From Dokdonia sp. Dokd-P16 (GTDB taxonomy: Bacteria; Bacteroidota; Bacteroidia; Flavobacteriales; Flavobacteriaceae): a stretch of 64,000 nt of DNA. Below are positions 1-64,000 of this stretch, one piece after another; the first letter of the stretch is position 1, and every line of letters begins with the position of its first letter. The stretch lies in NCBI RefSeq assembly GCF_003095655.1, contig NZ_CP029151.1, positions 1,487,001 to 1,551,000 of the forward strand, in the 5' to 3' direction. A program made the position numbers and the translations under genes. The notes below the pieces were generated by a model that saw only the letters and a list, made by a program, of their open reading frames with translations, was not told where the DNA came from and ran no database searches.

Positions 1-101
1 TAGGGCTAAAGGTAGGCTATAGCACAGCAAGTCACTTTATTACGGCATTCAAGAAGAAATTTGGTACTACGCCAAAGAAATATTTAATGAGCTTAGGGTA
101 A
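1..101 (+). CDS. AraC-family transcriptional regulator, C-terminal fragment
   Basis: A frame open at the left window edge ends at TAA 99-101. Its last residues include GYSTASHFITAFKKKFG followed by TPKKYLMSLG, the second helix-turn-helix and signature end of AraC/XylS regulators. Only about 32 residues are visible, so ligand domain and target are unknown. It reads toward hemH, which starts 121 bp further on behind its own -7 box. AraC genes near heme genes are common in Flavobacteriaceae, but a regulatory link is inference. Confidence 0.8.
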   Translation, partial: GLKVGYSTASHFITAFKKKFGTTPKKYLMSLG

Positions 102-110
102 AAGTTATCA

Positions 111-125
111 CGCTTTCGCGAAAGC
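111..125. repeat. Iterated palindrome copy (intergenic, after AraC stop)
   Basis: Copy of the palindrome with core TTTCGCGAAA at 114-123, starting 10 bp after the AraC stop codon. One of 24 exact core copies in the window. Confidence 0.9.
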
Positions 126-193
126 ATAAAAAAGACAATACCAGTATCATAAAGTCTTATAGATAACATGAGGATGATACGATTGATATACTG

Positions 194-201
194 TATTTTT
201 G
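194..201 (+). promoter_or_regulatory. -7 box of hemH promoter
   Basis: TATTTTTG matches the Bacteroidota -7 consensus TAnnTTTG and lies 21 bp before the hemH ATG. A -33 TTG at the usual spacing is not obvious. Confidence 0.5.
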
Positions 202-222
202 TTAAGGAAAAACTGAGAATAA

Positions 223-1263
223 ATGAACAAAGGAGTTTTAATGGTAAATCTGGGATCACCAGATAGTACAGATCCAAAAGACGTAAAAAAATATTTAGGC
301 GAGTTCTTAATGGACGAACGCGTAATTGATGTTCCTTATGCAGCACGCGCATTGCTAGTAAAAGGAATCATATTAAATACACGTCCTAAGAAGAGTGCAG
401 AGGCGTATAGTAAAATATGGTGGGATGAAGGATCACCGTTAATAGTCCTTACACAGCGGCTTCAGAAAAAAGTACAACAACATACAAAACTTCCTGTTGA
501 GATTGCGATGCGCTATGGTTCTCTATCTATCAAAGAAGGGCTTCAGAAATTGCATGATCAAGGAGTAGATGAGGTAATGTTATTACCGCTTTACCCTCAT
601 TATGCCATGGCAACTACAGAAACAATTACCGTGCTTGCAGAGGAGCTAAGAGCTGAGTTTTTCCCGAAGATGAAAATAACTGATGTAAAACCATTTTACA
701 AGGATGCAGATTACATCAAAGTATTAGGAGATTCAATTGCAGAGAGTCTTGAAGGTGTAGATTATGAGCATGTATTATTTTCATATCACGGGGTTCCTGA
801 GCGCCACATACGTAAAAGCGATGTAACAAAGGTACACTGTAAGATTGACGGATCTTGCTGTATGTCTGAGTCTGCAGCACATGAATTTTGCTATAGGCAC
901 CAGTGCTATGAAACTACCCGAATGGTAGGAGAATATCTAGGATGGGAGCCTTTAAAGTTTTCAACTAGTTTCCAGTCTCGTTTAGGTTTTGATCCATGGT
1001 TACAACCTTATACAGACCGTACTGTAGAGCGTATGGGGAAAGAAGGATTTAAGAAAATGGCCATTGCTACACCAGCATTTGTTTCAGACTGCCTTGAGAC
1101 GTTAGAAGAAATTGCGATGGAGGGTGAAGAGATTTTTCACGAAGCAGGAGGAAAGGATTTCCATACCATTCCTTGTATAAATGACCGAGATGACTGGGCT
1201 GCACTTATTGCCAAATGGGCAAATGAGTGGGCACTTGTAGAAAGTGGAAAAGCTATAGCTTAA
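223..1263 (+). CDS. hemH: Ferrochelatase
   Basis: Inserts Fe(II) into protoporphyrin IX, the last step of protoheme synthesis. The 346-residue protein begins GVLMVNLGSPDS, carries the catalytic-His motif SYHGVPERH (His189) and the C-terminal motif TPAFVSDCLETLEEI with the conserved acidic residues near 292-296. Between them is a cysteine-rich stretch (Cys206, 212, 213, 223, 228), which could hold an Fe-S cluster as in some other ferrochelatases; that is inference. ATG 223 is chosen because it restores the conserved N-terminus; ATG 241 would cut the first strand. It has its own -7 box. The preceding heme enzyme gene, hemJ, lies 5.7 kb downstream. Confidence 0.96.
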   Translation: MNKGVLMVNLGSPDSTDPKDVKKYLGEFLMDERVIDVPYAARALLVKGIILNTRPKKSAEAYSKIWWDEGSPLIVLTQRLQKKVQQHTKLPVEIAMRYGSLSIKEGLQKLHDQGVDEVMLLPLYPHYAMATTETITVLAEELRAEFFPKMKITDVKPFYKDADYIKVLGDSIAESLEGVDYEHVLFSYHGVPERHIRKSDVTKVHCKIDGSCCMSESAAHEFCYRHQCYETTRMVGEYLGWEPLKFSTSFQSRLGFDPWLQPYTDRTVERMGKEGFKKMAIATPAFVSDCLETLEEIAMEGEEIFHEAGGKDFHTIPCINDRDDWAALIAKWANEWALVESGKAIA

Positions 1264-1316
1264 TAGAAGCTATAATCATGATTTAAAGAATAGAAAGTGA
1301 ATTTTGCTTGATATAA

Positions 1317-1727
1317 TTACCCTAACGGTTGTTCTGTAAGTGGTGATTTTTCGCCAAATTTCACTTTCTTTATTTCTTTTTGAGCTTCCTCAAGGGTATT
1401 AAAAACAGTGAGTTTGTACTTTGAGAAGTTTTGCTCAAACTGTACAATTTGTTTTGTAGCAATTTTTTCTGCAACTATAAACATTGCATTTATATCTGCA
1501 TAATAAGGGCACTGTATATAAACAATAGGGTCAATTGTATAATCAATAGTCCTGTCAAATATGAATCCATATTTTAAACCGTTGTAGAAAGGGCGAGATT
1601 GCTCATGAAGAGCTATTGCTTTAGGAACATCTAGAACGATACCTTCATTCATTTTACAAATCACATAGGTTTTGTAAAACTCAATTATAGCAAAATTGAG
1701 ATCTTTTTTTTGTAGTAAATCATCCAT
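1317..1727 (-). CDS. Conserved hypothetical protein, STAS/SpoIIAA-like
   Basis: A 136-residue soluble protein with no signal peptide or membrane segment. Its length and alternating strand/helix pattern (FAIIEFYKTYVICKMNEGIV, then FIVAEKIATKQIVQFEQNF) resemble the small SpoIIAA/STAS-like proteins common in Flavobacteriaceae, but no decisive motif is visible. It is convergent with hemH (53 bp apart) and divergent from the MATE gene. Function unknown. It seems a real gene because the frame fills the gap between two well-supported genes and has normal codon use. Confidence 0.6.
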   Translation of the reverse strand: MDDLLQKKDLNFAIIEFYKTYVICKMNEGIVLDVPKAIALHEQSRPFYNGLKYGFIFDRTIDYTIDPIVYIQCPYYADINAMFIVAEKIATKQIVQFEQNFSKYKLTVFNTLEEAQKEIKKVKFGEKSPLTEQPLG

Positions 1728-1885
1728 AGTTGCACTAGTTTGGGAGGTTTCAATGTATTGAAAAACATCAGTTTAAATAGGGATATCATGTAATTTAAGC
1801 ATTATATATTTGATTAACTGATAACTACCGACTAAATAATATCTTAATTGTATCATAGCAACTAGTATTAAAACTCAAGATTAAC

Positions 1886-3268
1886 TTGGCAAATAAAAAT
1901 TCTACAGCATTAGGCACAGAGCCCATTTCAAAACTATTGGTTAAGCAAGCTGTTCCTGCATCTATAGGAATACTTGTAATGTCGCTTAATATGATTGTAG
2001 ATACCATCTTTGTAGGGAGATGGATAGGCCCTCTGGCAATTTCCGCAATTACAGTAGTCATACCCGTTACCTTTTTTATAGCAGCCATAGGGCTAGCTGT
2101 AGGCATTGGAGGAAGTTCTGTACTGTCAAGAGCACTAGGATCTGGTGATGATGATAAGGCGCTACGTGTTTTTGGTAATCAGATCACACTTACCTTTCTA
2201 GTATCTGGGCTCCTAGCAGTCTTAGGGCTTGTATTTCAAGATTCGCTCATTGAATTTTTTGGAGCAGATGACACATTTAAAGATATGGCGCTCACCTATT
2301 ATCGCATTGTACTTTATGGTATTGTGATGCTCGCAATGTGTATGATGGGTAACAATGTGATACGAGCAGAGGGTAAACCCAAATTTGCCATGTATGCCAT
2401 GATTCTTCCCGCCATAGGTAATATAGGGATGGATTACGTACTCATAAATGTACTAGGTTATGGCATGGAAGGTGCCGCCTGGGCAACTTTCATTAGTTAT
2501 GCTATATGCTTTGCATTTATCGTTTGGTTTTTCATTTTCAAGAGCGAATTAAGAATCGTAGCCGAATGTCTCAAACTTAAAAAGAAAGTTGTCTCAGAAA
2601 TCTCAGGGCTTAGCGCAGTAACCCTTGCACGCCAGGGAGTGATATCTGTGCTTACTATTTTACTTAATAATGTCCTTATCAATTATGGAGACGCCCTAGA
2701 TGTCGCAAGTTATGGGATTATAAGCAGGATGTTAATGTTTGCCCTGTTTCCCGTGATAGGAGTTACACAAGGTTTTATGCCTATTGCTAGTTATAATTAT
2801 GGCGCAGACCAATATGACAGAGTGCGAGAAACCATAAAAACATCTATCATTTACGCAGGAGGATTAGCGCTCGCCATTTTTATCATTATTATGGTGGTTC
2901 CAGATTTCTTTGTCTCGTGGTTTATAAGTGATAGCCATGCAGATGCTCAGGCCATTGCAGATAACAATATACTTATGGATCGCACACCAGATGCCTTAAG
3001 ATGGGTTTTTGCTGCCACTCCGGTAATTGTGATTCAATTAATAGGTGCTGTCTATTTTCAAGCGATTGGTAAGGCTGTTCCTGCGCTATTGCTCAGTCTT
3101 ACAAAACAAGGTTTTTTCTTAATTCCGCTTGTGTTGATATTACCTAATTACTTAGGAGTATTTGGTGTTTGGATTGCATTTCCTATCGCAGATGTACTAT
3201 CCACAGTGGTTACAGGCTATTTTTTAAGGCGTGATGTGACTAAAAATCTTACAGTAGCAAAGGAGTAG
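1886..3268 (+). CDS. MATE-family multidrug/Na+ efflux transporter
   Basis: A 460-residue inner-membrane protein with about 12 hydrophobic segments in two similar halves. The N-terminal region (PISKLLVKQAVPASIGILV, then DTIFVGRWIGPLA) is typical of the MepA/NorM-type MATE superfamily, which exports cationic drugs or metabolites in exchange for H+ or Na+. The start is TTG 1886; the first internal ATG would remove the first half of helix 1, so TTG is preferred. It stands alone, and a palindrome copy follows 11 bp after the stop. Substrate cannot be read from sequence. Confidence 0.9.
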   Translation: MANKNSTALGTEPISKLLVKQAVPASIGILVMSLNMIVDTIFVGRWIGPLAISAITVVIPVTFFIAAIGLAVGIGGSSVLSRALGSGDDDKALRVFGNQITLTFLVSGLLAVLGLVFQDSLIEFFGADDTFKDMALTYYRIVLYGIVMLAMCMMGNNVIRAEGKPKFAMYAMILPAIGNIGMDYVLINVLGYGMEGAAWATFISYAICFAFIVWFFIFKSELRIVAECLKLKKKVVSEISGLSAVTLARQGVISVLTILLNNVLINYGDALDVASYGIISRMLMFALFPVIGVTQGFMPIASYNYGADQYDRVRETIKTSIIYAGGLALAIFIIIMVVPDFFVSWFISDSHADAQAIADNNILMDRTPDALRWVFAATPVIVIQLIGAVYFQAIGKAVPALLLSLTKQGFFLIPLVLILPNYLGVFGVWIAFPIADVLSTVVTGYFLRRDVTKNLTVAKE

Positions 3269-3276
3269 AAGTACTA

Positions 3277-3289
3277 CGCTTTCGCGAAA
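3277..3289. repeat. Iterated palindrome copy (after MATE stop)
   Basis: Core TTTCGCGAAA at 3280-3289, 11 bp after the MATE stop codon; the left outer arm ACGC is kept and the right arm is degraded. Confidence 0.85.
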
Positions 3290-3318
3290 AATCGAAGCGG
3301 GCTAAGAAGCCTATTTTT

Positions 3319-3660
3319 GTCATTTCGAGCTTGCCGAGAAATCTCATAATCGTAAGCAGTTGCTGGTGAGAATTATTTATTAAAATCTTTCTGAGCATGA
3401 TGTGTGATCTCTCCTTCGTCGAGATGACGATTGCTTGTCATTTTGAACTTGTCGAGAAACCACACAACCGTGAGCAGTTGTTAATGGGGACTAATTTTTA
3501 GAATCTTTTCTGCCCATGACGTGTAATCTCTCCTTCGTCGAGATGACATTCGCTTGTCATTTCGAGCTTGACGAGAAATCACATAATTGTGAGCGGTTAC
3601 TGTTGAATGTTTATAGATTTTGTCAGCTTGAAGTGTGATTTCTTCTTTCGTCGAGATGAC
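3319..3660. repeat. Three tandem ~118-bp inverted-repeat units
   Basis: Three diverged copies start at 3319, 3437 and 3556 (periods 118 and 119 bp). Each opens with GTCATTTCGAGCTTG-type sequence leading to CGAGAAATCACA, and closes about 105 bp later with TGTGATCTCTCCTTCGTCGAGATGAC-like sequence, which is an imperfect inverted copy of the opening arm. Each unit can therefore fold into a long hairpin. The same arms recur around the GIY-YIG gene near 43 kb with a different core. The rest of the gap 3661-3822 shows no gene; an 87-codon antisense frame here is made of repeat sequence. Confidence 0.9.
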
Positions 3661-3822
3661 GATTGCTTGCTTTACTATTTCCTTTATTGAGATGATAATA
3701 ATGACGTTAATTCTATAGAGATTATAAGGTGTTTGTTTTCGCAAAAGCGTTAAAAATTCATCCTTGCTTCTTACTTCATAGAGAATTGTGTAATTTTCTT
3801 AGCTAAAACCAACACAATCCAA

Positions 3823-6800
3823 ATGAAGACAAAATTATGCTACCTATTACTGGCGGTGTGCTCAGTATTATCTTTTGATACGTTTGCACAAACACCAGAC
3901 CCCTCTACTTACGAAGCTTTAGAATATAGACTCATTGGCCCTTTCCGAGGTGGTCGAAGTGCTGCCGTTACTGGAGTACCGGGACAACCAGATCTATTTT
4001 ATATGGGAAGTACTGGTGGTGGTGTGTGGCGCACTACAGATGGTGGTAAAGAATGGGAAAATATCTCAGATGGCTATTTTGGAGGAAGTATAGGAGCTGT
4101 TGAGGTTTCAAAAAGTGACCCAAACGTTATCTACGTAGGTGGTGGAGAGAAAACTCTCAGAGGAAACGTATCTTCTGGATACGGAATCTGGAAGTCTGAA
4201 GATGCAGGAAAAACATGGATACAGTCGGGTCTTAAGGAAAGCCGTCACGTGCCTAGAATACGTGTGCACCCTACAAATTCTGATATTGTATATGCTGGTG
4301 TTTTAGGTAATATCTATAGGCCTACGCAAGAGCGCGGTGTTTATAAAAGTACAGATGGAGGGAAGACTTGGAAAAGAACATTATTTTCAAATGCAGATAG
4401 TGGAGTTGTAGATTTAATTATAGACCCAAACAACCCACGTGTCTTATATGCAACAACTTGGAATGCCCGCAGAACACCTTATAGCTTGAGTTCTGGGGGA
4501 GATGGATCTGCTGTGTGGAAAAGTACAGACAGCGGTGAGACGTGGAAAGAGATTTCTACAAACGATGGTTTTGCCGAAGGTATACTAGGGATTATGGGAA
4601 TCACAGTTTCTCCAGCAAACAGTAACCGCCTGTATGCAATGGTAGAAAACCAAGAAGAGGGTGGTTTATACACATCTACAGATGCAGGAACAACTTGGAA
4701 AAAAATAAACGATGAGCGTAAATTGCGCCAGCGTGCTTGGTATTACACGCGTCTATATGCAGATACTAAGGATGAAAATACAGTGTATGTATTAAACGTG
4801 CGTTACCATAAATCTACAGATGGAGGTAAAACTTTTAGTACGCATAACGCACCGCACGGAGATCACCACGATTTATGGATTGCTCCAGAAGATCCTAACC
4901 GCATGATTATAGGTGATGATGGTGGCGCGCAAGTGTCTTATGATGGTGGACGCTCTTGGAGTACGTATATGAATCAGCCTACGGCTCAGTTTTACCGTGT
5001 GACTACGGATAATGCTTTTCCGTACAGAATTTATGTAGCACAACAAGATAATAGTACGATACGTATCCCACACAGAACAGAAGGTGGATCTATTGGAGAG
5101 ACAGACTGGGAGAGTACAGCAGGAGGAGAGTCGGCACATATTGCGGTAGATCCAGAAAATAATGAGATTGTGTATGGAGGTAGTTACGACGGATTTCTTA
5201 CGCGTGTAAACCATGAGAAAAACACGGTGCGTAGCGTATCTGTATGGCCAGACAATCCCATGGGTCATGGTGTGGAGGATATGAAATACCGCTTCCAGTG
5301 GAATTTCCCTATCATTTTCTCAAAGCATAATCCTAACAGGTTGTACACATTCTCACAAAGCGTGCACGTAAGTGAAAATGAAGGTCAAAGTTGGGAAGTG
5401 ATAAGTGGTGATCTTACGACTAACGATCCAGAAAAAATGAAATCTTCTGGAGGGCCTATCACACAAGATAATACCTCTGTAGAGTACTACTGTACCATAT
5501 TTGCAGCAGCAGAGTCTCCTATGAAGGAAGGACTGTTATATGTAGGTAGTGACGATGGTCTCGTACACGTAACTCGTAATGGAGGGCAATCTTGGGAAAA
5601 CATAACGCCTAAAGGGATGCCAAAAAATATGATGATAAACAGCGTAGAGCCATCTGCCTTTGAAGAAGGAACAGCTTACGTGGCCGGAACACGCTACAAA
5701 CTAGGTGATTTTGCTCCTTATTTATATAAAACTACAGACTACGGAAAGTCGTGGAAAAAGATTACAAACGGTATTCCAGCAGAGCATTTTACACGTGTAG
5801 TGCGTGAAGATCCTAAGCAAAAGGGGTTATTATACGCAGGTACAGAAACAGGAATGTACATCAGTTTTGACGATGGTAAAAACTGGAAATCGTTCCAACT
5901 CAATCTGCCTATCGTTCCTATTACAGACCTTACGATTAAGGATGATAACCTCATTGTAGCAACACAAGGACGTAGCCTTTGGATTATAGATGACCTTGGG
6001 ATGTTGCATCAGTCCGCTTTCGCGAAAGCGGGAACAAACAAATTATTTAAGCCAAAACCAACCTACAGAATGGGCGGAAACGGCGGAAAATCAAGCCTTA
6101 CAGCTGGAACTAACCATCCAGGTGGTGTGATGACATATTTCAACTTGAAAGAGTTTGACACTAAGAAAGATACCGTAACGCTATCTTATATGACGATGGC
6201 GGGCGATACGCTCAAGTCATATAGCACAGGAGCTAAGAAAAAAGGTGAAAAGCTAAAAGCTAAGAAAGGTGGAAATATGTTTGCATGGAATACGAGAACA
6301 GACGGCGCAGAAAAGCTTGATAAAATGATACTATGGTGGGCAAGTCTCGATGGGCCTAAAGCAGTTCCTGGGAATTATAAGGTGTCACTTAATGTAAATG
6401 GAGAGGTGCAAACAGAAACTTTTGAAGTAGTTGCAAATCCAAATGCAGAAGCTACAGTGGCAGATATGCAAAAGCAACATGACTTTATTTCTGATGTAAA
6501 TAAATCTGTAGACAGAGCACACCAAAGCATCAAAAAGATTAAGAAAATTAATAATCAACTCAAGTCGTTTACTACGCAATACGAAGACGATGAACGCACT
6601 GCAGATTTGCGTGAGAAAGCAAAAACAATGCAGGAAGAGTTTGGTAAGATTGAGAAAGAATTATATCAAACAAAGAACCGCTCAGGACAAGATCCACTTA
6701 ACTTTCCTATTAAATTAACAAACAAACTAGGGCATTTAAACAGTCTTGTGGGTATGGGAGATTTTGGACCTACAGATCAAGATATTGCTGTAAAAAATGA

Positions 6801-6930
6801 ACTTACAGCAGCAATTAATACACAACTCGAAGCCTTTGATACCATGCTAGATGCAGAGGTAACTAAGTTTAATGACGAGTTTAATAGCTTGAAGTTAAAT
6901 TATCTTTTTGTGGAGGATGCAAGGGAGTAA
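3823..6930 (+). CDS. Secreted sortilin/VPS10-like BNR-repeat protein
   Basis: A 1035-residue protein with a Sec signal peptide ending near FDTFAQ (about residue 23). Most of it consists of BNR/Asp-box blades: repeated SxDxGxTW-type motifs such as TTDGGKEWENI, SEDAGKTW, STDGGKTWKR, STDSGETWKEI, SYDGGRSW and TTDYGKSWKKI, giving two beta-propellers like the family annotated as WD40/YVTN/BNR-like or glycosyl hydrolase in Bacteroidota. The C-terminal 250 residues hold a beta-rich segment and a charged helical region (about 880-960). A hydrolase role is not shown; binding or a periplasmic/outer-surface role is equally possible. A palindrome copy at 6018-6027 encodes AFAKA between propeller and tail. 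A strong terminator follows. Confidence 0.88.
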   Translation: MKTKLCYLLLAVCSVLSFDTFAQTPDPSTYEALEYRLIGPFRGGRSAAVTGVPGQPDLFYMGSTGGGVWRTTDGGKEWENISDGYFGGSIGAVEVSKSDPNVIYVGGGEKTLRGNVSSGYGIWKSEDAGKTWIQSGLKESRHVPRIRVHPTNSDIVYAGVLGNIYRPTQERGVYKSTDGGKTWKRTLFSNADSGVVDLIIDPNNPRVLYATTWNARRTPYSLSSGGDGSAVWKSTDSGETWKEISTNDGFAEGILGIMGITVSPANSNRLYAMVENQEEGGLYTSTDAGTTWKKINDERKLRQRAWYYTRLYADTKDENTVYVLNVRYHKSTDGGKTFSTHNAPHGDHHDLWIAPEDPNRMIIGDDGGAQVSYDGGRSWSTYMNQPTAQFYRVTTDNAFPYRIYVAQQDNSTIRIPHRTEGGSIGETDWESTAGGESAHIAVDPENNEIVYGGSYDGFLTRVNHEKNTVRSVSVWPDNPMGHGVEDMKYRFQWNFPIIFSKHNPNRLYTFSQSVHVSENEGQSWEVISGDLTTNDPEKMKSSGGPITQDNTSVEYYCTIFAAAESPMKEGLLYVGSDDGLVHVTRNGGQSWENITPKGMPKNMMINSVEPSAFEEGTAYVAGTRYKLGDFAPYLYKTTDYGKSWKKITNGIPAEHFTRVVREDPKQKGLLYAGTETGMYISFDDGKNWKSFQLNLPIVPITDLTIKDDNLIVATQGRSLWIIDDLGMLHQSAFAKAGTNKLFKPKPTYRMGGNGGKSSLTAGTNHPGGVMTYFNLKEFDTKKDTVTLSYMTMAGDTLKSYSTGAKKKGEKLKAKKGGNMFAWNTRTDGAEKLDKMILWWASLDGPKAVPGNYKVSLNVNGEVQTETFEVVANPNAEATVADMQKQHDFISDVNKSVDRAHQSIKKIKKINNQLKSFTTQYEDDERTADLREKAKTMQEEFGKIEKELYQTKNRSGQDPLNFPIKLTNKLGHLNSLVGMGDFGPTDQDIAVKNELTAAINTQLEAFDTMLDAEVTKFNDEFNSLKLNYLFVEDARE

Positions 6931-6954
6931 ATAAAGAAATTTTATTATTGGAAA

Positions 6955-6987
6955 GGCGCAGAAGAAATTCTGCGCCTTTATTGTTTT
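6955..6987 (+). terminator. Rho-independent terminator after the BNR gene
   Basis: Perfect 9-bp stem GGCGCAGAA / TTCTGCGCC with GAAA tetraloop (6955-6976), followed by TTTATTGTTTT. Confidence 0.9.
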
Positions 6988-6998
6988 AACTTGCTTCG

Positions 6999-7006
6999 TA
7001 TCTTTA
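6999..7006 (+). promoter_or_regulatory. -7 box of hemJ, nearly abutting the start codon
   Basis: TATCTTTA fits TAnnTTTG except the last base and ends 5 bp before the hemJ ATG, so a start site at the usual distance would give a leaderless or near-leaderless mRNA. A TTG lies at 6981-6983, slightly closer than the usual spacing. Confidence 0.45.
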
Positions 7007-7011
7007 CCATT

Positions 7012-7563
7012 ATGGCAGAATATTACCTTTATTTCAAATCCCTACACATCATATTTGTAGTCACCTGGTTTGCGGGACTTTTTTACATGCCGCGTCTGTT
7101 TGTATATCAAATAGAAGCTAGTGAAAAACTATCGCCAGATAAAGAAATACTTGGCAAGCAACTTGGCTTAATGGCACACCGCCTTTGGAAGATAATTACA
7201 GGACCTTCTATGGTGCTTACTGTAATTTTTGGGAGCTTGATGTTTTATATAAATCCAGGGCTTTTTAGCGCTCCGTGGATGCATATTAAACTCGCATTTA
7301 TAGTACTCCTATTTTTATATCATTGGAAAAGTTGGCGCATACATAAAAGCCTACAAGAAGGAATATTTAAATATTCTTCACGCCAAATGAGGTTATGGAA
7401 TGAGGGCGCAACACTTATCTTATTTGCAGTGGTTTTTCTAGCAGTCACAAAAAGTACTACAAACTGGATTTTTGGAATGCTAGGCCTCGTAGGTTTGGCA
7501 GTATTGTTGATGTTAGGCATAAAACTGTATAAGAAAATACAAGACAAAAACCCAAATGCTTAA
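7012..7563 (+). CDS. hemJ: Protoporphyrinogen IX oxidase HemJ
   Basis: Oxidises protoporphyrinogen IX to protoporphyrin IX, the step before ferrochelatase. A 183-residue integral membrane protein with about five hydrophobic segments; the first contains KSLHIIFVVTWFAGLFYMPR, the UPF0093/HemJ hallmark with the conserved His, and the second segment follows MAHRLWKIITGPSM. ATG 7012 (MAEYYLYFKSLH) is preferred to an upstream TTG at 6991, which lies in the promoter. The stop overlaps the ATG of the sensor kinase by one base (TAATG), implying co-translation. Confidence 0.92.
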   Translation: MAEYYLYFKSLHIIFVVTWFAGLFYMPRLFVYQIEASEKLSPDKEILGKQLGLMAHRLWKIITGPSMVLTVIFGSLMFYINPGLFSAPWMHIKLAFIVLLFLYHWKSWRIHKSLQEGIFKYSSRQMRLWNEGATLILFAVVFLAVTKSTTNWIFGMLGLVGLAVLLMLGIKLYKKIQDKNPNA

Positions 7564-9011
7564 TGCTCACTTTTAATCGTACCTCACTAGGAACAAAGAT
7601 CTTTACCTCCATGCTCACGCTGGTATTGATTGCTTTTTTAATGATAGCAGGAGTTACTTATTTTCAATACAAAGAGCAAATAAGAGATTATAATGAGGAG
7701 CGATTAGAGCGCAAGGAGTCTTCTATAAGAAAGACCATAGATTTCGTCTTAGATAATACTAGCTACGAACTCAAAACCGAAAAAATCCCATATATTTTTA
7801 AAGAAAAAATATATGAAATTGCGAGTATCCAAGGAGAGAATATCACCATGTATGATCTAGAAGGAGAACCTTTAATATCATCTACAGATCAATTGTTTGA
7901 TAGTCCGCAGCAAAAGAAATTGTGCCTTGAGACACTACAAAACTTAGAAGAATCTGAAGAAAAGAGATATGTAAATCAGCTAGATGGAGAAGTATCACAG
8001 CAGCTTTCATACTCATATATAAACGACCCAAAATATAAGCCCCTTGCCATATTAGAAATAGAGTATGAAGATAGTGAGGCATTTATCAATAAGGAGCTTC
8101 GTGAGATTTTATGGCGCCTTGTTATAGTAAATATATTGATGGTTATTACGGCTATTCTACTAGCTTATTTTCTGGCTAGATATATCACTATAACTTTAAA
8201 AACGGTAGAAGATAATATCAAAGCGACTCAACTAGATAAACGAAATGAGAAGATAGATACTACTGCTCTGCCATCTGAGCTTACTACACTAGTAAATGCT
8301 TACAATCGTATGATTGACGAGCTAGAAGGCAGTGCTGTAAAACTTGCCCAGAATGAGCGAGAGGCCGCTTGGAGAGAGATGGCAAAGCAAGTGGCACATG
8401 AGATTAAAAATCCGCTCACTCCTATGCGACTTACGGTGCAGAGTTTTGAGCGCCGCTTTGATCCAGAAGATCCAGAAGTACACGATAAAATAAAGGAATA
8501 TAGCAAGACTCTTATTCAGCAGATTGATACCATGAGTAGTATCGCGAGTGCTTTTTCAAACTTTGCAGATATGCCTGCACAGCAAAGCGAAATTCTCAAT
8601 GTGCCTAATATTGTAAAGCTTTCTGTAGATATATTTAATGAACGTTACATCTATTTTTCTAGTGAAAAGGAAGAGCTATATACAAATTTTGACCGCACGC
8701 AACTGATTCGCGTGGTTACAAATCTGGTTAAAAATGCAGTACAAGCAACTAAGACTACAGCGCATCCTAATATTATTGTAGCTGTACAAGAACTAGAAAC
8801 AGAGGCTGAGATTACTGTAACAGATAATGGAATAGGAATTTCGGCAGAGAATGAAGTAAAAATATTTGAGCCTAAATTCACAACCAAATCTAGCGGAATG
8901 GGGCTAGGGCTAGCGATGGTAAAAAATATTATGGAGACCTATAATGGAAGTATTACCTTTACTTCTCAAGAAGGAAAAGGAACTGTGTTTAAGGTTGTTT
9001 TTCCAAAATAA
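7563..9011 (+). CDS. NtrY-like membrane sensor histidine kinase
   Basis: A 482-residue kinase: TM1 about 12-35, extracytoplasmic sensor domain about 36-180, TM2 about 184-206, HAMP linker about 207-260, phospho-acceptor H-box AHEIKNPLTPM (His279), N-box NLVKNAVQAT (Asn391), G1 DNGIGI (421) and G2 GMGLGLAMV (445). The H-box wording is that of NtrY/PAS-less nitrogen-type kinases in Bacteroidota. No response regulator gene is adjacent, so it is an orphan here. It overlaps hemJ by one base and precedes an enoyl-CoA hydratase, so the operon suggests envelope or redox sensing, but the ligand is unknown. Confidence 0.9.
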   Translation: MLTFNRTSLGTKIFTSMLTLVLIAFLMIAGVTYFQYKEQIRDYNEERLERKESSIRKTIDFVLDNTSYELKTEKIPYIFKEKIYEIASIQGENITMYDLEGEPLISSTDQLFDSPQQKKLCLETLQNLEESEEKRYVNQLDGEVSQQLSYSYINDPKYKPLAILEIEYEDSEAFINKELREILWRLVIVNILMVITAILLAYFLARYITITLKTVEDNIKATQLDKRNEKIDTTALPSELTTLVNAYNRMIDELEGSAVKLAQNEREAAWREMAKQVAHEIKNPLTPMRLTVQSFERRFDPEDPEVHDKIKEYSKTLIQQIDTMSSIASAFSNFADMPAQQSEILNVPNIVKLSVDIFNERYIYFSSEKEELYTNFDRTQLIRVVTNLVKNAVQATKTTAHPNIIVAVQELETEAEITVTDNGIGISAENEVKIFEPKFTTKSSGMGLGLAMVKNIMETYNGSITFTSQEGKGTVFKVVFPK

Positions 9012-9074
9012 GAAGTTTTAAATCATGGCTATTACGGCTATATAAGAACCAATATTAAAAACAAACATAGTACT

Positions 9075-9845
9075 ATGTACAATAATATTCTTTCAACTAC
9101 AGAAAACGGTATTACTACAATCACAATCAATCGTCCGTCTAAGCTCAATGCTTTAAACAAAGAGACCATTGAAGAACTTCATAACGCTTTCGCGAAAGCG
9201 GAAGAAGATGCAACCGTACGCGTTGCAATCATAACCGGTTCTGGCGAAAAAGCTTTTGTAGCTGGTGCAGATATCTCCGAGTTTGCAAATTTCTCAGAAT
9301 CTGAAGGAGCAGAACTTGCTCGTAAAGGACAAGAAATTCTATTTGATTATGTAGCAGATATGGGAACTCCAGTTATCGCGGCTATTAACGGTTTTGCTCT
9401 AGGCGGCGGACTAGAACTTGCGATGGCGGCACATTTTAGAATTGCCAGTGATAATGCTCGTATGGGATTACCAGAAGTAGGCCTAGGAGTAATCCCTGGA
9501 TATGGTGGTACACAACGTTTACCACAACTAGTAGGTAAAGGACGTGCTATGGAGATGATTATGACTGCAGGAATGATAGATGCAAACACAGCATTAGAGT
9601 ACGGTCTTATCAATCATATCGTAGCACAAGAAGAATTGTTACCACTCGCAGAGAAGCTAGGAGGTAAAATCATGCGCAACTCACCTATGGCAATTGCAGC
9701 GGCAATTAATGCAGTAAATGCAGGTTATGAAGACGGTGTAGATGGTTATGATACAGAAATTGAAGAATTTGGTGGTTGTTTTGGAACCGACCAGTTTATA
9801 GAAGGAACAACGGCATTTCTCGAGAAAAGAAAGGCTGAGTTTTAA
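9075..9845 (+). CDS. Enoyl-CoA hydratase/isomerase family protein
   Basis: A 256-residue crotonase-fold enzyme that hydrates 2-enoyl-CoA in beta-oxidation or butyryl-CoA-type pathways. The oxyanion-hole strands (FVAGADISEF at 62-71, INGFALGGGLELA) and both catalytic glutamates, Glu114 in GGGLE and Glu134 in GLPEV, are present, so true hydratase activity is likely. ATG 9075 lies 63 bp after the kinase stop, probably in the same operon. An exact palindrome copy (core 9188-9197) encodes AFAKA at 38-42, on an N-terminal surface helix. A bidirectional terminator follows. Confidence 0.93.
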   Translation: MYNNILSTTENGITTITINRPSKLNALNKETIEELHNAFAKAEEDATVRVAIITGSGEKAFVAGADISEFANFSESEGAELARKGQEILFDYVADMGTPVIAAINGFALGGGLELAMAAHFRIASDNARMGLPEVGLGVIPGYGGTQRLPQLVGKGRAMEMIMTAGMIDANTALEYGLINHIVAQEELLPLAEKLGGKIMRNSPMAIAAAINAVNAGYEDGVDGYDTEIEEFGGCFGTDQFIEGTTAFLEKRKAEF

Positions 9846-9862
9846 TAGCTGAATGGACTTAT

Positions 9863-9899
9863 AAAAAAATCCGAAATCGTATGATTGCGGATTTTTTTG
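9863..9899. terminator. Bidirectional terminator between convergent genes
   Basis: A-tract, ATCCG-AATC stem with GTAT loop, mirrored by GATT-CGGAT and a T-tract (one G/A mismatch). It serves the enoyl-CoA hydratase from the left and the oxidoreductase from the right. Confidence 0.8.
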
Positions 9900-9917
9900 T
9901 GTTTTTAAATGAAATAA

Positions 9918-11330
9918 TTATAACTCCCATCCCTCGCGGTAGTAACGCTTCACCCAAGCATTTGCCTCCTCATAATTAGTTACACGCATATTATCTCCGT
10001 CCCACTTAATCGTACGACGTCCAGGATAATTATACGGATCCCAGTCTCCTGATTTTTTGCCTTCTTTCAATTCTTTGTATTGGAAAGCTTTAATTGCAAG
10101 ATTGCCCATAAGGACAGCCTCCGTAAGCTGTCCTCCATAAGAAAATGGTGATGATGTAGTACCACCATTAATACACGCCTCAACCCACTCTCCAGCATGA
10201 CCAGTGGTCACTCTTTTGAGTGTTTGCGGCACTGCGGCCATATCTTTCATACGTTCGCTAGGTAGTAGTCTCGGGTTTGCACTATAGGTATCTGTAACCA
10301 TAATCCCATCACTACCGTAAAAAATGCTACCACCACCGCCATCACCTGGCTTCTCTCCTTCTCCTAGTTCGCTAGGTAAATCTGGCATAATTCCACCATC
10401 ATACCAGTTTAATCCCACGTCACCCTGAGTAGGTGAGTCAAACTTTAATCTTACAATAGAACTTGGTGGGCAAGCCTCGCGGTAATCTGCCTCCACAAAA
10501 TCACCAGACCAGATACTCGTACAACTAGCTTCGGCTTCATAAGGGAAGCCTAGATTTAAGGCTTTGAATGGCGTTTCCATAATGTGACAACCCATATCTC
10601 CCATGGCTCCTGTACCAAAATCCCAAAAACCTCTCCACTTAAATGGCAGGTAATTCTCATTATAAGCACGGTATGAAGCAGGCCCTAACCACAAATCCCA
10701 ATCTAGATTTTTTGGTACTGGGTGCCCTTCTGTTATGTGTTTAAATCCTTGCGGCCACACCGGTCGATTAGTCCAGCAATCTACACGAGAAACTGTACCT
10801 ATAACTCCGGAGTTAATCCACTCCTGGGCTACTCTAATTCCATCACCAGAAGCTCCTTGGTTTCCCATTTGGGTTACAATTCCTTGCTGTCTAGCCACTG
10901 TCGCCATTAAGCGAGCTTCGTAAATATTATGTGTAAGAGGCTTCTCTACATATGCATGTTTATTCTCACGCATAAAAGGCAATGCGATGGTAGCATGCGT
11001 ATGATCTGGTGTTCCCACCATTATCGCATCTATTTCCTTTATATGATTATCGTATAACTCTCTAAAGTCTCTATACATTCTGGTTTTGGGGTGCATGGCA
11101 TAGCTCGCGGCACCCATCTTATCATCTACGTCGCACATCGCCACAAACTTCACTTTACCATAGTTTGTAAGATCATTCACCACGCCACCTCCGCGACCAC
11201 CCACTCCTATTGCTCCTATATACAAAGTATCAGAAGGAGGCACGTGATTTCCGCCTAGCACAAAGCTAGGAACGATAGTAAAAGCTGCACTAGCTGCAGC
11301 ACTTTTTTGAAGAAAGGAACGACGTTTCAT
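9918..11330 (-). CDS. Tat-exported Gfo/Idh/MocA-family oxidoreductase
   Basis: A 470-residue protein with a twin-arginine signal MKRRSFLQKSAAASAAF and a hydrophobic stretch, so it is exported folded, as expected for a tightly NAD(P)-bound enzyme. The Rossmann part has IGAIGVGGRGGGV, VAMCDVDD and VGTPDHTHA, then the EKP motif AYVEKPLTHN of the family (about 145-155). The C-terminal half is the beta-sheet substrate domain. Members act on sugars or inositols; the substrate here is unknown. The gene is single, with a palindrome copy 73 bp before its start. Confidence 0.9.
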   Translation of the reverse strand: MKRRSFLQKSAAASAAFTIVPSFVLGGNHVPPSDTLYIGAIGVGGRGGGVVNDLTNYGKVKFVAMCDVDDKMGAASYAMHPKTRMYRDFRELYDNHIKEIDAIMVGTPDHTHATIALPFMRENKHAYVEKPLTHNIYEARLMATVARQQGIVTQMGNQGASGDGIRVAQEWINSGVIGTVSRVDCWTNRPVWPQGFKHITEGHPVPKNLDWDLWLGPASYRAYNENYLPFKWRGFWDFGTGAMGDMGCHIMETPFKALNLGFPYEAEASCTSIWSGDFVEADYREACPPSSIVRLKFDSPTQGDVGLNWYDGGIMPDLPSELGEGEKPGDGGGGSIFYGSDGIMVTDTYSANPRLLPSERMKDMAAVPQTLKRVTTGHAGEWVEACINGGTTSSPFSYGGQLTEAVLMGNLAIKAFQYKELKEGKKSGDWDPYNYPGRRTIKWDGDNMRVTNYEEANAWVKRYYREGWEL

Positions 11331-11399
11331 AGGGGTTGCTTGTTTTTGTTTCTTAAAGATATTAAAATCAGCTCAATCTAAAGTTCAAGGAAATAGATT

Positions 11400-11415
11400 A
11401 CGCTTTCGCGAAAGC
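11400..11415. repeat. Iterated palindrome copy (divergent gap)
   Basis: Core TTTCGCGAAA 11404-11413 between the divergent oxidoreductase and S9 peptidase genes, about 30 bp before the truncation point of the latter. Confidence 0.9.
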
Positions 11416-11508
11416 CTAATAGAGTTGCTAAAAAAAAGCCAATAAAAAAAAGCGGTCAGCGCCACACTTGAAGAAAATAAGATTTCTATAACAAGTGCAA
11501 AACTAAAA

Positions 11509-13545
11509 ATGAGGTATCTTGGGACTATTACAAATGATAACATCTCAGGAACCTACACACAGCTAGGTACTGACTATCCATTACAATTAATGAAAATAGA
11601 AAAAACACTCCCAGGAAATACAACATTACCATCATCAAATGAGTCGCTTGCAAAGCTCATTGCGCAAGAAGATGGGAATTTTAAATATAAAGTAGAAGAT
11701 TACTTCCAGACGCCAGAAGCCTATGCGTTTAAACTTTCACCAGATGGAAAGTACCTGTCGTACATGAAGCGTAGAGAAGATGGAAAAAGAGATTTATTTC
11801 TTAAAAATACGACTACTCAAACTGAAGTCAAGCTTGTAGAACAGCAGGAAGATTTAATACGTAGCTACTTCTGGGCAAGTGAAGATCGTATTGTGTACTC
11901 ACAAGATAAAGGAGGTAATGAAAACTACCATCTCTTTGGAGTAAATCTAGACGGTAGTGGTAATGAAGAGTTAACACCTTTTGATGAGGTACGCGTAGCT
12001 GTACTAGCCGTTCTTAAAGAAGATAAAGATCACGTTATCGTGCAGATGAACAAGGACAATCCTGCGCAGGAGGAGCCTTACAAGCTAAACATTAACACGG
12101 GTGCTATCGAGAAGCTGTACACCGTACATGAGGGTGATGCACCGGTAGCAGGATATGATTTTGATAAGTATGGAAATCTACGTGCAATCTCAAGAATCAT
12201 CAATGGGGTAGACATGGAGTTGCTTTACAATATTGATGATGAGTTTGTAAAAATAATGGAAGTCCCTTTTGGAGAAACTTTTGGTATCAGTCGTTTTGAT
12301 TATGCTTCAGATAATCCGGATGCGGCTTATGTGGTTTCTAATCTTGAGACAGATAAAATCGAAATTCAGCGTTATGATTTGCGAGCAAATAAAGTGCTGG
12401 CAACGATGTACAAAGATGAGACGTATGATGTGAGCGGAATTGCGCTTTCGCGAAAGCGTAACTATGAGGTTGATTATTTTTCGCACAATGGTGAGAAGGC
12501 GGTAATCGTACCTGTAAGTGACACCTACAAAAAGGTGCAAAAACGTTTGCAGAGAGATTTTGGAGATAAAGATTTTTATGTAGTAGGACGCACAGATGAC
12601 GAGCGTAAAATGATGGTGGTGGTAACGAGCGATCGCATTATAGGCGAGTATCACCTTTATGATGTTGAAGAGGATACGGTAACGTTACTGTATAAAATTC
12701 TTCCTCAACTTGAGGAGCAAGATATGGCTGCAATGACTCCTATCACTTTTAAGAGTCGTGATGGGATTACTTTACACGGGTATCTTACCATGCCTAATGG
12801 TGTGAAAGAAGATCAAAAAGTGCCTATGATTGTAAATCCGCATGGAGGTCCTCAAGGAATACGTGATAGCTGGGGTTTTAACCCAGAAGCACAATTATTT
12901 GCTAGCCGAGGCTATGCTACACTAGCCGTAAACTTTAGAATTTCTGGTGGATATGGTAAAGAGTTTTACACCTCTGGTTTTGGACAAATAGGTCGCAAAG
13001 CGATGGATGATGTAGAAGATGGTGTTGATTATGCAGTTTCTCTCGGACAGATTGACAAAGATAAGGTTGCTATTTATGGTGCAAGTCACGGTGGATATGC
13101 CGTACTACGTGGAATGACCAAAACACCAGAAAAATATGCTTGTGGTGTAGATTATGTAGGTGTGAGTAACTTGCATACTTTTATGGAAACTATCCCGGCA
13201 TACTGGGAGAAGTATCGTGATATGTTACATACCATCTGGTACAATCCTAACAAGCCAGAGGAGAAGAAAATCATGGATGAGATTTCTCCAGCCTTACATG
13301 TAGATAAGATTGTAAAGCCATTATTTGTGGTGCAAGGAGCAAATGATCCTCGAGTAAATATAGACGAGGCAGACCAAATTGTAGCGCAGTTGAGAACTCG
13401 CGGCGTTGAGGTGCCATATATGGTGAAGTATGATGAGGGTCACGGTTTTGGCAAAGAAGAAAACACGTTGGAGTTGTACAAAGCTATGATGGGCTTTTTT
13501 GCAGAGCACTTAAAACAAGAAGAAGTTGTTGCTCTTAAAAAGTAG
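11509..13545 (+). CDS. S9-family prolyl oligopeptidase-like peptidase, N-terminus missing
   Basis: A serine peptidase with beta-propeller (about 60-400) and alpha/beta-hydrolase domain (about 410-678). The catalytic triad is intact: Ser526 in GASHGGY, Asp613 in GANDP, His645 in DEGHGF. There is no signal peptide, unlike usual family members. The frame upstream of ATG 11509 stays open to a TAA at 11443 and encodes TLEENKISITSAKLK, which joins smoothly to MRYLGTITNDNISGTYTQ: the end of a small beta-domain that in Bacteroidota precedes secreted alpha/beta hydrolases. The gene therefore appears to have lost its signal peptide and half that domain. A palindrome copy (12446-12455) encodes ALSRKRN. 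The product may be cytosolic or the gene decaying. Confidence 0.82.
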   Translation: MRYLGTITNDNISGTYTQLGTDYPLQLMKIEKTLPGNTTLPSSNESLAKLIAQEDGNFKYKVEDYFQTPEAYAFKLSPDGKYLSYMKRREDGKRDLFLKNTTTQTEVKLVEQQEDLIRSYFWASEDRIVYSQDKGGNENYHLFGVNLDGSGNEELTPFDEVRVAVLAVLKEDKDHVIVQMNKDNPAQEEPYKLNINTGAIEKLYTVHEGDAPVAGYDFDKYGNLRAISRIINGVDMELLYNIDDEFVKIMEVPFGETFGISRFDYASDNPDAAYVVSNLETDKIEIQRYDLRANKVLATMYKDETYDVSGIALSRKRNYEVDYFSHNGEKAVIVPVSDTYKKVQKRLQRDFGDKDFYVVGRTDDERKMMVVVTSDRIIGEYHLYDVEEDTVTLLYKILPQLEEQDMAAMTPITFKSRDGITLHGYLTMPNGVKEDQKVPMIVNPHGGPQGIRDSWGFNPEAQLFASRGYATLAVNFRISGGYGKEFYTSGFGQIGRKAMDDVEDGVDYAVSLGQIDKDKVAIYGASHGGYAVLRGMTKTPEKYACGVDYVGVSNLHTFMETIPAYWEKYRDMLHTIWYNPNKPEEKKIMDEISPALHVDKIVKPLFVVQGANDPRVNIDEADQIVAQLRTRGVEVPYMVKYDEGHGFGKEENTLELYKAMMGFFAEHLKQEEVVALKK

Positions 13546-13556
13546 ATTACAAGTTA

Positions 13557-13569
13557 CGCTTTCGCGAAA
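13557..13569. repeat. Iterated palindrome copy (after S9 stop)
   Basis: Core 13560-13569, 14 bp after the stop codon and just before the terminator; right outer arm degraded. Confidence 0.85.
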
Positions 13570-13579
13570 ATTTGAATAA

Positions 13580-13615
13580 AAAAGCCCTGAATGTCATTTG
13601 ACATTCAGGGCTTTT
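13580..13615. terminator. Perfect bidirectional terminator
   Basis: 17-bp perfect inverted repeat AAAAGCCCTGAATGTCA around a TT loop, ending in TTTT on both strands, between the convergent S9 and HD genes. Confidence 0.93.
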
Positions 13616-13631
13616 AATGTGGTATAATCTG

Positions 13632-14288
13632 CTATTTTAAACCTTCCCATTCGGCATAAAATTGGGCTAGGAAGCCTTCCATATATTGGTGGCGTTTCTC
13701 TGCCATTTTTTTACCAGTTTTGGTGTTCATTCTATCTTTTAATAGTAACAGCTTTTCATAAAAGTGATTGATGGTAGGAGCAGTACTTTTTTTATACTCC
13801 TCTACTGTCATATCTAGCTGAGGTGCTATTGCTGGATCATAGAGTTTTCTATTTTTAAATCCTCCGTAGTTAAAGGTGCGTGCAATCCCTATGGCTCCCA
13901 GAGCGTCTAGTCTATCTGCATCTTGCACGACATCAAGCTCTGGGGATGTAAATGCTTGCGTCTTATTTCCTCCTTTAAAAGAGATATTTTTTATAATCTG
14001 AACGACATGCTCAATTACCGTACTATCACAGTTTTGACTTAACAGAAACTCTGTTGCCATTTTTGGAGCAATGGTTTCATCACCATTAAAAAATTTTGAA
14101 TCTGCAATGTCATGTAATAATGCCCCAAGAGCGACGACAAGAGGATCTACCTTTTCTCCTTGAGCTATCTTAACGGCGCTTTTATACACGCGTTCTATAT
14201 GAAACCAGTCGTGACCACCTTCGGCGTTTGCAAGCGTAGTTTTTACAAAGGTGATGGTGTTGTCTATGAGTTCTTGGTGTTCTGTCAT
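13632..14288 (-). CDS. HD-domain metal-dependent phosphohydrolase
   Basis: A 218-residue HD-superfamily protein, type YedJ/PF01966: His30 in FHIERV, the H-D pair HD at 59-60 in LLHDIAD, and the later Asp in QDADRLDALGAIG. These form the two-metal site that hydrolyses phosphate esters, often nucleotides. The start is set at MTEHQELID (14288) rather than the upstream 14324, which lies inside the next gene. Substrate unknown. The preceding gene ends 20 bp upstream, so the two may be cotranscribed. Confidence 0.88.
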   Translation of the reverse strand: MTEHQELIDNTITFVKTTLANAEGGHDWFHIERVYKSAVKIAQGEKVDPLVVALGALLHDIADSKFFNGDETIAPKMATEFLLSQNCDSTVIEHVVQIIKNISFKGGNKTQAFTSPELDVVQDADRLDALGAIGIARTFNYGGFKNRKLYDPAIAPQLDMTVEEYKKSTAPTINHFYEKLLLLKDRMNTKTGKKMAEKRHQYMEGFLAQFYAEWEGLK

Positions 14289-14308
14289 TCTGCAGTGTTT
14301 ATTGTTTC

Positions 14309-14785
14309 TTAATGTTCTGTCCATTCAATATCAAGAACGTCTCGAAGTCTATTAAGACTATCTTTTAAGTTTCTATGAAAGGTTAAAGGGATTGCGATGA
14401 ATCTTATAATGAGAATTTGACTAATAAAACTTACTGCCATTAACGTTGAAAATTCCTTTTCGTCTTTCATTAGAAAAGTCGTGATGCCAATTACTGGCAA
14501 TAGGTAAAGAAGGCTAAGTAAAATCTTAAATGCTTTATGAATTTCAACATCAACAAAGCCACTTGTAGTATTGACTTCACCAGTCAACTTACAAAATGCA
14601 CCTCGACCAATTTTTGAAGAAATAAGACGAAACTTATTACCATTAATTTCACCAATAAATGATTTTTCAGTTGATGTGGAAATTAACCAATCGGATTTCT
14701 TAGTTCTCCTTATAAGTCTATCAACAGTTTCTACTTGACTATTTACCAAGCAAAACCTCTTTCTTTTTGATGGAAGAAATTTCAT
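14309..14785 (-). CDS. Hypothetical two-TM membrane protein
   Basis: A 158-residue protein. Residues 1-80 form a basic, strand-rich region (FCLVNSQVETVDRLIRRT, then SFIGEINGNKFRLISSK) followed by two transmembrane helices near 86-106 and 114-134 and a charged tail. The order resembles YcxB-like or PH-like domain proteins, but I do not recognise a family. It lies directly upstream of the HD gene on the same strand. A palindrome copy sits about 70 bp before its start. Confidence 0.65.
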   Translation of the reverse strand: MKFLPSKRKRFCLVNSQVETVDRLIRRTKKSDWLISTSTEKSFIGEINGNKFRLISSKIGRGAFCKLTGEVNTTSGFVDVEIHKAFKILLSLLYLLPVIGITTFLMKDEKEFSTLMAVSFISQILIIRFIAIPLTFHRNLKDSLNRLRDVLDIEWTEH

Positions 14786-14854
14786 TTCAACTTTTAATTA
14801 TAAAAACTAAAATTCGCTAGTTTATATTAAACTGACAAGGTTATTAGTCTTTAA

Positions 14855-14870
14855 AATTTTCGCGAAAGCA
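14855..14870. repeat. Iterated palindrome copy
   Basis: Core 14858-14867, left arm degraded, between the terminator of the bacilliredoxin gene and the next gene on the minus strand. Confidence 0.8.
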
Positions 14871-14896
14871 TAAAAAAACCACCCTAAAAAGAGTGG
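14871..14896 (-). terminator. Terminator of the bacilliredoxin gene
   Basis: On the minus strand CCACTC - TTTTTA - GGGTGG followed by seven T. Confidence 0.75.
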
Positions 14897-14936
14897 CTTA
14901 TTTTTTATTGCCGTCTAGCGACTAAAAGTCTACAGA

Positions 14937-15350
14937 CTACTTTACGTGCTCGTTAAAAGCATCCATAAGGTTTTCTGCAATCATTTCTGCAGGTCTTCCT
15001 TCAATGTGGTGACGTTCTAACATATGTACTAACTCTCCATCTTTAAAAAGCGCCATAGAAGGGCTTGATGGAGGAAATGGTACCATAAAAGAACGTGCAA
15101 GATCTGTTGCCTCACCGTCTACTCCTGCAAACACAGTAAATAAGTTATCTGGCGTTTTCCCGTTTACTGTAGCGTGTACAGCAGCTGGACGTGCGTTACG
15201 AGCAGCACAACCACAAACAGAATTTACAACCATAAGGGTTGTTCCTTCTTTTTTCATTGCAGCGTGTACGTCGTCTGTTGTATGTAATTCTGTGAAGCCA
15301 TTTCTGGTAAGGTCTTCACGCATAGGTTTTACTAAATCTGGTGGATACAT
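14937..15350 (-). CDS. BrxA/BrxB-family bacilliredoxin
   Basis: A 137-residue thioredoxin-fold protein (YphP/DUF1094 family) with the redox motif Cys46-Gly-Cys48 in NSVCGCAARNARP, and the conserved N-terminus MYPPDLVKPMREDL and FVPFPPSSPSMALF-like segment. In Bacillus such proteins remove bacillithiol from mixed disulfides; in Bacteroidota the thiol partner is less certain. The start is ATG 15350, since the frame upstream runs into the promoter. A TACCTTTG box lies 19 bp upstream. The gene is monocistronic, with a terminator after it. Confidence 0.93.
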   Translation of the reverse strand: MYPPDLVKPMREDLTRNGFTELHTTDDVHAAMKKEGTTLMVVNSVCGCAARNARPAAVHATVNGKTPDNLFTVFAGVDGEATDLARSFMVPFPPSSPSMALFKDGELVHMLERHHIEGRPAEMIAENLMDAFNEHVK

Positions 15351-15369
15351 AATCAATATATTTTGATAA

Positions 15370-15377
15370 CAAAGGTA
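15370..15377 (-). promoter_or_regulatory. -7 box of bacilliredoxin promoter
   Basis: Reads TACCTTTG on the minus strand, exact match to TAnnTTTG, 19 bp before the start codon. Confidence 0.55.
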
Positions 15378-15549
15378 CAAAAAGTGTTCCTCCTTTGTAT
15401 GACGGAAAATATGTCAGATTATTACAATAATTTCCTACCGCTTTTATAACAAGCTGTAAGTATGGCACAAAAGCGTAACAAACAGAATTTGCTCTCGTCT
15501 AATCTTAAGAACTCGTAGATTTGCAGTTCTAAAAGATTGAAAAGTACAT

Positions 15550-16317
15550 ATGATTAAATATATAGGAGCCGTAGTAGGTTGGTTTTTAGCACGTGGATTT
15601 TTTGGCGCTGTCATAGGCTACTTTATCGGTAGTGCGATAGACATGATGATGAGTACAAATAAGGGAGCATCTGAGGGTGGATCTCGTGGGCAACGTTTTA
15701 AAGATGTTTTTGAGCAAGCCACACAGCAGAATGTATCACCTGGCGATTTTGAACTTAACTTGCTTTCACTTGCATCTATCGTGATTAAGGCAGATGGAAA
15801 AATAAGCCAGACTGAGCTAGATTATGCTAGAGCCTACTTTGTGAGAGCGTATGGAAAGGAGCGTGCAAATGCAACCTTTAGAACTTTTAATGATGTGATT
15901 AAAAATCGTGAGATTTCGGCATCAAATATATGTACGTACCTTAATGCGAGAACGCGTTATGAGGTACGATTACAGATTTTACACTTCTTATTTGGTATCG
16001 CAGGAGCAGATGGACAAATAAGTCAGCCAGAGGTAAATGTGCTGGGCACCATTGCAGGATATTTTAGAATCAACCATCAAGATTTTGAGAGTATCAAAAA
16101 CATGTTTGTTAAGAAAGCAGATAGTGCTTATAAAATACTTGAAATAGATAAATCTGCTAGTAATGATGAGGTGAAGAAAGCCTTTAGAACCATGGCCAAA
16201 AAATATCACCCAGATAAACTTATGGACATGGATGAAGCCTACCGAAAGGGTGCCGAGGAAAAGTTTAGAAACGTACAAGAAGCTTACGAGCAGATTCAAA
16301 AAGAACGTGGTATTTAA
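15550..16317 (+). CDS. TerB-DnaJ protein, DjlA-like co-chaperone
   Basis: A 255-residue protein with a glycine-rich membrane anchor (about 1-33), a TerB-like helical domain (about 62-185, with the metal-type loops KADGKIS and GADGQIS) and a C-terminal J domain (about 192-255) with His220-Pro-Asp. The order matches DjlA, which sits on the inner membrane and stimulates DnaK ATPase. The glycine-zipper anchor suggests self-association in the membrane. No chaperone gene is adjacent. Confidence 0.9.
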   Translation: MIKYIGAVVGWFLARGFFGAVIGYFIGSAIDMMMSTNKGASEGGSRGQRFKDVFEQATQQNVSPGDFELNLLSLASIVIKADGKISQTELDYARAYFVRAYGKERANATFRTFNDVIKNREISASNICTYLNARTRYEVRLQILHFLFGIAGADGQISQPEVNVLGTIAGYFRINHQDFESIKNMFVKKADSAYKILEIDKSASNDEVKKAFRTMAKKYHPDKLMDMDEAYRKGAEEKFRNVQEAYEQIQKERGI

Positions 16318-16374
16318 CGTCTTTCTTAATATAACCTTACTGTTTCTTTAAGATATATTGTGTCAAGCACTCAC

Positions 16375-16382
16375 TAACTTTG
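16375..16382 (+). promoter_or_regulatory. -7 box of HAD gene promoter
   Basis: TAACTTTG, exact TAnnTTTG, 15 bp before the ATG; a TTG lies 14 bp upstream of it. Confidence 0.55.
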
Positions 16383-16397
16383 TAGCAAACCGATCTT

Positions 16398-17075
16398 ATG
16401 AAAGCGCCTTCTGTATTATTTTTTGATGTTAACGAGACACTTTTAGAGCTTACAGCTTTGAAAAAGAGCGTTACTAGTGTTTTAAACGGGAGAGAGGAGC
16501 TTGTGCCATTATGGTTCAGCACATTATTACATTACTCACTAGTTGAAAACGTAACAGGAGATTATAAAGATTTTAGCGAGATAGGTGTCGCAGCATTGCA
16601 AATGGTAGCCGCAGGTAATGGTATTACCATTACAAAAGAGCAAGCTGAAGATGCGGTAATTAAGCCTTTTAAAAGTTTGATGCCTTATAAAGAGGTAAAA
16701 CAAGCATTAGAGGCGCTCAGGGATCAAGGCTTCAAGCTCGTTGCACTCACAAATTCATCAACTTCTGGACTAGCCGAGAAGTTAGCATATGCTGGGATAA
16801 AAGATAACTTTGACACGTTACTAAGTTGTGAGACTGTAGGAGCTTTTAAACCTAGCTTAGAAGTTTATAGTTGGGCACTTTCAAAATTGAATGTACAAGC
16901 AGATGATGCTATGATGATAGCTGCTCATGGTTGGGATATCACTGGTGCAAAAAGAGCAGGAATGCAAACTACGTTTATAAGCAGGCCAGGTAAACAAATG
17001 TATCCACTAGCTCAAAAGCCAGATTATACTGTCGATACACTCGATGGTCTGGTAGACATATTCTCAAATAAATAA
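16398..17075 (+). CDS. Haloacid dehalogenase type II-like HAD hydrolase
   Basis: A 225-residue HAD protein. Motif I FFDVNETLL supplies nucleophile Asp10, motif II is LTNSS (about 119), motif III is the Lys of GAFKP, and motif IV is AHGWDITGAKRAGM. The VNETL wording is that of the L-2-haloacid dehalogenase subfamily, which cleaves C-halogen bonds or acts as a phosphatase; which applies is not decidable by sight. Own promoter; convergent with crtY, with only 4 bp between the stops. Confidence 0.9.
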   Translation: MKAPSVLFFDVNETLLELTALKKSVTSVLNGREELVPLWFSTLLHYSLVENVTGDYKDFSEIGVAALQMVAAGNGITITKEQAEDAVIKPFKSLMPYKEVKQALEALRDQGFKLVALTNSSTSGLAEKLAYAGIKDNFDTLLSCETVGAFKPSLEVYSWALSKLNVQADDAMMIAAHGWDITGAKRAGMQTTFISRPGKQMYPLAQKPDYTVDTLDGLVDIFSNK

Positions 17076-17079
17076 ACTG

Positions 17080-18228
17080 CTATTTTTTAAATAACACCTT
17101 AAATGCTCCTTTTATAAAAGGAATTTTAGGCGCACTTAAAATAACTTCAAGCTCGTCTTTATAGGATGATTCTTCATCTAGAAATTTAAAGATATGTGCG
17201 GCTTTTCCTTTTTTAAACATGCGTGTAAAAATCTCTGCACCACGTTCATTGTGCGCAGCAAGCACCTCAAGTAATACGCCATCATAAAAAGTCCAGCGGT
17301 TTTTAAGGCTATAATTTTTTAGAGGTTTACCACTTTTTAAAAAATCAATAAGCGCCGCCGATTTTTTTAAGGTATGTTTAAACGTATATCCTGTACTCGC
17401 TTTTGTCCACCCACCTGCGGTACCTATGTGTAATATATGCTTGCTATTATGTTGTGTAAAATCATAAGTGGTCATAGGGATACTCCCGAATTCTTGATCT
17501 GTGATTTCATAATCTGTTACTCCAAGATTATTTAAATAATCCATTATAGCTTCTTTGTATTCTTCCTTTGGTAGTAAATCTTTAGAAAACAATGTGTACT
17601 CTATAAGTGCTTCTTGAGGCGAAGTAGGAAGTACATACATAAATCTGCAGTTCCCTTTTTGAGCTATGCTAAAATCCATGTACGTTGCTACTTTTGGATT
17701 AAAAACAGCCTTGTCAGTTTTTACAAACCAGCCTACAAAATGCTGTTGTAATACCACAGCTTCTTGCTGAGTTTCTAGTTGCTCTGGCTTGTAAAAGCTG
17801 TTTAAAATTGTGGTAGCATGATATTCATGATCAACAGTGTAAGCTATTGCTCCGTTTTCATTTTCAGTGACATGCGTTACTTTACCATGTATAAACGTGA
17901 TATTGCTATGTTGCGATAATTCCGCTTTCGCGAAAGCGTACAATTGCTCGCTTTCCACTTTCTTGTAAGCGTATGGAGCGATATCTATGGTCGTACTTTG
18001 TTTATTTCCTTTAATTAAGACTGTTGGCCAAGAGTAAGAAACGACGCTTTCAAACAGATCTGGAGTGGTCTCCCAAAAGCACCAAGTGCGGTCATTTTTC
18101 TTGTCAAGATTCTGGTCAATGATAGCGATAGATGCATTCTTAAAAAAAGGATCTCTTGCCATACGAAGTGCCGTCGTTAGTCCAGAAAGACCAGCACCTA
18201 AAATGATATAATCGTATTTATTTTGCAC
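17080..18228 (-). CDS. crtY: Lycopene beta-cyclase
   Basis: A 382-residue FAD/NAD-binding enzyme that turns lycopene into beta-carotene, the precursor of retinal and zeaxanthin in marine flavobacteria. The N-terminus YDYIILGAGLSGLTTA is the dinucleotide fold, followed by DRTWCFWE, and the C-terminal part has HIGTAGGWTKASTGYTF, both typical of CrtY. The start is GTG 18228, which places the nucleotide-binding motif at residue 7. A TATCTTTA box lies only 4 bp before the start, implying a leaderless mRNA. A palindrome copy (17926-17935) encodes AFAKA near residue 98. No other carotenoid or rhodopsin gene is in the window. Confidence 0.93.
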   Translation of the reverse strand: MQNKYDYIILGAGLSGLTTALRMARDPFFKNASIAIIDQNLDKKNDRTWCFWETTPDLFESVVSYSWPTVLIKGNKQSTTIDIAPYAYKKVESEQLYAFAKAELSQHSNITFIHGKVTHVTENENGAIAYTVDHEYHATTILNSFYKPEQLETQQEAVVLQQHFVGWFVKTDKAVFNPKVATYMDFSIAQKGNCRFMYVLPTSPQEALIEYTLFSKDLLPKEEYKEAIMDYLNNLGVTDYEITDQEFGSIPMTTYDFTQHNSKHILHIGTAGGWTKASTGYTFKHTLKKSAALIDFLKSGKPLKNYSLKNRWTFYDGVLLEVLAAHNERGAEIFTRMFKKGKAAHIFKFLDEESSYKDELEVILSAPKIPFIKGAFKVLFKK

Positions 18229-18232
18229 GATA

Positions 18233-18240
18233 TAAAGATA
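18233..18240 (-). promoter_or_regulatory. -7 box of crtY, adjacent to the start codon
   Basis: Minus strand TATCTTTA, ending 4 bp before GTG 18228. Confidence 0.45.
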
Positions 18241-18272
18241 CGGGGAAGTTGTAAAAAAAGCGACGTCATTTG

Positions 18273-18280
18273 TAACTTTA
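18273..18280 (+). promoter_or_regulatory. -7 box of pdeM, adjacent to the start codon
   Basis: TAACTTTA, ending 4 bp before GTG 18285; a transcript would be leaderless or nearly so. Confidence 0.45.
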
Positions 18281-18284
18281 CCAA

Positions 18285-18917
18285 GTGACTCAAACTACAA
18301 TTTCTAATAATACATTTTTACTACACCCTACTGGCGCAATGTACTGGGAGGAGCAAGATATATTACTCATTGCCGATGTGCATTTTGGGAAAGTAGCTCA
18401 TTTTAGAAAACACGGTAGTGCCGTTCCTCAAGAAGCGATACAAACTAATTTTGAGCAGTTGGATAAAGCAATTGCATATTACAACCCTCAGGAGGTTTGT
18501 TTTTTAGGAGACTTATTTCATTCTGATCTTAATATAGAATGGGCTTATTTTGAAAAATGGATAAGTGACCAGACTGTCAAATTCACATTGGTGATTGGAA
18601 ATCATGACATCATCTCTCCATTGCGATTTGAAAAGCTAGGGATTACAATTTATGGCGAGAGAATCATTGACGGTTTTTTACTCACGCACCATCCCGAAGA
18701 ACGAGATGGTTTATACAATTTTTGCGGTCACATTCACCCAGGAGTTCGACTGCAGGGTATGGGAAGACAAGCGCTAAAAATGCCTTGTTTTTTCAAGAAG
18801 AAAAGCCAACTCATATTACCTGCCTTTGGAACTTTTACAGGTAATTATTTACTAGAACCAGAAGATGGTGATGAGGTATTTGTACTAACTCCAGATGAAG
18901 TAATTTTAATTGCTTAA
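18285..18917 (+). CDS. pdeM: Ligase-associated DNA damage response endonuclease PdeM
   Basis: A 210-residue calcineurin-like metallophosphoesterase. The metal-binding motifs are in order: ADVHFGK (Asp31, His33), FLGDLFHSD, VIGNHD, LLTHHP and CGHIHPG. This is the PdeM family, a DNA nuclease normally encoded with an Lhr-type helicase, ATP-dependent ligase and MBL exonuclease. Those three partners are in this window at 45-50.8 kb, 26 kb away, so the set is split but complete. Start GTG 18285 gives the conserved N-terminus. It is divergent from crtY, 56 bp between starts. Confidence 0.92.
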   Translation: MTQTTISNNTFLLHPTGAMYWEEQDILLIADVHFGKVAHFRKHGSAVPQEAIQTNFEQLDKAIAYYNPQEVCFLGDLFHSDLNIEWAYFEKWISDQTVKFTLVIGNHDIISPLRFEKLGITIYGERIIDGFLLTHHPEERDGLYNFCGHIHPGVRLQGMGRQALKMPCFFKKKSQLILPAFGTFTGNYLLEPEDGDEVFVLTPDEVILIA

Positions 18918-19007
18918 TTGATGTATAGCATCATGAGGAAATACTAGTTCCTGCAATCTTCTTTTTAATTACCACGGCACACATTTTTAATGGTCTGAGC
19001 AATAGTC

Positions 19008-19015
19008 TAACTTTG
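19008..19015 (+). promoter_or_regulatory. -7 box of decarboxylase promoter
   Basis: TAACTTTG, exact TAnnTTTG, 20 bp before the ATG. Confidence 0.55.
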
Positions 19016-19035
19016 CAGCCTTAATACAACAGGTG

Positions 19036-20463
19036 ATGGATAAAGACAAATTAGAACTGTCAAAAGAAGAAATGACTGCCTACGGATACCGTATTGTAGA
19101 TGCCGTAGTAGAACATTTTGATACACAAAACAGTAAGTTTCCTCTGGCTTCTGGAACTCGTGAAGAAATGGATAAGATGTTTCTAGAAGAAGCGCCAGAG
19201 AAAGCTTCAGATCCACAAGAAGTACTTGAATTTGTGATAGAAAAGGTGATGAAACAAAGTGCGATTTCTACGCATCCTAAGTCATTTTCATTTGTTCCAG
19301 GACCTAGTAACTACGTGAGTGCTATGTCTGACACGCTTGCTACAGGATTTAATATATTTTCTGGCGGCTGGTCACAATCACCACCAGCAGCAGAACTAGA
19401 GATTGTAACCATAAGTTGGTTACTTAAGATTTTTGGCTTTCCAGTTAAAAAAGGTGGAGGAATTTTTACAAGTGGAGGGTCTATGGCAAACCTCACTGCT
19501 ATTGTTACCGCTCGTCGTGTAATGTGTGGGGAAGATTTTGCAAATGCAGTTATCTACCTTTCAGATCAAGCACACTCGTCAAACATAAAGGCGTTGCGTA
19601 TCGTAGGTTTTACAAAAGATCAAATACGATTAATCCCAACAGACTCTGAGTTTAAATTTTCTACGATAAAACTTCGTAGTGCTATCGCTCGTGATAGACT
19701 GGAAGGTTACAATCCGTTTTGTGTAATTGCTACTGCAGGAACCACAAATACGGGTACAGTAGATCCTCTTACTGAAATTTCAAAAATTTGTAAAGAAGAG
19801 AAACTGTGGTTCCACATAGATGGAGCATATGGAGGAGCTGCGATTCTAGCAAAAAACGGAAAAGAACTTTTAAAAGGAATTTCTAAAGCAGATTCTCTTA
19901 CTGTAGATCCGCACAAGTGGTTTTTCCAACCTTACGAGATGGGTTGCCTGTTAATACGTAATCACAAATACTTGAAAAGTACTTTTGTTGAGAAACCAGA
20001 GTATTTGAGAGATATAGAAGGTAATGAATCTGAGATTAATTTTTATGATCACGGTGTTCAACTTACAAGACGTTTTAGAGCACTTAAGTTTTATATGTCT
20101 TTAAAAACTTTTGGATTAGAAGGATTTAGAAACGCCATCACATATAATATCAAAATTGCCGAAAAGACAGAAAAGCTACTCCGTAAAAGTAAAAAATGGG
20201 AGATTGTATCACCAGCTACGCTCGCGATCATCAACTTTAGGTATAACCCTATTGGAAATAAATTTACAGAGAAGCAACTAGATGAACTCAATCAGAAAAT
20301 CTCTGGGATGGTAACAGCATCTCGTGAGGCCCAACTGGTAACTACGATACTCAATAAGCAAGTGGTGCTGCGTATGTGTTTAATAAATCCGCGTACTACT
20401 TTTGACGACGTAAAAGATACCCTAGCACTTTGCGAAAAATTTGCAGGTGAGATTCTGGACTAA
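19036..20463 (+). CDS. Group II PLP-dependent decarboxylase
   Basis: A 475-residue aromatic-L-amino-acid/glutamate decarboxylase-like enzyme. Visible are the N-terminal HPKSFSFVPGPSNYVS, the phosphate-binding FTSGGSMANLTA, HIDGAYGGAA with the PLP-binding Asp, and the Schiff-base lysine in TVDPHKWFFQP (Lys294). It removes the alpha-carboxyl from an amino acid; substrate (aromatic, glutamate or 2,4-diaminobutyrate) cannot be told. ATG 19036 is preferred to the GTG immediately before it. The gene stands alone with a clear -7 box. Confidence 0.92.
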   Translation: MDKDKLELSKEEMTAYGYRIVDAVVEHFDTQNSKFPLASGTREEMDKMFLEEAPEKASDPQEVLEFVIEKVMKQSAISTHPKSFSFVPGPSNYVSAMSDTLATGFNIFSGGWSQSPPAAELEIVTISWLLKIFGFPVKKGGGIFTSGGSMANLTAIVTARRVMCGEDFANAVIYLSDQAHSSNIKALRIVGFTKDQIRLIPTDSEFKFSTIKLRSAIARDRLEGYNPFCVIATAGTTNTGTVDPLTEISKICKEEKLWFHIDGAYGGAAILAKNGKELLKGISKADSLTVDPHKWFFQPYEMGCLLIRNHKYLKSTFVEKPEYLRDIEGNESEINFYDHGVQLTRRFRALKFYMSLKTFGLEGFRNAITYNIKIAEKTEKLLRKSKKWEIVSPATLAIINFRYNPIGNKFTEKQLDELNQKISGMVTASREAQLVTTILNKQVVLRMCLINPRTTFDDVKDTLALCEKFAGEILD

Positions 20464-20527
20464 GCAAAACTTCGGTTTTGTGAATATTTTAGCAGTAGCT
20501 AGGGGTGTTTGAACATAGTAGCCTCTG

Positions 20528-20535
20528 TAACTTTA
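20528..20535 (+). promoter_or_regulatory. Promoter of the TspO-like gene (TTTG-N16-TAACTTTA)
   Basis: TTTG at 20508-20511 and TAACTTTA at 20528-20535 give a near-consensus Bacteroidota promoter; ATG is 16 bp further on. Confidence 0.6.
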
Positions 20536-20551
20536 CTAAAAATCAGTGATT

Positions 20552-21352
20552 ATGAAAAAGACCTATGCGATTGTAAATTTTCTTTCTGTGATATTAGTGT
20601 TAGCTGTAAACGGACTGTCACAAGCCCAGCGCTGGAACGATACTACGATAGGTGAAGCTTCAGATAAATATGAGAATTTATTTACACCAGCAGGGTATGC
20701 ATTTTCTATCTGGGGTGTCATTTTCTTAATGCTATTAGGGTATTCACTTTTTCAATTACGCCGCGCTTTCTTTAGTAAAAAAGAATCTCCGTTCATTGTA
20801 CAGACTGGCTGGTGGTTTGCTATTGCAAATTTTCTTAATGCTGCATGGGTGGTTGCCTTTACGTATGAATACGTAGGATTATCTGTACTTATCATGTTAG
20901 GGATTTTGTCTAGCTTATTACTCGTAATATGGCGTACTAATATGGAACGATGGGATGCTCCTATTGAGGTTATTGGTTTAGTGTGGTGGCCTATTTGCAT
21001 CTATTCTGGGTGGATAGCAGTAGCAACTATAGCAAATTTTTCTGCATTTTTTGCAAGTATAGGTTGGACAGGAGGACCACTTAACGAAGTAGTATGGACC
21101 ATGGTGATGATTACTATTGCAGTACTTGTAAATGTGCTTATGGTGTGGATGCGTAATATGCGAGAGTTTGCACTAGTAGCTGTGTGGGCACTTGTAGCGA
21201 TATTTATAAGACATAAAGACCAGCATGAAAGCATTGCTTATTATGCATTATTAGGCGCAATAGTATTAGTAGTAATTACAATGTTACACGCCTTTAAGAA
21301 TAAGGAAACCGCTCCTCACTTAAAATTTAAGGAACGGTTTCTCGATAATTAA
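20552..21352 (+). CDS. TspO/MBR-related tryptophan-rich membrane protein
   Basis: A 266-residue integral membrane protein with about seven hydrophobic helices and many tryptophans. The motif FTPAGYAFSIWGVIFLML is the mark of the long tryptophan-rich sensory protein family related to TspO, whose shorter members bind porphyrins and affect photosynthesis gene expression. A porphyrin or light role would suit an organism with crtY, hemH and hemJ, but this is inference. ATG 20552 is preferred to GTG 20546. The last 4 bp overlap the 3' end of the convergent flavoprotein gene. Confidence 0.87.
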   Translation: MKKTYAIVNFLSVILVLAVNGLSQAQRWNDTTIGEASDKYENLFTPAGYAFSIWGVIFLMLLGYSLFQLRRAFFSKKESPFIVQTGWWFAIANFLNAAWVVAFTYEYVGLSVLIMLGILSSLLLVIWRTNMERWDAPIEVIGLVWWPICIYSGWIAVATIANFSAFFASIGWTGGPLNEVVWTMVMITIAVLVNVLMVWMRNMREFALVAVWALVAIFIRHKDQHESIAYYALLGAIVLVVITMLHAFKNKETAPHLKFKERFLDN

Positions 21353-22698
21353 ACCATACTCTGCATATCACTAGCAAACGTAGGATATGCAAAAATCGTT
21401 TCTCTAAACTGTGTACACGTCATCTTCTGCTGTATTGCCATTGCAAATAGATTGATCATCTCACTAGCTTCTGGTGCGAGTATCTCGGCACCTAGAATTT
21501 CATCATTAGGACCCTTCAAAGTCTTATAGCAATAATATGGCGAGTTAAGTCTCTTAATACTAAACCATTCTGGCACATGTTCTGACAGCACTTTATACTC
21601 GATCCCCTCGGCCTTAGCTTGTTGTTCTGTGAGACCTACAGTAGCGAGTTGTGGCGTGGTATAAACCGCGGTAGGAATCGCAGGAAAGCTATATACTTTG
21701 CGCTCACCAGTTGCAAGCTGCATACCTACATGTTTTCCTTCTAAACTTGAAAGCGGAGTTAACGGTAAAGAACCACTATCTGCCACATCACCACATGCAT
21801 ATACGTTAGGATTAGAGACACTCTGTAAGTATTTATTTACCTTGATTCCTCGGGATGTGGCTTCTACATTCCCTTTGTCAAGAGCAAGCATGTCAATTGA
21901 TGGAACACGTCCAGAGGTATTAAAAACCATTTCGGCTTTTAGTTCATGCTCTTTTCCATCTTGTTTGTAAAATACGCGTGTGTTTTTTTGAAGCATTTCT
22001 GCTCCTACCACATCTGCTTCAAAAATGAACTTGATTCCTATATCTGTTGAAGCTTCTTGTAGCAAACTCGTAATACTTTTGTCAAACATTTTTAGCACAC
22101 GCTCGCCTCGATCTATTACAGTAACATCTACACCGCATCGAGCAGCAATATGTGCAAATTCCATGGCGATATAACCTCCACCTACAAAGATGATGCTTTC
22201 TGGAAGCTCTGGAAGCTCAAGAAAATCGTCTGAGGTTTTAAAAAGCTCTGCTCCTTTAAAGTGTAAAGGTCTTGGGATAAGTCCGGTAGCAATTACCACT
22301 TTATCTGCGGTCACCTTTTTGCCTTCTACAATGAGTAGTCCTTCTTCTATAAATTCTGGAGACTGGTGATACATGGTAATCCCAGCTTGTTCGAGAGAAT
22401 CTTCTGTTTTTACAGGCATTGCAGAAACAAATTTTTCTTTAAATTTTTGCAGCGCTTGCCAGTTTATGGTAGCGACTTCAGTTATACCTACTTCTGCCAT
22501 GTGTGAAGTGCGAGCTATGATTTCGCTAGCGTTTAGTAATACTTTTTTGGGATCGCAGCCTCTATTTGCACATGTACCGCCATACTCACGATTATCTGCA
22601 ATAGCTACTTTCATTCCTGCCTTTGCACAGCGTGTTGCCACCTGTCTTCCCGCACTTCCTGTGCCTATAACAAATATGTCGTAATGTTCAAATCCCAT
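21349..22698 (-). CDS. Pyridine nucleotide-disulfide oxidoreductase
   Basis: A 449-residue FAD enzyme of the glutathione/mercuric reductase class. FAD site IGTGSAGRQVA at 11-21, redox disulfide Cys43-Cys48 in GGTCANRGCDPKK, NAD(P) site FVGGGYIAMEFAHIA, second FAD motif YACGDVADSG. The C-terminus has FAYPTFASDM in place of the HPTxxE base motif of lipoamide dehydrogenase, so that activity is unlikely; a low-molecular-weight disulfide reductase is possible and the bacilliredoxin gene fits such a pathway. Upstream it shares a 19-bp element plus palindrome with the DoxX gene. Confidence 0.9.
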   Translation of the reverse strand: MGFEHYDIFVIGTGSAGRQVATRCAKAGMKVAIADNREYGGTCANRGCDPKKVLLNASEIIARTSHMAEVGITEVATINWQALQKFKEKFVSAMPVKTEDSLEQAGITMYHQSPEFIEEGLLIVEGKKVTADKVVIATGLIPRPLHFKGAELFKTSDDFLELPELPESIIFVGGGYIAMEFAHIAARCGVDVTVIDRGERVLKMFDKSITSLLQEASTDIGIKFIFEADVVGAEMLQKNTRVFYKQDGKEHELKAEMVFNTSGRVPSIDMLALDKGNVEATSRGIKVNKYLQSVSNPNVYACGDVADSGSLPLTPLSSLEGKHVGMQLATGERKVYSFPAIPTAVYTTPQLATVGLTEQQAKAEGIEYKVLSEHVPEWFSIKRLNSPYYCYKTLKGPNDEILGAEILAPEASEMINLFAMAIQQKMTCTQFRETIFAYPTFASDMQSMV

Positions 22699-22742
22699 GC
22701 TTTTCTTTTTTTATAAAGGTAGGGAGCATGCACTTTTGTTGC

Positions 22743-22787
22743 TGTTATGAAAATGGTAAAATGTTAGTTACGCTTTCGCGAAAGCGT
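22743..22787 (-). promoter_or_regulatory. Shared upstream element, copy 1 (flavoprotein gene)
   Basis: TGTTATGAAAATGGTAAAA (22743-22761), eight variable bases, then the palindrome ACGCTTTCGCGAAAGCG (core 22774-22783). The same pattern with the same 31-bp offset lies before the DoxX gene. It ends 44 bp before the flavoprotein start codon. Confidence 0.7.
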
Positions 22788-22823
22788 ATTATTCACTATT
22801 ACAAACCAGTAAAGTTTTAGTTA

Positions 22824-23255
22824 CTATTGGCCTGTAAATCCGTCTACTACCGTCTTTGAAGTGCCGTCTATCGCAAAGGTATTGTGGCGTAAATTTTTAA
22901 TAAAAATGAAGAAGAAAATTACATAAATCATTTGTGAGCCTACCAGATCCCAGTCTTCTTTAAAAGAAGTGCCCGCCATTAATAATGTGATTAATATGAA
23001 ACTCAATGCCGCAGCAAGTCGTGTTTTGAAACCTATGATGAGCAGCACTCCTAGTACAAGTTCTACAATAGGAAGTCCAAAAGCAATAGGCTCCACAAGT
23101 GCAGGAGGTAGCATCGTTCCCTCAAAACCTTTTGATAGTCCGCTGGCAAAGCCTTCCATTTTAGGAAGTCGCACTACACCATGCAATAAGAAATTAATAC
23201 CTATGGTTATACGCGCGATTACAAATGCAAGCTGATTATCGGTCCAGTTTTTCAT
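22824..23255 (-). CDS. DoxX-family membrane protein
   Basis: A 143-residue protein with four transmembrane helices (about 9-27, 50-68, 77-95, 105-122) and the family features RITIGINFLLHGVVRLPK, LPIVELVLGVLLIIGFKTRLAA. DoxX proteins are linked to thiosulfate:quinone oxidation or, in other bacteria, to superoxide/thiol defence at the membrane. The shared upstream element suggests common control with the flavoprotein disulfide reductase next to it, which favours a thiol-redox role; this is inference. Confidence 0.88.
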   Translation of the reverse strand: MKNWTDNQLAFVIARITIGINFLLHGVVRLPKMEGFASGLSKGFEGTMLPPALVEPIAFGLPIVELVLGVLLIIGFKTRLAAALSFILITLLMAGTSFKEDWDLVGSQMIYVIFFFIFIKNLRHNTFAIDGTSKTVVDGFTGQ

Positions 23256-23288
23256 AATTTAAAATTATAGAACCTTGAGATAGTGTAG

Positions 23289-23332
23289 TGTTATGAAAAT
23301 GGTAAAAAGCGAATAACGCTTTCGCGAAAGCT
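23289..23332 (-). promoter_or_regulatory. Shared upstream element, copy 2 (DoxX gene)
   Basis: TGTTATGAAAATGGTAAAA (23289-23307), eight different bases, then ACGCTTTCGCGAAAGC (core 23320-23329). It ends 33 bp before the DoxX start codon. See copy 1. Confidence 0.7.
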
Positions 23333-23448
23333 GCCACACTCCGTATCTTTTCAAAACTCTAACAGCATCTTTAAATAATAAATTATAATTTTAATTTTAA
23401 TTATCAGCATATTACCTTTAGAGCATATAGGAAGCCAAACATGTAATT

Positions 23449-23964
23449 ATGAAAGACATTACAAAGTTGAGTAGATTTATAAAAATTTATTTCGCCTTTT
23501 TTTTAATTGTAAAATGTTCGTTTTCATATGGACAAACTTTCAATGAAGTTTTGATAGTTAATAAGGATGACACTTCTTTTTTAGATAATAGCTCACCCAT
23601 CTCCCTCAGAGAATCTCAACTAATAAATCTTTTATCCTTTGGTGAGTTAACACTTATTTCTGGTAAAAGTGTTGAGCGCAAACTAGGACTAACAAATAGT
23701 GAGATACCATTGATAATCTCCTTTAATCAAAGTCAAAAATTATCTTTCTTCATGGGTGTTAACTCTTCATTTTTAAAAGAAACAGGAAGTCAGGTAAGGT
23801 TTAATAGCCTTTCATTAACTAGTGGAATTAATTACAACCCTAAAGAAAATATTTTTTCGGCATTACAGATTTCAAAACCTATACTTGAAAATTCATTTAT
23901 ACCAGAGAAACAATCTTTACAATTTGATCAAAAAATACGCGTGAAGGCAGGTCTTAAATTTTGA
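23449..23964 (+). CDS. Hypothetical secreted protein
   Basis: A 171-residue protein with a signal peptide (hydrophobic 12-26, cleavage near SYGQ 29). The mature part is beta-rich with alternating strands (PLIISFNQSQKLSFFMGVNS, LSLTSGINYNP) and ends in RVKAGLKF with a terminal aromatic, as outer-membrane barrels do. It may be a small outer membrane protein. I do not recognise the family. It is divergent from the DoxX gene and followed by a terminator. Confidence 0.65.
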   Translation: MKDITKLSRFIKIYFAFFLIVKCSFSYGQTFNEVLIVNKDDTSFLDNSSPISLRESQLINLLSFGELTLISGKSVERKLGLTNSEIPLIISFNQSQKLSFFMGVNSSFLKETGSQVRFNSLSLTSGINYNPKENIFSALQISKPILENSFIPEKQSLQFDQKIRVKAGLKF

Positions 23965-24111
23965 AAATGTATTCTTTGTAAGAAAAATTTTACATATTTT
24001 CACAACTAGAACTTTAAAGCCTTTGTTTTTAGCTTGTTGGTAACAAGTGGTTTATTATTTCTTTAGAATAAATAAACTACACTTTAGACTAAACAGTAAA
24101 TTAAATCTATA

Positions 24112-24150
24112 AAAGAGCTACTTTTATCAAAAAAGTAGCTCTTTATAATT
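24112..24150 (+). terminator. Terminator between two secreted-protein genes
   Basis: 14-bp perfect stem AAAGAGCTACTTTT / AAAAGTAGCTCTTT with ATCAA loop, then T-rich sequence. Confidence 0.85.
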
Positions 24151-24168
24151 ATTCACTCATAACTAATT

Positions 24169-24846
24169 ATGAAATACTACATAATTCTTTCCTTTTTTCT
24201 ACTGGTAACAGCTGGTTTAACAGCACAAAAGTCTTATGATATCGAAAACAGAAAGGGTGGTCTTTTCCTTAAAGTCTCACCAGAATATAGAATTACTCCT
24301 ATTTATGATTCTGAATTTATAAAGAGAGACGGTTTTCCTCGTAATATTGATCAGAGTAATTCATCTGCGGCATTATCTTATGCGTTTGATTATTTTATCA
24401 CAAAAAATTGGTCACTAGGATTTTCTCACTCTTTAAGATATGATGTCTTTTTAGCAGGAATCGATGATATAGAAGGAGATTTTGGAGCTCAACCAGATAA
24501 TAAAACTTTAATACAAGATTTTCATATTTACGCAGATTATCACTTTAAAATCTTCAAAGAAGGAGAAATTTTTGCGCGTGTAGGATATTCTAGAATGAAT
24601 ACAGGAACCTTCTTTTCTGAAAAAACCACATTTTTTGAAGAGAATGGAGAAGATACCGGTATTTCTTCATTTTCTTCTGTTGCAGATTTTAGCTATTTTG
24701 CTTATAATCTTTCCTTAGGCTATAAGAAAAATAGAATAGAACTAGCTGGTGGTATTTATAGTTCTTCTGTAACTGAATATTTTGACGCTACAACGAGATT
24801 TATTTTACCTTATTTCAAGCTATCTTATAATATTGGCAAACTATAG
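24169..24846 (+). CDS. Probable outer-membrane beta-barrel protein
   Basis: A 225-residue protein with signal peptide ending at LTAQ (about 20). The mature part alternates polar/aromatic strands (NWSLGFSHSLRYDVF, DFHIYADYHFKI, EIFARVGYSRM, FAYNLSLGYKKNRIELAGGIY) and ends LPYFKLSYNIGKL, fitting an eight-strand outer-membrane barrel. It resembles the preceding gene's product in type but not visibly in sequence. No function is assigned. Confidence 0.7.
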   Translation: MKYYIILSFFLLVTAGLTAQKSYDIENRKGGLFLKVSPEYRITPIYDSEFIKRDGFPRNIDQSNSSAALSYAFDYFITKNWSLGFSHSLRYDVFLAGIDDIEGDFGAQPDNKTLIQDFHIYADYHFKIFKEGEIFARVGYSRMNTGTFFSEKTTFFEENGEDTGISSFSSVADFSYFAYNLSLGYKKNRIELAGGIYSSSVTEYFDATTRFILPYFKLSYNIGKL

Positions 24847-24921
24847 TGAATAGGTGTTATGGAGAATTTGCGTTTTTTAAAAATTTAGTTAAACCCCTTT
24901 TTTACAGACCTAAGCACTCCG

Positions 24922-24929
24922 TATCTTTG
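24922..24929 (+). promoter_or_regulatory. -7 box of mfd promoter
   Basis: TATCTTTG, exact TAnnTTTG, 16 bp before TTG 24946. Confidence 0.6.
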
Positions 24930-24945
24930 TAAAAAATCTAATTAC

Positions 24946-27900
24946 TTGAGTAAAAACGAACTCTCGCAACACTTTGCACAGTCTCTGCAACTGCAGAAAC
25001 TAGGGGAAGCTATTTCCCATTCCCAAGAAAACAGTAAAAATATTCAAGCAAAAGGCCTCGTAGGATCTGCACTATCTTTTACCATAAGCAGTGCTTTTGA
25101 AACCGCCGAAAGTCCTTTTCTCATTATTTTAAACGATAAGGAAGAAGCTGCTTATTTTCTTAATGATCTAGAGCAGTTACGTAAAGAGGCAAATGTGCTT
25201 TTTTACCCTGGCAGCTATAGAAGACCTTATCAGATAGAAGAAATAGACAACGCAAATATCTTGCTGAGGGCAGAGGTTTTAAACAGAATAAACTCTCGTC
25301 GTAAGCCAGCATTACTAGTCACCTATCCAGATGCGCTTTTTGAAAAAGTTGTTACCAGAAAAGAGCTAGATAGACAGACGCTTAAGATAGCAGTAAGTGA
25401 TCAACTGTCGCTGGATTTTGTAAATGAGATGCTGTTTGAGTATAAATTTAAACGCGTTGATTTTGTAACAGAGCCTGGAGAATTCTCGGTGCGAGGAGGT
25501 ATTGTAGATGTTTTTTCGTTTTCTCACGACGAACCCTATCGTATTGAATTTTTTGGTGATGAGGTAGATAGTATAAGGACGTTTGATGTGGAGAGTCAAC
25601 TCTCAACTGGACAGGTAAAAAAGATTTCGGTGATGCCTAATGTGGAGAACAAGGCACTTGAAGAAGTACGCCAGAGTTTTCTAGAATATATCTCGCCTAA
25701 GACAGTAGTGTTTATAAAAAACAGATCACTTCTTGTAGATCGTACTGATAAAAATTTCGCGAAAGCGGAAGAAGCATTTTCCTCCTTAGACTCAGAGATA
25801 AAACGCAACTCCCCAGAGGAGCTATTTATGCATGGTGCTGCATTACAGCAGCAGCTAGATACGTTTACCACAGTAGATCTAACCTCAAAAATAGATGGTG
25901 CGATAGCTGATACTACAATCAATTTTGAGCAACAACCACAGCCTTCTTTCAATAAGCAGTTTGACTTATTGATTGCAAACTTGAATGAAAATTCGGCAAG
26001 GGGTTATAAGAATTATATTGCCTGTGTGACGGAGCAAGCGGCAAAGCGTTTTCATGATATTTTTGATGATGCAGATGCGATTGTAAAGCAATATGAAACA
26101 GTTGTATTGTCGTTATATCAGGGATTTATAGATGATGAGCAGAAGATAGCGGTCTATACAGATCATCAGATTTTTGAGCGATATCACAAGTTTAATCTTA
26201 AGAATGGGTATGCAAAAAAGCAGTCCATAACGCTTAAGGAATTGAGCCACCTTTCTGTAGGTGATTATGTGACGCACATTGATCACGGGATTGGAAAATT
26301 TGGTGGATTACAGAAGATTGACGTAGAAGGGAAGCCGCAAGAAGCAATCAAATTGATCTACGGAGAGCGAGATATTTTATACCTCAGTATTCACTCGCTA
26401 CATAAAATTACAAAGTATAACGGTAAAGATGGCAAGCCGCCACAAATTTATAAACTAGGAAGCCAGGCTTGGAAAAAGCTTAAGGCAAAGACCAAGTCTA
26501 GAGTTAAGCACGTTGCTTTTAACCTTATTAAATTATATGCAAAACGTAGACTTCAAAAGGGCTATGCCTTTGGGCCAGATACGCACATGCAGCATGAGTT
26601 AGAAGCTAGTTTTATTTATGAGGACACACCAGATCAAAGTAGCGCTACCGAAGATGTAAAGCGTGATATGGAAAGTGAGCGTCCTATGGATCGCTTAGTG
26701 TGTGGGGATGTAGGTTTTGGAAAAACAGAAGTTGCAATTCGCGCCGCGTTTAAAGCGGTTGATGGTGGTAAGCAAGTTGCTGTACTTGTACCTACAACGA
26801 TTCTAGCCTATCAACATGCACGTACATTTAAGGGGCGTCTCAAAGATTTTCCTGTAAAAATTGACTATCTCAACCGTTTTAGAACAGCAAAAGAAAAGCG
26901 CGAAGTGCTAGCAGGATTAGAAAGTGGGGCAATCGATATTGTGATAGGTACGCACCAACTTACAAGTAAAAATGTAATCTTTAAAGACCTAGGACTTCTC
27001 GTTATAGATGAGGAACAAAAGTTTGGCGTTGCGGTAAAAGATAAGCTCAAAACTATTTCTGAAACCGTTGATACGCTCACGCTTACAGCGACACCTATTC
27101 CGAGAACGTTGCAGTTCTCACTTATGGCAGCAAGGGATTTAAGTACTATAAATACAGCGCCGCCTAATAGATATCCCATAGAAAGTAACGTAGTGCGCTT
27201 CTCTGAGGAGGTGATACGAGATGCGGTACAATATGAAATACAGCGTGGCGGTCAGGTATTCTTTATCCATAACCGTATTGAAAATATCAAGGAAGTTGCG
27301 GGTCTTATTCAGCGTCTTGTGCCAGATGCAAAAGTGGGCGTAGGTCACGGGCAAATGGAAGGGAAAACACTTGAAGCAAAGATGTTATCGTTCATGAACG
27401 GTGAGTTTGATGTACTGGTGTCTACCACTATTATTGAGAGCGGACTTGATGTGCCTAATGCAAATACGATTTTTATAAATAACGCAAATAATTTTGGCCT
27501 GTCAGACCTCCACCAGATGCGTGGGCGTGTGGGACGTAGCAACAAGAAAGCGTTCTGCTACTTCATCACACCGCCATATAGTGCCATGACAGATGATGCT
27601 CGTAAGCGCATCCAGGCACTGGAGCAATTTTCTGTGCTAGGAAGTGGTTTCAATATCGCGATGAAGGATCTTGAGATACGTGGTGCTGGAGATTTACTAG
27701 GAGGAGAACAGAGCGGATTTATCAATGAGATAGGGTTTGATACGTATCAAAAAATTCTAAATGAAGCCATTGATGAGCTTAAGGAAGATGAATTTTCAGA
27801 GTTGTATAATGATGATCCCGCTTTCGCGAAAGCAGAAAAAGATTATGTAAAAGACACTGTAATTGATACTGACTTTAGTCTGCTATTTCCAGATGACTAC

Positions 27901-28359
27901 GTAAACAATATCACCGAACGCTTGAATCTATACACACAGCTCAATAATGTTAAAACAGAGGAGCAACTAGACGATTTTGAACGCCAACTCGTAGATCGTT
28001 TTGGACCATTACCAGAAGAAGCCGAAGATTTACTGGATTCTGTGCGTATCAAGTGGGTAGCGACTAAAATAGGTCTCGAGAAAGTGGTTCTAAAAAATGG
28101 AAAACTCACCGGCTTTTTCATTGCAGACCAGCAGAGCGCTTTCTATCAAAGCCCAGCCTTTGGCCGTGTGCTTAAGTTTGTACAAGAAAACGCATATCGC
28201 ATAGGGATAAAAGAGAAAAAGCTATCTAAAGGATTGCGATTACTCCTAAAATCTGACGATGCTAAGACAGTGAATGATGTGGTAGCATTATTACGACCAT
28301 TAATGCCAGAAAGCACCAAGAAAAAAGCAGCAGAGCTGCCTATGGATGATGGCGAGTAA
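24946..28359 (+). CDS. mfd: Transcription-repair coupling factor Mfd
   Basis: A 1137-residue DNA translocase that removes stalled RNA polymerase and recruits UvrA. N-terminal UvrB-like region (about 1-400), RNA-polymerase-interaction/CarD-like domain starting at LSVGDYVTHIDHGIGKFGG (about 435), helicase motif I GDVGFGKTE (about 587), DEEQ box in VIDEEQKFGV (about 687), motif III TLTATPIPRTL, motif VI QMRGRVGR, and C-terminal TRCF domain. Start is TTG 24946; the -7 box 16 bp upstream leaves no room for an earlier start. Palindrome copies at 25755-25764 (FAKAEE) and 27822-27831 (AFAKAEK) fall in linkers. It heads a run of overlapping genes. Confidence 0.97.
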   Translation: MSKNELSQHFAQSLQLQKLGEAISHSQENSKNIQAKGLVGSALSFTISSAFETAESPFLIILNDKEEAAYFLNDLEQLRKEANVLFYPGSYRRPYQIEEIDNANILLRAEVLNRINSRRKPALLVTYPDALFEKVVTRKELDRQTLKIAVSDQLSLDFVNEMLFEYKFKRVDFVTEPGEFSVRGGIVDVFSFSHDEPYRIEFFGDEVDSIRTFDVESQLSTGQVKKISVMPNVENKALEEVRQSFLEYISPKTVVFIKNRSLLVDRTDKNFAKAEEAFSSLDSEIKRNSPEELFMHGAALQQQLDTFTTVDLTSKIDGAIADTTINFEQQPQPSFNKQFDLLIANLNENSARGYKNYIACVTEQAAKRFHDIFDDADAIVKQYETVVLSLYQGFIDDEQKIAVYTDHQIFERYHKFNLKNGYAKKQSITLKELSHLSVGDYVTHIDHGIGKFGGLQKIDVEGKPQEAIKLIYGERDILYLSIHSLHKITKYNGKDGKPPQIYKLGSQAWKKLKAKTKSRVKHVAFNLIKLYAKRRLQKGYAFGPDTHMQHELEASFIYEDTPDQSSATEDVKRDMESERPMDRLVCGDVGFGKTEVAIRAAFKAVDGGKQVAVLVPTTILAYQHARTFKGRLKDFPVKIDYLNRFRTAKEKREVLAGLESGAIDIVIGTHQLTSKNVIFKDLGLLVIDEEQKFGVAVKDKLKTISETVDTLTLTATPIPRTLQFSLMAARDLSTINTAPPNRYPIESNVVRFSEEVIRDAVQYEIQRGGQVFFIHNRIENIKEVAGLIQRLVPDAKVGVGHGQMEGKTLEAKMLSFMNGEFDVLVSTTIIESGLDVPNANTIFINNANNFGLSDLHQMRGRVGRSNKKAFCYFITPPYSAMTDDARKRIQALEQFSVLGSGFNIAMKDLEIRGAGDLLGGEQSGFINEIGFDTYQKILNEAIDELKEDEFSELYNDDPAFAKAEKDYVKDTVIDTDFSLLFPDDYVNNITERLNLYTQLNNVKTEEQLDDFERQLVDRFGPLPEEAEDLLDSVRIKWVATKIGLEKVVLKNGKLTGFFIADQQSAFYQSPAFGRVLKFVQENAYRIGIKEKKLSKGLRLLLKSDDAKTVNDVVALLRPLMPESTKKKAAELPMDDGE

Positions 28360-28498
28360 ATCTTGGAAATCAACGCTAGCGGTAATCGCTGCAATTATTA
28401 CCATTGTAGGCTTGGTAACTGGGAAGTTTCTATTCTTTGTAGTCTGGTTGCCATTAGGGTGGCTATTTAATTCAAAAAAGGGAGATCGTGCAGACTAA
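28349..28498 (+). CDS. 49-residue single-pass membrane microprotein overlapping mfd
   Basis: A short frame in +2 relative to mfd, starting at ATG 28349 (a second ATG lies directly before it at 28346) and ending at TAA 28496-28498. It begins MASKSWKSTLAVIAAII and has one or two hydrophobic segments (residues 9-24 and 27-40), WLPLGWLF and a charged tail KKGDRAD. It overlaps the mfd end by 11 bp and the next gene start by 11 bp, so all three are likely translationally coupled. The composition (positive-inside N-terminus, clean hydrophobic core) argues for a real protein. No family recognised. Confidence 0.65.
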   Translation: MASKSWKSTLAVIAAIITIVGLVTGKFLFFVVWLPLGWLFNSKKGDRAD

Positions 28499-29087
28499 AT
28501 ATTTCTTTTCCTTAATGTGTATTTGTGTCTTGCTACAGACATCACTGAGTCGTGCGCAAGCGCAAGAATCTGTAAAAACGGAAAAAGAGTACCGAATTAA
28601 ACCTGAGCTTGTACCACAAAAGGCAAAAGACTTTATTGCGACCTTTACTGAGAATAAATCTTTTAAATGGCTACAAGAAGTAGGTGATGACGGTACTAGT
28701 CTTGAAGCAAAATTTAGATACAAAGGACAGCGTTATAGTGTAGAATTTACTAAAGATGGCGTTTTAGAAGATATAGAAATTGTTATTGGGTTAGGAGAAT
28801 TACCTGAAGAGACAAAACAGGAGATAACCAGCTATTTCACGCAAGAGTTTGATTATTTTAAAGTAGAGAAAATACAAGCGCAGTATAATAATACGGTAAA
28901 AGAAATAATAAATAGGACTGCAAAAAATCTCGTATCCTCATCACCTATTCCGCATTACGAGGTCGTTGTAAAAACACGTAATTCAAGTGAAAAATCAAAG
29001 CGTTATGAAGTTCTTTTTAACGAGAAAGGAGCCTTCATAAGTCGGTCTCAAGTAAGTGTACGACGTGATAATATCCTGCGATTTTGA
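28488..29087 (+). CDS. Secreted PepSY-like protein
   Basis: A 199-residue protein from GTG 28488, with a signal peptide ending near SRAQAQ (about 25). Two PepSY/BLIP-like halves can be seen: VPQKAKDFIATF...FKWLQEV...EAKFRYKGQRYSVEFTKDGVLEDIE (about 38-95), then LPEETKQEITSYF...YEVLFNEKGAFI (about 100-190). Such proteins are periplasmic and often modulate peptidases or sensors. Start overlaps the microprotein by 11 bp, and the next gene starts 2 bp after its stop, so it is in the mfd operon. Confidence 0.72.
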   Translation: MQTKYFFSLMCICVLLQTSLSRAQAQESVKTEKEYRIKPELVPQKAKDFIATFTENKSFKWLQEVGDDGTSLEAKFRYKGQRYSVEFTKDGVLEDIEIVIGLGELPEETKQEITSYFTQEFDYFKVEKIQAQYNNTVKEIINRTAKNLVSSSPIPHYEVVVKTRNSSEKSKRYEVLFNEKGAFISRSQVSVRRDNILRF

Positions 29088-29089
29088 TT

Positions 29090-29770
29090 ATGTTTAAATT
29101 CACATTCTTTATCCTAATGTTTTCTCTAAGCACTTTGCTTTACGGGCAATCGCTGTATGAAGTTGGCATACTCCCAGAAGTAAATATAGGTACAAAAATT
29201 AATGAGCTGTTGAATATTAATGTAGAATTCGCGCCACGTTTTGAAATAAGTGAAGGAGATTTTAAAGGCAATAATAAAAGAGATATATTTTACTCCTTGC
29301 TTGATGTCACCACGGTTGCTACGCGTACAGTGGGAGTAGATGCAAAAGTTGGTGTGGGATATTTAGCTCGTTTCCGCGATAAAGAACTTATACATCGCGC
29401 GATACAACAATACTCTTTTACCGTCCCTTATTTTGGTTTTCGCTTGGGACATCGCTTCCGTACAGATCAAACATTTAGTGCTAACCAGAAAGCTGAGTTT
29501 AGAACGCGTTATAGACTTTCATCAGATATATCGCTCAACGGCGAGTTTATTGACCCAGGCGAAGCGTATTTAAAATTAGGGAATGAGTATGTATATTCCA
29601 TTCAAGGAGATGCAACAGACCTTGAGGTAAGGTTTGTGCCTACTTTGGGTTATTATCTAAACGATGCAAATAAACTAGAGATTGGCGTAGACTACCGTAT
29701 GGATTCATTTCTTGATGCTACTGCAAATCATCGATTTTGGATAAATCTGGGATATTACTTGAGTTTGTAG
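29090..29770 (+). CDS. DUF2490-like outer-membrane protein
   Basis: A 226-residue protein with signal peptide ending at LYGQ and a mature part of about ten amphipathic strands, including YFGFRLGHRFRTDQTF, FRTRYRLSSD, GNEYVYSI and the terminal HRFWINLGYYLSL, typical of DUF2490 barrels in Bacteroidota. ATG 29090 is preferred to TTG 29084 because that start would overlap the previous stop codon. Last gene of the mfd operon; a one-mismatch palindrome copy follows 8 bp after the stop. Confidence 0.78.
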   Translation: MFKFTFFILMFSLSTLLYGQSLYEVGILPEVNIGTKINELLNINVEFAPRFEISEGDFKGNNKRDIFYSLLDVTTVATRTVGVDAKVGVGYLARFRDKELIHRAIQQYSFTVPYFGFRLGHRFRTDQTFSANQKAEFRTRYRLSSDISLNGEFIDPGEAYLKLGNEYVYSIQGDATDLEVRFVPTLGYYLNDANKLEIGVDYRMDSFLDATANHRFWINLGYYLSL

Positions 29771-29775
29771 GGTTA

Positions 29776-29791
29776 CGCTTTTGCGAAAGCT
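29776..29791. repeat. Degenerate iterated palindrome copy
   Basis: ACGCTTTTGCGAAAGC, one mismatch in the core (29779-29788), just after the DUF2490 stop. Confidence 0.7.
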
Positions 29792-29815
29792 TAAGTAGTG
29801 TATCAATAAACAATC

Positions 29816-30700
29816 CTAAAAACTAGCTAACTTTCTATTATTTTTAGTGTCTAGGTATCTTCTAAGTACTCCTCCCTTTACATTATTTACATCAAACTCT
29901 ACGATAAAGGCATCGGGGTCGCAGGAGTCTATTAGCTTGTGTATTTTGCGCAGGTGTATACGATTTATCACGGTTTGTATCACGCGGCGTTCATTATTAT
30001 GACCCGTACTGCCGTAACCAGCAGCAGCTTTATAGACGGTGATACCAGTACCAAGCTCATTAAGAATCTTTTGTTCTATTTCTTCAGATGACGGGGATAT
30101 AATGGTAATACCTATAAAATCTTCAAATCCTTCTATAAAAAAATCAATAAACTTCGCGGTCACGATATAGGTAAGTATGGAATATAGCGCGACCTCTACA
30201 CTAAGCACTAATGCGGTGATAATAAATAGAATAATATTGAAAGCCAGAATAGTTTTACCTATGCTTATTCCAAAAAAATCAAATACATAAATCCCTAGAA
30301 TTTCGGATCCGTCAAGCACCGCACCGTTGCGTATACTGATACCAATACCAGCTCCTAGAAACATACCGCCAAAAATTGCAATAAGCAGCTTATCTTCTGT
30401 AATTACTGGAAAGGACTCGACTCCGATAAGCACTGCTAGTATCAAGATGGATACGGTGCTTTTTAATAGAATATTTCGCGAAAGCTTATAAAAACCCAAC
30501 ACTAGAAACGGAATACTCACAATAAAGAGTAGTAAAGAGATGTCAAGATCTAACTTTTTACTTATTAAAATTGCGATACCCGTCGCTCCCCCATCTAGAA
30601 AACCATTAGGCAGTAAAAAGGCTTTAAGTCCTATACTTGCAAGGGCAATACCTATAGCAATTTGTACATACTCAGAAAGTGATTTTAATACTGTCGCCAT
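29816..30700 (-). CDS. YitT-family membrane protein
   Basis: A 294-residue protein with five to six transmembrane helices (about 10-180) and a C-terminal cytosolic DUF2179 domain (about 200-290, including GYGSTGHNNERRVIQTVINR). Family features: ASIGLKAFLLPNGFLDGGATGIAI and IRNGAVLDGSEILGIY. The function of YitT proteins is not established. It is the last gene of a probable minus-strand run that includes sbtA. A palindrome core at 30474-30483 encodes KLSRN in a cytosolic loop. Confidence 0.88.
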   Translation of the reverse strand: MATVLKSLSEYVQIAIGIALASIGLKAFLLPNGFLDGGATGIAILISKKLDLDISLLLFIVSIPFLVLGFYKLSRNILLKSTVSILILAVLIGVESFPVITEDKLLIAIFGGMFLGAGIGISIRNGAVLDGSEILGIYVFDFFGISIGKTILAFNIILFIITALVLSVEVALYSILTYIVTAKFIDFFIEGFEDFIGITIISPSSEEIEQKILNELGTGITVYKAAAGYGSTGHNNERRVIQTVINRIHLRKIHKLIDSCDPDAFIVEFDVNNVKGGVLRRYLDTKNNRKLASF

Positions 30701-30725
30701 ACTTTTTGATTTTTTGTTAAGATAC

Positions 30726-31037
30726 CTATTTCTCTTTCTTTTCTAGGTTCATTATAAAATTAATGAGGTTTGTATCGGCATCTTTACCATAGGCACTCGT
30801 AAGGCAACCTTTTGTAGAATCATTAGTTTCTATCAAAAATAAAATCGAACTATCACCTGGGTCATTCATTCCCTCGTGCCTACAATATTCTATAAGTGTG
30901 AGGTCTTTTATTTGATACCAGCGGTCATTAGTTCTACATAATAAGCGGCCGTCCCGATACATAAAATCTGAGGTAAAACCTGCGACTTTCGCTGCTGCTA
31001 TATCTTCTGTTAGGGTGTTGCTTTGTGAGAGAATCAT
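30726..31037 (-). CDS. Small conserved Bacteroidota protein
   Basis: A 103-residue soluble protein. The stretch YCRHEGMNDPGDSSILFLIE followed by KGCLTSAYGKDADTNL resembles a family of ~100-residue proteins that I recall being labelled phosphoribosylpyrophosphate synthetase in flavobacterial genomes. The length and lack of PRPP-loop rule out that activity, and a real prs is at 57 kb. It lies 25 bp upstream of the yitT-like gene on the same strand. Function unknown. Confidence 0.65.
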   Translation of the reverse strand: MILSQSNTLTEDIAAAKVAGFTSDFMYRDGRLLCRTNDRWYQIKDLTLIEYCRHEGMNDPGDSSILFLIETNDSTKGCLTSAYGKDADTNLINFIMNLEKKEK

Positions 31038-31054
31038 AAAGTAAGGTTTTGAGT

Positions 31055-31071
31055 ACGCTTTCGCGAAAGCG
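31055..31071. repeat. Iterated palindrome copy (between sbtA and next gene)
   Basis: Perfect ACGCTTTCGCGAAAGCGT, core 31059-31068, in the 48-bp gap after the sbtA stop. Confidence 0.92.
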
Positions 31072-31085
31072 TGATTAGAAAAATA

Positions 31086-32048
31086 TTAACTCCAGTTTAT
31101 AATGCAGAGGTAAAGCGGCATCCCTAGTGTGATATTAAAGGGAAAGGTAATGGCAAGCGCCATAGGTAAGTATAGGCCTTCGTTTGCCTTAGGCGCAGCG
31201 AGTTTCATAGCGGCAGGGACTGCAATATAGGAGGCACTTGCTGCAAGTATGGCAAACAGCAATCTGTTACCTATAGATTCTGTTATAAACCCACTTAGTA
31301 AACTCACGATAATACCATTTACAATAGGGACGGCAATTGCAAATACATAAGGAAAAGCGCCATACTCCTTTAGGCTTCCTATTTTTTTACCACTTGAGAT
31401 TCCCATATCTAGTAAAAAGACAGCTAGAAAACCTTTGAAAATATCTGTGGTAAAAGGCGCAATACCTTGTGCTTGTGCATCGCTTGCCATAAAACCTATG
31501 ACGAGACTTCCTATTATCAACAGTACACTTCCGTTTGTAACAGAATGTTTAATAATACTGCCCATTGAGACTGTCTTGTCACGGTTTGCCGTAAATAGCA
31601 TCATAAGGAGTACGCCTATTATAATAGACGGCGCTTCCATAATAGCCATAACCGCAACCATGTACCCGCTATATGCAATTTGCTCCATATCAAGATAAGC
31701 AACTGTAGTAACAAAAGTTACAGCACTTACAGAGCCATATGCCGCAGCGATTGCTGCGGCATTTTGTACTCCGACGCGCTTTTTAAGCGTAAAAAACGCA
31801 TATAATGGAACCACAAGAGCTAGAACGATTCCAAAAATTAAGGACCAAACAATCTCCATATTTAGCTCTGAGTGAGCAAGCTCTTGTCCTCCTTTAAATC
31901 CAATAGAAAGTAGGAGGTAAAGAGAAATAAACTTTGAAGAACTAGGCGGTATGGCTAAGTCACTTTTGAGTTGTACCGCTAGTAATCCTAAAAAGAAAAA
32001 TAAAAGTGCAGGGTTGGTCAAGTTATCAACCAGTAGGTGTAAGTCCAT
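31086..32048 (-). CDS. sbtA: Sodium-dependent bicarbonate permease SbtA
   Basis: A 320-residue inner-membrane protein with about ten helices in two inverted halves. It has the family features LTNPALLFFFLGLLAVQLKSD-like start (split at residue 20 here), FISLYLLLSIGFKGG, AAAIAAAYGSVSAVTFVTT and ILAASASYIAVPAAM. SbtA imports HCO3- with Na+. In a heterotroph the bicarbonate would feed anaplerotic carboxylases. A PII-like SbtB gene is not adjacent. Two small unknown genes lie upstream on the same strand and a LysR gene is divergent, a layout that suggests one regulated bicarbonate locus. Confidence 0.92.
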   Translation of the reverse strand: MDLHLLVDNLTNPALLFFFLGLLAVQLKSDLAIPPSSSKFISLYLLLSIGFKGGQELAHSELNMEIVWSLIFGIVLALVVPLYAFFTLKKRVGVQNAAAIAAAYGSVSAVTFVTTVAYLDMEQIAYSGYMVAVMAIMEAPSIIIGVLLMMLFTANRDKTVSMGSIIKHSVTNGSVLLIIGSLVIGFMASDAQAQGIAPFTTDIFKGFLAVFLLDMGISSGKKIGSLKEYGAFPYVFAIAVPIVNGIIVSLLSGFITESIGNRLLFAILAASASYIAVPAAMKLAAPKANEGLYLPMALAITFPFNITLGMPLYLCIINWS

Positions 32049-32078
32049 AATAGAGGTTTAGGTGTCTTGGTGTGGTAA

Positions 32079-32387
32079 TTACTTTTTGATGCGTATTTCA
32101 ACAGTGCTTTTTATTTCTAGTTTACCTCCCTCTGCACGTAAATCACTTAAAAAGCTTTTTAGTTTTCCTTTCTCATCTAGTAATTCTATGATACGCCCAC
32201 TATCATACTCACAGGCATCATCTATGTTACCTTCGGTACGGCTTAAGCGTTGTAATTTATGAAAGTTGATCTTCTTGTCAAGCATTGCATGTAAGATATC
32301 TCCAGCTTCGGTTGCTGTAAATACACCGTCTATAAGATTAATTTTTTGATCTGTCATTGTGAGTACGTCTGTTGTTTGTGTGTTCAT
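32079..32387 (-). CDS. Hypothetical protein of the sbtA operon
   Basis: A 102-residue soluble protein, possibly starting at the internal MTDQKINLIDGVFTATEAG (residue 11). The motif LIDGVFTATEAGDILHAMLDKKINFH with a following charged helix suggests a small all-alpha protein. No signal or membrane segment. It is 30 bp upstream of sbtA on the same strand, so it could regulate or assist the transporter, in the place where SbtB is found elsewhere, but it shows no PII fold features. Family not recognised. Confidence 0.65.
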   Translation of the reverse strand: MNTQTTDVLTMTDQKINLIDGVFTATEAGDILHAMLDKKINFHKLQRLSRTEGNIDDACEYDSGRIIELLDEKGKLKSFLSDLRAEGGKLEIKSTVEIRIKK

Positions 32388-32415
32388 GATAGTATTGATT
32401 TAAAGTGTGAAAGAA

Positions 32416-32664
32416 TTATGATTTTCCGCTAGCAATTTTGATAAACGAGATAAGTATGATTAAAAATGAAGCAGATGCTATTTCCTTAAAAAACAAATAA
32501 TCACTCAAGATAGAAAGTGTTATTGCCGATATAGGAATTGCAAGAAGCAATAAGTTTTTCAAGGTTTTAAATAGTAAAGCCCATTGTGCGATAATTGAGG
32601 AAGAGCTGTCCCTCTGAGAGTAATCACGAACGTTAAGCGTGTTGATTTTAAGTTTTTGTAACAT
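32416..32664 (-). CDS. Hypothetical small membrane protein, first gene of the sbtA operon
   Basis: An 82-residue protein with two transmembrane helices (about 35-51 and 56-76) after a polar N-terminus rich in serine (DYSQRDSSSSI). It begins 86 bp from the divergent LysR gene and has a CATCTTTG box (minus strand, 32685-32692) 20 bp before the start, close to the -7 consensus. Probably cotranscribed with the next two genes. Family not recognised. Confidence 0.6.
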   Translation of the reverse strand: MLQKLKINTLNVRDYSQRDSSSSIIAQWALLFKTLKNLLLLAIPISAITLSILSDYLFFKEIASASFLIILISFIKIASGKS

Positions 32665-32684
32665 ATCTCTATTTTTTGATGGTG

Positions 32685-32733
32685 CAAAGATGTGGGCTAG
32701 GGTTCATATATTTTTATTTATATTTATAATGAA
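32685..32733. promoter_or_regulatory. Candidate LysR operator / divergent promoter region
   Basis: The 86-bp divergent gap holds a minus-strand -7-like box (32685-32692) and an AT-rich imperfect inverted repeat from TTCATATA (32703) to TATAATGAA (32733). LysR proteins bind such repeats between their own gene and the target operon. Binding is inferred from position only. Confidence 0.35.
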
Positions 32734-32750
32734 TTACATAAATTATTTTA

Positions 32751-33674
32751 ATGCACTATACGTTACACCAGCTTCAGGTCTTCTTAAAAGTCACAGAATT
32801 TAAGAGCATTACAAAAGCTGGCGAAGAGCTACATCTCACGCAGCCAGCGGTCTCGATACAAATCAAAAATTTTCAAAATCAGTTTCCTATTCCGCTTACG
32901 GAGGTGGTGGGGAGGCAACTGTTTGTAACTGATTTTGGCGAAGAAATTGCCGTTGCAGCACGTAAAATAATTGCCGAAGTAGATGCAATTAATTATAAAA
33001 CGATGGCTTATCAAGGTCAGCTCTCGGGTAAATTAAAGATATCCATCGTTTCTACAGGAAAATATTTAATGCCTTATTACATAGCAGATTTTATGAATAT
33101 GCATCCTGGTGTCGATCTAGAGATGGATGTGACAAACAAGACCAGAGTGGTACGTCATCTTGAAAAAAACGAAACAGATTTTGCACTGGTATCTGTAGTT
33201 CCAGATCATATCGCGATAGATAAAGTGACACTTATACCTAACAAATTATTTTTAGTAGGAGGTAGGCAGCACACCTACTCAGGTAAAACCATATCAAAAA
33301 AAGACTTTGATAAACTACCCGTGGTGTATAGAGAAAAAGGATCTGCAACACGGGCCGCTATGGAAAATTATATTGCAGACAGACAACTTCCTACACGTAA
33401 AAAAATAGAGCTTACCTCAAATGAAGCGGTAAAGCAAGCTGTGATTTCTGGAATAGGGATTTCCATACTCCCGCTAGTGGGACTTAAAAATGCACTTACT
33501 AGCGGTGATGCTCAAATCATCCCGAGCAAAGGATTGCCTATTACCACACACTGGAATCTCATTTGGCAAAAAAGCAAGCAGCTTTCTCCCACTGCAAAGG
33601 CCTTTGTGAGTTATCTCGAAGAGCATAAAACAGCACTAAATGAAAAGCATTTTGGATGGTTAGACACGTATTAA
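32751..33674 (+). CDS. LysR-family regulator, CbbR/CcmR-like
   Basis: A 307-residue regulator: N-terminal winged helix (about 1-60, LHQLQVFLKVTEFKSITKAGEELHLTQ region with TQPAVS recognition helix) and a two-lobed effector domain (about 92-300, SGKLKISIVSTGKYLMPYY). The wording is closest to the CbbR/CmpR/CcmR branch, which senses carbon metabolites and controls CO2 fixation or HCO3- uptake genes. Its divergent placement to the sbtA operon supports control of that operon. A palindrome copy follows 7 bp after the stop. Confidence 0.9.
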   Translation: MHYTLHQLQVFLKVTEFKSITKAGEELHLTQPAVSIQIKNFQNQFPIPLTEVVGRQLFVTDFGEEIAVAARKIIAEVDAINYKTMAYQGQLSGKLKISIVSTGKYLMPYYIADFMNMHPGVDLEMDVTNKTRVVRHLEKNETDFALVSVVPDHIAIDKVTLIPNKLFLVGGRQHTYSGKTISKKDFDKLPVVYREKGSATRAAMENYIADRQLPTRKKIELTSNEAVKQAVISGIGISILPLVGLKNALTSGDAQIIPSKGLPITTHWNLIWQKSKQLSPTAKAFVSYLEEHKTALNEKHFGWLDTY

Positions 33675-34013
33675 TTGGTACGCTTTCGCGAAAGCATAAT
33701 ACGTGTAAAACGTTGTCTTTACTGAAGTGACGTGCAAATGTCGGGTTAAATACTGCTCAAGAAATGAAACAAATCATAAATGAGCCATACTATTGCAGTG
33801 TAGAACTTCTTGTATATGTAATACCTAATAACAAGAAAGATGAGCTTTACAATTCGTTTCTATCGCATACGTATTTCAATAAAAAATAAAACCGTAGTTT
33901 AGAACTATGCTTTGATTTTTATATTTCATCTATACGCGCTATAATTCAAATTGTTTAAAACCCCTCTTCCTTATCATCAGGTATAATGCGCATCATTACA
34001 AGGCAAAACATTT
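33675..34013. other. 339-bp intergenic stretch
   Basis: Contains a palindrome copy (ACGCTTTCGCGAAAGC, core 33684-33693) right after the LysR stop. A 41-codon frame (ATG 33764 to TAA 33887-33889, beginning MKQIINEPYYCSVELLVY) is the only sizable one; it could be a small gene or a relic, and nothing decides. The rest is AT-rich sequence without a clear promoter for the next gene. Confidence 0.5.
33681..33695. repeat. Iterated palindrome copy (after LysR stop)
   Basis: Core 33684-33693, 9 bp after the LysR stop codon. Confidence 0.9.
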
Positions 34014-34838
34014 ATGATGAAACAACCAGAATTAGGACAAAAGATTTTAGAACTGCGCCAGCAAAAAGGATTAACGCAGGAAGAACTTGTAGAACAGTGT
34101 AATATTTCTGTGCGCACGATACAACGCATAGAAGCTGGAGAAACAATGCCACGTATTTACACGATTAAAACAATACTCTCTGCACTAGATAGAGATCTAG
34201 ATGACTTACAAGAAGATACCGTCTTTGAGGCCAAAGTAAAAAAGGCAATGCTCATTAATTTAGATGAGGATAAGGATGTATCATATCTATTTACACAACT
34301 CCACGTAGGATGGATAGCGGGTATATTAAGTATGATCGCATTTGTATTTGAACTTGTAGATGATTTTTACTTTGTAGCGGAGGGCACCTATTACTTTGGA
34401 AAAGTTTTTACTATTATACTTGGCATACTTTCTATTATTTTCTTTTCAGTATTTATGCGCACTTTTATACTTATCGGGAACTTATTTAAAAACAATTTTT
34501 TGAAAATAATTTCGACACTATTTATTATCATTAATGCAATTCTTGCTGGATATGCCCTTATTGACATGAACTATGTTGTCATGCCTATGGAGGCTTATGG
34601 AGTTATGTACATCGTGTTTTTTGGTGTGATGTCCATGTTTTTTGGCTATAGCTTATTTAAACTTAAAGGGCTGGGACAGTTACCACAAGCGTCCGGTATT
34701 TTACAAATGGTACTCGGTTTTATGATGCTGACTATATTTCTTGCTATTGTAGCAGGACCAGCAAGTATACTAGCACAAGCAATAAATGTCGCACTTATTC
34801 TCAGAGTGTATGAGATAATTAAAAAGCAAGTAGGTTAA
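34014..34838 (+). CDS. Membrane-anchored XRE-family regulator
   Basis: A 274-residue protein with an N-terminal Cro/CI helix-turn-helix (about 6-62: LGQKILELRQQKGLTQEEL, then ISVRTIQRIEAGE) joined by a linker to six or so transmembrane helices (about 98-265). Such HTH-plus-membrane proteins occur in Flavobacteriaceae and could sense a membrane signal while bound to DNA. No target is adjacent. ATG 34014 or 34017 are equally possible starts. Confidence 0.85.
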   Translation: MMKQPELGQKILELRQQKGLTQEELVEQCNISVRTIQRIEAGETMPRIYTIKTILSALDRDLDDLQEDTVFEAKVKKAMLINLDEDKDVSYLFTQLHVGWIAGILSMIAFVFELVDDFYFVAEGTYYFGKVFTIILGILSIIFFSVFMRTFILIGNLFKNNFLKIISTLFIIINAILAGYALIDMNYVVMPMEAYGVMYIVFFGVMSMFFGYSLFKLKGLGQLPQASGILQMVLGFMMLTIFLAIVAGPASILAQAINVALILRVYEIIKKQVG

Positions 34839-34852
34839 TAAGAACTATCATT

Positions 34853-35212
34853 TTAAAAAAAGTAAAACGCATCCTCAAAATGCTCAAGGCGTTCTTGTTT
34901 TGAGTTTTTAAGTACTCCTATAATATCAAATCGTACTTCGACATCTAGATCATTTTCTAGTACGTATTCATTTGACACTTTTACGATAGACTTTTGCTTA
35001 CCAGTACTCACAAAACTCTGCGGATCGCCAAAGAAATCTGAGTTACGCGCTTTTACTTCTACTACAACGAGGACGCCTTCTTCCTTCTGGCAGATAATGT
35101 CGACTTCATTTTTTCCAAAAAACCAATTACGTTCAAGAATAGTGTAACCCTGCTTTATTAAATGCAGGGTTGCTAGTTCTTCGCCGTATTCGCCTAGTTC
35201 TTTTGGGGTCAT
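34853..35212 (-). CDS. YraN/UPF0102 family nuclease-like protein
   Basis: A 119-residue PD-(D/E)XK-fold protein. The conserved pattern is present: GEYGEELA at the start, NEVDIIC (Glu36, Asp38) and VVEVKARN (Glu52, Lys54). YraN proteins resemble Holliday-junction resolvases, and their physiological role is poorly known. It is 15 bp upstream of no same-strand partner, and downstream of the lipoprotein gene at the same spacing, so the three minus-strand genes from 37.0 to 34.9 kb probably form one operon. Confidence 0.92.
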   Translation of the reverse strand: MTPKELGEYGEELATLHLIKQGYTILERNWFFGKNEVDIICQKEEGVLVVVEVKARNSDFFGDPQSFVSTGKQKSIVKVSNEYVLENDLDVEVRFDIIGVLKNSKQERLEHFEDAFYFF

Positions 35213-35227
35213 GATTTAGTTGTGTTA

Positions 35228-36112
35228 TTAGTACCCATAATAACCCCGTCTTAGTGAATCTACTCGTTTCTTTAACTTCCAAGGTGCAAGACCTACAGCA
35301 ACACGTCTTTTGTCAATATTTTTAAAATCAAGGATATTGGTGCTATCGACATTATCATAAATCCCATAATCGTAAAAACCTCGCGACCGCTGGCGACTGT
35401 CCAGCATATTACCAAGTATATCTGCTGGCGCTTTACCATTCTCAATCATTTTTAAAAGCACCGGTTTAAAGTATATGGTGTCGTCAAAATGAAAAAATAA
35501 TGTTCCTATGTCAACACGCTCACCTTGATCAAAATTATTCTTACCCACAAGTTGAGCTGAGGGATATCCATATTGATTAAAAATCTCTTTGATTCTTTTT
35601 TGATGAATGCTATCTACACGCTCCATCTCTATAAAATCTATAGGAGGCTGTCTTACTTCTTGATCAAGACGGTTCATTGCAATTATTTCTGCCCTTAAAT
35701 CTTGGTTAATATTTGCGTTAAACTCATCTGCATAAGAAGCAGCGTTACGCGTCAGATAATCCCACTCTTCATATTCCTTGAGGATATTATATATTTCATC
35801 GTTTTCAAAAGTATCAAAACTCATTCCTTCTTTAAGCATGCGCTCCATATATGGAAATGCTTTTTGCGGTTCGCCTACTTTGATAGATAGTTTTGCCATC
35901 ATTTCAGACTCTCTAATGAGCGTCTGGTTTAATAGACCACAACGAGCTTCTACCTCTTTAAAAATATCATAGGCTTTCTGATAGTCTTCTTCATAAAATG
36001 CAAGCTCTGCTTTATAAACATCTTGATAGTAGGAGTCTATAAAATTGCAAGAAGGTTTATCCACACAAGAAAAGAAAAACATAATTATAAGTATAGAGAG
36101 AATTCTATTCAT
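35228..36112 (-). CDS. Lipoprotein with TPR-like repeats
   Basis: A 294-residue protein with a lipoprotein signal (IIMFFFSC, lipid-bearing Cys near residue 16). Residues 30-120 look like two tetratricopeptide-type helical pairs (AELAFYEEDYQKAYDIFKE, KVGEPQKAFPYMERML). The C-terminal half (QYGYPSAQLVGKNNFDQG, GTLFFHFDDTIYFKP) resembles DUF6624-type domains that I recall in Bacteroidota. Likely on the outer membrane, periplasmic side. It overlaps the carboxypeptidase gene upstream by 8 bp. Function unknown. Confidence 0.72.
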   Translation of the reverse strand: MNRILSILIIMFFFSCVDKPSCNFIDSYYQDVYKAELAFYEEDYQKAYDIFKEVEARCGLLNQTLIRESEMMAKLSIKVGEPQKAFPYMERMLKEGMSFDTFENDEIYNILKEYEEWDYLTRNAASYADEFNANINQDLRAEIIAMNRLDQEVRQPPIDFIEMERVDSIHQKRIKEIFNQYGYPSAQLVGKNNFDQGERVDIGTLFFHFDDTIYFKPVLLKMIENGKAPADILGNMLDSRQRSRGFYDYGIYDNVDSTNILDFKNIDKRRVAVGLAPWKLKKRVDSLRRGYYGY

Positions 36113-37004
36113 ACCGTATACTTGCTTTAGTTGCTGTTACTTCAAGAGTGATCTCACTCCCCAACTTTAATGCATTATTATTATCTACGTGTCCCGCAGG
36201 AAAGTCAAAAGCTACCGGAAAGTCACATTCTTTTACAGCATCAAGCACAATCTCCTGTGCTGTTTTACCAAAGGGGATTCTATTATCGTGCATCTTAGTC
36301 ATACCACCTACAACCATGCCCGCACAGTGATCTAGCATCCCGTTGCGTTTTAGGTTGACAATCATCCTATCTATGTGATAGAGGTACTCATCCAGGTCTT
36401 CTATAAATAATATTTTACCAGTCGTATCAAGATCAGAGCTACTGCCGCAAAGGCTGAAAAGAATAGACAGGTTTCCGCCTACGAGCGTGCCTTTTGCAGT
36501 GCCTAGCCTGTTAAGCTTATTTGTGGTGTTGTAACTAAAGTTAGGTTGCTCGCCAAAAAGCGATTGTTTTAATGACGCTTTCGCGAAAGCGGTATTGTCA
36601 TCAAGAGATACAGGCATGGTCGCATGTATCGTTTTGAATCCGATTTTATGGATGTGGCTATGTAAAACCGTCACGTCAGAGTAGCCCACCACCCATTTTG
36701 GATATTTGACAAACTTGTAAAAATTTAGATCATCTACTATGCGCACCGTCCCGTAGCCACCACGAGCACACCAGATGGCTTTAATCTCGGTGTTATCCAG
36801 CATTTGCTGAAAGTCTTGTGCTCTCTGAAAATCTGTCCCAGCATACTGATTATCTTCTAGCCCAATGGTGTTGCCCAATACGGGAACTAAGCCCCAGCTT
36901 TTAAGCAAGGCAATGCCTTCTTCTAGCTCTTTTTTAGAAATTTTACGTGCCGTAGCAACAATTGCGACATTGTCGCCTTGTACAAGATAAGGAGGTGTAA
37001 TCAT
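36105..37004 (-). CDS. LD-carboxypeptidase, peptidase family S66
   Basis: A 299-residue serine peptidase that trims the terminal D-Ala from tetrapeptide murein stems during cell-wall recycling. The Ser-Glu-His triad is visible: Ser109 in VGYSDVT, the Glu of FIEDLDEYLYHIDRM and the His in PAGHVDNN. ATG 37004 gives the conserved start MITPPYLVQGD; a GTG 15 bp upstream is less likely. Cytosolic. A palindrome copy (36579-36588) encodes TAFAKASL. The gene heads the operon with the lipoprotein and yraN-like genes. Confidence 0.92.
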   Translation of the reverse strand: MITPPYLVQGDNVAIVATARKISKKELEEGIALLKSWGLVPVLGNTIGLEDNQYAGTDFQRAQDFQQMLDNTEIKAIWCARGGYGTVRIVDDLNFYKFVKYPKWVVGYSDVTVLHSHIHKIGFKTIHATMPVSLDDNTAFAKASLKQSLFGEQPNFSYNTTNKLNRLGTAKGTLVGGNLSILFSLCGSSSDLDTTGKILFIEDLDEYLYHIDRMIVNLKRNGMLDHCAGMVVGGMTKMHDNRIPFGKTAQEIVLDAVKECDFPVAFDFPAGHVDNNNALKLGSEITLEVTATKASIRYE

Positions 37005-37146
37005 TAGTGTATTTTTCACACCTCAATATACTAACTTAACGGCAGTTTGGATTTTAAACCGTCTGGTAATTTGGTGATAGTTTTCATTACTCAATATTTC
37101 AAAACAAAGTGATTTGAGAGATGCTTATAACTCACAAACCATGCTC

Positions 37147-37228
37147 CATAGCCCCGATAGCAATGAAAATCCCGCAACCTAGCGATAGCGTGGTGAGGAA
37201 TTGCAATGAATAGCGGGAAGAGGCAGCT
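37147..37228. ncRNA. Candidate structured repeat, Flavo-1-like
   Basis: Within the 341-bp gap before metG, AGCCCCGATAGCAATGAAAA leads to TCCCGC at 37169-37175, and after a GC-rich middle with AGCGATAGCG comes TAGCGGGAAGAGGC. The CCCGC/GCGGG pair and the AGCCCCGAT...GCGGGA frame resemble a dispersed intergenic element that I recall from many flavobacterial genomes (possibly the Flavo-1 motif). Whether it acts as RNA or as single-stranded DNA is unknown. The remainder of the gap holds only the metG promoter. Confidence 0.45.
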
Positions 37229-37316
37229 GCTTACTACAACTACTGCAGCGCTCCTAGCATAACAATACCGAGTTAAAGCTAGATTACTTTATAGATACTC
37301 CTTGCTTGTTTTTCTT

Positions 37317-37324
37317 TATTTTTG
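37317..37324 (+). promoter_or_regulatory. -7 box of metG promoter
   Basis: TATTTTTG, exact TAnnTTTG, 21 bp before ATG 37346. Confidence 0.55.
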
Positions 37325-37345
37325 TCGCTTCTTAAAGAATATAAT

Positions 37346-39433
37346 ATGTCTCAGAATCCACAACGATATACAATTACAGCGGCACTGCCGTATACTAACG
37401 GACCTATACACATAGGCCACCTTGCGGGAGTGTATGTTCCGGCAGATATTTATGCGCGTTACCAGCGTATGCAAGGAGCAGATGTTGCTTTTATATGTGG
37501 TAGTGATGAGCATGGAGTGCCTATTACAATTAAGGCAAAAAAGGAAGGGATTACACCGCAAGATGTAGTAGATAAGTATAATGCGATTATCAAAAAATCT
37601 TTTGAAGATTTTGGGATCACCTTTGATAACTACTCACGTACCTCTGCAAAAATTCACCACGATACAGCGTCTGAGTTTTTCAAGAACATGTATGATCAAG
37701 GTAAATTTATAGAAGAGACAAACGAGCAGCTGTATGATGCAGAGGCAAACCAGTTTCTTGCAGACCGTTTTGTGACGGGAACTTGCCCTAAGTGTGGCTT
37801 TGAAGAAGCTTATGGAGATCAGTGTGAGAGCTGTGGTACTTCGCACAATGCAACAGACTTAATTAACCCAAAGAGTGCCATAACAGGAGCTGTACCTACA
37901 CTTAAGGAAACAAAGCACTGGTTTTTACCACTTGATCAATACAATGATTTCTTTAAGGAGTGGATAATAGAAGGACACAAAAAAGACTGGAAAACAAATG
38001 TGTACGGGCAATGTAAGTCTTGGATAGATGATGGACTACGTCCACGTGCCGTAACTCGTGATCTAGACTGGGGAATCCCAGTACCAGTAGAAGGAGCAGA
38101 GGGCAAGGTTTTATACGTTTGGTTTGATGCGCCTATTGGCTATATCTCTTCTACAAAGGAGTGGGCAGCACGTGAGGGTAAAGATTGGGAGCCATACTGG
38201 AAAGATGAAAACACAAAACTACTTCACTTTATAGGGAAGGATAACATCGTTTTTCACTGTTTGATTTTCCCTGCAATGTTAAAGGGACATTGTGAGTATA
38301 TCTTGCCAGATAACGTACCTGCAAACGAGTTTTTAAACCTAGAAGGCCGCAAGCTTTCTACGTCAAAAAACTGGGCAGTATGGTTACATGAGTATCTGGA
38401 AGAATTTCCAGATCAGCAAGATGTGTTGCGTTATGTGCTTACGGCAAACGCGCCAGAATCTAAGGATAATGATTTTACTTGGAAGGATTTCCAAACTAGA
38501 AATAATAGCGAACTCGTAGCGATTTTTGGTAATTTAATTAATCGCGTGACGGTGCTTACACATAAGTATTATGGAGGTGTTGTGCCTACGCCTGGAGCTT
38601 TTAATGAGCTAGATAAAGAAGTGCTAGATGCCATAAAAGCATATCCAGCAGTGATAGGTAGCAGTATAGAAAAATACCGCTTTCGCGAAAGCCAAACAGA
38701 ATTCATGAATCTCGCTCGCCTAGGAAACAAATACCTAGCAGACGAAGAGCCGTGGAAGACTATCAAAACAGACGAGGAACGCACTAAAACAGTAATGTAT
38801 GTGGCTTTACAAATTGCAGCCGCACTTGCTATATTAAGTGAGCCGTTATTACCACATACAAGTGTAACGCTTAAAAATATTCTTGACCTTCCTGCTAGTG
38901 ATGTTGAGAATGCATTACAGTGGAGTGACATCACTTCAAAAGAAGTGTTATTACCAGCTGGACATACAATCAATAAATCTCAATTACTCTTCTCAAAAAT
39001 AGAAGACAGTCAGATACAAATACAGCTAGATAAACTAGAAGCAAGTAAAGCTGCAAATGAAGCAGAAGCTGCTGCCGAAAATGCGGTAGTAGAGCCACAA
39101 AAAGAGCTGATTAACTTTGACGATTTTACAAAACTCGATATGCGAGTAGGTACCATTATCGAAGCAGAAAAGATGAAGAAGACAAAGAAGCTCCTCATTT
39201 TAAAAGTAGATACAGGTATTGATGTACGTACCATCGTTTCTGGTATTGCAGAAAGTTTTACTCCAGAAGAAGTAATAGGGAAGCAAGTAACGGTACTTGT
39301 AAACTTGGCTCCAAGAGCTCTACGCGGTGTAGAGAGTGAAGGAATGATCTTAATGACAGAGGATGCTAGTGGAAAACTCGTGTTTTTAAATCCTGATGCA
39401 GATGGGGTGAGTAATGGGAATATGATAAGTTAA
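37346..39433 (+). CDS. metG: Methionyl-tRNA synthetase
   Basis: A 695-residue class I synthetase charging tRNA-Met. HIGH motif in [10 protein letters not shown] (about 20), zinc knuckle [18 protein letters not shown] (about 147-164), KMSKS-type motif KLSTSKNW (about 336), anticodon-binding helices to about 560, and a C-terminal EMAP/tRNA-binding domain [19 protein letters not shown] (about 590-694) used for dimerisation. ATG 37346 is chosen over an in-frame TTG that overlaps the -7 box. A palindrome core (38681-38690) encodes RFRES at a helix of the anticodon domain. The charged stretch 555-585 is a linker. Confidence 0.97.
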
Positions 39434-39452
39434 TAAATTAAATATATATTGA

Positions 39453-40904
39453 ATGAATAGATTCTTATTGTTAATAGCCTTGGTGCTATCAATGACTGCA
39501 TATGGCCAAGAAGAATATCTTGAAATTTCTTTTAAGGATGTGAAGTCTTCAAGTGCTTACATCGACAATGTACATTTAGTTAAAAATCAAGAAACGGGAT
39601 TTTTATCCATTTTTGCAGAAGAATCTAAGACTACTTACGGCTTTCAATACGATGAAAATTTAAAGCAGGTAGCACAATTGACATCTGGGGGACTTAAAAG
39701 AAAGTATAAAGAAATTATAGGTCAAGTATACGATAACGATAGAATTAGGTTGCTTCAAAAAAACAAGAAAGGAACTAAGTTTGCTAGTATATTATACGAT
39801 TTCAATGCTCAAGTTACAGAAGAGATTGAGTATGATGTTGATATGTCAGATCAGAAATTTATTCAATCCTACAGCAAGGGCGGTGCTTGCTATGTTTTCA
39901 CAATATTCAAAAACAAAAATCTTCTTAGAAAATGGGTGTTTAAGTTGGATGGATCAGTATCACATATTGATATATCTCTTCAAGAGGAATTAGTGCGTAA
40001 TAGATTTTCATCAACAAATATTTATAATTTATTGACAGAGACGCAAGGTTTCAACACCATTTTAAAAATGGTAAAAGTTGAAAATAGACTTCCTAATACA
40101 CTTGAAATAGCCACTGAAGAAAGTAAGATGTATGCACACGACAATGGATTTTATTGGACGCTAGATAGTAATCATCATTATACAGTTTTATTAGATTTTC
40201 AATTACCTGATTTAGAGCCTACAATCACTTTTGTTGAGAAAACTAAATTAAATACAAGACTTCCAGCTTCTAATTCTTTTATTGTAGGTAATGTATTGGC
40301 TCAAATTGTATCAAGTAGTCAGGAGTTGAAGCTCAATTTTAGAGATATAGAAGACATGGAGTCTTTGAAAACATATGATTTGCTCAAAGATGATGAAATC
40401 ACCTTTAAAAATTCTCCTATACTTCAGGAGGGTTCTGTTTATAGCTTTGGAGCAACGAGAAAACTTGAGAAGACATCAAAATTTCTACGAAAAATCGCGT
40501 CAGATAAAAACGGTATAGCTCTTTTTAAAAGTGATAATGGTTACCGTGCTACAATAGGAGGTGTAAGACCTCAAAGCGGAGGTGGTGGATTTGGCGCCAT
40601 GGGTGCTTTGGGTTCAATTCCAATAGCAAGTTTTGGTGCAGCCACGATGAGTTTCAACCCAGCTTCATTTGCATATGGATCTTATGGTTTTACTGGATCT
40701 ACGCGCATTGAAAGTTTATTTCATAACGATTTTGACCATCGTGAAGGAGAGTTGCCTGATAATGTATTTGACGAGATTGAGGAGCTTTCTAGTAAATGGT
40801 TAAAAAGAGCAGATGATGTCTATTTGATAGACGATTTTGTTCTCTTTGGGAATTATCAAACCAATCGTAAACTCTTCACGCTTTATAAATTTCAAAACAA
40901 GTAA
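39453..40904 (+). CDS. Hypothetical secreted protein
   Basis: A 483-residue protein with a signal peptide ending at TAYGQ (about 18). The mature part is rich in beta strands with repeated FxxDxN/KxxLxxW patterns that suggest a propeller-like fold. Near 370-420 it has an odd low-complexity insert of Gly, Ala, Ser and Phe (SGGGGFGAMGALGSIPIA, then FAYGSYGFTGS). I do not recognise the family. Nineteen bases separate it from metG and seven from tex, so it may be cotranscribed with both. Confidence 0.7.
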   Translation: MNRFLLLIALVLSMTAYGQEEYLEISFKDVKSSSAYIDNVHLVKNQETGFLSIFAEESKTTYGFQYDENLKQVAQLTSGGLKRKYKEIIGQVYDNDRIRLLQKNKKGTKFASILYDFNAQVTEEIEYDVDMSDQKFIQSYSKGGACYVFTIFKNKNLLRKWVFKLDGSVSHIDISLQEELVRNRFSSTNIYNLLTETQGFNTILKMVKVENRLPNTLEIATEESKMYAHDNGFYWTLDSNHHYTVLLDFQLPDLEPTITFVEKTKLNTRLPASNSFIVGNVLAQIVSSSQELKLNFRDIEDMESLKTYDLLKDDEITFKNSPILQEGSVYSFGATRKLEKTSKFLRKIASDKNGIALFKSDNGYRATIGGVRPQSGGGGFGAMGALGSIPIASFGAATMSFNPASFAYGSYGFTGSTRIESLFHNDFDHREGELPDNVFDEIEELSSKWLKRADDVYLIDDFVLFGNYQTNRKLFTLYKFQNK

Positions 40905-40911
40905 AACCTCC

Positions 40912-43035
40912 TTGAAAATTTTAGAATTTATATCAAACAGCTCTGCCTTATCAGAAAAATCTGTAAAAGCAACTTTACAACTTCTTTCTGAAGACTGCAC
41001 TCTACCTTTCATTGCTCGCTATCGCAAGGAAGCGACGGGTGGACTAGATGAGGTGGAGATTGGAAAGATTATCGAACTTAAAGAGCAGTTTGAGACTTTA
41101 GAAAAACGAAAAAAATCAATTCTCAAATCACTAGAAGAGCAAGACGTTCTTACCAGCGAACTCAAAGATAAGATTGAAAAAACGCAAGATCTTACTACGC
41201 TAGAAGACTTGTATTTACCATATAAGAAAAAACGTAAAACCAAGGCAGAGACAGCACGTATAAACGGACTAGAACCACTAGCTAAAATCATTATGTCTCA
41301 AAATGCGCAAGACCCAGAAGGGCTAGCGCATCGATATACTAATAGCGAAGTTCCAGTTGCAGAAAATGCGTTAGAAGGAGCACGTCACATTATAGCTGAA
41401 TGGATTAATGAGCGCATAGATATACGAGATAACATCCGTGAGCAGTTAAAGCGTTTTGCCACCATAGAGACGAAGGTGGTTAAGAAAATGGCAGATGAGG
41501 AAAAAGCTCAGAAATTCCGCGATTATTTTGATTGGTCTGAGTCATTAAGTCGTTGCCCTTCACACAGATTACTTGCTATTTTAAGAGCCGAAAATGAAGG
41601 CTACATTCGTGTAAAAATCGTAATTGATGATGACCGCGCGCTTGATAAAATAGAACGCAAACTCATACGCTCGCGTGGCGATAGCGCCACACAGATTGAG
41701 CTAGCTATAAAAGATGCGTATAAACGACTATTATTCCCTGCACTTTCAAATGAAACGCTATCTGAAGCAAAGAAAACAGCAGATGAAACTGCTATTCAGG
41801 TTTTTGCAAAAAATTTAAAACAATTACTCCTTGGTTCGCCGCTAGGTGAGAAGCGTATTCTTGCGCTAGACCCAGGTTTTAGAACAGGTTGTAAACTGGT
41901 ATGCCTTGATGCACAGGGACGGTTGCTACATAACGAAACCATCTACCCGCATGCACCAAAAAATGATGATGCAGGCGCTATAAAGAAGATCTCAAGTCTT
42001 ACAGACGCATATAAAATTGAGGCAATCGCCATCGGTAATGGTACGGCTTCCCGCGAGACAGAAAGACTTGTAAAACGCATCCATTTTAAGAATGCGATGG
42101 AGGTTTTTGTAGTGAGCGAGGCAGGTGCATCCATCTACAGTGCGAGCAAGATTGCACGTGATGAGTTCCCTAATTATGATGTGACAGTTCGCGGTGCAGT
42201 TTCTATAGGTCGTAGGTTACAAGACCCGCTGGCAGAGCTTGTGAAGATAGATGCAAAGTCCATTGGCGTCGGGCAATATCAGCACGATGTAGACCAGGCC
42301 GCACTTCAAAAATCACTAGATCAAACGGTAGAAAACTGTGTAAATGCCGTGGGTGTCAATATAAATACAGCAAGTGCTCCGTTACTTAGCTATGTGTCAG
42401 GTATTGGGCCAAAACTTGCTGAGGGTGTAGTACGCTTTCGCCAAAGCGAAGGACCCTTTAAAACACGTCAAGAGATTAAAAAGGTACCACGTCTGGGAGG
42501 AAAAGCATTTGTGCAAGCCGCAGGTTTCTTAAGAATCACAGGTGCTGAAAATCCGCTAGATAACTCGTCTGTACATCCAGAAAGATATAAGTTGGTTGCA
42601 AGCATCGCCAAAGATCAAAAAGTCTCTGTTGCCGAAATGATAGGAAACACAAGCCTTCTTAAATCGATAGATCTTCAAAAATATGTAACCGATGAGGTAG
42701 GACTTCCTACACTTACCGATATTATAAGCGAACTAGAAAAGCCTGGCCTTGACATTAGAGAAAAAGCGAAGGTTTTTACTTTTAATCAAAACATACGCAC
42801 TATAGAAGATGTCCAGTCAGGCCATTTACTGCCTGGGATTATAAATAATGTAACGGCTTTTGGAGCTTTTGTAGACATTGGTATCAAAGAAAGCGGTCTC
42901 ATACACATCTCAAACCTAGCAGATGGTTTTGTGAGTGATGTGAGTGCGCACGTAAGTTTGCAGCAGCAAGTTATTGTAAAAGTGCTAGAAGTAGATATCG
43001 CAAGAAAGAGGATACAGTTGAAGTTAGAGAAGTAA
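40912..43035 (+). CDS. Tex-family transcription accessory/RNA-binding protein
   Basis: A 707-residue protein with the Tex layout: helical N-terminal region (about 1-300), YqgF/RuvC-like domain at RILALDPGFRTGCKLV (about 317), helix-hairpin-helix domains around NINTASAPLLSYVSGIGPK (about 485-560) and C-terminal S1 domain from GIINNVTAFGAFVDIG (about 640-705). It binds structured RNA and RNA polymerase. The start is TTG 40912 (KILEFISNSSALSEKS); an upstream in-frame start would lie inside the previous gene. A one-mismatch palindrome (42436-42445, TTTCGCCAAA) encodes RFRQS. Confidence 0.95.
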   Translation: MKILEFISNSSALSEKSVKATLQLLSEDCTLPFIARYRKEATGGLDEVEIGKIIELKEQFETLEKRKKSILKSLEEQDVLTSELKDKIEKTQDLTTLEDLYLPYKKKRKTKAETARINGLEPLAKIIMSQNAQDPEGLAHRYTNSEVPVAENALEGARHIIAEWINERIDIRDNIREQLKRFATIETKVVKKMADEEKAQKFRDYFDWSESLSRCPSHRLLAILRAENEGYIRVKIVIDDDRALDKIERKLIRSRGDSATQIELAIKDAYKRLLFPALSNETLSEAKKTADETAIQVFAKNLKQLLLGSPLGEKRILALDPGFRTGCKLVCLDAQGRLLHNETIYPHAPKNDDAGAIKKISSLTDAYKIEAIAIGNGTASRETERLVKRIHFKNAMEVFVVSEAGASIYSASKIARDEFPNYDVTVRGAVSIGRRLQDPLAELVKIDAKSIGVGQYQHDVDQAALQKSLDQTVENCVNAVGVNINTASAPLLSYVSGIGPKLAEGVVRFRQSEGPFKTRQEIKKVPRLGGKAFVQAAGFLRITGAENPLDNSSVHPERYKLVASIAKDQKVSVAEMIGNTSLLKSIDLQKYVTDEVGLPTLTDIISELEKPGLDIREKAKVFTFNQNIRTIEDVQSGHLLPGIINNVTAFGAFVDIGIKESGLIHISNLADGFVSDVSAHVSLQQQVIVKVLEVDIARKRIQLKLEK

Positions 43036-43042
43036 AAATTTT

Positions 43043-43302
43043 GTCACCTCGAGCGTGTCGAGAGGTCACACGAGTAACTCGTGGATGCGCTTACTCATAT
43101 GAGATTTCTCGGCAGGCTCGAAATGACGAGCGATTGTCATCTCGACGCGAAGAGAGATCACACAAGAAGCTCAAGAATACAGGCTGCGGAAAACTTGATT
43201 GTTCGCGACAAAGTCCTAGTCACCTCGAGCTTGTCGAGAGGTCGCACGAGTGGCTCACGTATGCACTTACTCCTATGTGATTTCTCGACAAGCTCGAATG
43301 AC
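43043..43302. repeat. Inverted-repeat array, left of the GIY-YIG gene
   Basis: Two ~85-bp units (43043-43127 and 43219-43302) and a half-unit (43136-43166). Each unit opens GTCACCTCGAGCGTGTCGAG-like and closes with TTTCTCGRCARGCTCGAAATGAC-like sequence, the inverted form of the opening; the core contains GCRCTTACTCMTATG. The arms match those at 3319-3660. Frames through this array (ending MSPRACREV..., ISRQARNDE) are not genes. Confidence 0.92.
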
Positions 43303-43350
43303 AAGTGGCTATGTTATATCGAATACACAAATTCCTGAAAAGTATAGTGC

Positions 43351-43650
43351 TTAGAATACTTCATTATTTAAGCTCTCCCAAGTAGGATTAACAGTTTCTA
43401 TAAGCTGATTTTTCTTTTGCCTACTCCACCTTTTTAGTTGTTTCTCTCTGGCAATAGCATCTGTTGCATATTGAAAACCTTCATAGTAGACGAGATCATA
43501 ACAATTATACCTTCTAGCGAAAGAAATTTTGCTGTTTTCAGAGTCAAAATAATGCTGGCTAATTCTTCTTTGGATATCATTTGTTACACCTATATACACA
43601 GTCGTTCGGTATTGATTTGTAGTTATGTAGATGTAGAAATTGGTAAACAT
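43351..43650 (-). CDS. Small GIY-YIG endonuclease family protein
   Basis: A 99-residue single-domain nuclease. The pair FYIY (5-8) and YIG (19-21) forms the GIY-YIG signature, Arg28 in DIQRRISQH and Glu near 67 in AIAREKQLKRW are the usual catalytic residues. It is a UPF0213/YhbQ-like size but adds a C-terminal tail. The upstream reading frame to 43725 runs into repeat DNA, so the start is set at ATG 43650 (MFTNFYIY). The gene is enclosed on both sides by arrays of the same inverted repeat, with no other gene, which suggests a mobile or repeat-maintaining unit. Confidence 0.87.
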   Translation of the reverse strand: MFTNFYIYITTNQYRTTVYIGVTNDIQRRISQHYFDSENSKISFARRYNCYDLVYYEGFQYATDAIAREKQLKRWSRQKKNQLIETVNPTWESLNNEVF

Positions 43651-43698
43651 AATAGATTGTAAATCATAAATATAGCGTATTTGTAAGAAAGCATTCTT

Positions 43699-43977
43699 GT
43701 CACCTCGAGCGTGTCGAGAGGTCACACAACTAGCTTTTTATGCCCTTACTCCTATGCGATTTCTCGGCAGACTCGAAATGACGAGCGATTGTAATCTCGA
43801 CGCAAGGAGAGGTGACACAAGTAGTTTTTTGTATTTAATTGTTTTGCATACTGATATGCAATTTCTCGACAGGCTCGAAATGACAAGCTTTAGTCACCTC
43901 GAGCGTGTTGAGAGGTCACACAAGTAGCTCTTGGATACGCTTACTCATATGCGATTTTTCGACAAGCTCGAAATGAC
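43699..43977. repeat. Inverted-repeat array, right of the GIY-YIG gene
   Basis: Three units: 43699-43782, 43791-43884 and 43893-43977, spaced 8 bp apart, with arms and core as in the left array (GTCACCTCGAGCGTGTYGAGAGGTCACAC ... GCGATTTYTCGRCARRCTCGAAATGAC, written here only to show base ambiguity). With the left array this makes five full units around the nuclease gene. Confidence 0.92.
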
Positions 43978-43986
43978 GAGTGATTG

Positions 43987-43994
43987 TATATTTG
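43987..43994 (+). promoter_or_regulatory. -7 box of histone-deacetylase-like gene
   Basis: TATATTTG, exact TAnnTTTG, 22 bp before ATG 44017, directly after the last repeat unit. Confidence 0.5.
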
Positions 43995-44016
43995 TATACT
44001 CACTACAATATACTTA

Positions 44017-44919
44017 ATGCTCAAAATCGCCTTTCACCACATCTACAAACATCCGCTTCCAGAAGGACATCGTTTTCCTATGGAGAAGTATGATTTGCTT
44101 CCTAAGCAGTTAGTATATGAAGGTACGTGTGATGCAGATAATTTCTTCGAGCCTGTACAGGTAGCTCACGAGCATATTTTGCGATGTCATACTACAGAGT
44201 ATGTAGAGAATCTCAAAGCGCTAGCTATCGACCCTAGAGCACAGCGAAAAACCGGTTTTCCGCTCTCACAAGAACTTGTAGATCGCGAATTAATCATCAC
44301 TCAAGGTACCATAAATGGGTGTCACTATGCGCTAGAAAATGGCATTGCAATGAATATTGCTGGTGGTACACACCACGCTTATACAGATCACGGAGAGGCA
44401 TTTTGTCTTCTCAATGACCAAGCGATTGCTGCGCGATATTTACAAGCAAACGAGCTTGCAAAAAAAATTCTCATTGTAGACCTCGATGTTCATCAAGGTA
44501 ATGGAACGGCAGAGATTTTTGCAGGTGACGATTCGGTGTTTACGTTTTCTATGCACGGTAAGGCAAACTATCCTTTTAGAAAAGAAATCTCAGATCTTGA
44601 TATCGCACTAGAGACCGATACAAGCGATGCGGAGTATCTCGATATTCTCAAAAAAACATTGCCTAATCTTATTAAAGAACAACAGCCAGATTTTATCTTC
44701 TATCTATGCGGAGTCGATATTTTAGCGAGTGACAAACTGGGTAAATTGGGATGTAGTGTAGAAGGTTGTAAAGAGCGCGATCGGTTTGTGTTACAAACCT
44801 GTCACGATTTAAAAATTCCCGTACAATGTAGTATGGGCGGCGGCTATTCTCCAGACATAAAAGTGATAATTGACGCACACGCAAATACTTTTAGAGTCGC
44901 ACAAGATATTTATTTTTAG
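44017..44919 (+). CDS. Histone deacetylase-superfamily amidohydrolase
   Basis: A 300-residue zinc deacetylase of the AcuC/HDAC class. Key sites: His-His pair in GGTHHAYTDHG, DLDVHQGNGTAEIF with metal-binding Asp and His, the later Asp in CGVDILASDKLG, and GGGYSP. In bacteria these remove acetyl or acyl groups from proteins or small amides such as acetylpolyamines. ATG 44017 (MLKIAFHHIYKHPLPEGHRF) is preferred to an in-frame start in the promoter. The gene is solitary; a long GAGTTATA/TATAACTC inverted repeat lies after it in 44926-45010. Confidence 0.92.
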   Translation: MLKIAFHHIYKHPLPEGHRFPMEKYDLLPKQLVYEGTCDADNFFEPVQVAHEHILRCHTTEYVENLKALAIDPRAQRKTGFPLSQELVDRELIITQGTINGCHYALENGIAMNIAGGTHHAYTDHGEAFCLLNDQAIAARYLQANELAKKILIVDLDVHQGNGTAEIFAGDDSVFTFSMHGKANYPFRKEISDLDIALETDTSDAEYLDILKKTLPNLIKEQQPDFIFYLCGVDILASDKLGKLGCSVEGCKERDRFVLQTCHDLKIPVQCSMGGGYSPDIKVIIDAHANTFRVAQDIYF

Positions 44920-45057
44920 GTCCTTGAGTTATATAGAGGAGAGTGAATTTCTTCTACTTTTAAAGCTGCTAAATCTAGGGTTTTGAATCATGTAAAACAG
45001 CTATAACTCGATAAAAATAGATGATTCAGCGCTTTTTTGCCAAAGTAAAAAAATCTA

Positions 45058-47544
45058 CTAGAGTCCCCTTCGGGGGTTGGGGGATTTCATCAACTTCGCG
45101 GTCATTTTCTTGATCCTATCGGCTAGTTTTTCGCTACTCAATTTTTCGCGTAAGCGGTCCGTAATTATTGGAAAAGATAAAGGCGTAGGTTGCTCGCAAT
45201 CCATCCATACAATTTCTTGCGTCTCTATGCGCTCAAGGGCTTGTTGTAAACGGCCTTCTTCAAGTTGGTGCTCAAAGGTTTCTGTAAATGCCTGCTGAAA
45301 CAGTAGATTCTCTGCCTCATAATCACGGAACACATCAAAAAACAACTGACTACTACTTTGCAAGTGTTTCTGTTTGATTTGCTTGTTTGGAAAACCAGTA
45401 AAAACAAGTCCAGAAATCACCGCAATATCTCTAAATTTTCGCCTGGCCATCTCTGTAGCATTGAGACTATTCTGCAAGTCATCGTGCATATATGCCGTCG
45501 TAAATAGGTCGTTATCTAGTAGCTGCTGTATGTCTATAGGTTGGTCTGAAAGCAGCTCAAAACCATAGTCATTAAAGGCGAGAGAGAAGGTGATAGGATC
45601 TAGCAAACTAAGACGGTACCCAAGTAAACTTCCCATTGCTTCGTGCACAAAACGACCTTCAAAAGGATAAAATACGTGATGATAGCCATCGCGCGTTTTA
45701 AAAGTCTCAATGAGCAGTTGCTCATCACTCGGGATGATGCTCTCTACCTTTTGCTGTCTAAAAATATGCTCTAGCGCATTAATCTCAAGAGACCGCTTTC
45801 GCGAAAGCGAATTCCCTGTATAAAGTTCCTCCCTTAACAGCTGCGACATCTGGCTACTTAAAGTGAGCCTACCGCCCATCCACGAAGGGACTTTATTAGT
45901 TTTCTTAGAGCTGTTGCGCACGTGCACTTCCATATTTTTAATACGGATAAATTCTAGGTTGCGACCAGCAAAAGTAAACACATCACCACGCGTTAACTTG
46001 CTTATGAAAAACTCCTCTATGGTACCAATGTAACCCCCTTTTTGATATTTGACTACAAGATTTGCATCGCTTACAATCGTACCTATTTGCAGGCGATGAC
46101 GCATTGCCACCATACGAGAGTTGACTTTAAATCTGCCGTCCTCAAGAATCTCCACCTTCTTATACTCATCATAAGCTTGTAGGGATTGCGCACCCATCGT
46201 CATAAAATTGAGACACCATTCCCATTGCTCTTTTGCCATTACTTGAAAGCAAAACGTAGTCTGTATCTCTGGCCAGATATCTTCGGGTAAAAATCCGTCA
46301 GATACTGCTAGTGTCACGAGATATTGAATCAGTACGTCAAAACTATTGAGGTACGGAATTCTATCTTCTACCGTGTTTTCCTTTACAGCGCGTTGCAAGG
46401 CAGAAGCTTCTACCAGCTCAATGGCGTGTGTAGGCAAAAAGTAAATCACACTCTCCTTACCAGGGCTGTGACCAGATCGCCCAGCACGTTGTAAAAAGCG
46501 AGCGACACCCTTCGGGCCGCCTATTTGGATGATGGTTTCAACAGGTGCAAAGTCTACTCCGAGATCAAGGCTAGAAGTACAAACTACCGCCTTGAGAGAG
46601 CCGTTGCGAATGGCGCCCTCAACCCACGTGCGCGTCTCTTTATTGATACTCCCGTGATGCATTGCAATTTCACCAGCATACTCAGGATGTGCCGCAAGAA
46701 TGCGCTGAAACCAGATTTCACACTGGCTGCGCGTGTTCGTAAACAGTAAGGTCGTCTTGCTGTTGTTGATAATGGGTACGACGTACTCAAGCAAGTGCAA
46801 TCCCAAATGACCACGCCAAGGAAAGGTTTCCATCTCGTCTGGAATGATTGACTTAACAGTAATTTTTTTGTTGATGTTTGCTTTGATAATTACGCTTTCG
46901 CGAAAAGCGTCACTCTCATAGCCCAGCAGTACTTCTCGAGCTTGCTCAAGATTTCCAATCGTTGCCGAAATACCCCAGAGACGCATAGCTGAAGCGACAG
47001 TTTTCAATCGGCTCAAGGCGAGTTCCATTTGTACACCGCGCTTAGTCCCTAGAAGTTCGTGCCACTCATCTACTATTACGGCAGAGCAGTCTTTAAAGAC
47101 TTTCTCATACCCTTTTGAGGCAATTAAAAGCATCAAGCTCTCGGGTGTGGTGATGAGCAAGTCTGGCATAGAACGTTTTTGCTTGGCACGTTCAGATTGT
47201 GGTGTATCTCCATTGCGTATTCCTACTGTCATTTGTGTGCCGAGATCTTGTGTGATGCGAGAAGCCGAAAGCTCAATCTCATTAGAAAGCGAGCGCAGCG
47301 GAGTAATCCAAATAGCCTTTAGTCCTTTTTTATGTTTGGTCTTGTAATCAGGGTTTTGCTTTATGTAATTGAGAACTACCGGAAACCAAAGTGCATACGT
47401 TTTACCACTACCCGTAGGTGCATTAAGCAATCCATTTTTACCCGAAAGAAACGCCTTCCACGTTTGTTTTTGAAATGGAAAAGGTTTCCAGTCTTGCGAC
47501 TGGAACCAGTTATTTGCGATATCGAGTAGTTCTTTTTGAGTCAT
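45058..47544 (-). CDS. Ligase-associated DNA damage response Lhr-type DEXH helicase
   Basis: An 828-residue superfamily 2 helicase. Walker A PTGSGKT (43-49), DEWH box in VIVDEWHELLG (about 163), SAT motif GISATIGN, motif VI QRAGRSGHSPG, then the Lhr core winged-helix and beta-barrel regions. It acts with the adjacent ligase and exonuclease and with PdeM in DNA repair. Palindrome copies at 45797-45806 (SLSRKRS) and 46896-46905 (AFRES). The last residues KSPNPRRGL are encoded by a dispersed GC-rich repeat (45061-45087) directly before the stop, so the native C-terminus was probably altered. Confidence 0.94.
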   Translation of the reverse strand: MTQKELLDIANNWFQSQDWKPFPFQKQTWKAFLSGKNGLLNAPTGSGKTYALWFPVVLNYIKQNPDYKTKHKKGLKAIWITPLRSLSNEIELSASRITQDLGTQMTVGIRNGDTPQSERAKQKRSMPDLLITTPESLMLLIASKGYEKVFKDCSAVIVDEWHELLGTKRGVQMELALSRLKTVASAMRLWGISATIGNLEQAREVLLGYESDAFRESVIIKANINKKITVKSIIPDEMETFPWRGHLGLHLLEYVVPIINNSKTTLLFTNTRSQCEIWFQRILAAHPEYAGEIAMHHGSINKETRTWVEGAIRNGSLKAVVCTSSLDLGVDFAPVETIIQIGGPKGVARFLQRAGRSGHSPGKESVIYFLPTHAIELVEASALQRAVKENTVEDRIPYLNSFDVLIQYLVTLAVSDGFLPEDIWPEIQTTFCFQVMAKEQWEWCLNFMTMGAQSLQAYDEYKKVEILEDGRFKVNSRMVAMRHRLQIGTIVSDANLVVKYQKGGYIGTIEEFFISKLTRGDVFTFAGRNLEFIRIKNMEVHVRNSSKKTNKVPSWMGGRLTLSSQMSQLLREELYTGNSLSRKRSLEINALEHIFRQQKVESIIPSDEQLLIETFKTRDGYHHVFYPFEGRFVHEAMGSLLGYRLSLLDPITFSLAFNDYGFELLSDQPIDIQQLLDNDLFTTAYMHDDLQNSLNATEMARRKFRDIAVISGLVFTGFPNKQIKQKHLQSSSQLFFDVFRDYEAENLLFQQAFTETFEHQLEEGRLQQALERIETQEIVWMDCEQPTPLSFPIITDRLREKLSSEKLADRIKKMTAKLMKSPNPRRGL
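45061..45087. repeat. Dispersed GC-rich repeat fragment in the helicase 3' end
   Basis: CCCCTTCGGGGGTTGGGGGA, of a kind that recurs at gene ends in flavobacteria. On the minus strand it supplies the last nine codons and abuts the stop of the helicase gene. Confidence 0.65.
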
Positions 47545-47554
47545 ATCAATAAAG

Positions 47555-47609
47555 TTCCCCTCCTTGAAAGGGAGGGATGGCCACGCCCTAAGCGTGGACG
47601 GGGTGGGTG
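47555..47609. repeat. Paired-hairpin element, 3' side of the DUF559 gene
   Basis: Two adjacent hairpins, CCCTCC-TTGAAA-GGGAGG and CCACGC-CCTA-AGCGTGG, then GGGGTGGGTG. It fills the space between the helicase start (47544) and the DUF559 stop (47610). An element of the same plan lies inverted on the other side of the DUF559 gene. Confidence 0.85.
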
Positions 47610-47972
47610 TTACTTAAAATTATCACTAATATCTTTTAAAACACTTGGTAAAAGATCAAAAACCATTTTGTTTTCAAAACGAATTACTCGTAGTCCTTGA
47701 TTTTTCAAGTATTTTGTTCTCATTTCATCGTACTGTTGCGCCTGCTCATTCATATGTACTTGACCATCTAGTTCAATAATTAACTGCTCTGATGCACAGT
47801 AAAAATCAACGATAAAGGGCCCTATGCCGTGTTGTCTTCTAAATTTTTTATCCTCAAGCTGTTTGCGTTTTAAGTGTGACCACAAAAATGCCTCTGCTGG
47901 AGTCAAATTACTTCTCAATTCTTTTCTAAATTTCAAAGTTTCTTCTGGATTGTGAAGCTTTTGCTTTTTCAT
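47610..47972 (-). CDS. DUF559 (Vsr-like) endonuclease-domain protein
   Basis: A 120-residue protein of the DUF559 family, related to very-short-patch and restriction nucleases. The PD-(D/E)XK site is visible: Asp56 in GPFIVDFYC, Glu67 and Asp69 in LIIELDGQVH. The N-terminal helix NLTPAEAFLWSHLK and the RVIRFEN end are typical. It lies within the repair operon, between the ligase and helicase genes, with paired-hairpin repeats on both sides in opposite orientation. The element and gene together look inserted, since the neighbours form one unit in other genomes. Confidence 0.9.
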   Translation of the reverse strand: MKKQKLHNPEETLKFRKELRSNLTPAEAFLWSHLKRKQLEDKKFRRQHGIGPFIVDFYCASEQLIIELDGQVHMNEQAQQYDEMRTKYLKNQGLRVIRFENKMVFDLLPSVLKDISDNFK

Positions 47973-47989
47973 TTTTATTTTGGCTTTTA

Positions 47990-48050
47990 CCCCATCCGAC
48001 CTAGATCTTCTAGGTCACCTTCCCCTTTCTGGGGAAGGAGCTTTTGTTTA
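47990..48050. repeat. Paired-hairpin element, 5' side of the DUF559 gene
   Basis: Contains CCCCATCC, a perfect 8-bp hairpin GACCTAGA-TCT-TCTAGGTC (47998-48016) and a perfect 8-bp hairpin CCTTCCCC-TTTCT-GGGGAAGG (48018-48038). Read on the minus strand, it has the same order of parts as the element at 47555-47609: C-rich hairpin, second hairpin, GGATGGGGT. Confidence 0.85.
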
Positions 48051-48117
48051 ACTCTTTAATCTTTAAAAGCTTCCCATTCTTAACCTGGAGATATTCGGAC
48101 ATTGCTTTCTTGCATCA

Positions 48118-49743
48118 TTATTTTGTGGGCGGGAGAGATTCCTTCGCTGCGCTCGGAATCATCCCTTTTAAATCCTCTAGTGTATTTGCATCTTCTATTT
48201 TTTTGTCGTGTCGCCAGCGTAGCATTCTAGGGAAACGAGTGGCAATACCACTCTTATGTCTTTTTGATAAAGCTATTCCCTCAAAAGCAATCTCAAACAC
48301 GTGATGAGGTGTTACAGATCTAACTGGCCCAAAACGCTCTAGTGTGTTTTTTTTAATCCAGTTATCTACTTTTCTAAACTCGGCGTCTGTAAGTCCAGAG
48401 TAGGCTTTTGCAAAAGTAACGAGCTCGGTTTTATCTTCATTCCATAAACCGAAAGTGTAATCTGTAAATAAATTACTTCGTCTACCGTGGCCACGCATTG
48501 CATAGGTGAGCACAGCGTCAATAGTGAGTGGATCTACTTTCCATTTCCACCAGTCGCCTTTTTTACGACCTACGCGATAGGGGCTGTCTTTGCGCTTTAT
48601 CATTAATCCTTCAGAGCGCATCTCTCTACTACGGTCTCTTTCTTGTGCCATTGCTTCCCAACTATCAAACTCCATTGTTTCAGAAATACCGATAGGCAGT
48701 TCTTTATCTGTGATATTGCGATATAACGATTCAAGGATTGTTCTCCTTTTCGCGAAAGCGGTTTCACGCAAGTCTTTTCCTTCCCATTCTAGAATATCAT
48801 AAGCTTTGATAATTACAGGCACTTCTTTGAGCATTTTCTTGCTCACGGTTTTCCTTCCGATACGTGCTTGCAAATCATTAAATGTACCAATCTGCCCATC
48901 ATAAAAAGGCAGTAACTCACCATCTATGACGGTTCCGTCTGGTATGTGCTCTTTGAGAATCTCTAGTTCTGGGTATTTATCTGTCACTAGCTCTTCACCG
49001 CGACTCCAGATAAAAATATCGCCATTACGAAAGATGGTTTGTGAGCGTATACCATCCCACTTATGTTCGGCAAGAAAGTCTGTCACATCACCCAGCGCCG
49101 AAGGTTCATCTTCAACTGCATAGGCAAGGTAAAATGGATAGGGTCTTGAAAACTCTTGGCTTGCATCTTCCTCGATTACCAAATCATGGAAGGTAACCAT
49201 CTGTGGTTTCCAGTCTCCCATAAGTTTATAAGCTAGTACATCTTCTTCTATGTCTGTCGCTTGTGATAATGCGCGTGTCATCAACTTTTGACTCACGCCT
49301 ATTCTAAAGCCTCCTGTAATTAGTTTTGTAAATACAAAACGTTCATAATAGTTGAGGTTTGCCCAATTGTCAAAGAGGTATTCCTTTTTCTCTTCATCAG
49401 TTTTTTTCCTTAGAGCAATCATTTCTTCTAAAAACTGGGTAAGTGACTTCTCAGAAGATGCTGTTGCTGCCGGAACCACAAGTGCAATCGTTTCTGCAAG
49501 GTCACCCACGATGTGATAGCTCTCTTCAAAAAGCCATAATGGAATGTTAGATAGTTCGCTCGCCCATTCTCTAAGTAAGGTTGTGTTTACAGGCCTTGGA
49601 GGGCGACGGTGTGATAGGATGGCAATCGTCCACACCTTATCTTTATCTGGCGCCTCGGTAAAATAATGAGCAAGTGCTTTTACCTTCTCATTAGTTTTAT
49701 TTGTAGAATCGAGTGTTTTTATAAGTGCTGCAAATAGTTTCAT
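48118..49743 (-). CDS. ATP-dependent DNA ligase of the ligase-associated repair operon
   Basis: A 541-residue ligase. N-terminal DNA-binding domain (about 1-200), adenylation domain with Lys228 in EHKWDGIR, downstream motifs IDGELLPF, SEGLMIKRKDSPY and WWKWKVDPLTIDAV, then the OB-fold to about 520. It seals nicks using ATP and lacks LigD-like polymerase and phosphoesterase domains; those functions are in the neighbours. The ATG overlaps the exonuclease stop by 4 bp (ATGA). A palindrome core (48748-48757) encodes FAKR. The last residues (IPSAAKESLPPTK) come from a dispersed repeat at 48131-48162. Confidence 0.94.
   Translation of the reverse strand: MKLFAALIKTLDSTNKTNEKVKALAHYFTEAPDKDKVWTIAILSHRRPPRPVNTTLLREWASELSNIPLWLFEESYHIVGDLAETIALVVPAATASSEKSLTQFLEEMIALRKKTDEEKKEYLFDNWANLNYYERFVFTKLITGGFRIGVSQKLMTRALSQATDIEEDVLAYKLMGDWKPQMVTFHDLVIEEDASQEFSRPYPFYLAYAVEDEPSALGDVTDFLAEHKWDGIRSQTIFRNGDIFIWSRGEELVTDKYPELEILKEHIPDGTVIDGELLPFYDGQIGTFNDLQARIGRKTVSKKMLKEVPVIIKAYDILEWEGKDLRETAFAKRRTILESLYRNITDKELPIGISETMEFDSWEAMAQERDRSREMRSEGLMIKRKDSPYRVGRKKGDWWKWKVDPLTIDAVLTYAMRGHGRRSNLFTDYTFGLWNEDKTELVTFAKAYSGLTDAEFRKVDNWIKKNTLERFGPVRSVTPHHVFEIAFEGIALSKRHKSGIATRFPRMLRWRHDKKIEDANTLEDLKGMIPSAAKESLPPTK
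48131..48162. repeat. Dispersed repeat forming the ligase C-terminus
   Basis: GAGATTCCTTCGCTGCGCTC followed by GGAATCATCC, a widespread bacterial intergenic element type. It encodes about ten terminal residues of the ligase on the minus strand. Confidence 0.6.
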
Positions 49744-50786
49744 ATGCTAGTTTCCTCCTCCTCTTTTTTTGCATCCCCTTCGGCTAATTCGCCTTCATAT
49801 TGTGTTTCTTCCGTGCGAGCATCATAACCTATGCTACGTAAATATTTGGAGAATATATCTGTGTATCCGTGAGTACAAATGATTTTTTCGGCACCTGTAG
49901 CTTCTATACTTTGTAGTAAACTAGGCCAGTCACAGTGATCACTTAGCACAAAGCCTTTGTCAATCGCTCTGCGTCTTCTTGCTCCTCTAAAAGCCATCCA
50001 GCCGCTAGCGCTTGCGGTTACGTATGGCACCATCTTGCGTATCCACGTACTGCCGTGAGTAGCTGGTGGTGCTAGCACGATACTTCCTTTAAAATCTTCT
50101 TTTTTGGTATCTCTAGTTATTAATTCTGTTGCTGGCATATCGATCATAGGGCGCAGTACTTCAGTCATTTTTTCGATAGCGCCGTGGGTGAGTATCTTTC
50201 CTATAGTCGGGTCAAGGTGTTTCAATAATCGTTGTGCTTTACCTAAGCTGTAAGCAAAAAGTACAGAGCACTTTCCTTCGGCTTTGTTTTGCGCCCACCA
50301 GGTGTTTATATCGTGCATTACTTCGGCTTGTGGTGTCCACTTGAATGCTGGAAGTCCAAAGGTGCATTCGGTTATAAAAGTGTCGCATTTTACGGGTTCG
50401 TAAGGTTGAGAGATACCATCTACTTCGGTTTTATAATCGCCTGTAAATACCCACACTTCGCCTTTGTGTTCTACACGTATCTGACTAGAGCCTGGAATGT
50501 GACCAGCGGGATGAAAGGTGAATTTTACATTGTTGATATTTACGCTTTCGCGAAAGCGTACCCCAGAAACATTGATATCTCCCAACCTATGAGAAATGAT
50601 AGGAACGTTACTCTCGTGAGTGATATACTGTTTATGTCCCCAGCGACTGTGGTCTGCGTGGCCGTGTGTGATGAGGGCTTTATCTACAGGTTTCCATGGG
50701 TCTAGATAGACCTTTGCGGGTGGGCAATAAATACCCTTGTCTGTAAATTCTAAAAGTGGTTTTTTCAAGCTATTTTTCTTTTTCAT
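49740..50786 (-). CDS. Ligase-associated DNA damage response MBL exonuclease
   Basis: A 348-residue metallo-beta-lactamase/beta-CASP nuclease related to SNM1/Artemis. Metal motif THGHADHSRWG (41-46 HGHADH), later AGHIPGSSQI, FTGDYKTE, VLSDHCDWPSL and CTHGYTD. It trims DNA ends before ligation. First gene of the operon, 4 bp overlap with the ligase gene. The Glu/Lys-rich tail EGDAKKEEEETSI is extra. A perfect palindrome copy (core 50547-50556) encodes VRFRESV. Confidence 0.94.
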   Translation of the reverse strand: MKKKNSLKKPLLEFTDKGIYCPPAKVYLDPWKPVDKALITHGHADHSRWGHKQYITHESNVPIISHRLGDINVSGVRFRESVNINNVKFTFHPAGHIPGSSQIRVEHKGEVWVFTGDYKTEVDGISQPYEPVKCDTFITECTFGLPAFKWTPQAEVMHDINTWWAQNKAEGKCSVLFAYSLGKAQRLLKHLDPTIGKILTHGAIEKMTEVLRPMIDMPATELITRDTKKEDFKGSIVLAPPATHGSTWIRKMVPYVTASASGWMAFRGARRRRAIDKGFVLSDHCDWPSLLQSIEATGAEKIICTHGYTDIFSKYLRSIGYDARTEETQYEGELAEGDAKKEEEETSI

Positions 50787-50845
50787 CTTAAAGATACGAG
50801 TCAGAATACCTTTACATTAGGGTTTTAGCAAAACTTTAGGGCATA

Positions 50846-50873
50846 AAAAAGCCTCTTTTTGCAAGAGGCTTTT
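50846..50873. terminator. Terminator between hypothetical gene and exonuclease operon
   Basis: 11-bp stem AAAAGCCTCTT / AAGAGGCTTTT, T-tracts on both strands. Confidence 0.85.
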
Positions 50874-50893
50874 AGGTGTTATAAGTTCAATTA

Positions 50894-51205
50894 TTATTCG
50901 ATTACTTCTAAGTGAAGAATGATTCCATCACTTGAGCTATCTTCAGATTTGTCTATGGTTTTATAGTGAACTAGATACTCTAAACCTACATTATCATTCT
51001 TTGTAAGTAGCTTACCATTAATACTGGTAGTAGCATCTATTTCTAAAATTTTCGGCTCATTTTCGCCATCTGTAAAGAAGAAATATCCTCCTTCATAAGC
51101 ATCAAATACAAGGTGCTCTGTAAATGCTTCTTTAGAATTTTCTATTGCTGTAAAAGGGCTTATTCCTAATAATATTGTGCTGAATAATATAAGTATGGTT
51201 TTCAT
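50894..51205 (-). CDS. Small secreted hypothetical protein
   Basis: A 103-residue protein with a signal peptide (hydrophobic 3-18). The mature part is acidic and beta-rich (HLVFDAYEGGYFFFTD, YLVHYKTIDKSEDSSSD, IILHLEVIE). No family recognised. It has its own terminator and stands apart from the repair operon and from the plug-protein pair. Confidence 0.62.
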   Translation of the reverse strand: MKTILILFSTILLGISPFTAIENSKEAFTEHLVFDAYEGGYFFFTDGENEPKILEIDATTSINGKLLTKNDNVGLEYLVHYKTIDKSEDSSSDGIILHLEVIE

Positions 51206-51362
51206 AATATCGATGGTTTAGTTAGCTTCAGTAAAGTGTTTTAAATGCTTTCTGAGTATAAATATAGTGCTAGACTTAGCCTATCGATTTTTAATTAACC
51301 ATTGTTTGTGAGGGAATGTTAAGGGTATGGAAAATTAACATTCTTTCATTAAACATAGATTA

Positions 51363-53792
51363 TTAGTTTTCTGTATTTTCTAATTGAAGTACTTCAGATT
51401 TAGAAATTACCGCTCCATCTTCACTTATTCCCTCTATAAAGAGTGTGATAGATTTAGTATTTGTATTGATAATATTAAAAGTGCTAACCTTGTTTTTATT
51501 TAAGATTACTTCTGGTTCCCAATGAATTGTGCCATAATTTATAAAGCCTTTATCATTCAATACGGTATATGCTGGATTGTAGAATTTTTTAGCAACAGAA
51601 TACCCTTCACGTATAGCGTAAGTGAAAATGTTGTTTTGAATTTTTTTCTTAGTAGTCGTGGATGGTAAATCAATATTGAAATTACGTCTAGAGTATAATC
51701 TTATAACACCATCACCACCTCTTGAACCACTTCTAGAGTCAAACTTGTTAATGTAATAGCTTTCAATAAAATCTGTGCGAAGTCCATATAGTATGTCTAG
51801 ATCTAACAACTCTACATCATCCAAATAGACTAAGGGAGCACGAGCGCCAGAAAAACCTGAAATTCTACGTGATGAAATAGAAATTCTACTTGTTGAACCA
51901 AAGGATAGCTCTTCTATAACTACATAACCATTCTGGCGTATCACATCTGTAACAAAAGGATATAATATGGTATCATCCTCAGTAACAACTTTAATTTCAT
52001 TTTTCAAATATGAAGGAACATTAGGATTATCAATTATTTCGGATTTCTTTTTTTCAAATTCTAATATAACTTCGTTTAGTTCAATAAGCGATTGGTCAAT
52101 CATTTGAGGCACTTCTATCTTTTCTTCTTTTATAGGTTTTCTAATAGGGATTTGCTTGGTTGTGGTTGAAGTAATATTGATAGGATCCACACGATTTGTT
52201 TCTTCATAAACGAAGAGACTTGGTCTAGATAATTGTCCTTTATTATTGATTAAGGAAAAGGAGATTTTCTCATCTTTTTTGGTATACAAGCCTCCTAAAG
52301 CAAACATGTTGTCCTCAGGTTTAATTGTTAAACCTTCATTGTAGAGAGTGGGGTGTACATAAATATTTTCCTTTGATCCAATGTTTCTGTTTAGTTTACC
52401 TACTACGGTAGTTCCTTGTTCAAAATCAAAATCTTTTTTTGGAGGATTATTTTCTATATTCTCCCAAGTGTATGTGCTCCAGCCTTGAGTAAGGAGTAGT
52501 AGATCGAGCTTATCTTTGTTGTCGTTTTTGCTATTAAAATATTGCTTAGGGTTTTCTACAGTACCTTGTATATAAGGTTTTAAATAAAATGAGCTAAGTA
52601 TATTATTTTCTGGATCGTAACCTTTAGTATTTGTAGGAAGAACGGAAATACTAAGGTTTTTTTTAGAAATGTTTTTTCCTAAGTTATTTAAGGTGATTGT
52701 GATAGAATCTGATTTTTGATTGATTAGGGAGGACACCTCTACATCAAAATCAAGTTCATCTGCCCAATTAAAGTAGAGTCTCTCTGATAAAGGATTATCA
52801 TTAGCATCAAATAAAGTAATAATATTCATCCCAGAAAATAGGGAAGATTTACTCACTACAAATGCTGAGATATTTGCTTCTTGATTAAGAGGAGTTTTAA
52901 TTTTTTTTGCAATTCCATTTTTATGTAGTAAAACATACAAACCTTGGCGGTTTATAGTATTCCTTATTTGATAGTTACTTTTAATTTTTATTGATATTTC
53001 ACCCTCATCTTCGTCAACTATTGCAATGCTCGGTATCGTGTTTACTACGTTTGGTAACGGTACAGCTATTTCCGTATTATCTTCAAAGGTAAAGTGTGCT
53101 GTATATGTTTGCGTAGGTACAGGGATAATATCAAATGTTGCAAACCCGTAGGGTTTACTTTTTATTTGCAGAAGATCTATACCATTTTGATTTCTTATTG
53201 TTCCGCTTTTGAAAGAAGCTCCAAATCCATCCTTATCTAGAACTTTTACACCCACGGTATTAGTTGTGCTATGTATCAAATGACCTCCTTCTGGCAGTAA
53301 TTGAATGTCGTACGCTTTTTCTTTCTCTATATTGTTGCCCGACATTTTATTACTGACAATGGTTATTTTTTGCATGAACGAGTCATCTTCCTTAAAATTT
53401 TTCATCCATTGCGTAGAGCCTCTCAAATAATAGGTGCCACTCTGCATAGTGGAATCTATTTTAATGTTACCATGGCTTACTCCATTATCGACTACAAATT
53501 TTTCTGATTTGAACAGTAATCCGTCAGATTTAAAAATATCTATATATAAGGTTGTTTTTTCTGAGAAAGATTTTTCTAATTGTCTAGTTCGTAAGTAAGC
53601 CTTAAACCATATCTCTTCATTTTCTGTAAAATGAGTTTTATTTAAATGGATATAAGCACTTTGTCTAGGCAATTCAAAATAGGAGCTATAGTTTTCTATT
53701 AATTCACTCTTATTTGATTTTTGGGCGAAAAGAAAGCTTGTAAATAGAAATAAACTAATAGTAAAGAGTTTGAAGAATAATTTTGAAAACAT
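51363..53792 (-). CDS. MG2 / TonB-plug-like envelope protein, copy A
   Basis: An 809-residue protein with signal peptide (to about 23, LFAQ). Residues 35-150 hold an MG2-type macroglobulin domain (PRQSAYIHLNKTHFTENEEIWFKAYL), then further beta domains, and near 630-715 a plug-like domain with a TonB-receptor style glycine motif (SRGGDGVIRLYSRRN). There is no barrel. It is about as long as, and clearly similar throughout to, the gene next to it, a tandem duplication. Function is unknown; surface glycan or protein handling is possible. No palindrome copy falls in either gene. Confidence 0.78.
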   Translation of the reverse strand: MFSKLFFKLFTISLFLFTSFLFAQKSNKSELIENYSSYFELPRQSAYIHLNKTHFTENEEIWFKAYLRTRQLEKSFSEKTTLYIDIFKSDGLLFKSEKFVVDNGVSHGNIKIDSTMQSGTYYLRGSTQWMKNFKEDDSFMQKITIVSNKMSGNNIEKEKAYDIQLLPEGGHLIHSTTNTVGVKVLDKDGFGASFKSGTIRNQNGIDLLQIKSKPYGFATFDIIPVPTQTYTAHFTFEDNTEIAVPLPNVVNTIPSIAIVDEDEGEISIKIKSNYQIRNTINRQGLYVLLHKNGIAKKIKTPLNQEANISAFVVSKSSLFSGMNIITLFDANDNPLSERLYFNWADELDFDVEVSSLINQKSDSITITLNNLGKNISKKNLSISVLPTNTKGYDPENNILSSFYLKPYIQGTVENPKQYFNSKNDNKDKLDLLLLTQGWSTYTWENIENNPPKKDFDFEQGTTVVGKLNRNIGSKENIYVHPTLYNEGLTIKPEDNMFALGGLYTKKDEKISFSLINNKGQLSRPSLFVYEETNRVDPINITSTTTKQIPIRKPIKEEKIEVPQMIDQSLIELNEVILEFEKKKSEIIDNPNVPSYLKNEIKVVTEDDTILYPFVTDVIRQNGYVVIEELSFGSTSRISISSRRISGFSGARAPLVYLDDVELLDLDILYGLRTDFIESYYINKFDSRSGSRGGDGVIRLYSRRNFNIDLPSTTTKKKIQNNIFTYAIREGYSVAKKFYNPAYTVLNDKGFINYGTIHWEPEVILNKNKVSTFNIINTNTKSITLFIEGISEDGAVISKSEVLQLENTEN

Positions 53793-53851
53793 GTTTTTTG
53801 ATTGAGATATCTGATGATTAAACAGATTGTTAATAATTGATGAATTGAAAT

Positions 53852-56275
53852 TTAATTTGAGTTATGAAGGTTTAAAGTTTTAATGGTAGAAATGAGCAAT
53901 CCATCAAGAGTCATGCCTTCAATATGAACCATAAGTTTTTTAACACTAGTGTCTTTAATGTTGAATGAGGAAGATTTCTTGCCGTCTAGAATGAGCTCTG
54001 GTTCCCAGTGAATAACTCCAAAATTTGTAAAAGCTTTACTATCATAAGTTGAGTAATCAGGTTGTATGAATTTTTTCTCTTTTTCAAAACCCTTTTTTAT
54101 TGGGTAAGCAAAAACTTCTGACATATTAGAAATTTCATTTTTTGAATCTGATTTTATAGGCTTATTTAAATTACGTCTTGTATAGATTCTAATAACACCT
54201 CCAGTCCCGTTTACGCCTTCCGAGGCTCCATTTCTTTGAAAATAAAAGCTTTCTAGGTCTTCTGTTCGTAAGCCGGTTAAGATGTCAAAATCTATTAACT
54301 TAACATCATTAAAATAAATCACAGGTTGTGGAAAAGCTCTTTCAGATCCACCACTTCCTAATCCAAAAGATTGTTGAGTCCGTACTCTTATTTGTACACG
54401 AGTTGTGCTTGCAAACTGTAAATCTTCTCTTACAGTATATCCTCTAGATCTAATAATATCTAAAAAACTAGGTTGTTTAAAAACAAGGTCTTCTGTAACC
54501 ACTGTGACTTTATTCTTGAGAAAGGAAGGAACTAAAGGGTTGCTAGACTCGTATGAGACCTTCTTCTTACCAGTTAGTATAACCTCATTGAGTTGTTCTA
54601 TATCATCAAAATTAGAAACGATAGGTAGTATCTTGGCCTCATTAGAGAATGAATAAGTTTTATTGTACGTTTCTGTTATAAAATCTTTCTCTAAAATATC
54701 CGATGAGAGAATGCTGAGTGATGGTTTTGTTAATTTACCTCTACCTGAAATAATTGAAAACTGTAAAGCTTGCTCTGTTTCAGGAAATATCAAAGGAAGT
54801 GTAAAATCGCCCTTTTCTAATTTTAGAGTTTGTGCAGGATACGTAGCGCCTGCATGCAAAAAAAGCTGTTCATTACTTCTTAGCTTCTTGTTTAATGTCC
54901 CCTTGATTGATACTCCTTGTGAGAAAGTGTATGTTTTCTTTGGAGGATTATTTAATATTCTCTTCCATAAATACCTGCTTTGCCCTTGTGAGATTAGTAA
55001 AGCATCAAGTTCTAATGAGTCTATGATGTTTTTTGAAAAATAACGATTGTAAGAGATAGTTTGATTTTTCAAATAGGGTTTTAAATAAAATGCAGATAGT
55101 ATGTTTTGTGAGGGCGTATTACTTATGGTTTCAAATGGTAAGACAGATATGCTCAAATTTGAGAGTGAATTTGATGTTTTTTTAGATAGCGAGATAAGAA
55201 GAGAGTCGGTTTGGGTTTTTGTGATAGTTGGTTTTTGGATTTCTTCGTATTTGATACCGTCAGTATTAAAATAAATGCGCTCTGCAATGGGCTCGTTACT
55301 GTCATGAAATAAGGAGAAAATATTTACTCCTTGCTGTAATTGAGATTTATCAAATAAATAAGAGGCGTAGTTTACATCCTTAGGTATTGTTAGGTCTATT
55401 TTTTTTGCCATTCCATCCCTATGGATTAATAGGAGTAATGTGTCATTAGTGATTGATGTTGACGTTTTCTTATCTAATCTTAAGGTGATGGCTATCTTAT
55501 TCTTTGAGTGGCTTGCGATAGCCAGTCCTACAGCATTTTTTTTTGGAGGAGCTATCTTCTGTAGCTGTTTACTTCCATCTTCATATTCAATTTCTAAAGA
55601 ATATTCAAATGTAGCTCGAGGCGAAAATGTTACAACGGCGATATTGTTTTTGCCAGGGGTAAATGTTGTTAAGTGATACCCATATTGATCCTTGATAATT
55701 CCTTTTGTAAAGGGTTTTGAATAGCCGTGTTCATCAGAAACTCTTATCGCAACATTATTTGATACATCATTTACAAGGGATCCACCTTCTGGAGTAAATT
55801 CTATTTTTTTAACTGATGATGTGTTGCTTATATCCTTACTTACGCTGCCGTTGTAGATGGTTATTTTTTGCTGAAAAGAATCGTCCTCATAAAAATTTTT
55901 CATCCAATTTGTAGATGCTTTAATGTAATAGCTTCCACTTTGAAATGAAGAATCTAATTCAAAGTGACCGTTCCCAAATCCGTTACTGGAAATAAACTGC
56001 TTTTTGATTACCTGATTCCCTAGGGAATTATAAATACCAACGATTAGATTTGTGGTTTCAGAAAATGGTTTTCCCGTTTGCCTATTATAGATGTACGCTT
56101 TAAAATAGATGTCTTCCCCAGTTATGTAGGTCGTTTTGTTTAAATGTAGAAAGATGCTCTCTCTTGGTAGTTCAAAATAATTACTATAAACAGTGCCTAG
56201 CTCTTGACTTTTCACTTGATGTGAAAATGAGAGAATTATAATAATGAATATTAAAAGCCTTATTTTTTTCAGCAT
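53852..56275 (-). CDS. MG2 / TonB-plug-like envelope protein, copy B
   Basis: An 807-residue paralog of the next gene (51363-53792). Shared landmarks are FELPRESIFLHLNKTTYITG, GSYYIKASTNWMKNFYEDDSF, LSAFYLKPYLKNQ, FGVIHWEPELIL and the plug-like GVNGTGGVIRIYTRRN. Signal peptide 1-22. The two genes are 59 bp apart and same-strand, so they are probably cotranscribed with copy B first. Divergence is large enough that the duplication is old. Confidence 0.78.
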   Translation of the reverse strand: MLKKIRLLIFIIIILSFSHQVKSQELGTVYSNYFELPRESIFLHLNKTTYITGEDIYFKAYIYNRQTGKPFSETTNLIVGIYNSLGNQVIKKQFISSNGFGNGHFELDSSFQSGSYYIKASTNWMKNFYEDDSFQQKITIYNGSVSKDISNTSSVKKIEFTPEGGSLVNDVSNNVAIRVSDEHGYSKPFTKGIIKDQYGYHLTTFTPGKNNIAVVTFSPRATFEYSLEIEYEDGSKQLQKIAPPKKNAVGLAIASHSKNKIAITLRLDKKTSTSITNDTLLLLIHRDGMAKKIDLTIPKDVNYASYLFDKSQLQQGVNIFSLFHDSNEPIAERIYFNTDGIKYEEIQKPTITKTQTDSLLISLSKKTSNSLSNLSISVLPFETISNTPSQNILSAFYLKPYLKNQTISYNRYFSKNIIDSLELDALLISQGQSRYLWKRILNNPPKKTYTFSQGVSIKGTLNKKLRSNEQLFLHAGATYPAQTLKLEKGDFTLPLIFPETEQALQFSIISGRGKLTKPSLSILSSDILEKDFITETYNKTYSFSNEAKILPIVSNFDDIEQLNEVILTGKKKVSYESSNPLVPSFLKNKVTVVTEDLVFKQPSFLDIIRSRGYTVREDLQFASTTRVQIRVRTQQSFGLGSGGSERAFPQPVIYFNDVKLIDFDILTGLRTEDLESFYFQRNGASEGVNGTGGVIRIYTRRNLNKPIKSDSKNEISNMSEVFAYPIKKGFEKEKKFIQPDYSTYDSKAFTNFGVIHWEPELILDGKKSSSFNIKDTSVKKLMVHIEGMTLDGLLISTIKTLNLHNSN

Positions 56276-56391
56276 TGTTTATATTGAATACTAAAAGTAA
56301 ATAACTCACTCAAATAAAAAGCAGTCAGTACTGTTAAGTTAATTGAGGGTAAACTTATTGCTAAGCTGTAATTTTGAGAAAAAGAAAAAAG

Positions 56392-56778
56392 ATGAACCTT
56401 TCCTTAAGTATTCCCGCATTGCTATTTCCGGCAATATCACTTACGATGCTAGCTTATAATGCCCGTTATCTTGCAATTGCAGGTTTGATACGTAGCTTAC
56501 ATGCTTCTTATCAAGAAACGCACTCAGAAGGAGTAGGACTACAGGTTAAAAAGTTAAGAAAACGCCTTACGATTATTAAAAATATGCAGGCCGTAGCGAT
56601 TGTGAGCTTTCTACTCGCGGTAATTACGATGTTCTTAATTTATATAGAAGAGGCTTTTTATGCAAAAATCGTTTTTGGGATTAGTCTTTTTGCACTAATG
56701 CTATCACTTATACTTTCTTTAATTGAAGTTCAGCTTTCTACAAAGGCACTTTCTATACAGCTGCGAGATATGGAATAA
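56392..56778 (+). CDS. DUF2721 membrane protein
   Basis: A 128-residue protein with three transmembrane helices: LSIPALLFPAISLTMLAYNARYL at the start, and two near 72-92 and 96-118 in the tail. The order N-terminal helix, polar loop, helical hairpin is that of DUF2721, whose role is unknown. ATG 56392 is used; upstream the frame has only a TTG in A-rich sequence. A terminator follows. Confidence 0.82.
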   Translation: MNLSLSIPALLFPAISLTMLAYNARYLAIAGLIRSLHASYQETHSEGVGLQVKKLRKRLTIIKNMQAVAIVSFLLAVITMFLIYIEEAFYAKIVFGISLFALMLSLILSLIEVQLSTKALSIQLRDME

Positions 56779-56783
56779 AAAAA

Positions 56784-56812
56784 GCCTCAATCGTTACAGA
56801 TTGAGGCCTTTG
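56784..56812. terminator. Bidirectional terminator of DUF2721 gene and tRNA-Leu
   Basis: 8-bp stem GCCTCAAT / ATTGAGGC with T-tracts on the outer sides of both strands. Confidence 0.85.
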
Positions 56813-56893
56813 TACCTAGGATGGGAATCGAACCCACACTTCAAAGAAACTCGAGTTTGAGTCGAGCGCGTCTACCAATTCCGCCACCTAGGC
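56813..56893 (-). tRNA. tRNA-Leu (anticodon CAA)
   Basis: Minus-strand gene of 81 nt without encoded CCA. Acceptor GCCTAGG pairs with CCTAGGT (first pair G-U), anticodon stem CTCGA/TCGAG encloses the loop CTCAAAC (anticodon CAA), the variable arm is extended, and the T arm is GTGGGTTCGATTCCCAT. It reads UUG codons. Followed by the shared terminator. Confidence 0.96.
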
Positions 56894-56905
56894 TTTTTGG
56901 AAGTG

Positions 56906-56913
56906 CAAAATTA
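56906..56913 (-). promoter_or_regulatory. -7 box of tRNA-Leu promoter
   Basis: Minus-strand TAATTTTG, exact TAnnTTTG, 12 bp before the tRNA 5' end. Confidence 0.55.
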
Positions 56914-56979
56914 AAGAATAATTTAAATTACAGCGTATAAAACATCATTTATTGTACTGCTCTACTCATTTTTAATTCC

Positions 56980-56987
56980 TATTTTTG
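56980..56987 (+). promoter_or_regulatory. -7 box of prs promoter
   Basis: TATTTTTG, 53 bp before the prs ATG. Confidence 0.5.
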
Positions 56988-57040
56988 CACCTCCTTAGAG
57001 GGAAAAGAATTGTAATTAAACCATTTAACTGTCACAACAG

Positions 57041-57982
57041 ATGACCGCTACCGTACCGCAACCGAAGATATTTGCTTGTCAAAACAGCAAACCACTGGCC
57101 GAAAAAATCGCAAAAGCCTTTGGGCAGCCGCTGGGTAACGTCATAACATCGACATATAGTGATGGAGAATTCCAACCTTCTTTTGAGGAATCTGTACGTG
57201 GATCACGTGTATTTATTATAGGAAGTACCATGCCATCATCTGATAATATGATGGAAATGTTATTGATGCTAGATGCTGCAAAGCGTGCAAGTGCAAGACA
57301 CATAACGGCAGTGATACCTTATTTTGGATGGGCGAGACAAGACCGTAAGGATAAACCTAGAGTGCCTATAGCTGCAAAGCTTATGGCAAGCCTACTGGAA
57401 ACAGCAGGTGCTACGCGTATTATCACTATGGACTTACACGCAGATCAAATACAAGGATTTTTTGAGAAGCCAGTAGATCACTTATTTGCTTCTACTATAT
57501 TCTTACCTTATTTAAAAGAGCTAGGATTAGAAAATCTTACAATTGCTTCTCCAGATATGGGAGGTAGTAAGAGAGCTTATGCATATAGCAAGGCGATGGA
57601 GAGTGACGTAGTTATATGTTACAAACAACGTGCAAAGGCAAATATAATCTCACATATGGAACTTATAGGTGAGGTAAAAGGACAGCACGTGGTGCTTGTA
57701 GATGATATGGTAGATACTGCTGGAACCTTAACAAAGGCAGCAGATTTAATGATAGAAAAGGGTGCGCTTAGTGTACGAGCGATCTGTACCCACGCTATTT
57801 TAAGCGGTAACGCTTATGATAAAATAGAAAACAGTAAACTGGCAGAATTAATTGTAACAGATTCAATTCCTAAGGAACACAAAAGTGGTAAAGTGCGAGT
57901 GATAACTTGTGCACCACTTTTTGCAGATGTAATGCACCGTGTAAATAGTAACACGAGTATTGCTTCGAAGTTTATTATGTAA
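57041..57982 (+). CDS. prs: Ribose-phosphate pyrophosphokinase
   Basis: A 313-residue enzyme making PRPP from ribose 5-phosphate and ATP, for nucleotide, histidine and tryptophan synthesis. Class I features: YSDGEFQPSFEESVRG, FGWARQDRKDKPRVPI (ATP loop), the metal site IITMDLHADQIQGFF, and the PRPP loop VLVDDMVDTAGTL. Standard length. The leader 56988-57040 has no hairpin that would suggest a purine switch. rplY follows after 26 bp. Confidence 0.97.
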   Translation: MTATVPQPKIFACQNSKPLAEKIAKAFGQPLGNVITSTYSDGEFQPSFEESVRGSRVFIIGSTMPSSDNMMEMLLMLDAAKRASARHITAVIPYFGWARQDRKDKPRVPIAAKLMASLLETAGATRIITMDLHADQIQGFFEKPVDHLFASTIFLPYLKELGLENLTIASPDMGGSKRAYAYSKAMESDVVICYKQRAKANIISHMELIGEVKGQHVVLVDDMVDTAGTLTKAADLMIEKGALSVRAICTHAILSGNAYDKIENSKLAELIVTDSIPKEHKSGKVRVITCAPLFADVMHRVNSNTSIASKFIM

Positions 57983-58008
57983 TATTTTTTTAACTATAAT
58001 TATTTAAT

Positions 58009-58644
58009 ATGAAATCAGTTTCGATCCACGGATCTAAAAGAGAAAGCGTAGGCAAGAAAGCTACAAAGGCCTTACGTAATGCTGGACTGGTACCTTGCGT
58101 TGTATACGGAGGGGACACGCCATTGCATTTTAGCGCACCAGAACTAGCGTTCAAAGAATTGGTATACACTCCAGACGCGCACACAGTAGAAATCGAATTA
58201 GACGGTGTAACCGTAAAGGCGATTCTTCAAGATATCCAGTTCCACCCGGTAACTGATCGTATTTTACACATAGACTTCTACCAGATTTTTGAAGGTAAAG
58301 AAGTAACTATGAATATCCCAGTTCACTTTACAGGTAACTCTCGTGGAGTAATGAACGGTGGTGTTTTACGTAAAACTAACCGTGTATTACGTGTGAAAGC
58401 ACTTCCTAAAGATCTTCCTGATTACTTAGTTGCAGATATCACAAACCTTAAAATAGGTAACAAGTTATACATAGGAGCTTTACCACAAGAAAACATAACT
58501 CTTATGCACCCTGATAACACAGTAGTGTGTCAAGTTAGAACTTCTCGTACAGCTATCCTTGATGCTGACGATGATGATGATGAAACTGAAGCTGGAGATG
58601 TTTCTTCTACACAAACAGATGATGCCGCTGCAGTAGCAGAGTAA
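58009..58644 (+). CDS. rplY: Ribosomal protein L25 / Ctc family
   Basis: A 211-residue 5S-rRNA-binding protein: N-terminal L25 domain ([31 protein letters not shown]) followed by the TL5/Ctc C-terminal beta domain ([20 protein letters not shown] to about 185). The tail is acidic ([13 protein letters not shown]). The prs-rplY-pth order is the common bacterial one. A strong terminator follows, so pth may need its own promoter or readthrough. Confidence 0.96.
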
Positions 58645-58666
58645 TCAATCCGTTATATTTAATACA

Positions 58667-58699
58667 AAAGCATCTCGTTCTTCGAGATGCTTTTTTTAT
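58667..58699 (+). terminator. Terminator after rplY
   Basis: 11-bp stem AAAGCATCTCG / CGAGATGCTTT and a run of T. Confidence 0.9.
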
Positions 58700-58778
58700 T
58701 TTTATACGATAGTAATAAGCAGTGTCTTTAACGTAATTAGTAAAGCCTTGACGCAAATTACATTCTAACAAACAGCAA

Positions 58779-59411
58779 ATGATGCGCTCTTTTTTCGGTA
58801 GATTATTTAGAAAAGTAACGATAGAAGAGGAAGCAATAGACCCCATGAAAAAATTTCTTATCGTTGGTTTAGGAAACATAGGTCCTAAGTACACAGAAAC
58901 TAGGCATAATATAGGATTTAAGGTGGTAGACGCTTTCGCGAAAGCGCAAGAAACCACTTTCGAAACTGAAAAACTAGGTGACATCGCGCGTACCAAAATA
59001 AAAGGTAAAACCGTTATCTTATTAAAGCCTAATACCTTTATGAATTTAAGCGGTAAGGCTATACGATACTGGTTGCAACAAGAAAAAATCCCTGTAGAAA
59101 ATCTTCTAGTAATTACAGATGATTTGAACTTGGAATTCGGAACCATAAGAGTGAAAACCAAAGGTTCTGCTGGAGGACATAATGGACTAAAGGACACGCA
59201 GGCTCAACTTAATACTTCTGCATATAATAGATTTCGTTTTGGCATAAGTGATGCGTTTTCAACAGGACGTCAGGTAGATTATGTGCTAGGAGAATGGACG
59301 CCAGAGGAGCAAGCTAGTCTTCCGGAGCGACTGGATATGAGTTGTGAGGTAATCACTTCTTTTGTGAGTGGAGGAATTAATAATACAATGAACGCGTACA
59401 ACGGTAAATAA
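58779..59411 (+). CDS. pth: Peptidyl-tRNA hydrolase
   Basis: A 210-residue enzyme that frees peptides from peptidyl-tRNA that has dropped off ribosomes. GLGNIGPKY (Asn binding), catalytic His in TRHNIGF, PNTFMNLSG, TDDLNLEFG and GSAGGHNGLK. The first 22 residues (MMRSFFGRLFRKVTIEEE) are an extension usual in flavobacterial homologs; MKKFLIVGLGN at ATG 58845 would be the minimal start. A palindrome core (58934-58943) encodes AFAKA. ribF starts 2 bp after the stop. Confidence 0.95.
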   Translation: MMRSFFGRLFRKVTIEEEAIDPMKKFLIVGLGNIGPKYTETRHNIGFKVVDAFAKAQETTFETEKLGDIARTKIKGKTVILLKPNTFMNLSGKAIRYWLQQEKIPVENLLVITDDLNLEFGTIRVKTKGSAGGHNGLKDTQAQLNTSAYNRFRFGISDAFSTGRQVDYVLGEWTPEEQASLPERLDMSCEVITSFVSGGINNTMNAYNGK

Positions 59412-59413
59412 TC

Positions 59414-60343
59414 TTGAAAACTCACAATAGCGCACATACATTTAGCTCAGAAAAAGGAACTGTCGTTACGATAGGTACCTTTGACGGAGTACATTTAGGG
59501 CATCGGCAGATTATTAATAGGCTTAACGAAAGTGCGCGCGCAAATGACTGGGAGTCGTGCGTACTTACCTTTTTTCCGCACCCTAGGATGGTGTTACAAA
59601 AAGACACTTCGCTCAAGCTTATAAACACCATAGATGAGCGAGCGCAGTTGCTTGAAGGTCTAGGTCTAGATCACCTCGTGATTCATCCTTTTACCTTAGA
59701 TTTCTCAAGGTATCATGCGGAGACTTTTGTTGAGGAGATTCTTGTAAATTCTCTTAATGCAAAGAAAGTAATTATAGGATACGATCACCGTTTTGGACGC
59801 AATCGTAATGCAAATATTGAGGATCTCAAACGTTTTGGAGAACAACTAGGTTTTGAGGTGGAAGAGATATCAAAGCAAGAACTAGAAGATGTAGCTGTAA
59901 GTTCTACAAAAGTGCGTAAATCACTAGAGGTAGGAGACGTTGCACTCGCAAATAACTATCTCGATCAAGCATTTATGCTTACGGGAACCGTTGTAAAAGG
60001 CAGGAGTCTAGGTAGAACGATAGGGTATCCTACCGCAAATCTAGACATAGCCGAAGATTATAAACTAATACCCGCGCAAGGCGTTTATGTTGTGCAGTCT
60101 CGTATTAATGGAGGCGTTGTCTACGGAATGATGAATATAGGCACAAACCCAACAGTAGGAGGAAGTGCGCAAACTATTGAAACCTATTTCTTTGATTTTA
60201 GTAAGGACTTATATGGACAAGAGCTAGAGATACAATTGCTAGACCGTATACGTGATGAGAAAACCTTTGCGAGTATAGATGAGCTTGTAAAAGCGATGAA
60301 AGAGGATGAGAAGTATGCACGCGATTATATAAATAAGCTCTAA
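59414..60343 (+). CDS. ribF: Bifunctional riboflavin kinase / FAD synthetase
   Basis: A 309-residue enzyme that makes FMN then FAD. N-terminal nucleotidyltransferase with GTFDGVHLGHRQII (21-34) and STKVRKSLEVGD; C-terminal kinase domain with KGRSLGRTIGYPTANL (about 195) and GMMNIGTNPTVGG. Start is TTG 59414, placed 2 bp after the pth stop, implying coupling. No FMN riboswitch is present, as expected inside an operon. Confidence 0.96.
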   Translation: MKTHNSAHTFSSEKGTVVTIGTFDGVHLGHRQIINRLNESARANDWESCVLTFFPHPRMVLQKDTSLKLINTIDERAQLLEGLGLDHLVIHPFTLDFSRYHAETFVEEILVNSLNAKKVIIGYDHRFGRNRNANIEDLKRFGEQLGFEVEEISKQELEDVAVSSTKVRKSLEVGDVALANNYLDQAFMLTGTVVKGRSLGRTIGYPTANLDIAEDYKLIPAQGVYVVQSRINGGVVYGMMNIGTNPTVGGSAQTIETYFFDFSKDLYGQELEIQLLDRIRDEKTFASIDELVKAMKEDEKYARDYINKL

Positions 60344-60352
60344 TCAAATAAG

Positions 60353-61777
60353 ATGTCACTTAATAAGCTACTCTTTACTAGAATAGATAATAACGCGCTC
60401 ATTGTGTTTCGTGTTTTTTTTGGTTTTCTTATTACTTGTGAGGCTTGGGGAGCACTTGCTACCGGGTGGGTGCGACGTATTCTCGTAACACCAGAATTTA
60501 CTTTTAACTTTATAGGTTTTGACTTTTTACAAACATTTCCAGGACCTGGGCCACAAATGTATGCGTGGTTTGGTTTAATGGGAGTCTTTGGGGTGATGGT
60601 AATGCTTGGTTTTAAATATCGTGTAGCGATTATTGGCTATGCAATCATGTGGAGTACCGTGTATTTCATGCAAAAAACCGCTTATAATAATCACTATTAT
60701 CTATTGATGCTGCTTTTGTGGATTATGGCTATACTTCCTGCAAACGCTGCGTTTTCTCTTGATGCACGCTTTCGCGAAAGCGTAAGAAATATAAGTATGC
60801 CACGCTGGGTAACCTTGTTTATCATTCTCCAACTGTGGATTGTGTACACCTACGCGTCTATTGCCAAAATATATCCAGACTGGCTAGATGCGACCGTACC
60901 AGAAATATTAATGCGTGGTAAGAAAGATTACTGGCTCGTAGGTAGCGTGCTTCAAAAGGACTGGACACACTGGATTATTTCTTATGTAGGAATCGCATTT
61001 GATGGCTTGATCATCCCATTATTGTTGTGGAAACGTACGCGTACTTGGGCATTTTTTATATCTATATTCTTTCATCTTTTTAACTCTTTTGTGTTCCAGA
61101 TTGGGATTTTCCCTTATATGTCACTGGCATTTACGGTATTCTTTTTTGAGCCGAGAACCATTCATAATTTGTTTCTTAAACGCTGGAAACCTTTTTACGA
61201 GCGCAGCGATACTAACTCTTACCATCAAGAAATTACAACTGATTCATTTAGTGGCTCACCTCAAACTTTAATCATCCCAAAATATAAAACAGCAATGCTC
61301 ACTGTATTTGCGGTGTATTTTGTAGTGCAAATTGGCCTGCCACTGCGACAGCATTTTATACAAGATAATGTATTATGGTCTGAGGAAGGACATCGCTTGA
61401 GTTGGCGTATGATGCTCCGCTCTAAAGGTGGAACAGTAACGTTTACGGTAGAAGATAAGGCAACCGGAAAGCGAACTACACTAGACCATAAAGAGTACCT
61501 CACAAAAAACCAACAGCGCAACATCAGATCAAAACCAGATGTGATATGGCAATTTGCACAATACATAAAACAGCTCAAAAAGACAGAAGGGCAAGATGTA
61601 GCGGTCTACGTAAAATGTAGAATTCGCATAAACGGCCGTAAATCTCAGGAGCTCATAGATCCAGGAGTGGATCTGGCGAGTGTAGACTGGAACTGGTTTT
61701 CTCACAATCCTTGGGTGCTAGATAGCGATGGTTATCTGGATGATAAGGGGTTGTTTTCTAGTTTTGGAGGTGACTAA
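60353..61777 (+). CDS. HTTM (vitamin K-dependent gamma-carboxylase-like) membrane protein
   Basis: A 474-residue protein with an N-terminal HTTM domain of about eight helices (1-290), including AYNNHYYLLMLLLWIMAIL and the YTYASIAKIYPDWL segment, where the paired His and Lys resemble active-site positions of gamma-carboxylases. A C-terminal soluble beta domain (about 330-474, LSWRMMLRSKGGTVTFTV) follows. Bacterial HTTM proteins are thought to act on quinone-linked carboxylation but none is defined here. It starts 9 bp after ribF and ends with a hairpin. A palindrome core (60770-60779) encodes ARFRESVR in a loop. Confidence 0.88.
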   Translation: MSLNKLLFTRIDNNALIVFRVFFGFLITCEAWGALATGWVRRILVTPEFTFNFIGFDFLQTFPGPGPQMYAWFGLMGVFGVMVMLGFKYRVAIIGYAIMWSTVYFMQKTAYNNHYYLLMLLLWIMAILPANAAFSLDARFRESVRNISMPRWVTLFIILQLWIVYTYASIAKIYPDWLDATVPEILMRGKKDYWLVGSVLQKDWTHWIISYVGIAFDGLIIPLLLWKRTRTWAFFISIFFHLFNSFVFQIGIFPYMSLAFTVFFFEPRTIHNLFLKRWKPFYERSDTNSYHQEITTDSFSGSPQTLIIPKYKTAMLTVFAVYFVVQIGLPLRQHFIQDNVLWSEEGHRLSWRMMLRSKGGTVTFTVEDKATGKRTTLDHKEYLTKNQQRNIRSKPDVIWQFAQYIKQLKKTEGQDVAVYVKCRIRINGRKSQELIDPGVDLASVDWNWFSHNPWVLDSDGYLDDKGLFSSFGGD

Positions 61778-61784
61778 TAAAAGT

Positions 61785-61838
61785 ACTCTCCCATACAATC
61801 TAGAATTTATTTTTAAAATCTAGATTATAGAGGAGAGT
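61785..61838 (+). terminator. Long hairpin after the HTTM gene
   Basis: Outer arm ACTCTCC/GGAGAGT and inner arm AATCTAGA/TCTAGATT, followed by TTTGAATTTTT. Probably the operon terminator. Confidence 0.7.
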
Positions 61839-61968
61839 TTGAATTTTTATGATTTTGCTACTACATGAAAGCCTGAAAGATAGATTTAATAGTTTCTTGT
61901 AATACCTGATATCTCAGGTTTGGGCTATCCCATTAATACATTGATACAAGGATGTACTTATTTGATAT

Positions 61969-62658
61969 TTAAAGTGCAACCCACTCATTAAACGTTAAGT
62001 GGGAAGGCTGAAAAGCAACGCCGGTAATATTCATAGCTACCATATCATCTTTCATTTTTTCTGACACAAAATATCCGAATCCACCTTCAAGAGGACGCAA
62101 AATAAAAAAATCTTGCTCTAAGTTGTCGATTAATTTTATTTTAGAGACTTGGAGTATATTTCTATCTACTCTTTCTCTTTTTTGTAATTCATTAAAATCA
62201 CAATAACTGCCTACTTCTAAATCAACTAAAATAGTACCACCCTCCGCTTTTCTCCTGCGACTCTGTATATGACTATCTTTATAATTAATGAATTCTGGAT
62301 GAGTTTCAAAAGGACTCATTACCCAATAATCATCAAGCTCTTCTTCTCCATAAATAATAGGGGATTTGAAAAACTCTAATCCACTTTTTTGATGTATTTC
62401 AATTAAAGACTTTAATTTACCACTAATTAGTAGTTTGGCGGTATAACCTTGCCCTGAGGTACTTATAAGATCTGTAATTTTAGCTTTTTTGTCTAAAATT
62501 CCTATTGATGTAATTGGATCAAACGATGCTTTTTCAAAAAAAACGCTATCTATAAATCTTTTATCGTCAACTCTACATCTATGTTTCACTTCATTAATCT
62601 GAGTAAATTTGCCTACAATTTTTCTATCTGTACTGTGTCTAATTCGGTAATAGTTCAT
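61969..62658 (-). CDS. Imm11 (DUF1629)-like protein
   Basis: A 229-residue soluble protein. The middle region (LLISGKLKSLIEIHQKSGLEFFKSPI) and the end (GFGYFVSEKMKDDMVAMNITGVAF) fit the pattern of the DUF1629/Imm11 immunity family, known next to polymorphic toxins. No toxin gene is in view, but the window ends 1.3 kb further on. The assignment is by pattern only. The neighbourhood is more AT-rich than the rest of the window and lacks the iterated palindrome. Confidence 0.5.
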   Translation of the reverse strand: MNYYRIRHSTDRKIVGKFTQINEVKHRCRVDDKRFIDSVFFEKASFDPITSIGILDKKAKITDLISTSGQGYTAKLLISGKLKSLIEIHQKSGLEFFKSPIIYGEEELDDYWVMSPFETHPEFINYKDSHIQSRRRKAEGGTILVDLEVGSYCDFNELQKRERVDRNILQVSKIKLIDNLEQDFFILRPLEGGFGYFVSEKMKDDMVAMNITGVAFQPSHLTFNEWVAL

Positions 62659-62751
62659 TTTTAAAAAGTTAAATCATTGAGATAAAAGTGAATATAGAAT
62701 AAGATAGCGAGTTTAATATACTTTTGCGTCTCATAAACAATATAGTCTTTT

Positions 62752-63315
62752 CTACTGCATCACTCTATCTAAAACAATAGAGTGTGGTATTACAACCTCA
62801 TATTCTCCTTCTTTTTTTAATAATACTTTTTCATTTTCTACGTAAGGGCTCAAAAGGCTTAGACTATTTCCTCCTGCCATAAAAATTAAATATGATGGAG
62901 AATTAGATCTTAGGTTACAAAAATTAAATAAATAAAACATATCGATATGAATTTTAAACGGAGAGGGTACAAGACATTGACCGTTATTTTTATTTATATC
63001 GTTATATACTGTAATACCATTCTTAATATATTTAACTTCTATATCTGCAGTATCATAATATGCATTTTCAAAGTGACTTACTTTTTCATCATATTTTATT
63101 TTGTATTTAGGTATTATTTTCAAAGTCAAAGTGTCAGATGCATTCGTCCAAAGCCATTGTCCCTTCAATCTTTCAAAGCTTCTGTTTTTGTCTTTCATAT
63201 AAAAATCTTTTTTTGAGATTTTTTTATATGTTGGTTTATGAATGTCTATAATTTTTAGTTTTGAGCTACAAGAAGAAAATAAGAAGGTGCAAAATAATAG
63301 TTTAAGTATTTTCAT
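62752..63315 (-). CDS. Hypothetical lipoprotein
   Basis: A 187-residue lipoprotein: lipobox LFSSCSSK (Cys16). The region FERLKGQWLWTNASDTLTLKI is a lipocalin-like beta start seen in DUF6705-type proteins, but the match is loose. The rest is beta-rich. AT-rich coding, same strand as its neighbours; it may belong to the same cassette as the Imm11-like gene. Confidence 0.58.
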   Translation of the reverse strand: MKILKLLFCTFLFSSCSSKLKIIDIHKPTYKKISKKDFYMKDKNRSFERLKGQWLWTNASDTLTLKIIPKYKIKYDEKVSHFENAYYDTADIEVKYIKNGITVYNDINKNNGQCLVPSPFKIHIDMFYLFNFCNLRSNSPSYLIFMAGGNSLSLLSPYVENEKVLLKKEGEYEVVIPHSIVLDRVMQ

Positions 63316-63472
63316 TTTCTACTTGTTTTAAGGTTTAAACCAACTATCTGCATCGATATGCTGTTAGAGTGATTAAAAATTCAGCCATGAATATGTCTTT
63401 GCTACTTGAATCCGTTATATTTAAATATGTATTGAAAGAGCTGTAAGAATACCATAGTCGCTTAGAATTATG

Positions 63473-64000
63473 TTATGACATTGATATTCCTATAGATTTT
63501 TCATAAATCCATTTTGCATTTTCTTTTTTCAAAATTATAGCTTGTTCTGAGCTATCTAGAGGATTGCGAGTTAATCTAATAAAAATTATAGCTTTTGTAT
63601 TATTCTTGTTAAGAAATAATTTACTCGTTTGAAGTAATATTCCTTTATTAGGGTTGTTGTATTTGAATATTTTTTGATCTAAAATTTCATTGTTTTTGAT
63701 CTCAAAGTTTTTACATTTTGATGCTTGAAAAAAATCAACTAAGGATGTTTTTTCATACTTTCTTTTATTAAAATCTTTATTGATTTCTTTATTTAATTTA
63801 TCAAAAAAAGGATCAATTTCAGTATTCCATACATATACTTTTAAGGGTTGTATACTATCAGGGCGGGTATCAAACCTATAAGCTGCTTTACCATTTTTAA
63901 ATTCTTTTGGTGTGGGAATAACATCCAATCTAATATCCACTTTAATTTTTTCTAGATACTCGCATAAAAAATTATCTGGTATGACAGTTTTTTCACTCAA
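63473..64000 (-). CDS. Hypothetical protein, cut by the window edge
   Basis: A frame of at least 175 residues continuing to the end of the window; the apparent first codon is TTG, so the true start may lie outside. Lysine- and asparagine-rich, with FIRLTRNPLDSSEQAIIL and a final WIYEKSIGISMS, a pattern seen in small secreted or immunity-type proteins. No family recognised. 157 bp separate it from the lipoprotein gene. Confidence 0.55.
   Translation of the reverse strand: MSEKTVIPDNFLCEYLEKIKVDIRLDVIPTPKEFKNGKAAYRFDTRPDSIQPLKVYVWNTEIDPFFDKLNKEINKDFNKRKYEKTSLVDFFQASKCKNFEIKNNEILDQKIFKYNNPNKGILLQTSKLFLNKNNTKAIIFIRLTRNPLDSSEQAIILKKENAKWIYEKSIGISMS

What the first reader, a model, noticed from the sequence alone, without database searches (positions are those of the whole stretch)
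111..60780. Highly iterated palindrome GCTTTCGCGAAAGC across the window
The core TTTCGCGAAA occurs exactly 24 times (starts 114, 3280, 6018, 9188, 11404, 12446, 13560, 14858, 17926, 22774, 23320, 25755, 27822, 30474, 31059, 33684, 36579, 38681, 45797, 46896, 48748, 50547, 58934, 60770), with at least four one-mismatch copies (near 3737, 29779, 42436, 45144). My base-composition estimate for a random 10-mer of this makeup is about 0.1 in 64 kb. Most copies extend to ACGCTTTCGCGAAAGCG. Spacing is about 2 kb. It behaves like cyanobacterial HIP1: too frequent for a regulator, and selected or actively maintained. Possible roles are methylation, repair, nucleoid or uptake signal.
Basis: partly seen in the sequence, partly recalled or inferred. 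Interest (0 to 1): 0.75.

Follow-up and report, generated by a model that had tools for sequence, protein, structure and literature searches.

The report
Thousand-copy DNA palindrome in Dokdonia genomes
A marine bacterium and its whole genus carry about a thousand copies of one exact DNA palindrome, spread through the genome and strongly preserved, perhaps as a self-recognition tag for DNA uptake or handling, and I found no description of it in print.

Summary
The window holds 24 exact TTTCGCGAAA (shuffles: mean 0.10); the complete genome (Dokdonia, 3.62 Mb) holds 1,074 against 10 for the reversed pattern. All 18 genomes held of the genus have 481-1,195; of 397 family genomes only Dokdonia, genus g11 and G230 exceed 34.

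The unit is longer than the core: about TTACGCTTTCGCGAAAGCGTAA, with arms to about 25 bp from the centre, T/G-rich on the 5' side and A/C-rich on the 3' side of each strand; the arms do not pair. Copies lie in and between genes, change by substitution and keep position: 340/434 sites against 175/2,751 control 10-mers in Dokdonia pairs of 70-80% identity. Gaps under 1 kb are rare. Phages, several clearly temperate, carry them with arms.

HIP1-like methylation is not supported: this genome has no match to PF00145, PF01555 or PF02086. The pattern resembles DNA uptake signals, but known ones are not palindromes (recalled), and 9 of 14 carriers lack a pilus-type ATPase over cut-off. No function is demonstrated; no cognate protein was found.

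The parts
114..123 (.). palindrome copy, intergenic, GC..GC flanks
3280..3289 (.). palindrome copy, intergenic, right GC lost
6018..6027 (.). palindrome copy in gene 3856-6930
9188..9197 (.). palindrome copy in gene 9075-9845 (encodes AFAKA)
11404..11413 (.). palindrome copy, intergenic (divergent genes)
12446..12455 (.). palindrome copy in gene 11509-13545
13560..13569 (.). palindrome copy, intergenic (convergent genes), right GC lost
14858..14867 (.). palindrome copy, intergenic, left GC lost
17926..17935 (.). palindrome copy in gene 17080-18228; kept in G006, G004, G011
22774..22783 (.). palindrome copy, intergenic; kept in G004, one base changed in G006
23320..23329 (.). palindrome copy, intergenic; kept in G006
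25755..25764 (.). palindrome copy in gene 24946-28359 (mfd-like by eye); kept in G006 and G004; in G011 the DNA site is gone but FAK is kept
27822..27831 (.). palindrome copy in gene 24946-28359; kept in G006, G004, G011
30474..30483 (.). palindrome copy in gene 29816-30700; kept in G006, not in G004 or G011
31059..31068 (.). palindrome copy, intergenic; kept in G006 and G004
33684..33693 (.). palindrome copy, intergenic; kept in G004 although its flanks have diverged
36579..36588 (.). palindrome copy in gene 36105-37004; kept in G004
38681..38690 (.). palindrome copy in gene 37346-39433 (metG-like by eye)
45797..45806 (.). palindrome copy in gene 45058-47544 (helicase-like by eye)
46896..46905 (.). 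palindrome copy in gene 45058-47544, right GC lost
48748..48757 (.). palindrome copy in gene 48118-49743 (ligase-like by eye), left GC lost
50546..50555 (.). palindrome copy in gene 49740-50786 (reader wrote 50547)
58934..58943 (.). palindrome copy in gene 58782-59411
60770..60779 (.). palindrome copy in gene 60353-61777
29779..29788 (.). one-mismatch copy TTTTGCGAAA with GC flanks kept; intact in G006 and G004
42436..42445 (.). one-mismatch copy TTTCGCCAAA with GC flanks kept

Best explanation
Each copy is one recognition site of about 50 bp with two-fold symmetry: an invariant palindromic centre plus two arms whose strand composition, not exact sequence, matters. A sequence-specific DNA-binding protein (inferred, not found), probably a dimer, reads it. 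The system most likely works as a self-identity signal for DNA uptake: during natural transformation by machinery unlike the classical pilus type (as reported for Riemerella; that Dokdonia has such machinery is inferred), fragments carrying the site are favoured, so site-bearing alleles replace site-less ones across the genome. That would account for site change by substitution, high positional retention, saturation at about one per 3.4 kb with few gaps under 1 kb, presence in temperate phages and transferred islands, and absence from one integron-like cassette block. Shown: the site, its arms, conservation, spacing, taxonomic distribution, phage carriage. Inferred: the protein, uptake, biased replacement.
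For: Genome-wide 1,074 versus control 10; 18 of 18 Dokdonia genomes. The excess falls 105-fold (own), 219-fold (g11) and 39-fold (G230) from zero to one mismatch; Haemophilus and Neisseria uptake sequences fall 92- and 82-fold (PMC1939737, passages). Conserved positions: 340/434 versus control 175/2,751. Gaps under 1 kb: 9 versus 22.6 expected and 3 versus 17.5 in G016. In genes, 43 of 67 FAK tripeptides are spelt TTCGCGAAA, 1.1 expected. Phage loci with two or more copies carry the arms; 4 of 10 contig groups show an integrase or transposase, as uptake signals do in Pasteurellaceae temperate phages (PMC6776037, passages). ComEC family in 14 of 14 carriers tested. Riemerella transforms through ComEC, DprA, ComF, RecA and four proteins with no homology to well-characterised transformation machinery (PMC8459023, abstract and two sections).
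Against: The uptake signals I know of are not palindromes (recalled). The T2SSE/PilB-type ATPase family is over cut-off in only 5 of 14 carriers and not in this complete genome (all 26 genomes have a match below cut-off or better, the weak ones mostly in large ORFs that I take for other ATPases). ComEC is equally present in 12 of 12 non-carriers, so it does not discriminate. No receptor was found. I saw no report of competence in Dokdonia, but only 30 of 1,271 papers were listed. The CV of the first 100 own gaps (0.86) lies within the random range 0.82-1.21, a 23-kb empty gap included. Virulent phages, whose carriage of the site would speak against uptake, were not identified or tested. In G230 there is hardly any intergenic preference (218 against 155 per Mb) and one-mismatch forms are 51 against 68 exact.
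Confidence: 0.38

Rival explanations
1. Nucleoid or chromosome-maintenance site: an abundant lineage-specific protein binds about a thousand spread-out sites and organises or marks self DNA; phages and islands resident in these cells adapt to it.
For: Few gaps under 1 kb; 19 spread 20-kb segments have variance/mean 0.37 with the cassette segment L159 left out, 0.67 with it; two-fold symmetric footprint of about 50 bp; the same site in coding and non-coding DNA.
Against: Copy number is far above the nucleoid-occlusion or terminus sites I know of (recalled). No protein identified. The same 14 bp in separate genera needs transfer of the protein or many losses.
Confidence: 0.22
2. Chi-like signal: a helicase-nuclease or recombination loader is switched at the site; the T/G-rich 5' arm on each strand would be the stretch onto which RecA is loaded.
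For: Density of about 300/Mb is of the order of Chi in E. coli (recalled); T/G-rich 5' flanks with a weak three-base rhythm would fit RecA preferences (recalled); phages carry it.
Against: Known Chi sites are 5-8 bases, polar and strand-biased (recalled); this one is a palindrome with about 50 bp of signal. RecBCD/AddAB of carriers were not examined.
Confidence: 0.18
3. HIP1-type element: methylation by an orphan methylase and methyl-directed mismatch repair create and keep the palindrome.
For: Highly iterated palindrome whose inner TCGCGA is not in excess by itself (7 outside the motif in the window, 7.0-7.3 expected; 40 in 623 kb, 48-54 expected), as for CGATCG in HIP1 (PMC4390886, part of section 3.4 read).
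Against: Own genome has 0 matches to PF00145, PF01555 and PF02086; none of these families is present in all 14 carriers. One-mismatch forms are 2.3-fold over expectation in own, 0.94-fold in g11, 3.8-fold in G230. Type I and gamma-class adenine MTases were not tested.
Confidence: 0.07
4. Mobile or structural repeat: a REP/MITE-like insertion or a terminator hairpin.
For: The palindrome forms a modest single-strand hairpin in two of three copies folded; intergenic density is about five times the coding density in own and g11.
Against: Gains and losses seen as substitutions at orthologous positions; 74 of 132 own copies are coding; the arms do not pair; no T-run 3' of the palindrome in intergenic copies (T 0.26-0.34 over +3..+20, background 0.34).
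Confidence: 0.03

Closest known systems
DNA uptake sequences (USS of Pasteurellaceae, DUS of Neisseriaceae)
   Same: High copy number; excess drops 39- to 219-fold from 0 to 1 mismatch (82-92 published); few close pairs of sites; one tolerated reading frame preferred in genes; flanking signal beyond the core (recalled for USS); genus-level difference in the outer consensus; accumulation in temperate phages
   Different: Palindrome; arms with strand (keto/amino) asymmetry; pilus-type ATPase not over cut-off in 9 of 14 carriers; Bacteroidota; uptake not demonstrated
HIP1 of cyanobacteria
   Same: Highly iterated palindrome genome-wide, inner hexamer not in excess by itself
   Different: Other sequence; longer symmetric footprint; no MTase of the three families tested in own genome; one-off forms scarce in own and g11; about 1 per 3.4 kb against about 1 per kb
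Chi recombination hot-spots
   Same: Similar density (recalled), T/G-rich 5' flank
   Different: 14-18 bp palindrome instead of a short polar sequence
Palindromic nucleoid sites (Noc NBS, SlmA, MatP matS)
   Same: Palindromic dimer-type site
   Different: About a thousand copies around the chromosome, against tens (recalled)

Membership tests
HIP1 | Palindrome greatly overrepresented across the genome | tested here: met
   1,074 versus 10 for the control
HIP1 | Sequence GCGATCGC in cyanobacteria | tested here: not met
   TTTCGCGAAA in Flavobacteriaceae
HIP1 | Cognate orphan DNA methyltransferase | tested here: not met
   Own genome: PF00145 0, PF01555 0, PF02086 0 matches; other MTase classes not tested
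HIP1 | One-off forms common | tested here: not met
   Own: 51 one-mismatch against 175 exact in 623 kb, 21.9 expected; g11 11 against 77; G230 is intermediate, 51 against 68
Uptake sequence (USS/DUS) | Excess concentrated in the exact form, tens of fold lower at one mismatch | tested here: met
   105-fold own, 219-fold g11, 39-fold G230; published 92 and 82
Uptake sequence (USS/DUS) | Spacing more even than random (recalled for USS) | tested here: met
   Gaps under 1 kb 9 against 22.6 and 3 against 17.5; CV below random in G016 (0.67) but not in the first 100 own sites (0.86)
Uptake sequence (USS/DUS) | Accumulates in long-resident temperate phages | tested here: met
   temperate marker in 4 of 10 contig groups, the others not searched systematically; contigs were selected for holding the motif
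Uptake sequence (USS/DUS) | Scarcer in recently acquired DNA | tested here: inconclusive
   0 copies in one 20-kb integron-like segment L159; single case
Uptake sequence (USS/DUS) | Type IV pilus machinery with a pilin receptor | tested here: not met
   PF00437 over cut-off in 5 of 14 carriers, not in the own genome; pilins not searched
Uptake sequence (USS/DUS) | ComEC channel | tested here: met
   14 of 14 carriers, also 12 of 12 non-carriers
Uptake sequence (USS/DUS) | Preferential uptake of site-bearing DNA | not testable with these tools
   needs experiment
Chi | Short polar, strand-biased sequence | tested here: not met
   Palindrome, signal to about 25 bp from the centre
Chi | Cognate RecBCD/AddAB | not tested
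REP/MITE repeat | Extragenic copies that spread by insertion | tested here: not met
   74 of 132 copies coding; substitution-type changes

The most novel reading that the evidence does not exclude
The first sequence-specific DNA uptake (self-recognition) signal of the Bacteroidota: a palindromic, roughly 50-bp, arm-polarised site read by a receptor that is not of the type IV pilus kind, that has moved between Flavobacteriaceae genera and rewrote each recipient genome with several hundred to about 1,200 copies.
Probability: 0.33. Interest if true: 0.88.

Novelty: new variant of a known kind. Interest (0 to 1): 0.75.

Why it matters
Genome-wide iterated signals are known in few lineages and the known ones (USS/DUS, Chi, HIP1) each opened a field. 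Here is one in marine bacteria of a genus studied for proteorhodopsin (PMC4974333), with a symmetric two-armed architecture I could not match to any described signal and no methylase of the tested families to explain it. A culturable strain sequenced with PacBio, D. donghaensis DSW-1, makes it directly testable. If it is an uptake signal it explains how these flavobacteria exchange DNA selectively and gives a ready marker for tracing phages and islands to their hosts.

Tried and rejected
Rejected: chance; concentration in a mobile element; terminator or hairpin function (arms unpaired, no T-run 3'; folding); a C5, N4/N6 beta or D12 methylase of the families tested in this genome; a protein-level cause (43 of 67 FAK spelt TTCGCGAAA against 1.1 expected). 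A strongly hypermutating flank is not supported: in close pairs arm divergence is 0.084-0.103 against 0.060-0.086 further out; in distant pairs two bins are higher (+3..6 0.333, +10..15 0.274, other bins beyond +6 0.190-0.244), so a mild excess is not excluded. Led nowhere: text searches for the motif (10 papers hold the core, judged by title and start of abstract only; none hold CGCTTTCGCGAAAG), Dokdonia with palindrome (listing), Krokinobacter with overrepresented motif (none), HIP and Bacteroidetes (20 of 52,850 listed), Dokdonia and competence (30 of 1,271 listed). The comEC neighbourhood in own genome (L169) was only listed, no families searched. Not found: the cognate protein; whole-genome searches ended (12 of 12) before a carrier-only gene could be sought. 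Unexplained: A recurs at +5, +8, +11, +14 past the core in intergenic arms.
Full report
OBSERVATION. TTTCGCGAAA occurs 24 times in the window; 100 dinucleotide-preserving shuffles gave a mean of 0.10 and at most 2. One start is off by one (50546). The window lies in a complete 3,623,447-bp chromosome that holds 1,074 copies against 10 of the reversed pattern. A genome of the same genus has a 3,293,944-bp contig, exactly the published length of Dokdonia donghaensis DSW-1, 38.2% G+C (PMC4974333, abstract and most of the announcement seen), so I take the genus to be Dokdonia; this rests on that length match. Gene names in the window are by eye from translations.

DISTRIBUTION. Of 59 genomes searched, own included, all 18 Dokdonia genomes (all held of the genus) have 481-1,195 copies, one genome of another genus (g11) 595, the remaining 40 at most 12. 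Of 397 family genomes, six have 559-1,107 (two Dokdonia, three g11, G230) and the next highest has 34. With the 14-mer GCTTTCGCGAAAGC, of 247 genomes drawn across the phylum the own genome has 808, 15 others 1-4, 231 none; that draw contained no other known carrier. In a MetG tree (54 rows, one gene, midpoint root) the eight Dokdonia rows are one clade (100/99), g11 is a separate deep lineage (100/100) and G230 groups with non-carriers of g164 (91/88, below the starred level). So the same palindrome was gained more than once, moved between lineages, or was lost many times.

ANATOMY. In a 464-kb own sample (132 copies) the flanks read TTACGC-core-GCGTAA with graded conservation: G 0.90, C 0.91, G 0.79, T 0.61 at +0 to +3. 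Beyond that, to about +19, the 3' side of either strand is poor in G (about 0.03-0.14) and rich in A and C, then returns towards background; total A+T is hardly changed. This holds in coding and intergenic copies and in three lineages, more weakly in G230. Left and right arms do not covary. The position just outside GCG differs by genus (T in Dokdonia, A/G in g11), like a dialect. In Dokdonia a half-site without GC has usually changed both bases (22 of 27 own, 18 of 21 other Dokdonia); this is weaker in G230 (12 of 18) and not seen in g11 (1 of 4).

PLACEMENT. Of 132 own copies 74 are coding and 58 intergenic: 183 against 985 per Mb; g11 126 against 691; G230 155 against 218, hardly any preference. 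In own genes the frame TTC GCG AAA dominates (43 of 74). FAK is enriched (67 against 32.1) and 43 of 67 are spelt TTCGCGAAA (1.1 expected); AFAKA occurs 37 times against 0.15 expected. Gene calls come from a simple caller of my own. Close pairs are rare: gaps under 1 kb number 9 against 22.6 expected in the first 100 own sites, though their CV (0.86) is within the random range, and 3 against 17.5 in the 67 listed sites of G016, CV 0.67, below the random range.

EVOLUTION. In Dokdonia pairs of 70-80% DNA identity 340 of 434 site 10-mers are identical in the partner, against 175 of 2,751 control 10-mers 35-80 bp away; at 80-90% 120/134 against 270/937; at 90-100% 62/66 against 302/443. These counts come from one syntenic region of about 20 kb (less in two genomes) in 14 genomes; pairs overlap and each is read both ways, so they are not independent, and only aligned stretches are seen. 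Of 49 Dokdonia site alignments to non-carriers G368/G184, 0 show the motif. Aligned examples show gain or loss by substitution, e.g. at window 25755, where G011 keeps FAK but not the site; other sites fall in alignment gaps and cannot be judged. Substitution in the arms is near background in close pairs, with two higher bins in distant pairs; I read this as weak selection on composition rather than a local mutation process, without proof.

MOBILE DNA. The 21 loci with two or more copies (38 distinct contexts) show the arm signature; the 99 with one copy (86 contexts), which I take to be mostly chance, do not. PHROGs identifies head, portal and sheath proteins, and integrases or transposases in 4 of 10 contig groups (20 proteins scanned). 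The grouping covers 19 contigs; three further multi-copy loci (L243, L254, L258) were left out of it, and the other six groups were not systematically searched for such markers. In non-carriers G200, G029 and G141 copies cluster in segments; Pfam scans of seven G200 and G029 proteins found efflux, copper-oxidase and P-type ATPase domains, which suggests transfer from carriers. The 23-kb gap in the own map is an integron-like block (a tyrosine recombinase beside small cassette-like genes) without copies.

FUNCTION TESTS, 14 carriers and 12 non-carriers. PF00145 has no match in 8 of 14 carriers, PF01555 is over cut-off in 2 of 14, PF02086 has no match in 6 of 14, and the own genome lacks all three. 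The PF00437 ATPase is over cut-off in 5 of 14 carriers and 2 of 12 non-carriers; the other 19 genomes have only weak matches. ComEC is in 26 of 26. Natural transformation with proteins unlike known machinery is reported for Riemerella (PMC8459023, abstract and two sections; one of the four proteins is predicted fimbrial there), and uptake signals build up in temperate phages of Pasteurellaceae, with large, likely lytic ones poor in them (PMC6776037, passages). The excess drops 105-fold from exact to one-mismatch forms in own (219 in g11, 39 in G230), like Haemophilus and Neisseria (92, 82; PMC1939737, passages).

CONCLUSION. A preserved, genus-wide recognition site; uptake signal most likely (0.38), nucleoid (0.22) and Chi-like (0.18) roles open, HIP1-type methylation unlikely (0.07). 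I saw no description of it in print in these searches of an open-access library: 10 papers with the core, titles and starts of abstracts only; no paper with CGCTTTCGCGAAAG; 20 of 52,850 listed; 5, 0 and 8 papers; of these PMC5217627, PMC6776037, PMC1939737 and PMC4390886 were looked into by passages, the last also in part of one section.

Noticed in passing
L159 (G000:C1:90001-110000): Tyrosine recombinase (PF00589) beside eleven small same-strand genes with wide gaps and low GC, one with an erythromycin-esterase domain: looks like a chromosomal integron cassette array; attC sites not examined. It lacks the palindrome.
   Followed up: partly
L349-L350 (G200), L352-L353 (G029), L354 (G141): Clusters of the palindrome in otherwise non-carrier genomes; scanned genes in G200 and G029 are RND efflux, outer-membrane efflux, multicopper oxidase and P-type ATPase. 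Perhaps a metal-resistance island moved from a carrier; the motif may work as a tracer of transfer.
   Followed up: partly
L351 (G183:C1:15001-35000): Three copies of the core inside a different, longer repeat (TTTCGCGAAAGACAGACA...), without the GC flanks and just after gene ends; not the same element.
   Followed up: no
L238, L221, L308, L265: Phages with a transposase family hit in L238, L221 and L308 (L265 shares DNA with the L238 contig), Mu-like by my reading, of presumed flavobacterial hosts, carrying the palindrome at 145-237 per Mb of the pieces held; the motif could help assign hosts to metagenomic phages.
   Followed up: partly
G184, G368 (genus g164): 34 and 24 copies of the core against reversed-pattern counts of 21 and 18; slightly high relatives of G230, perhaps a remnant or a beginning.
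   Followed up: no
intergenic arms, +5 to +14 past the core: A tends to recur every third base outside genes, strongest in g11.
   Followed up: partly
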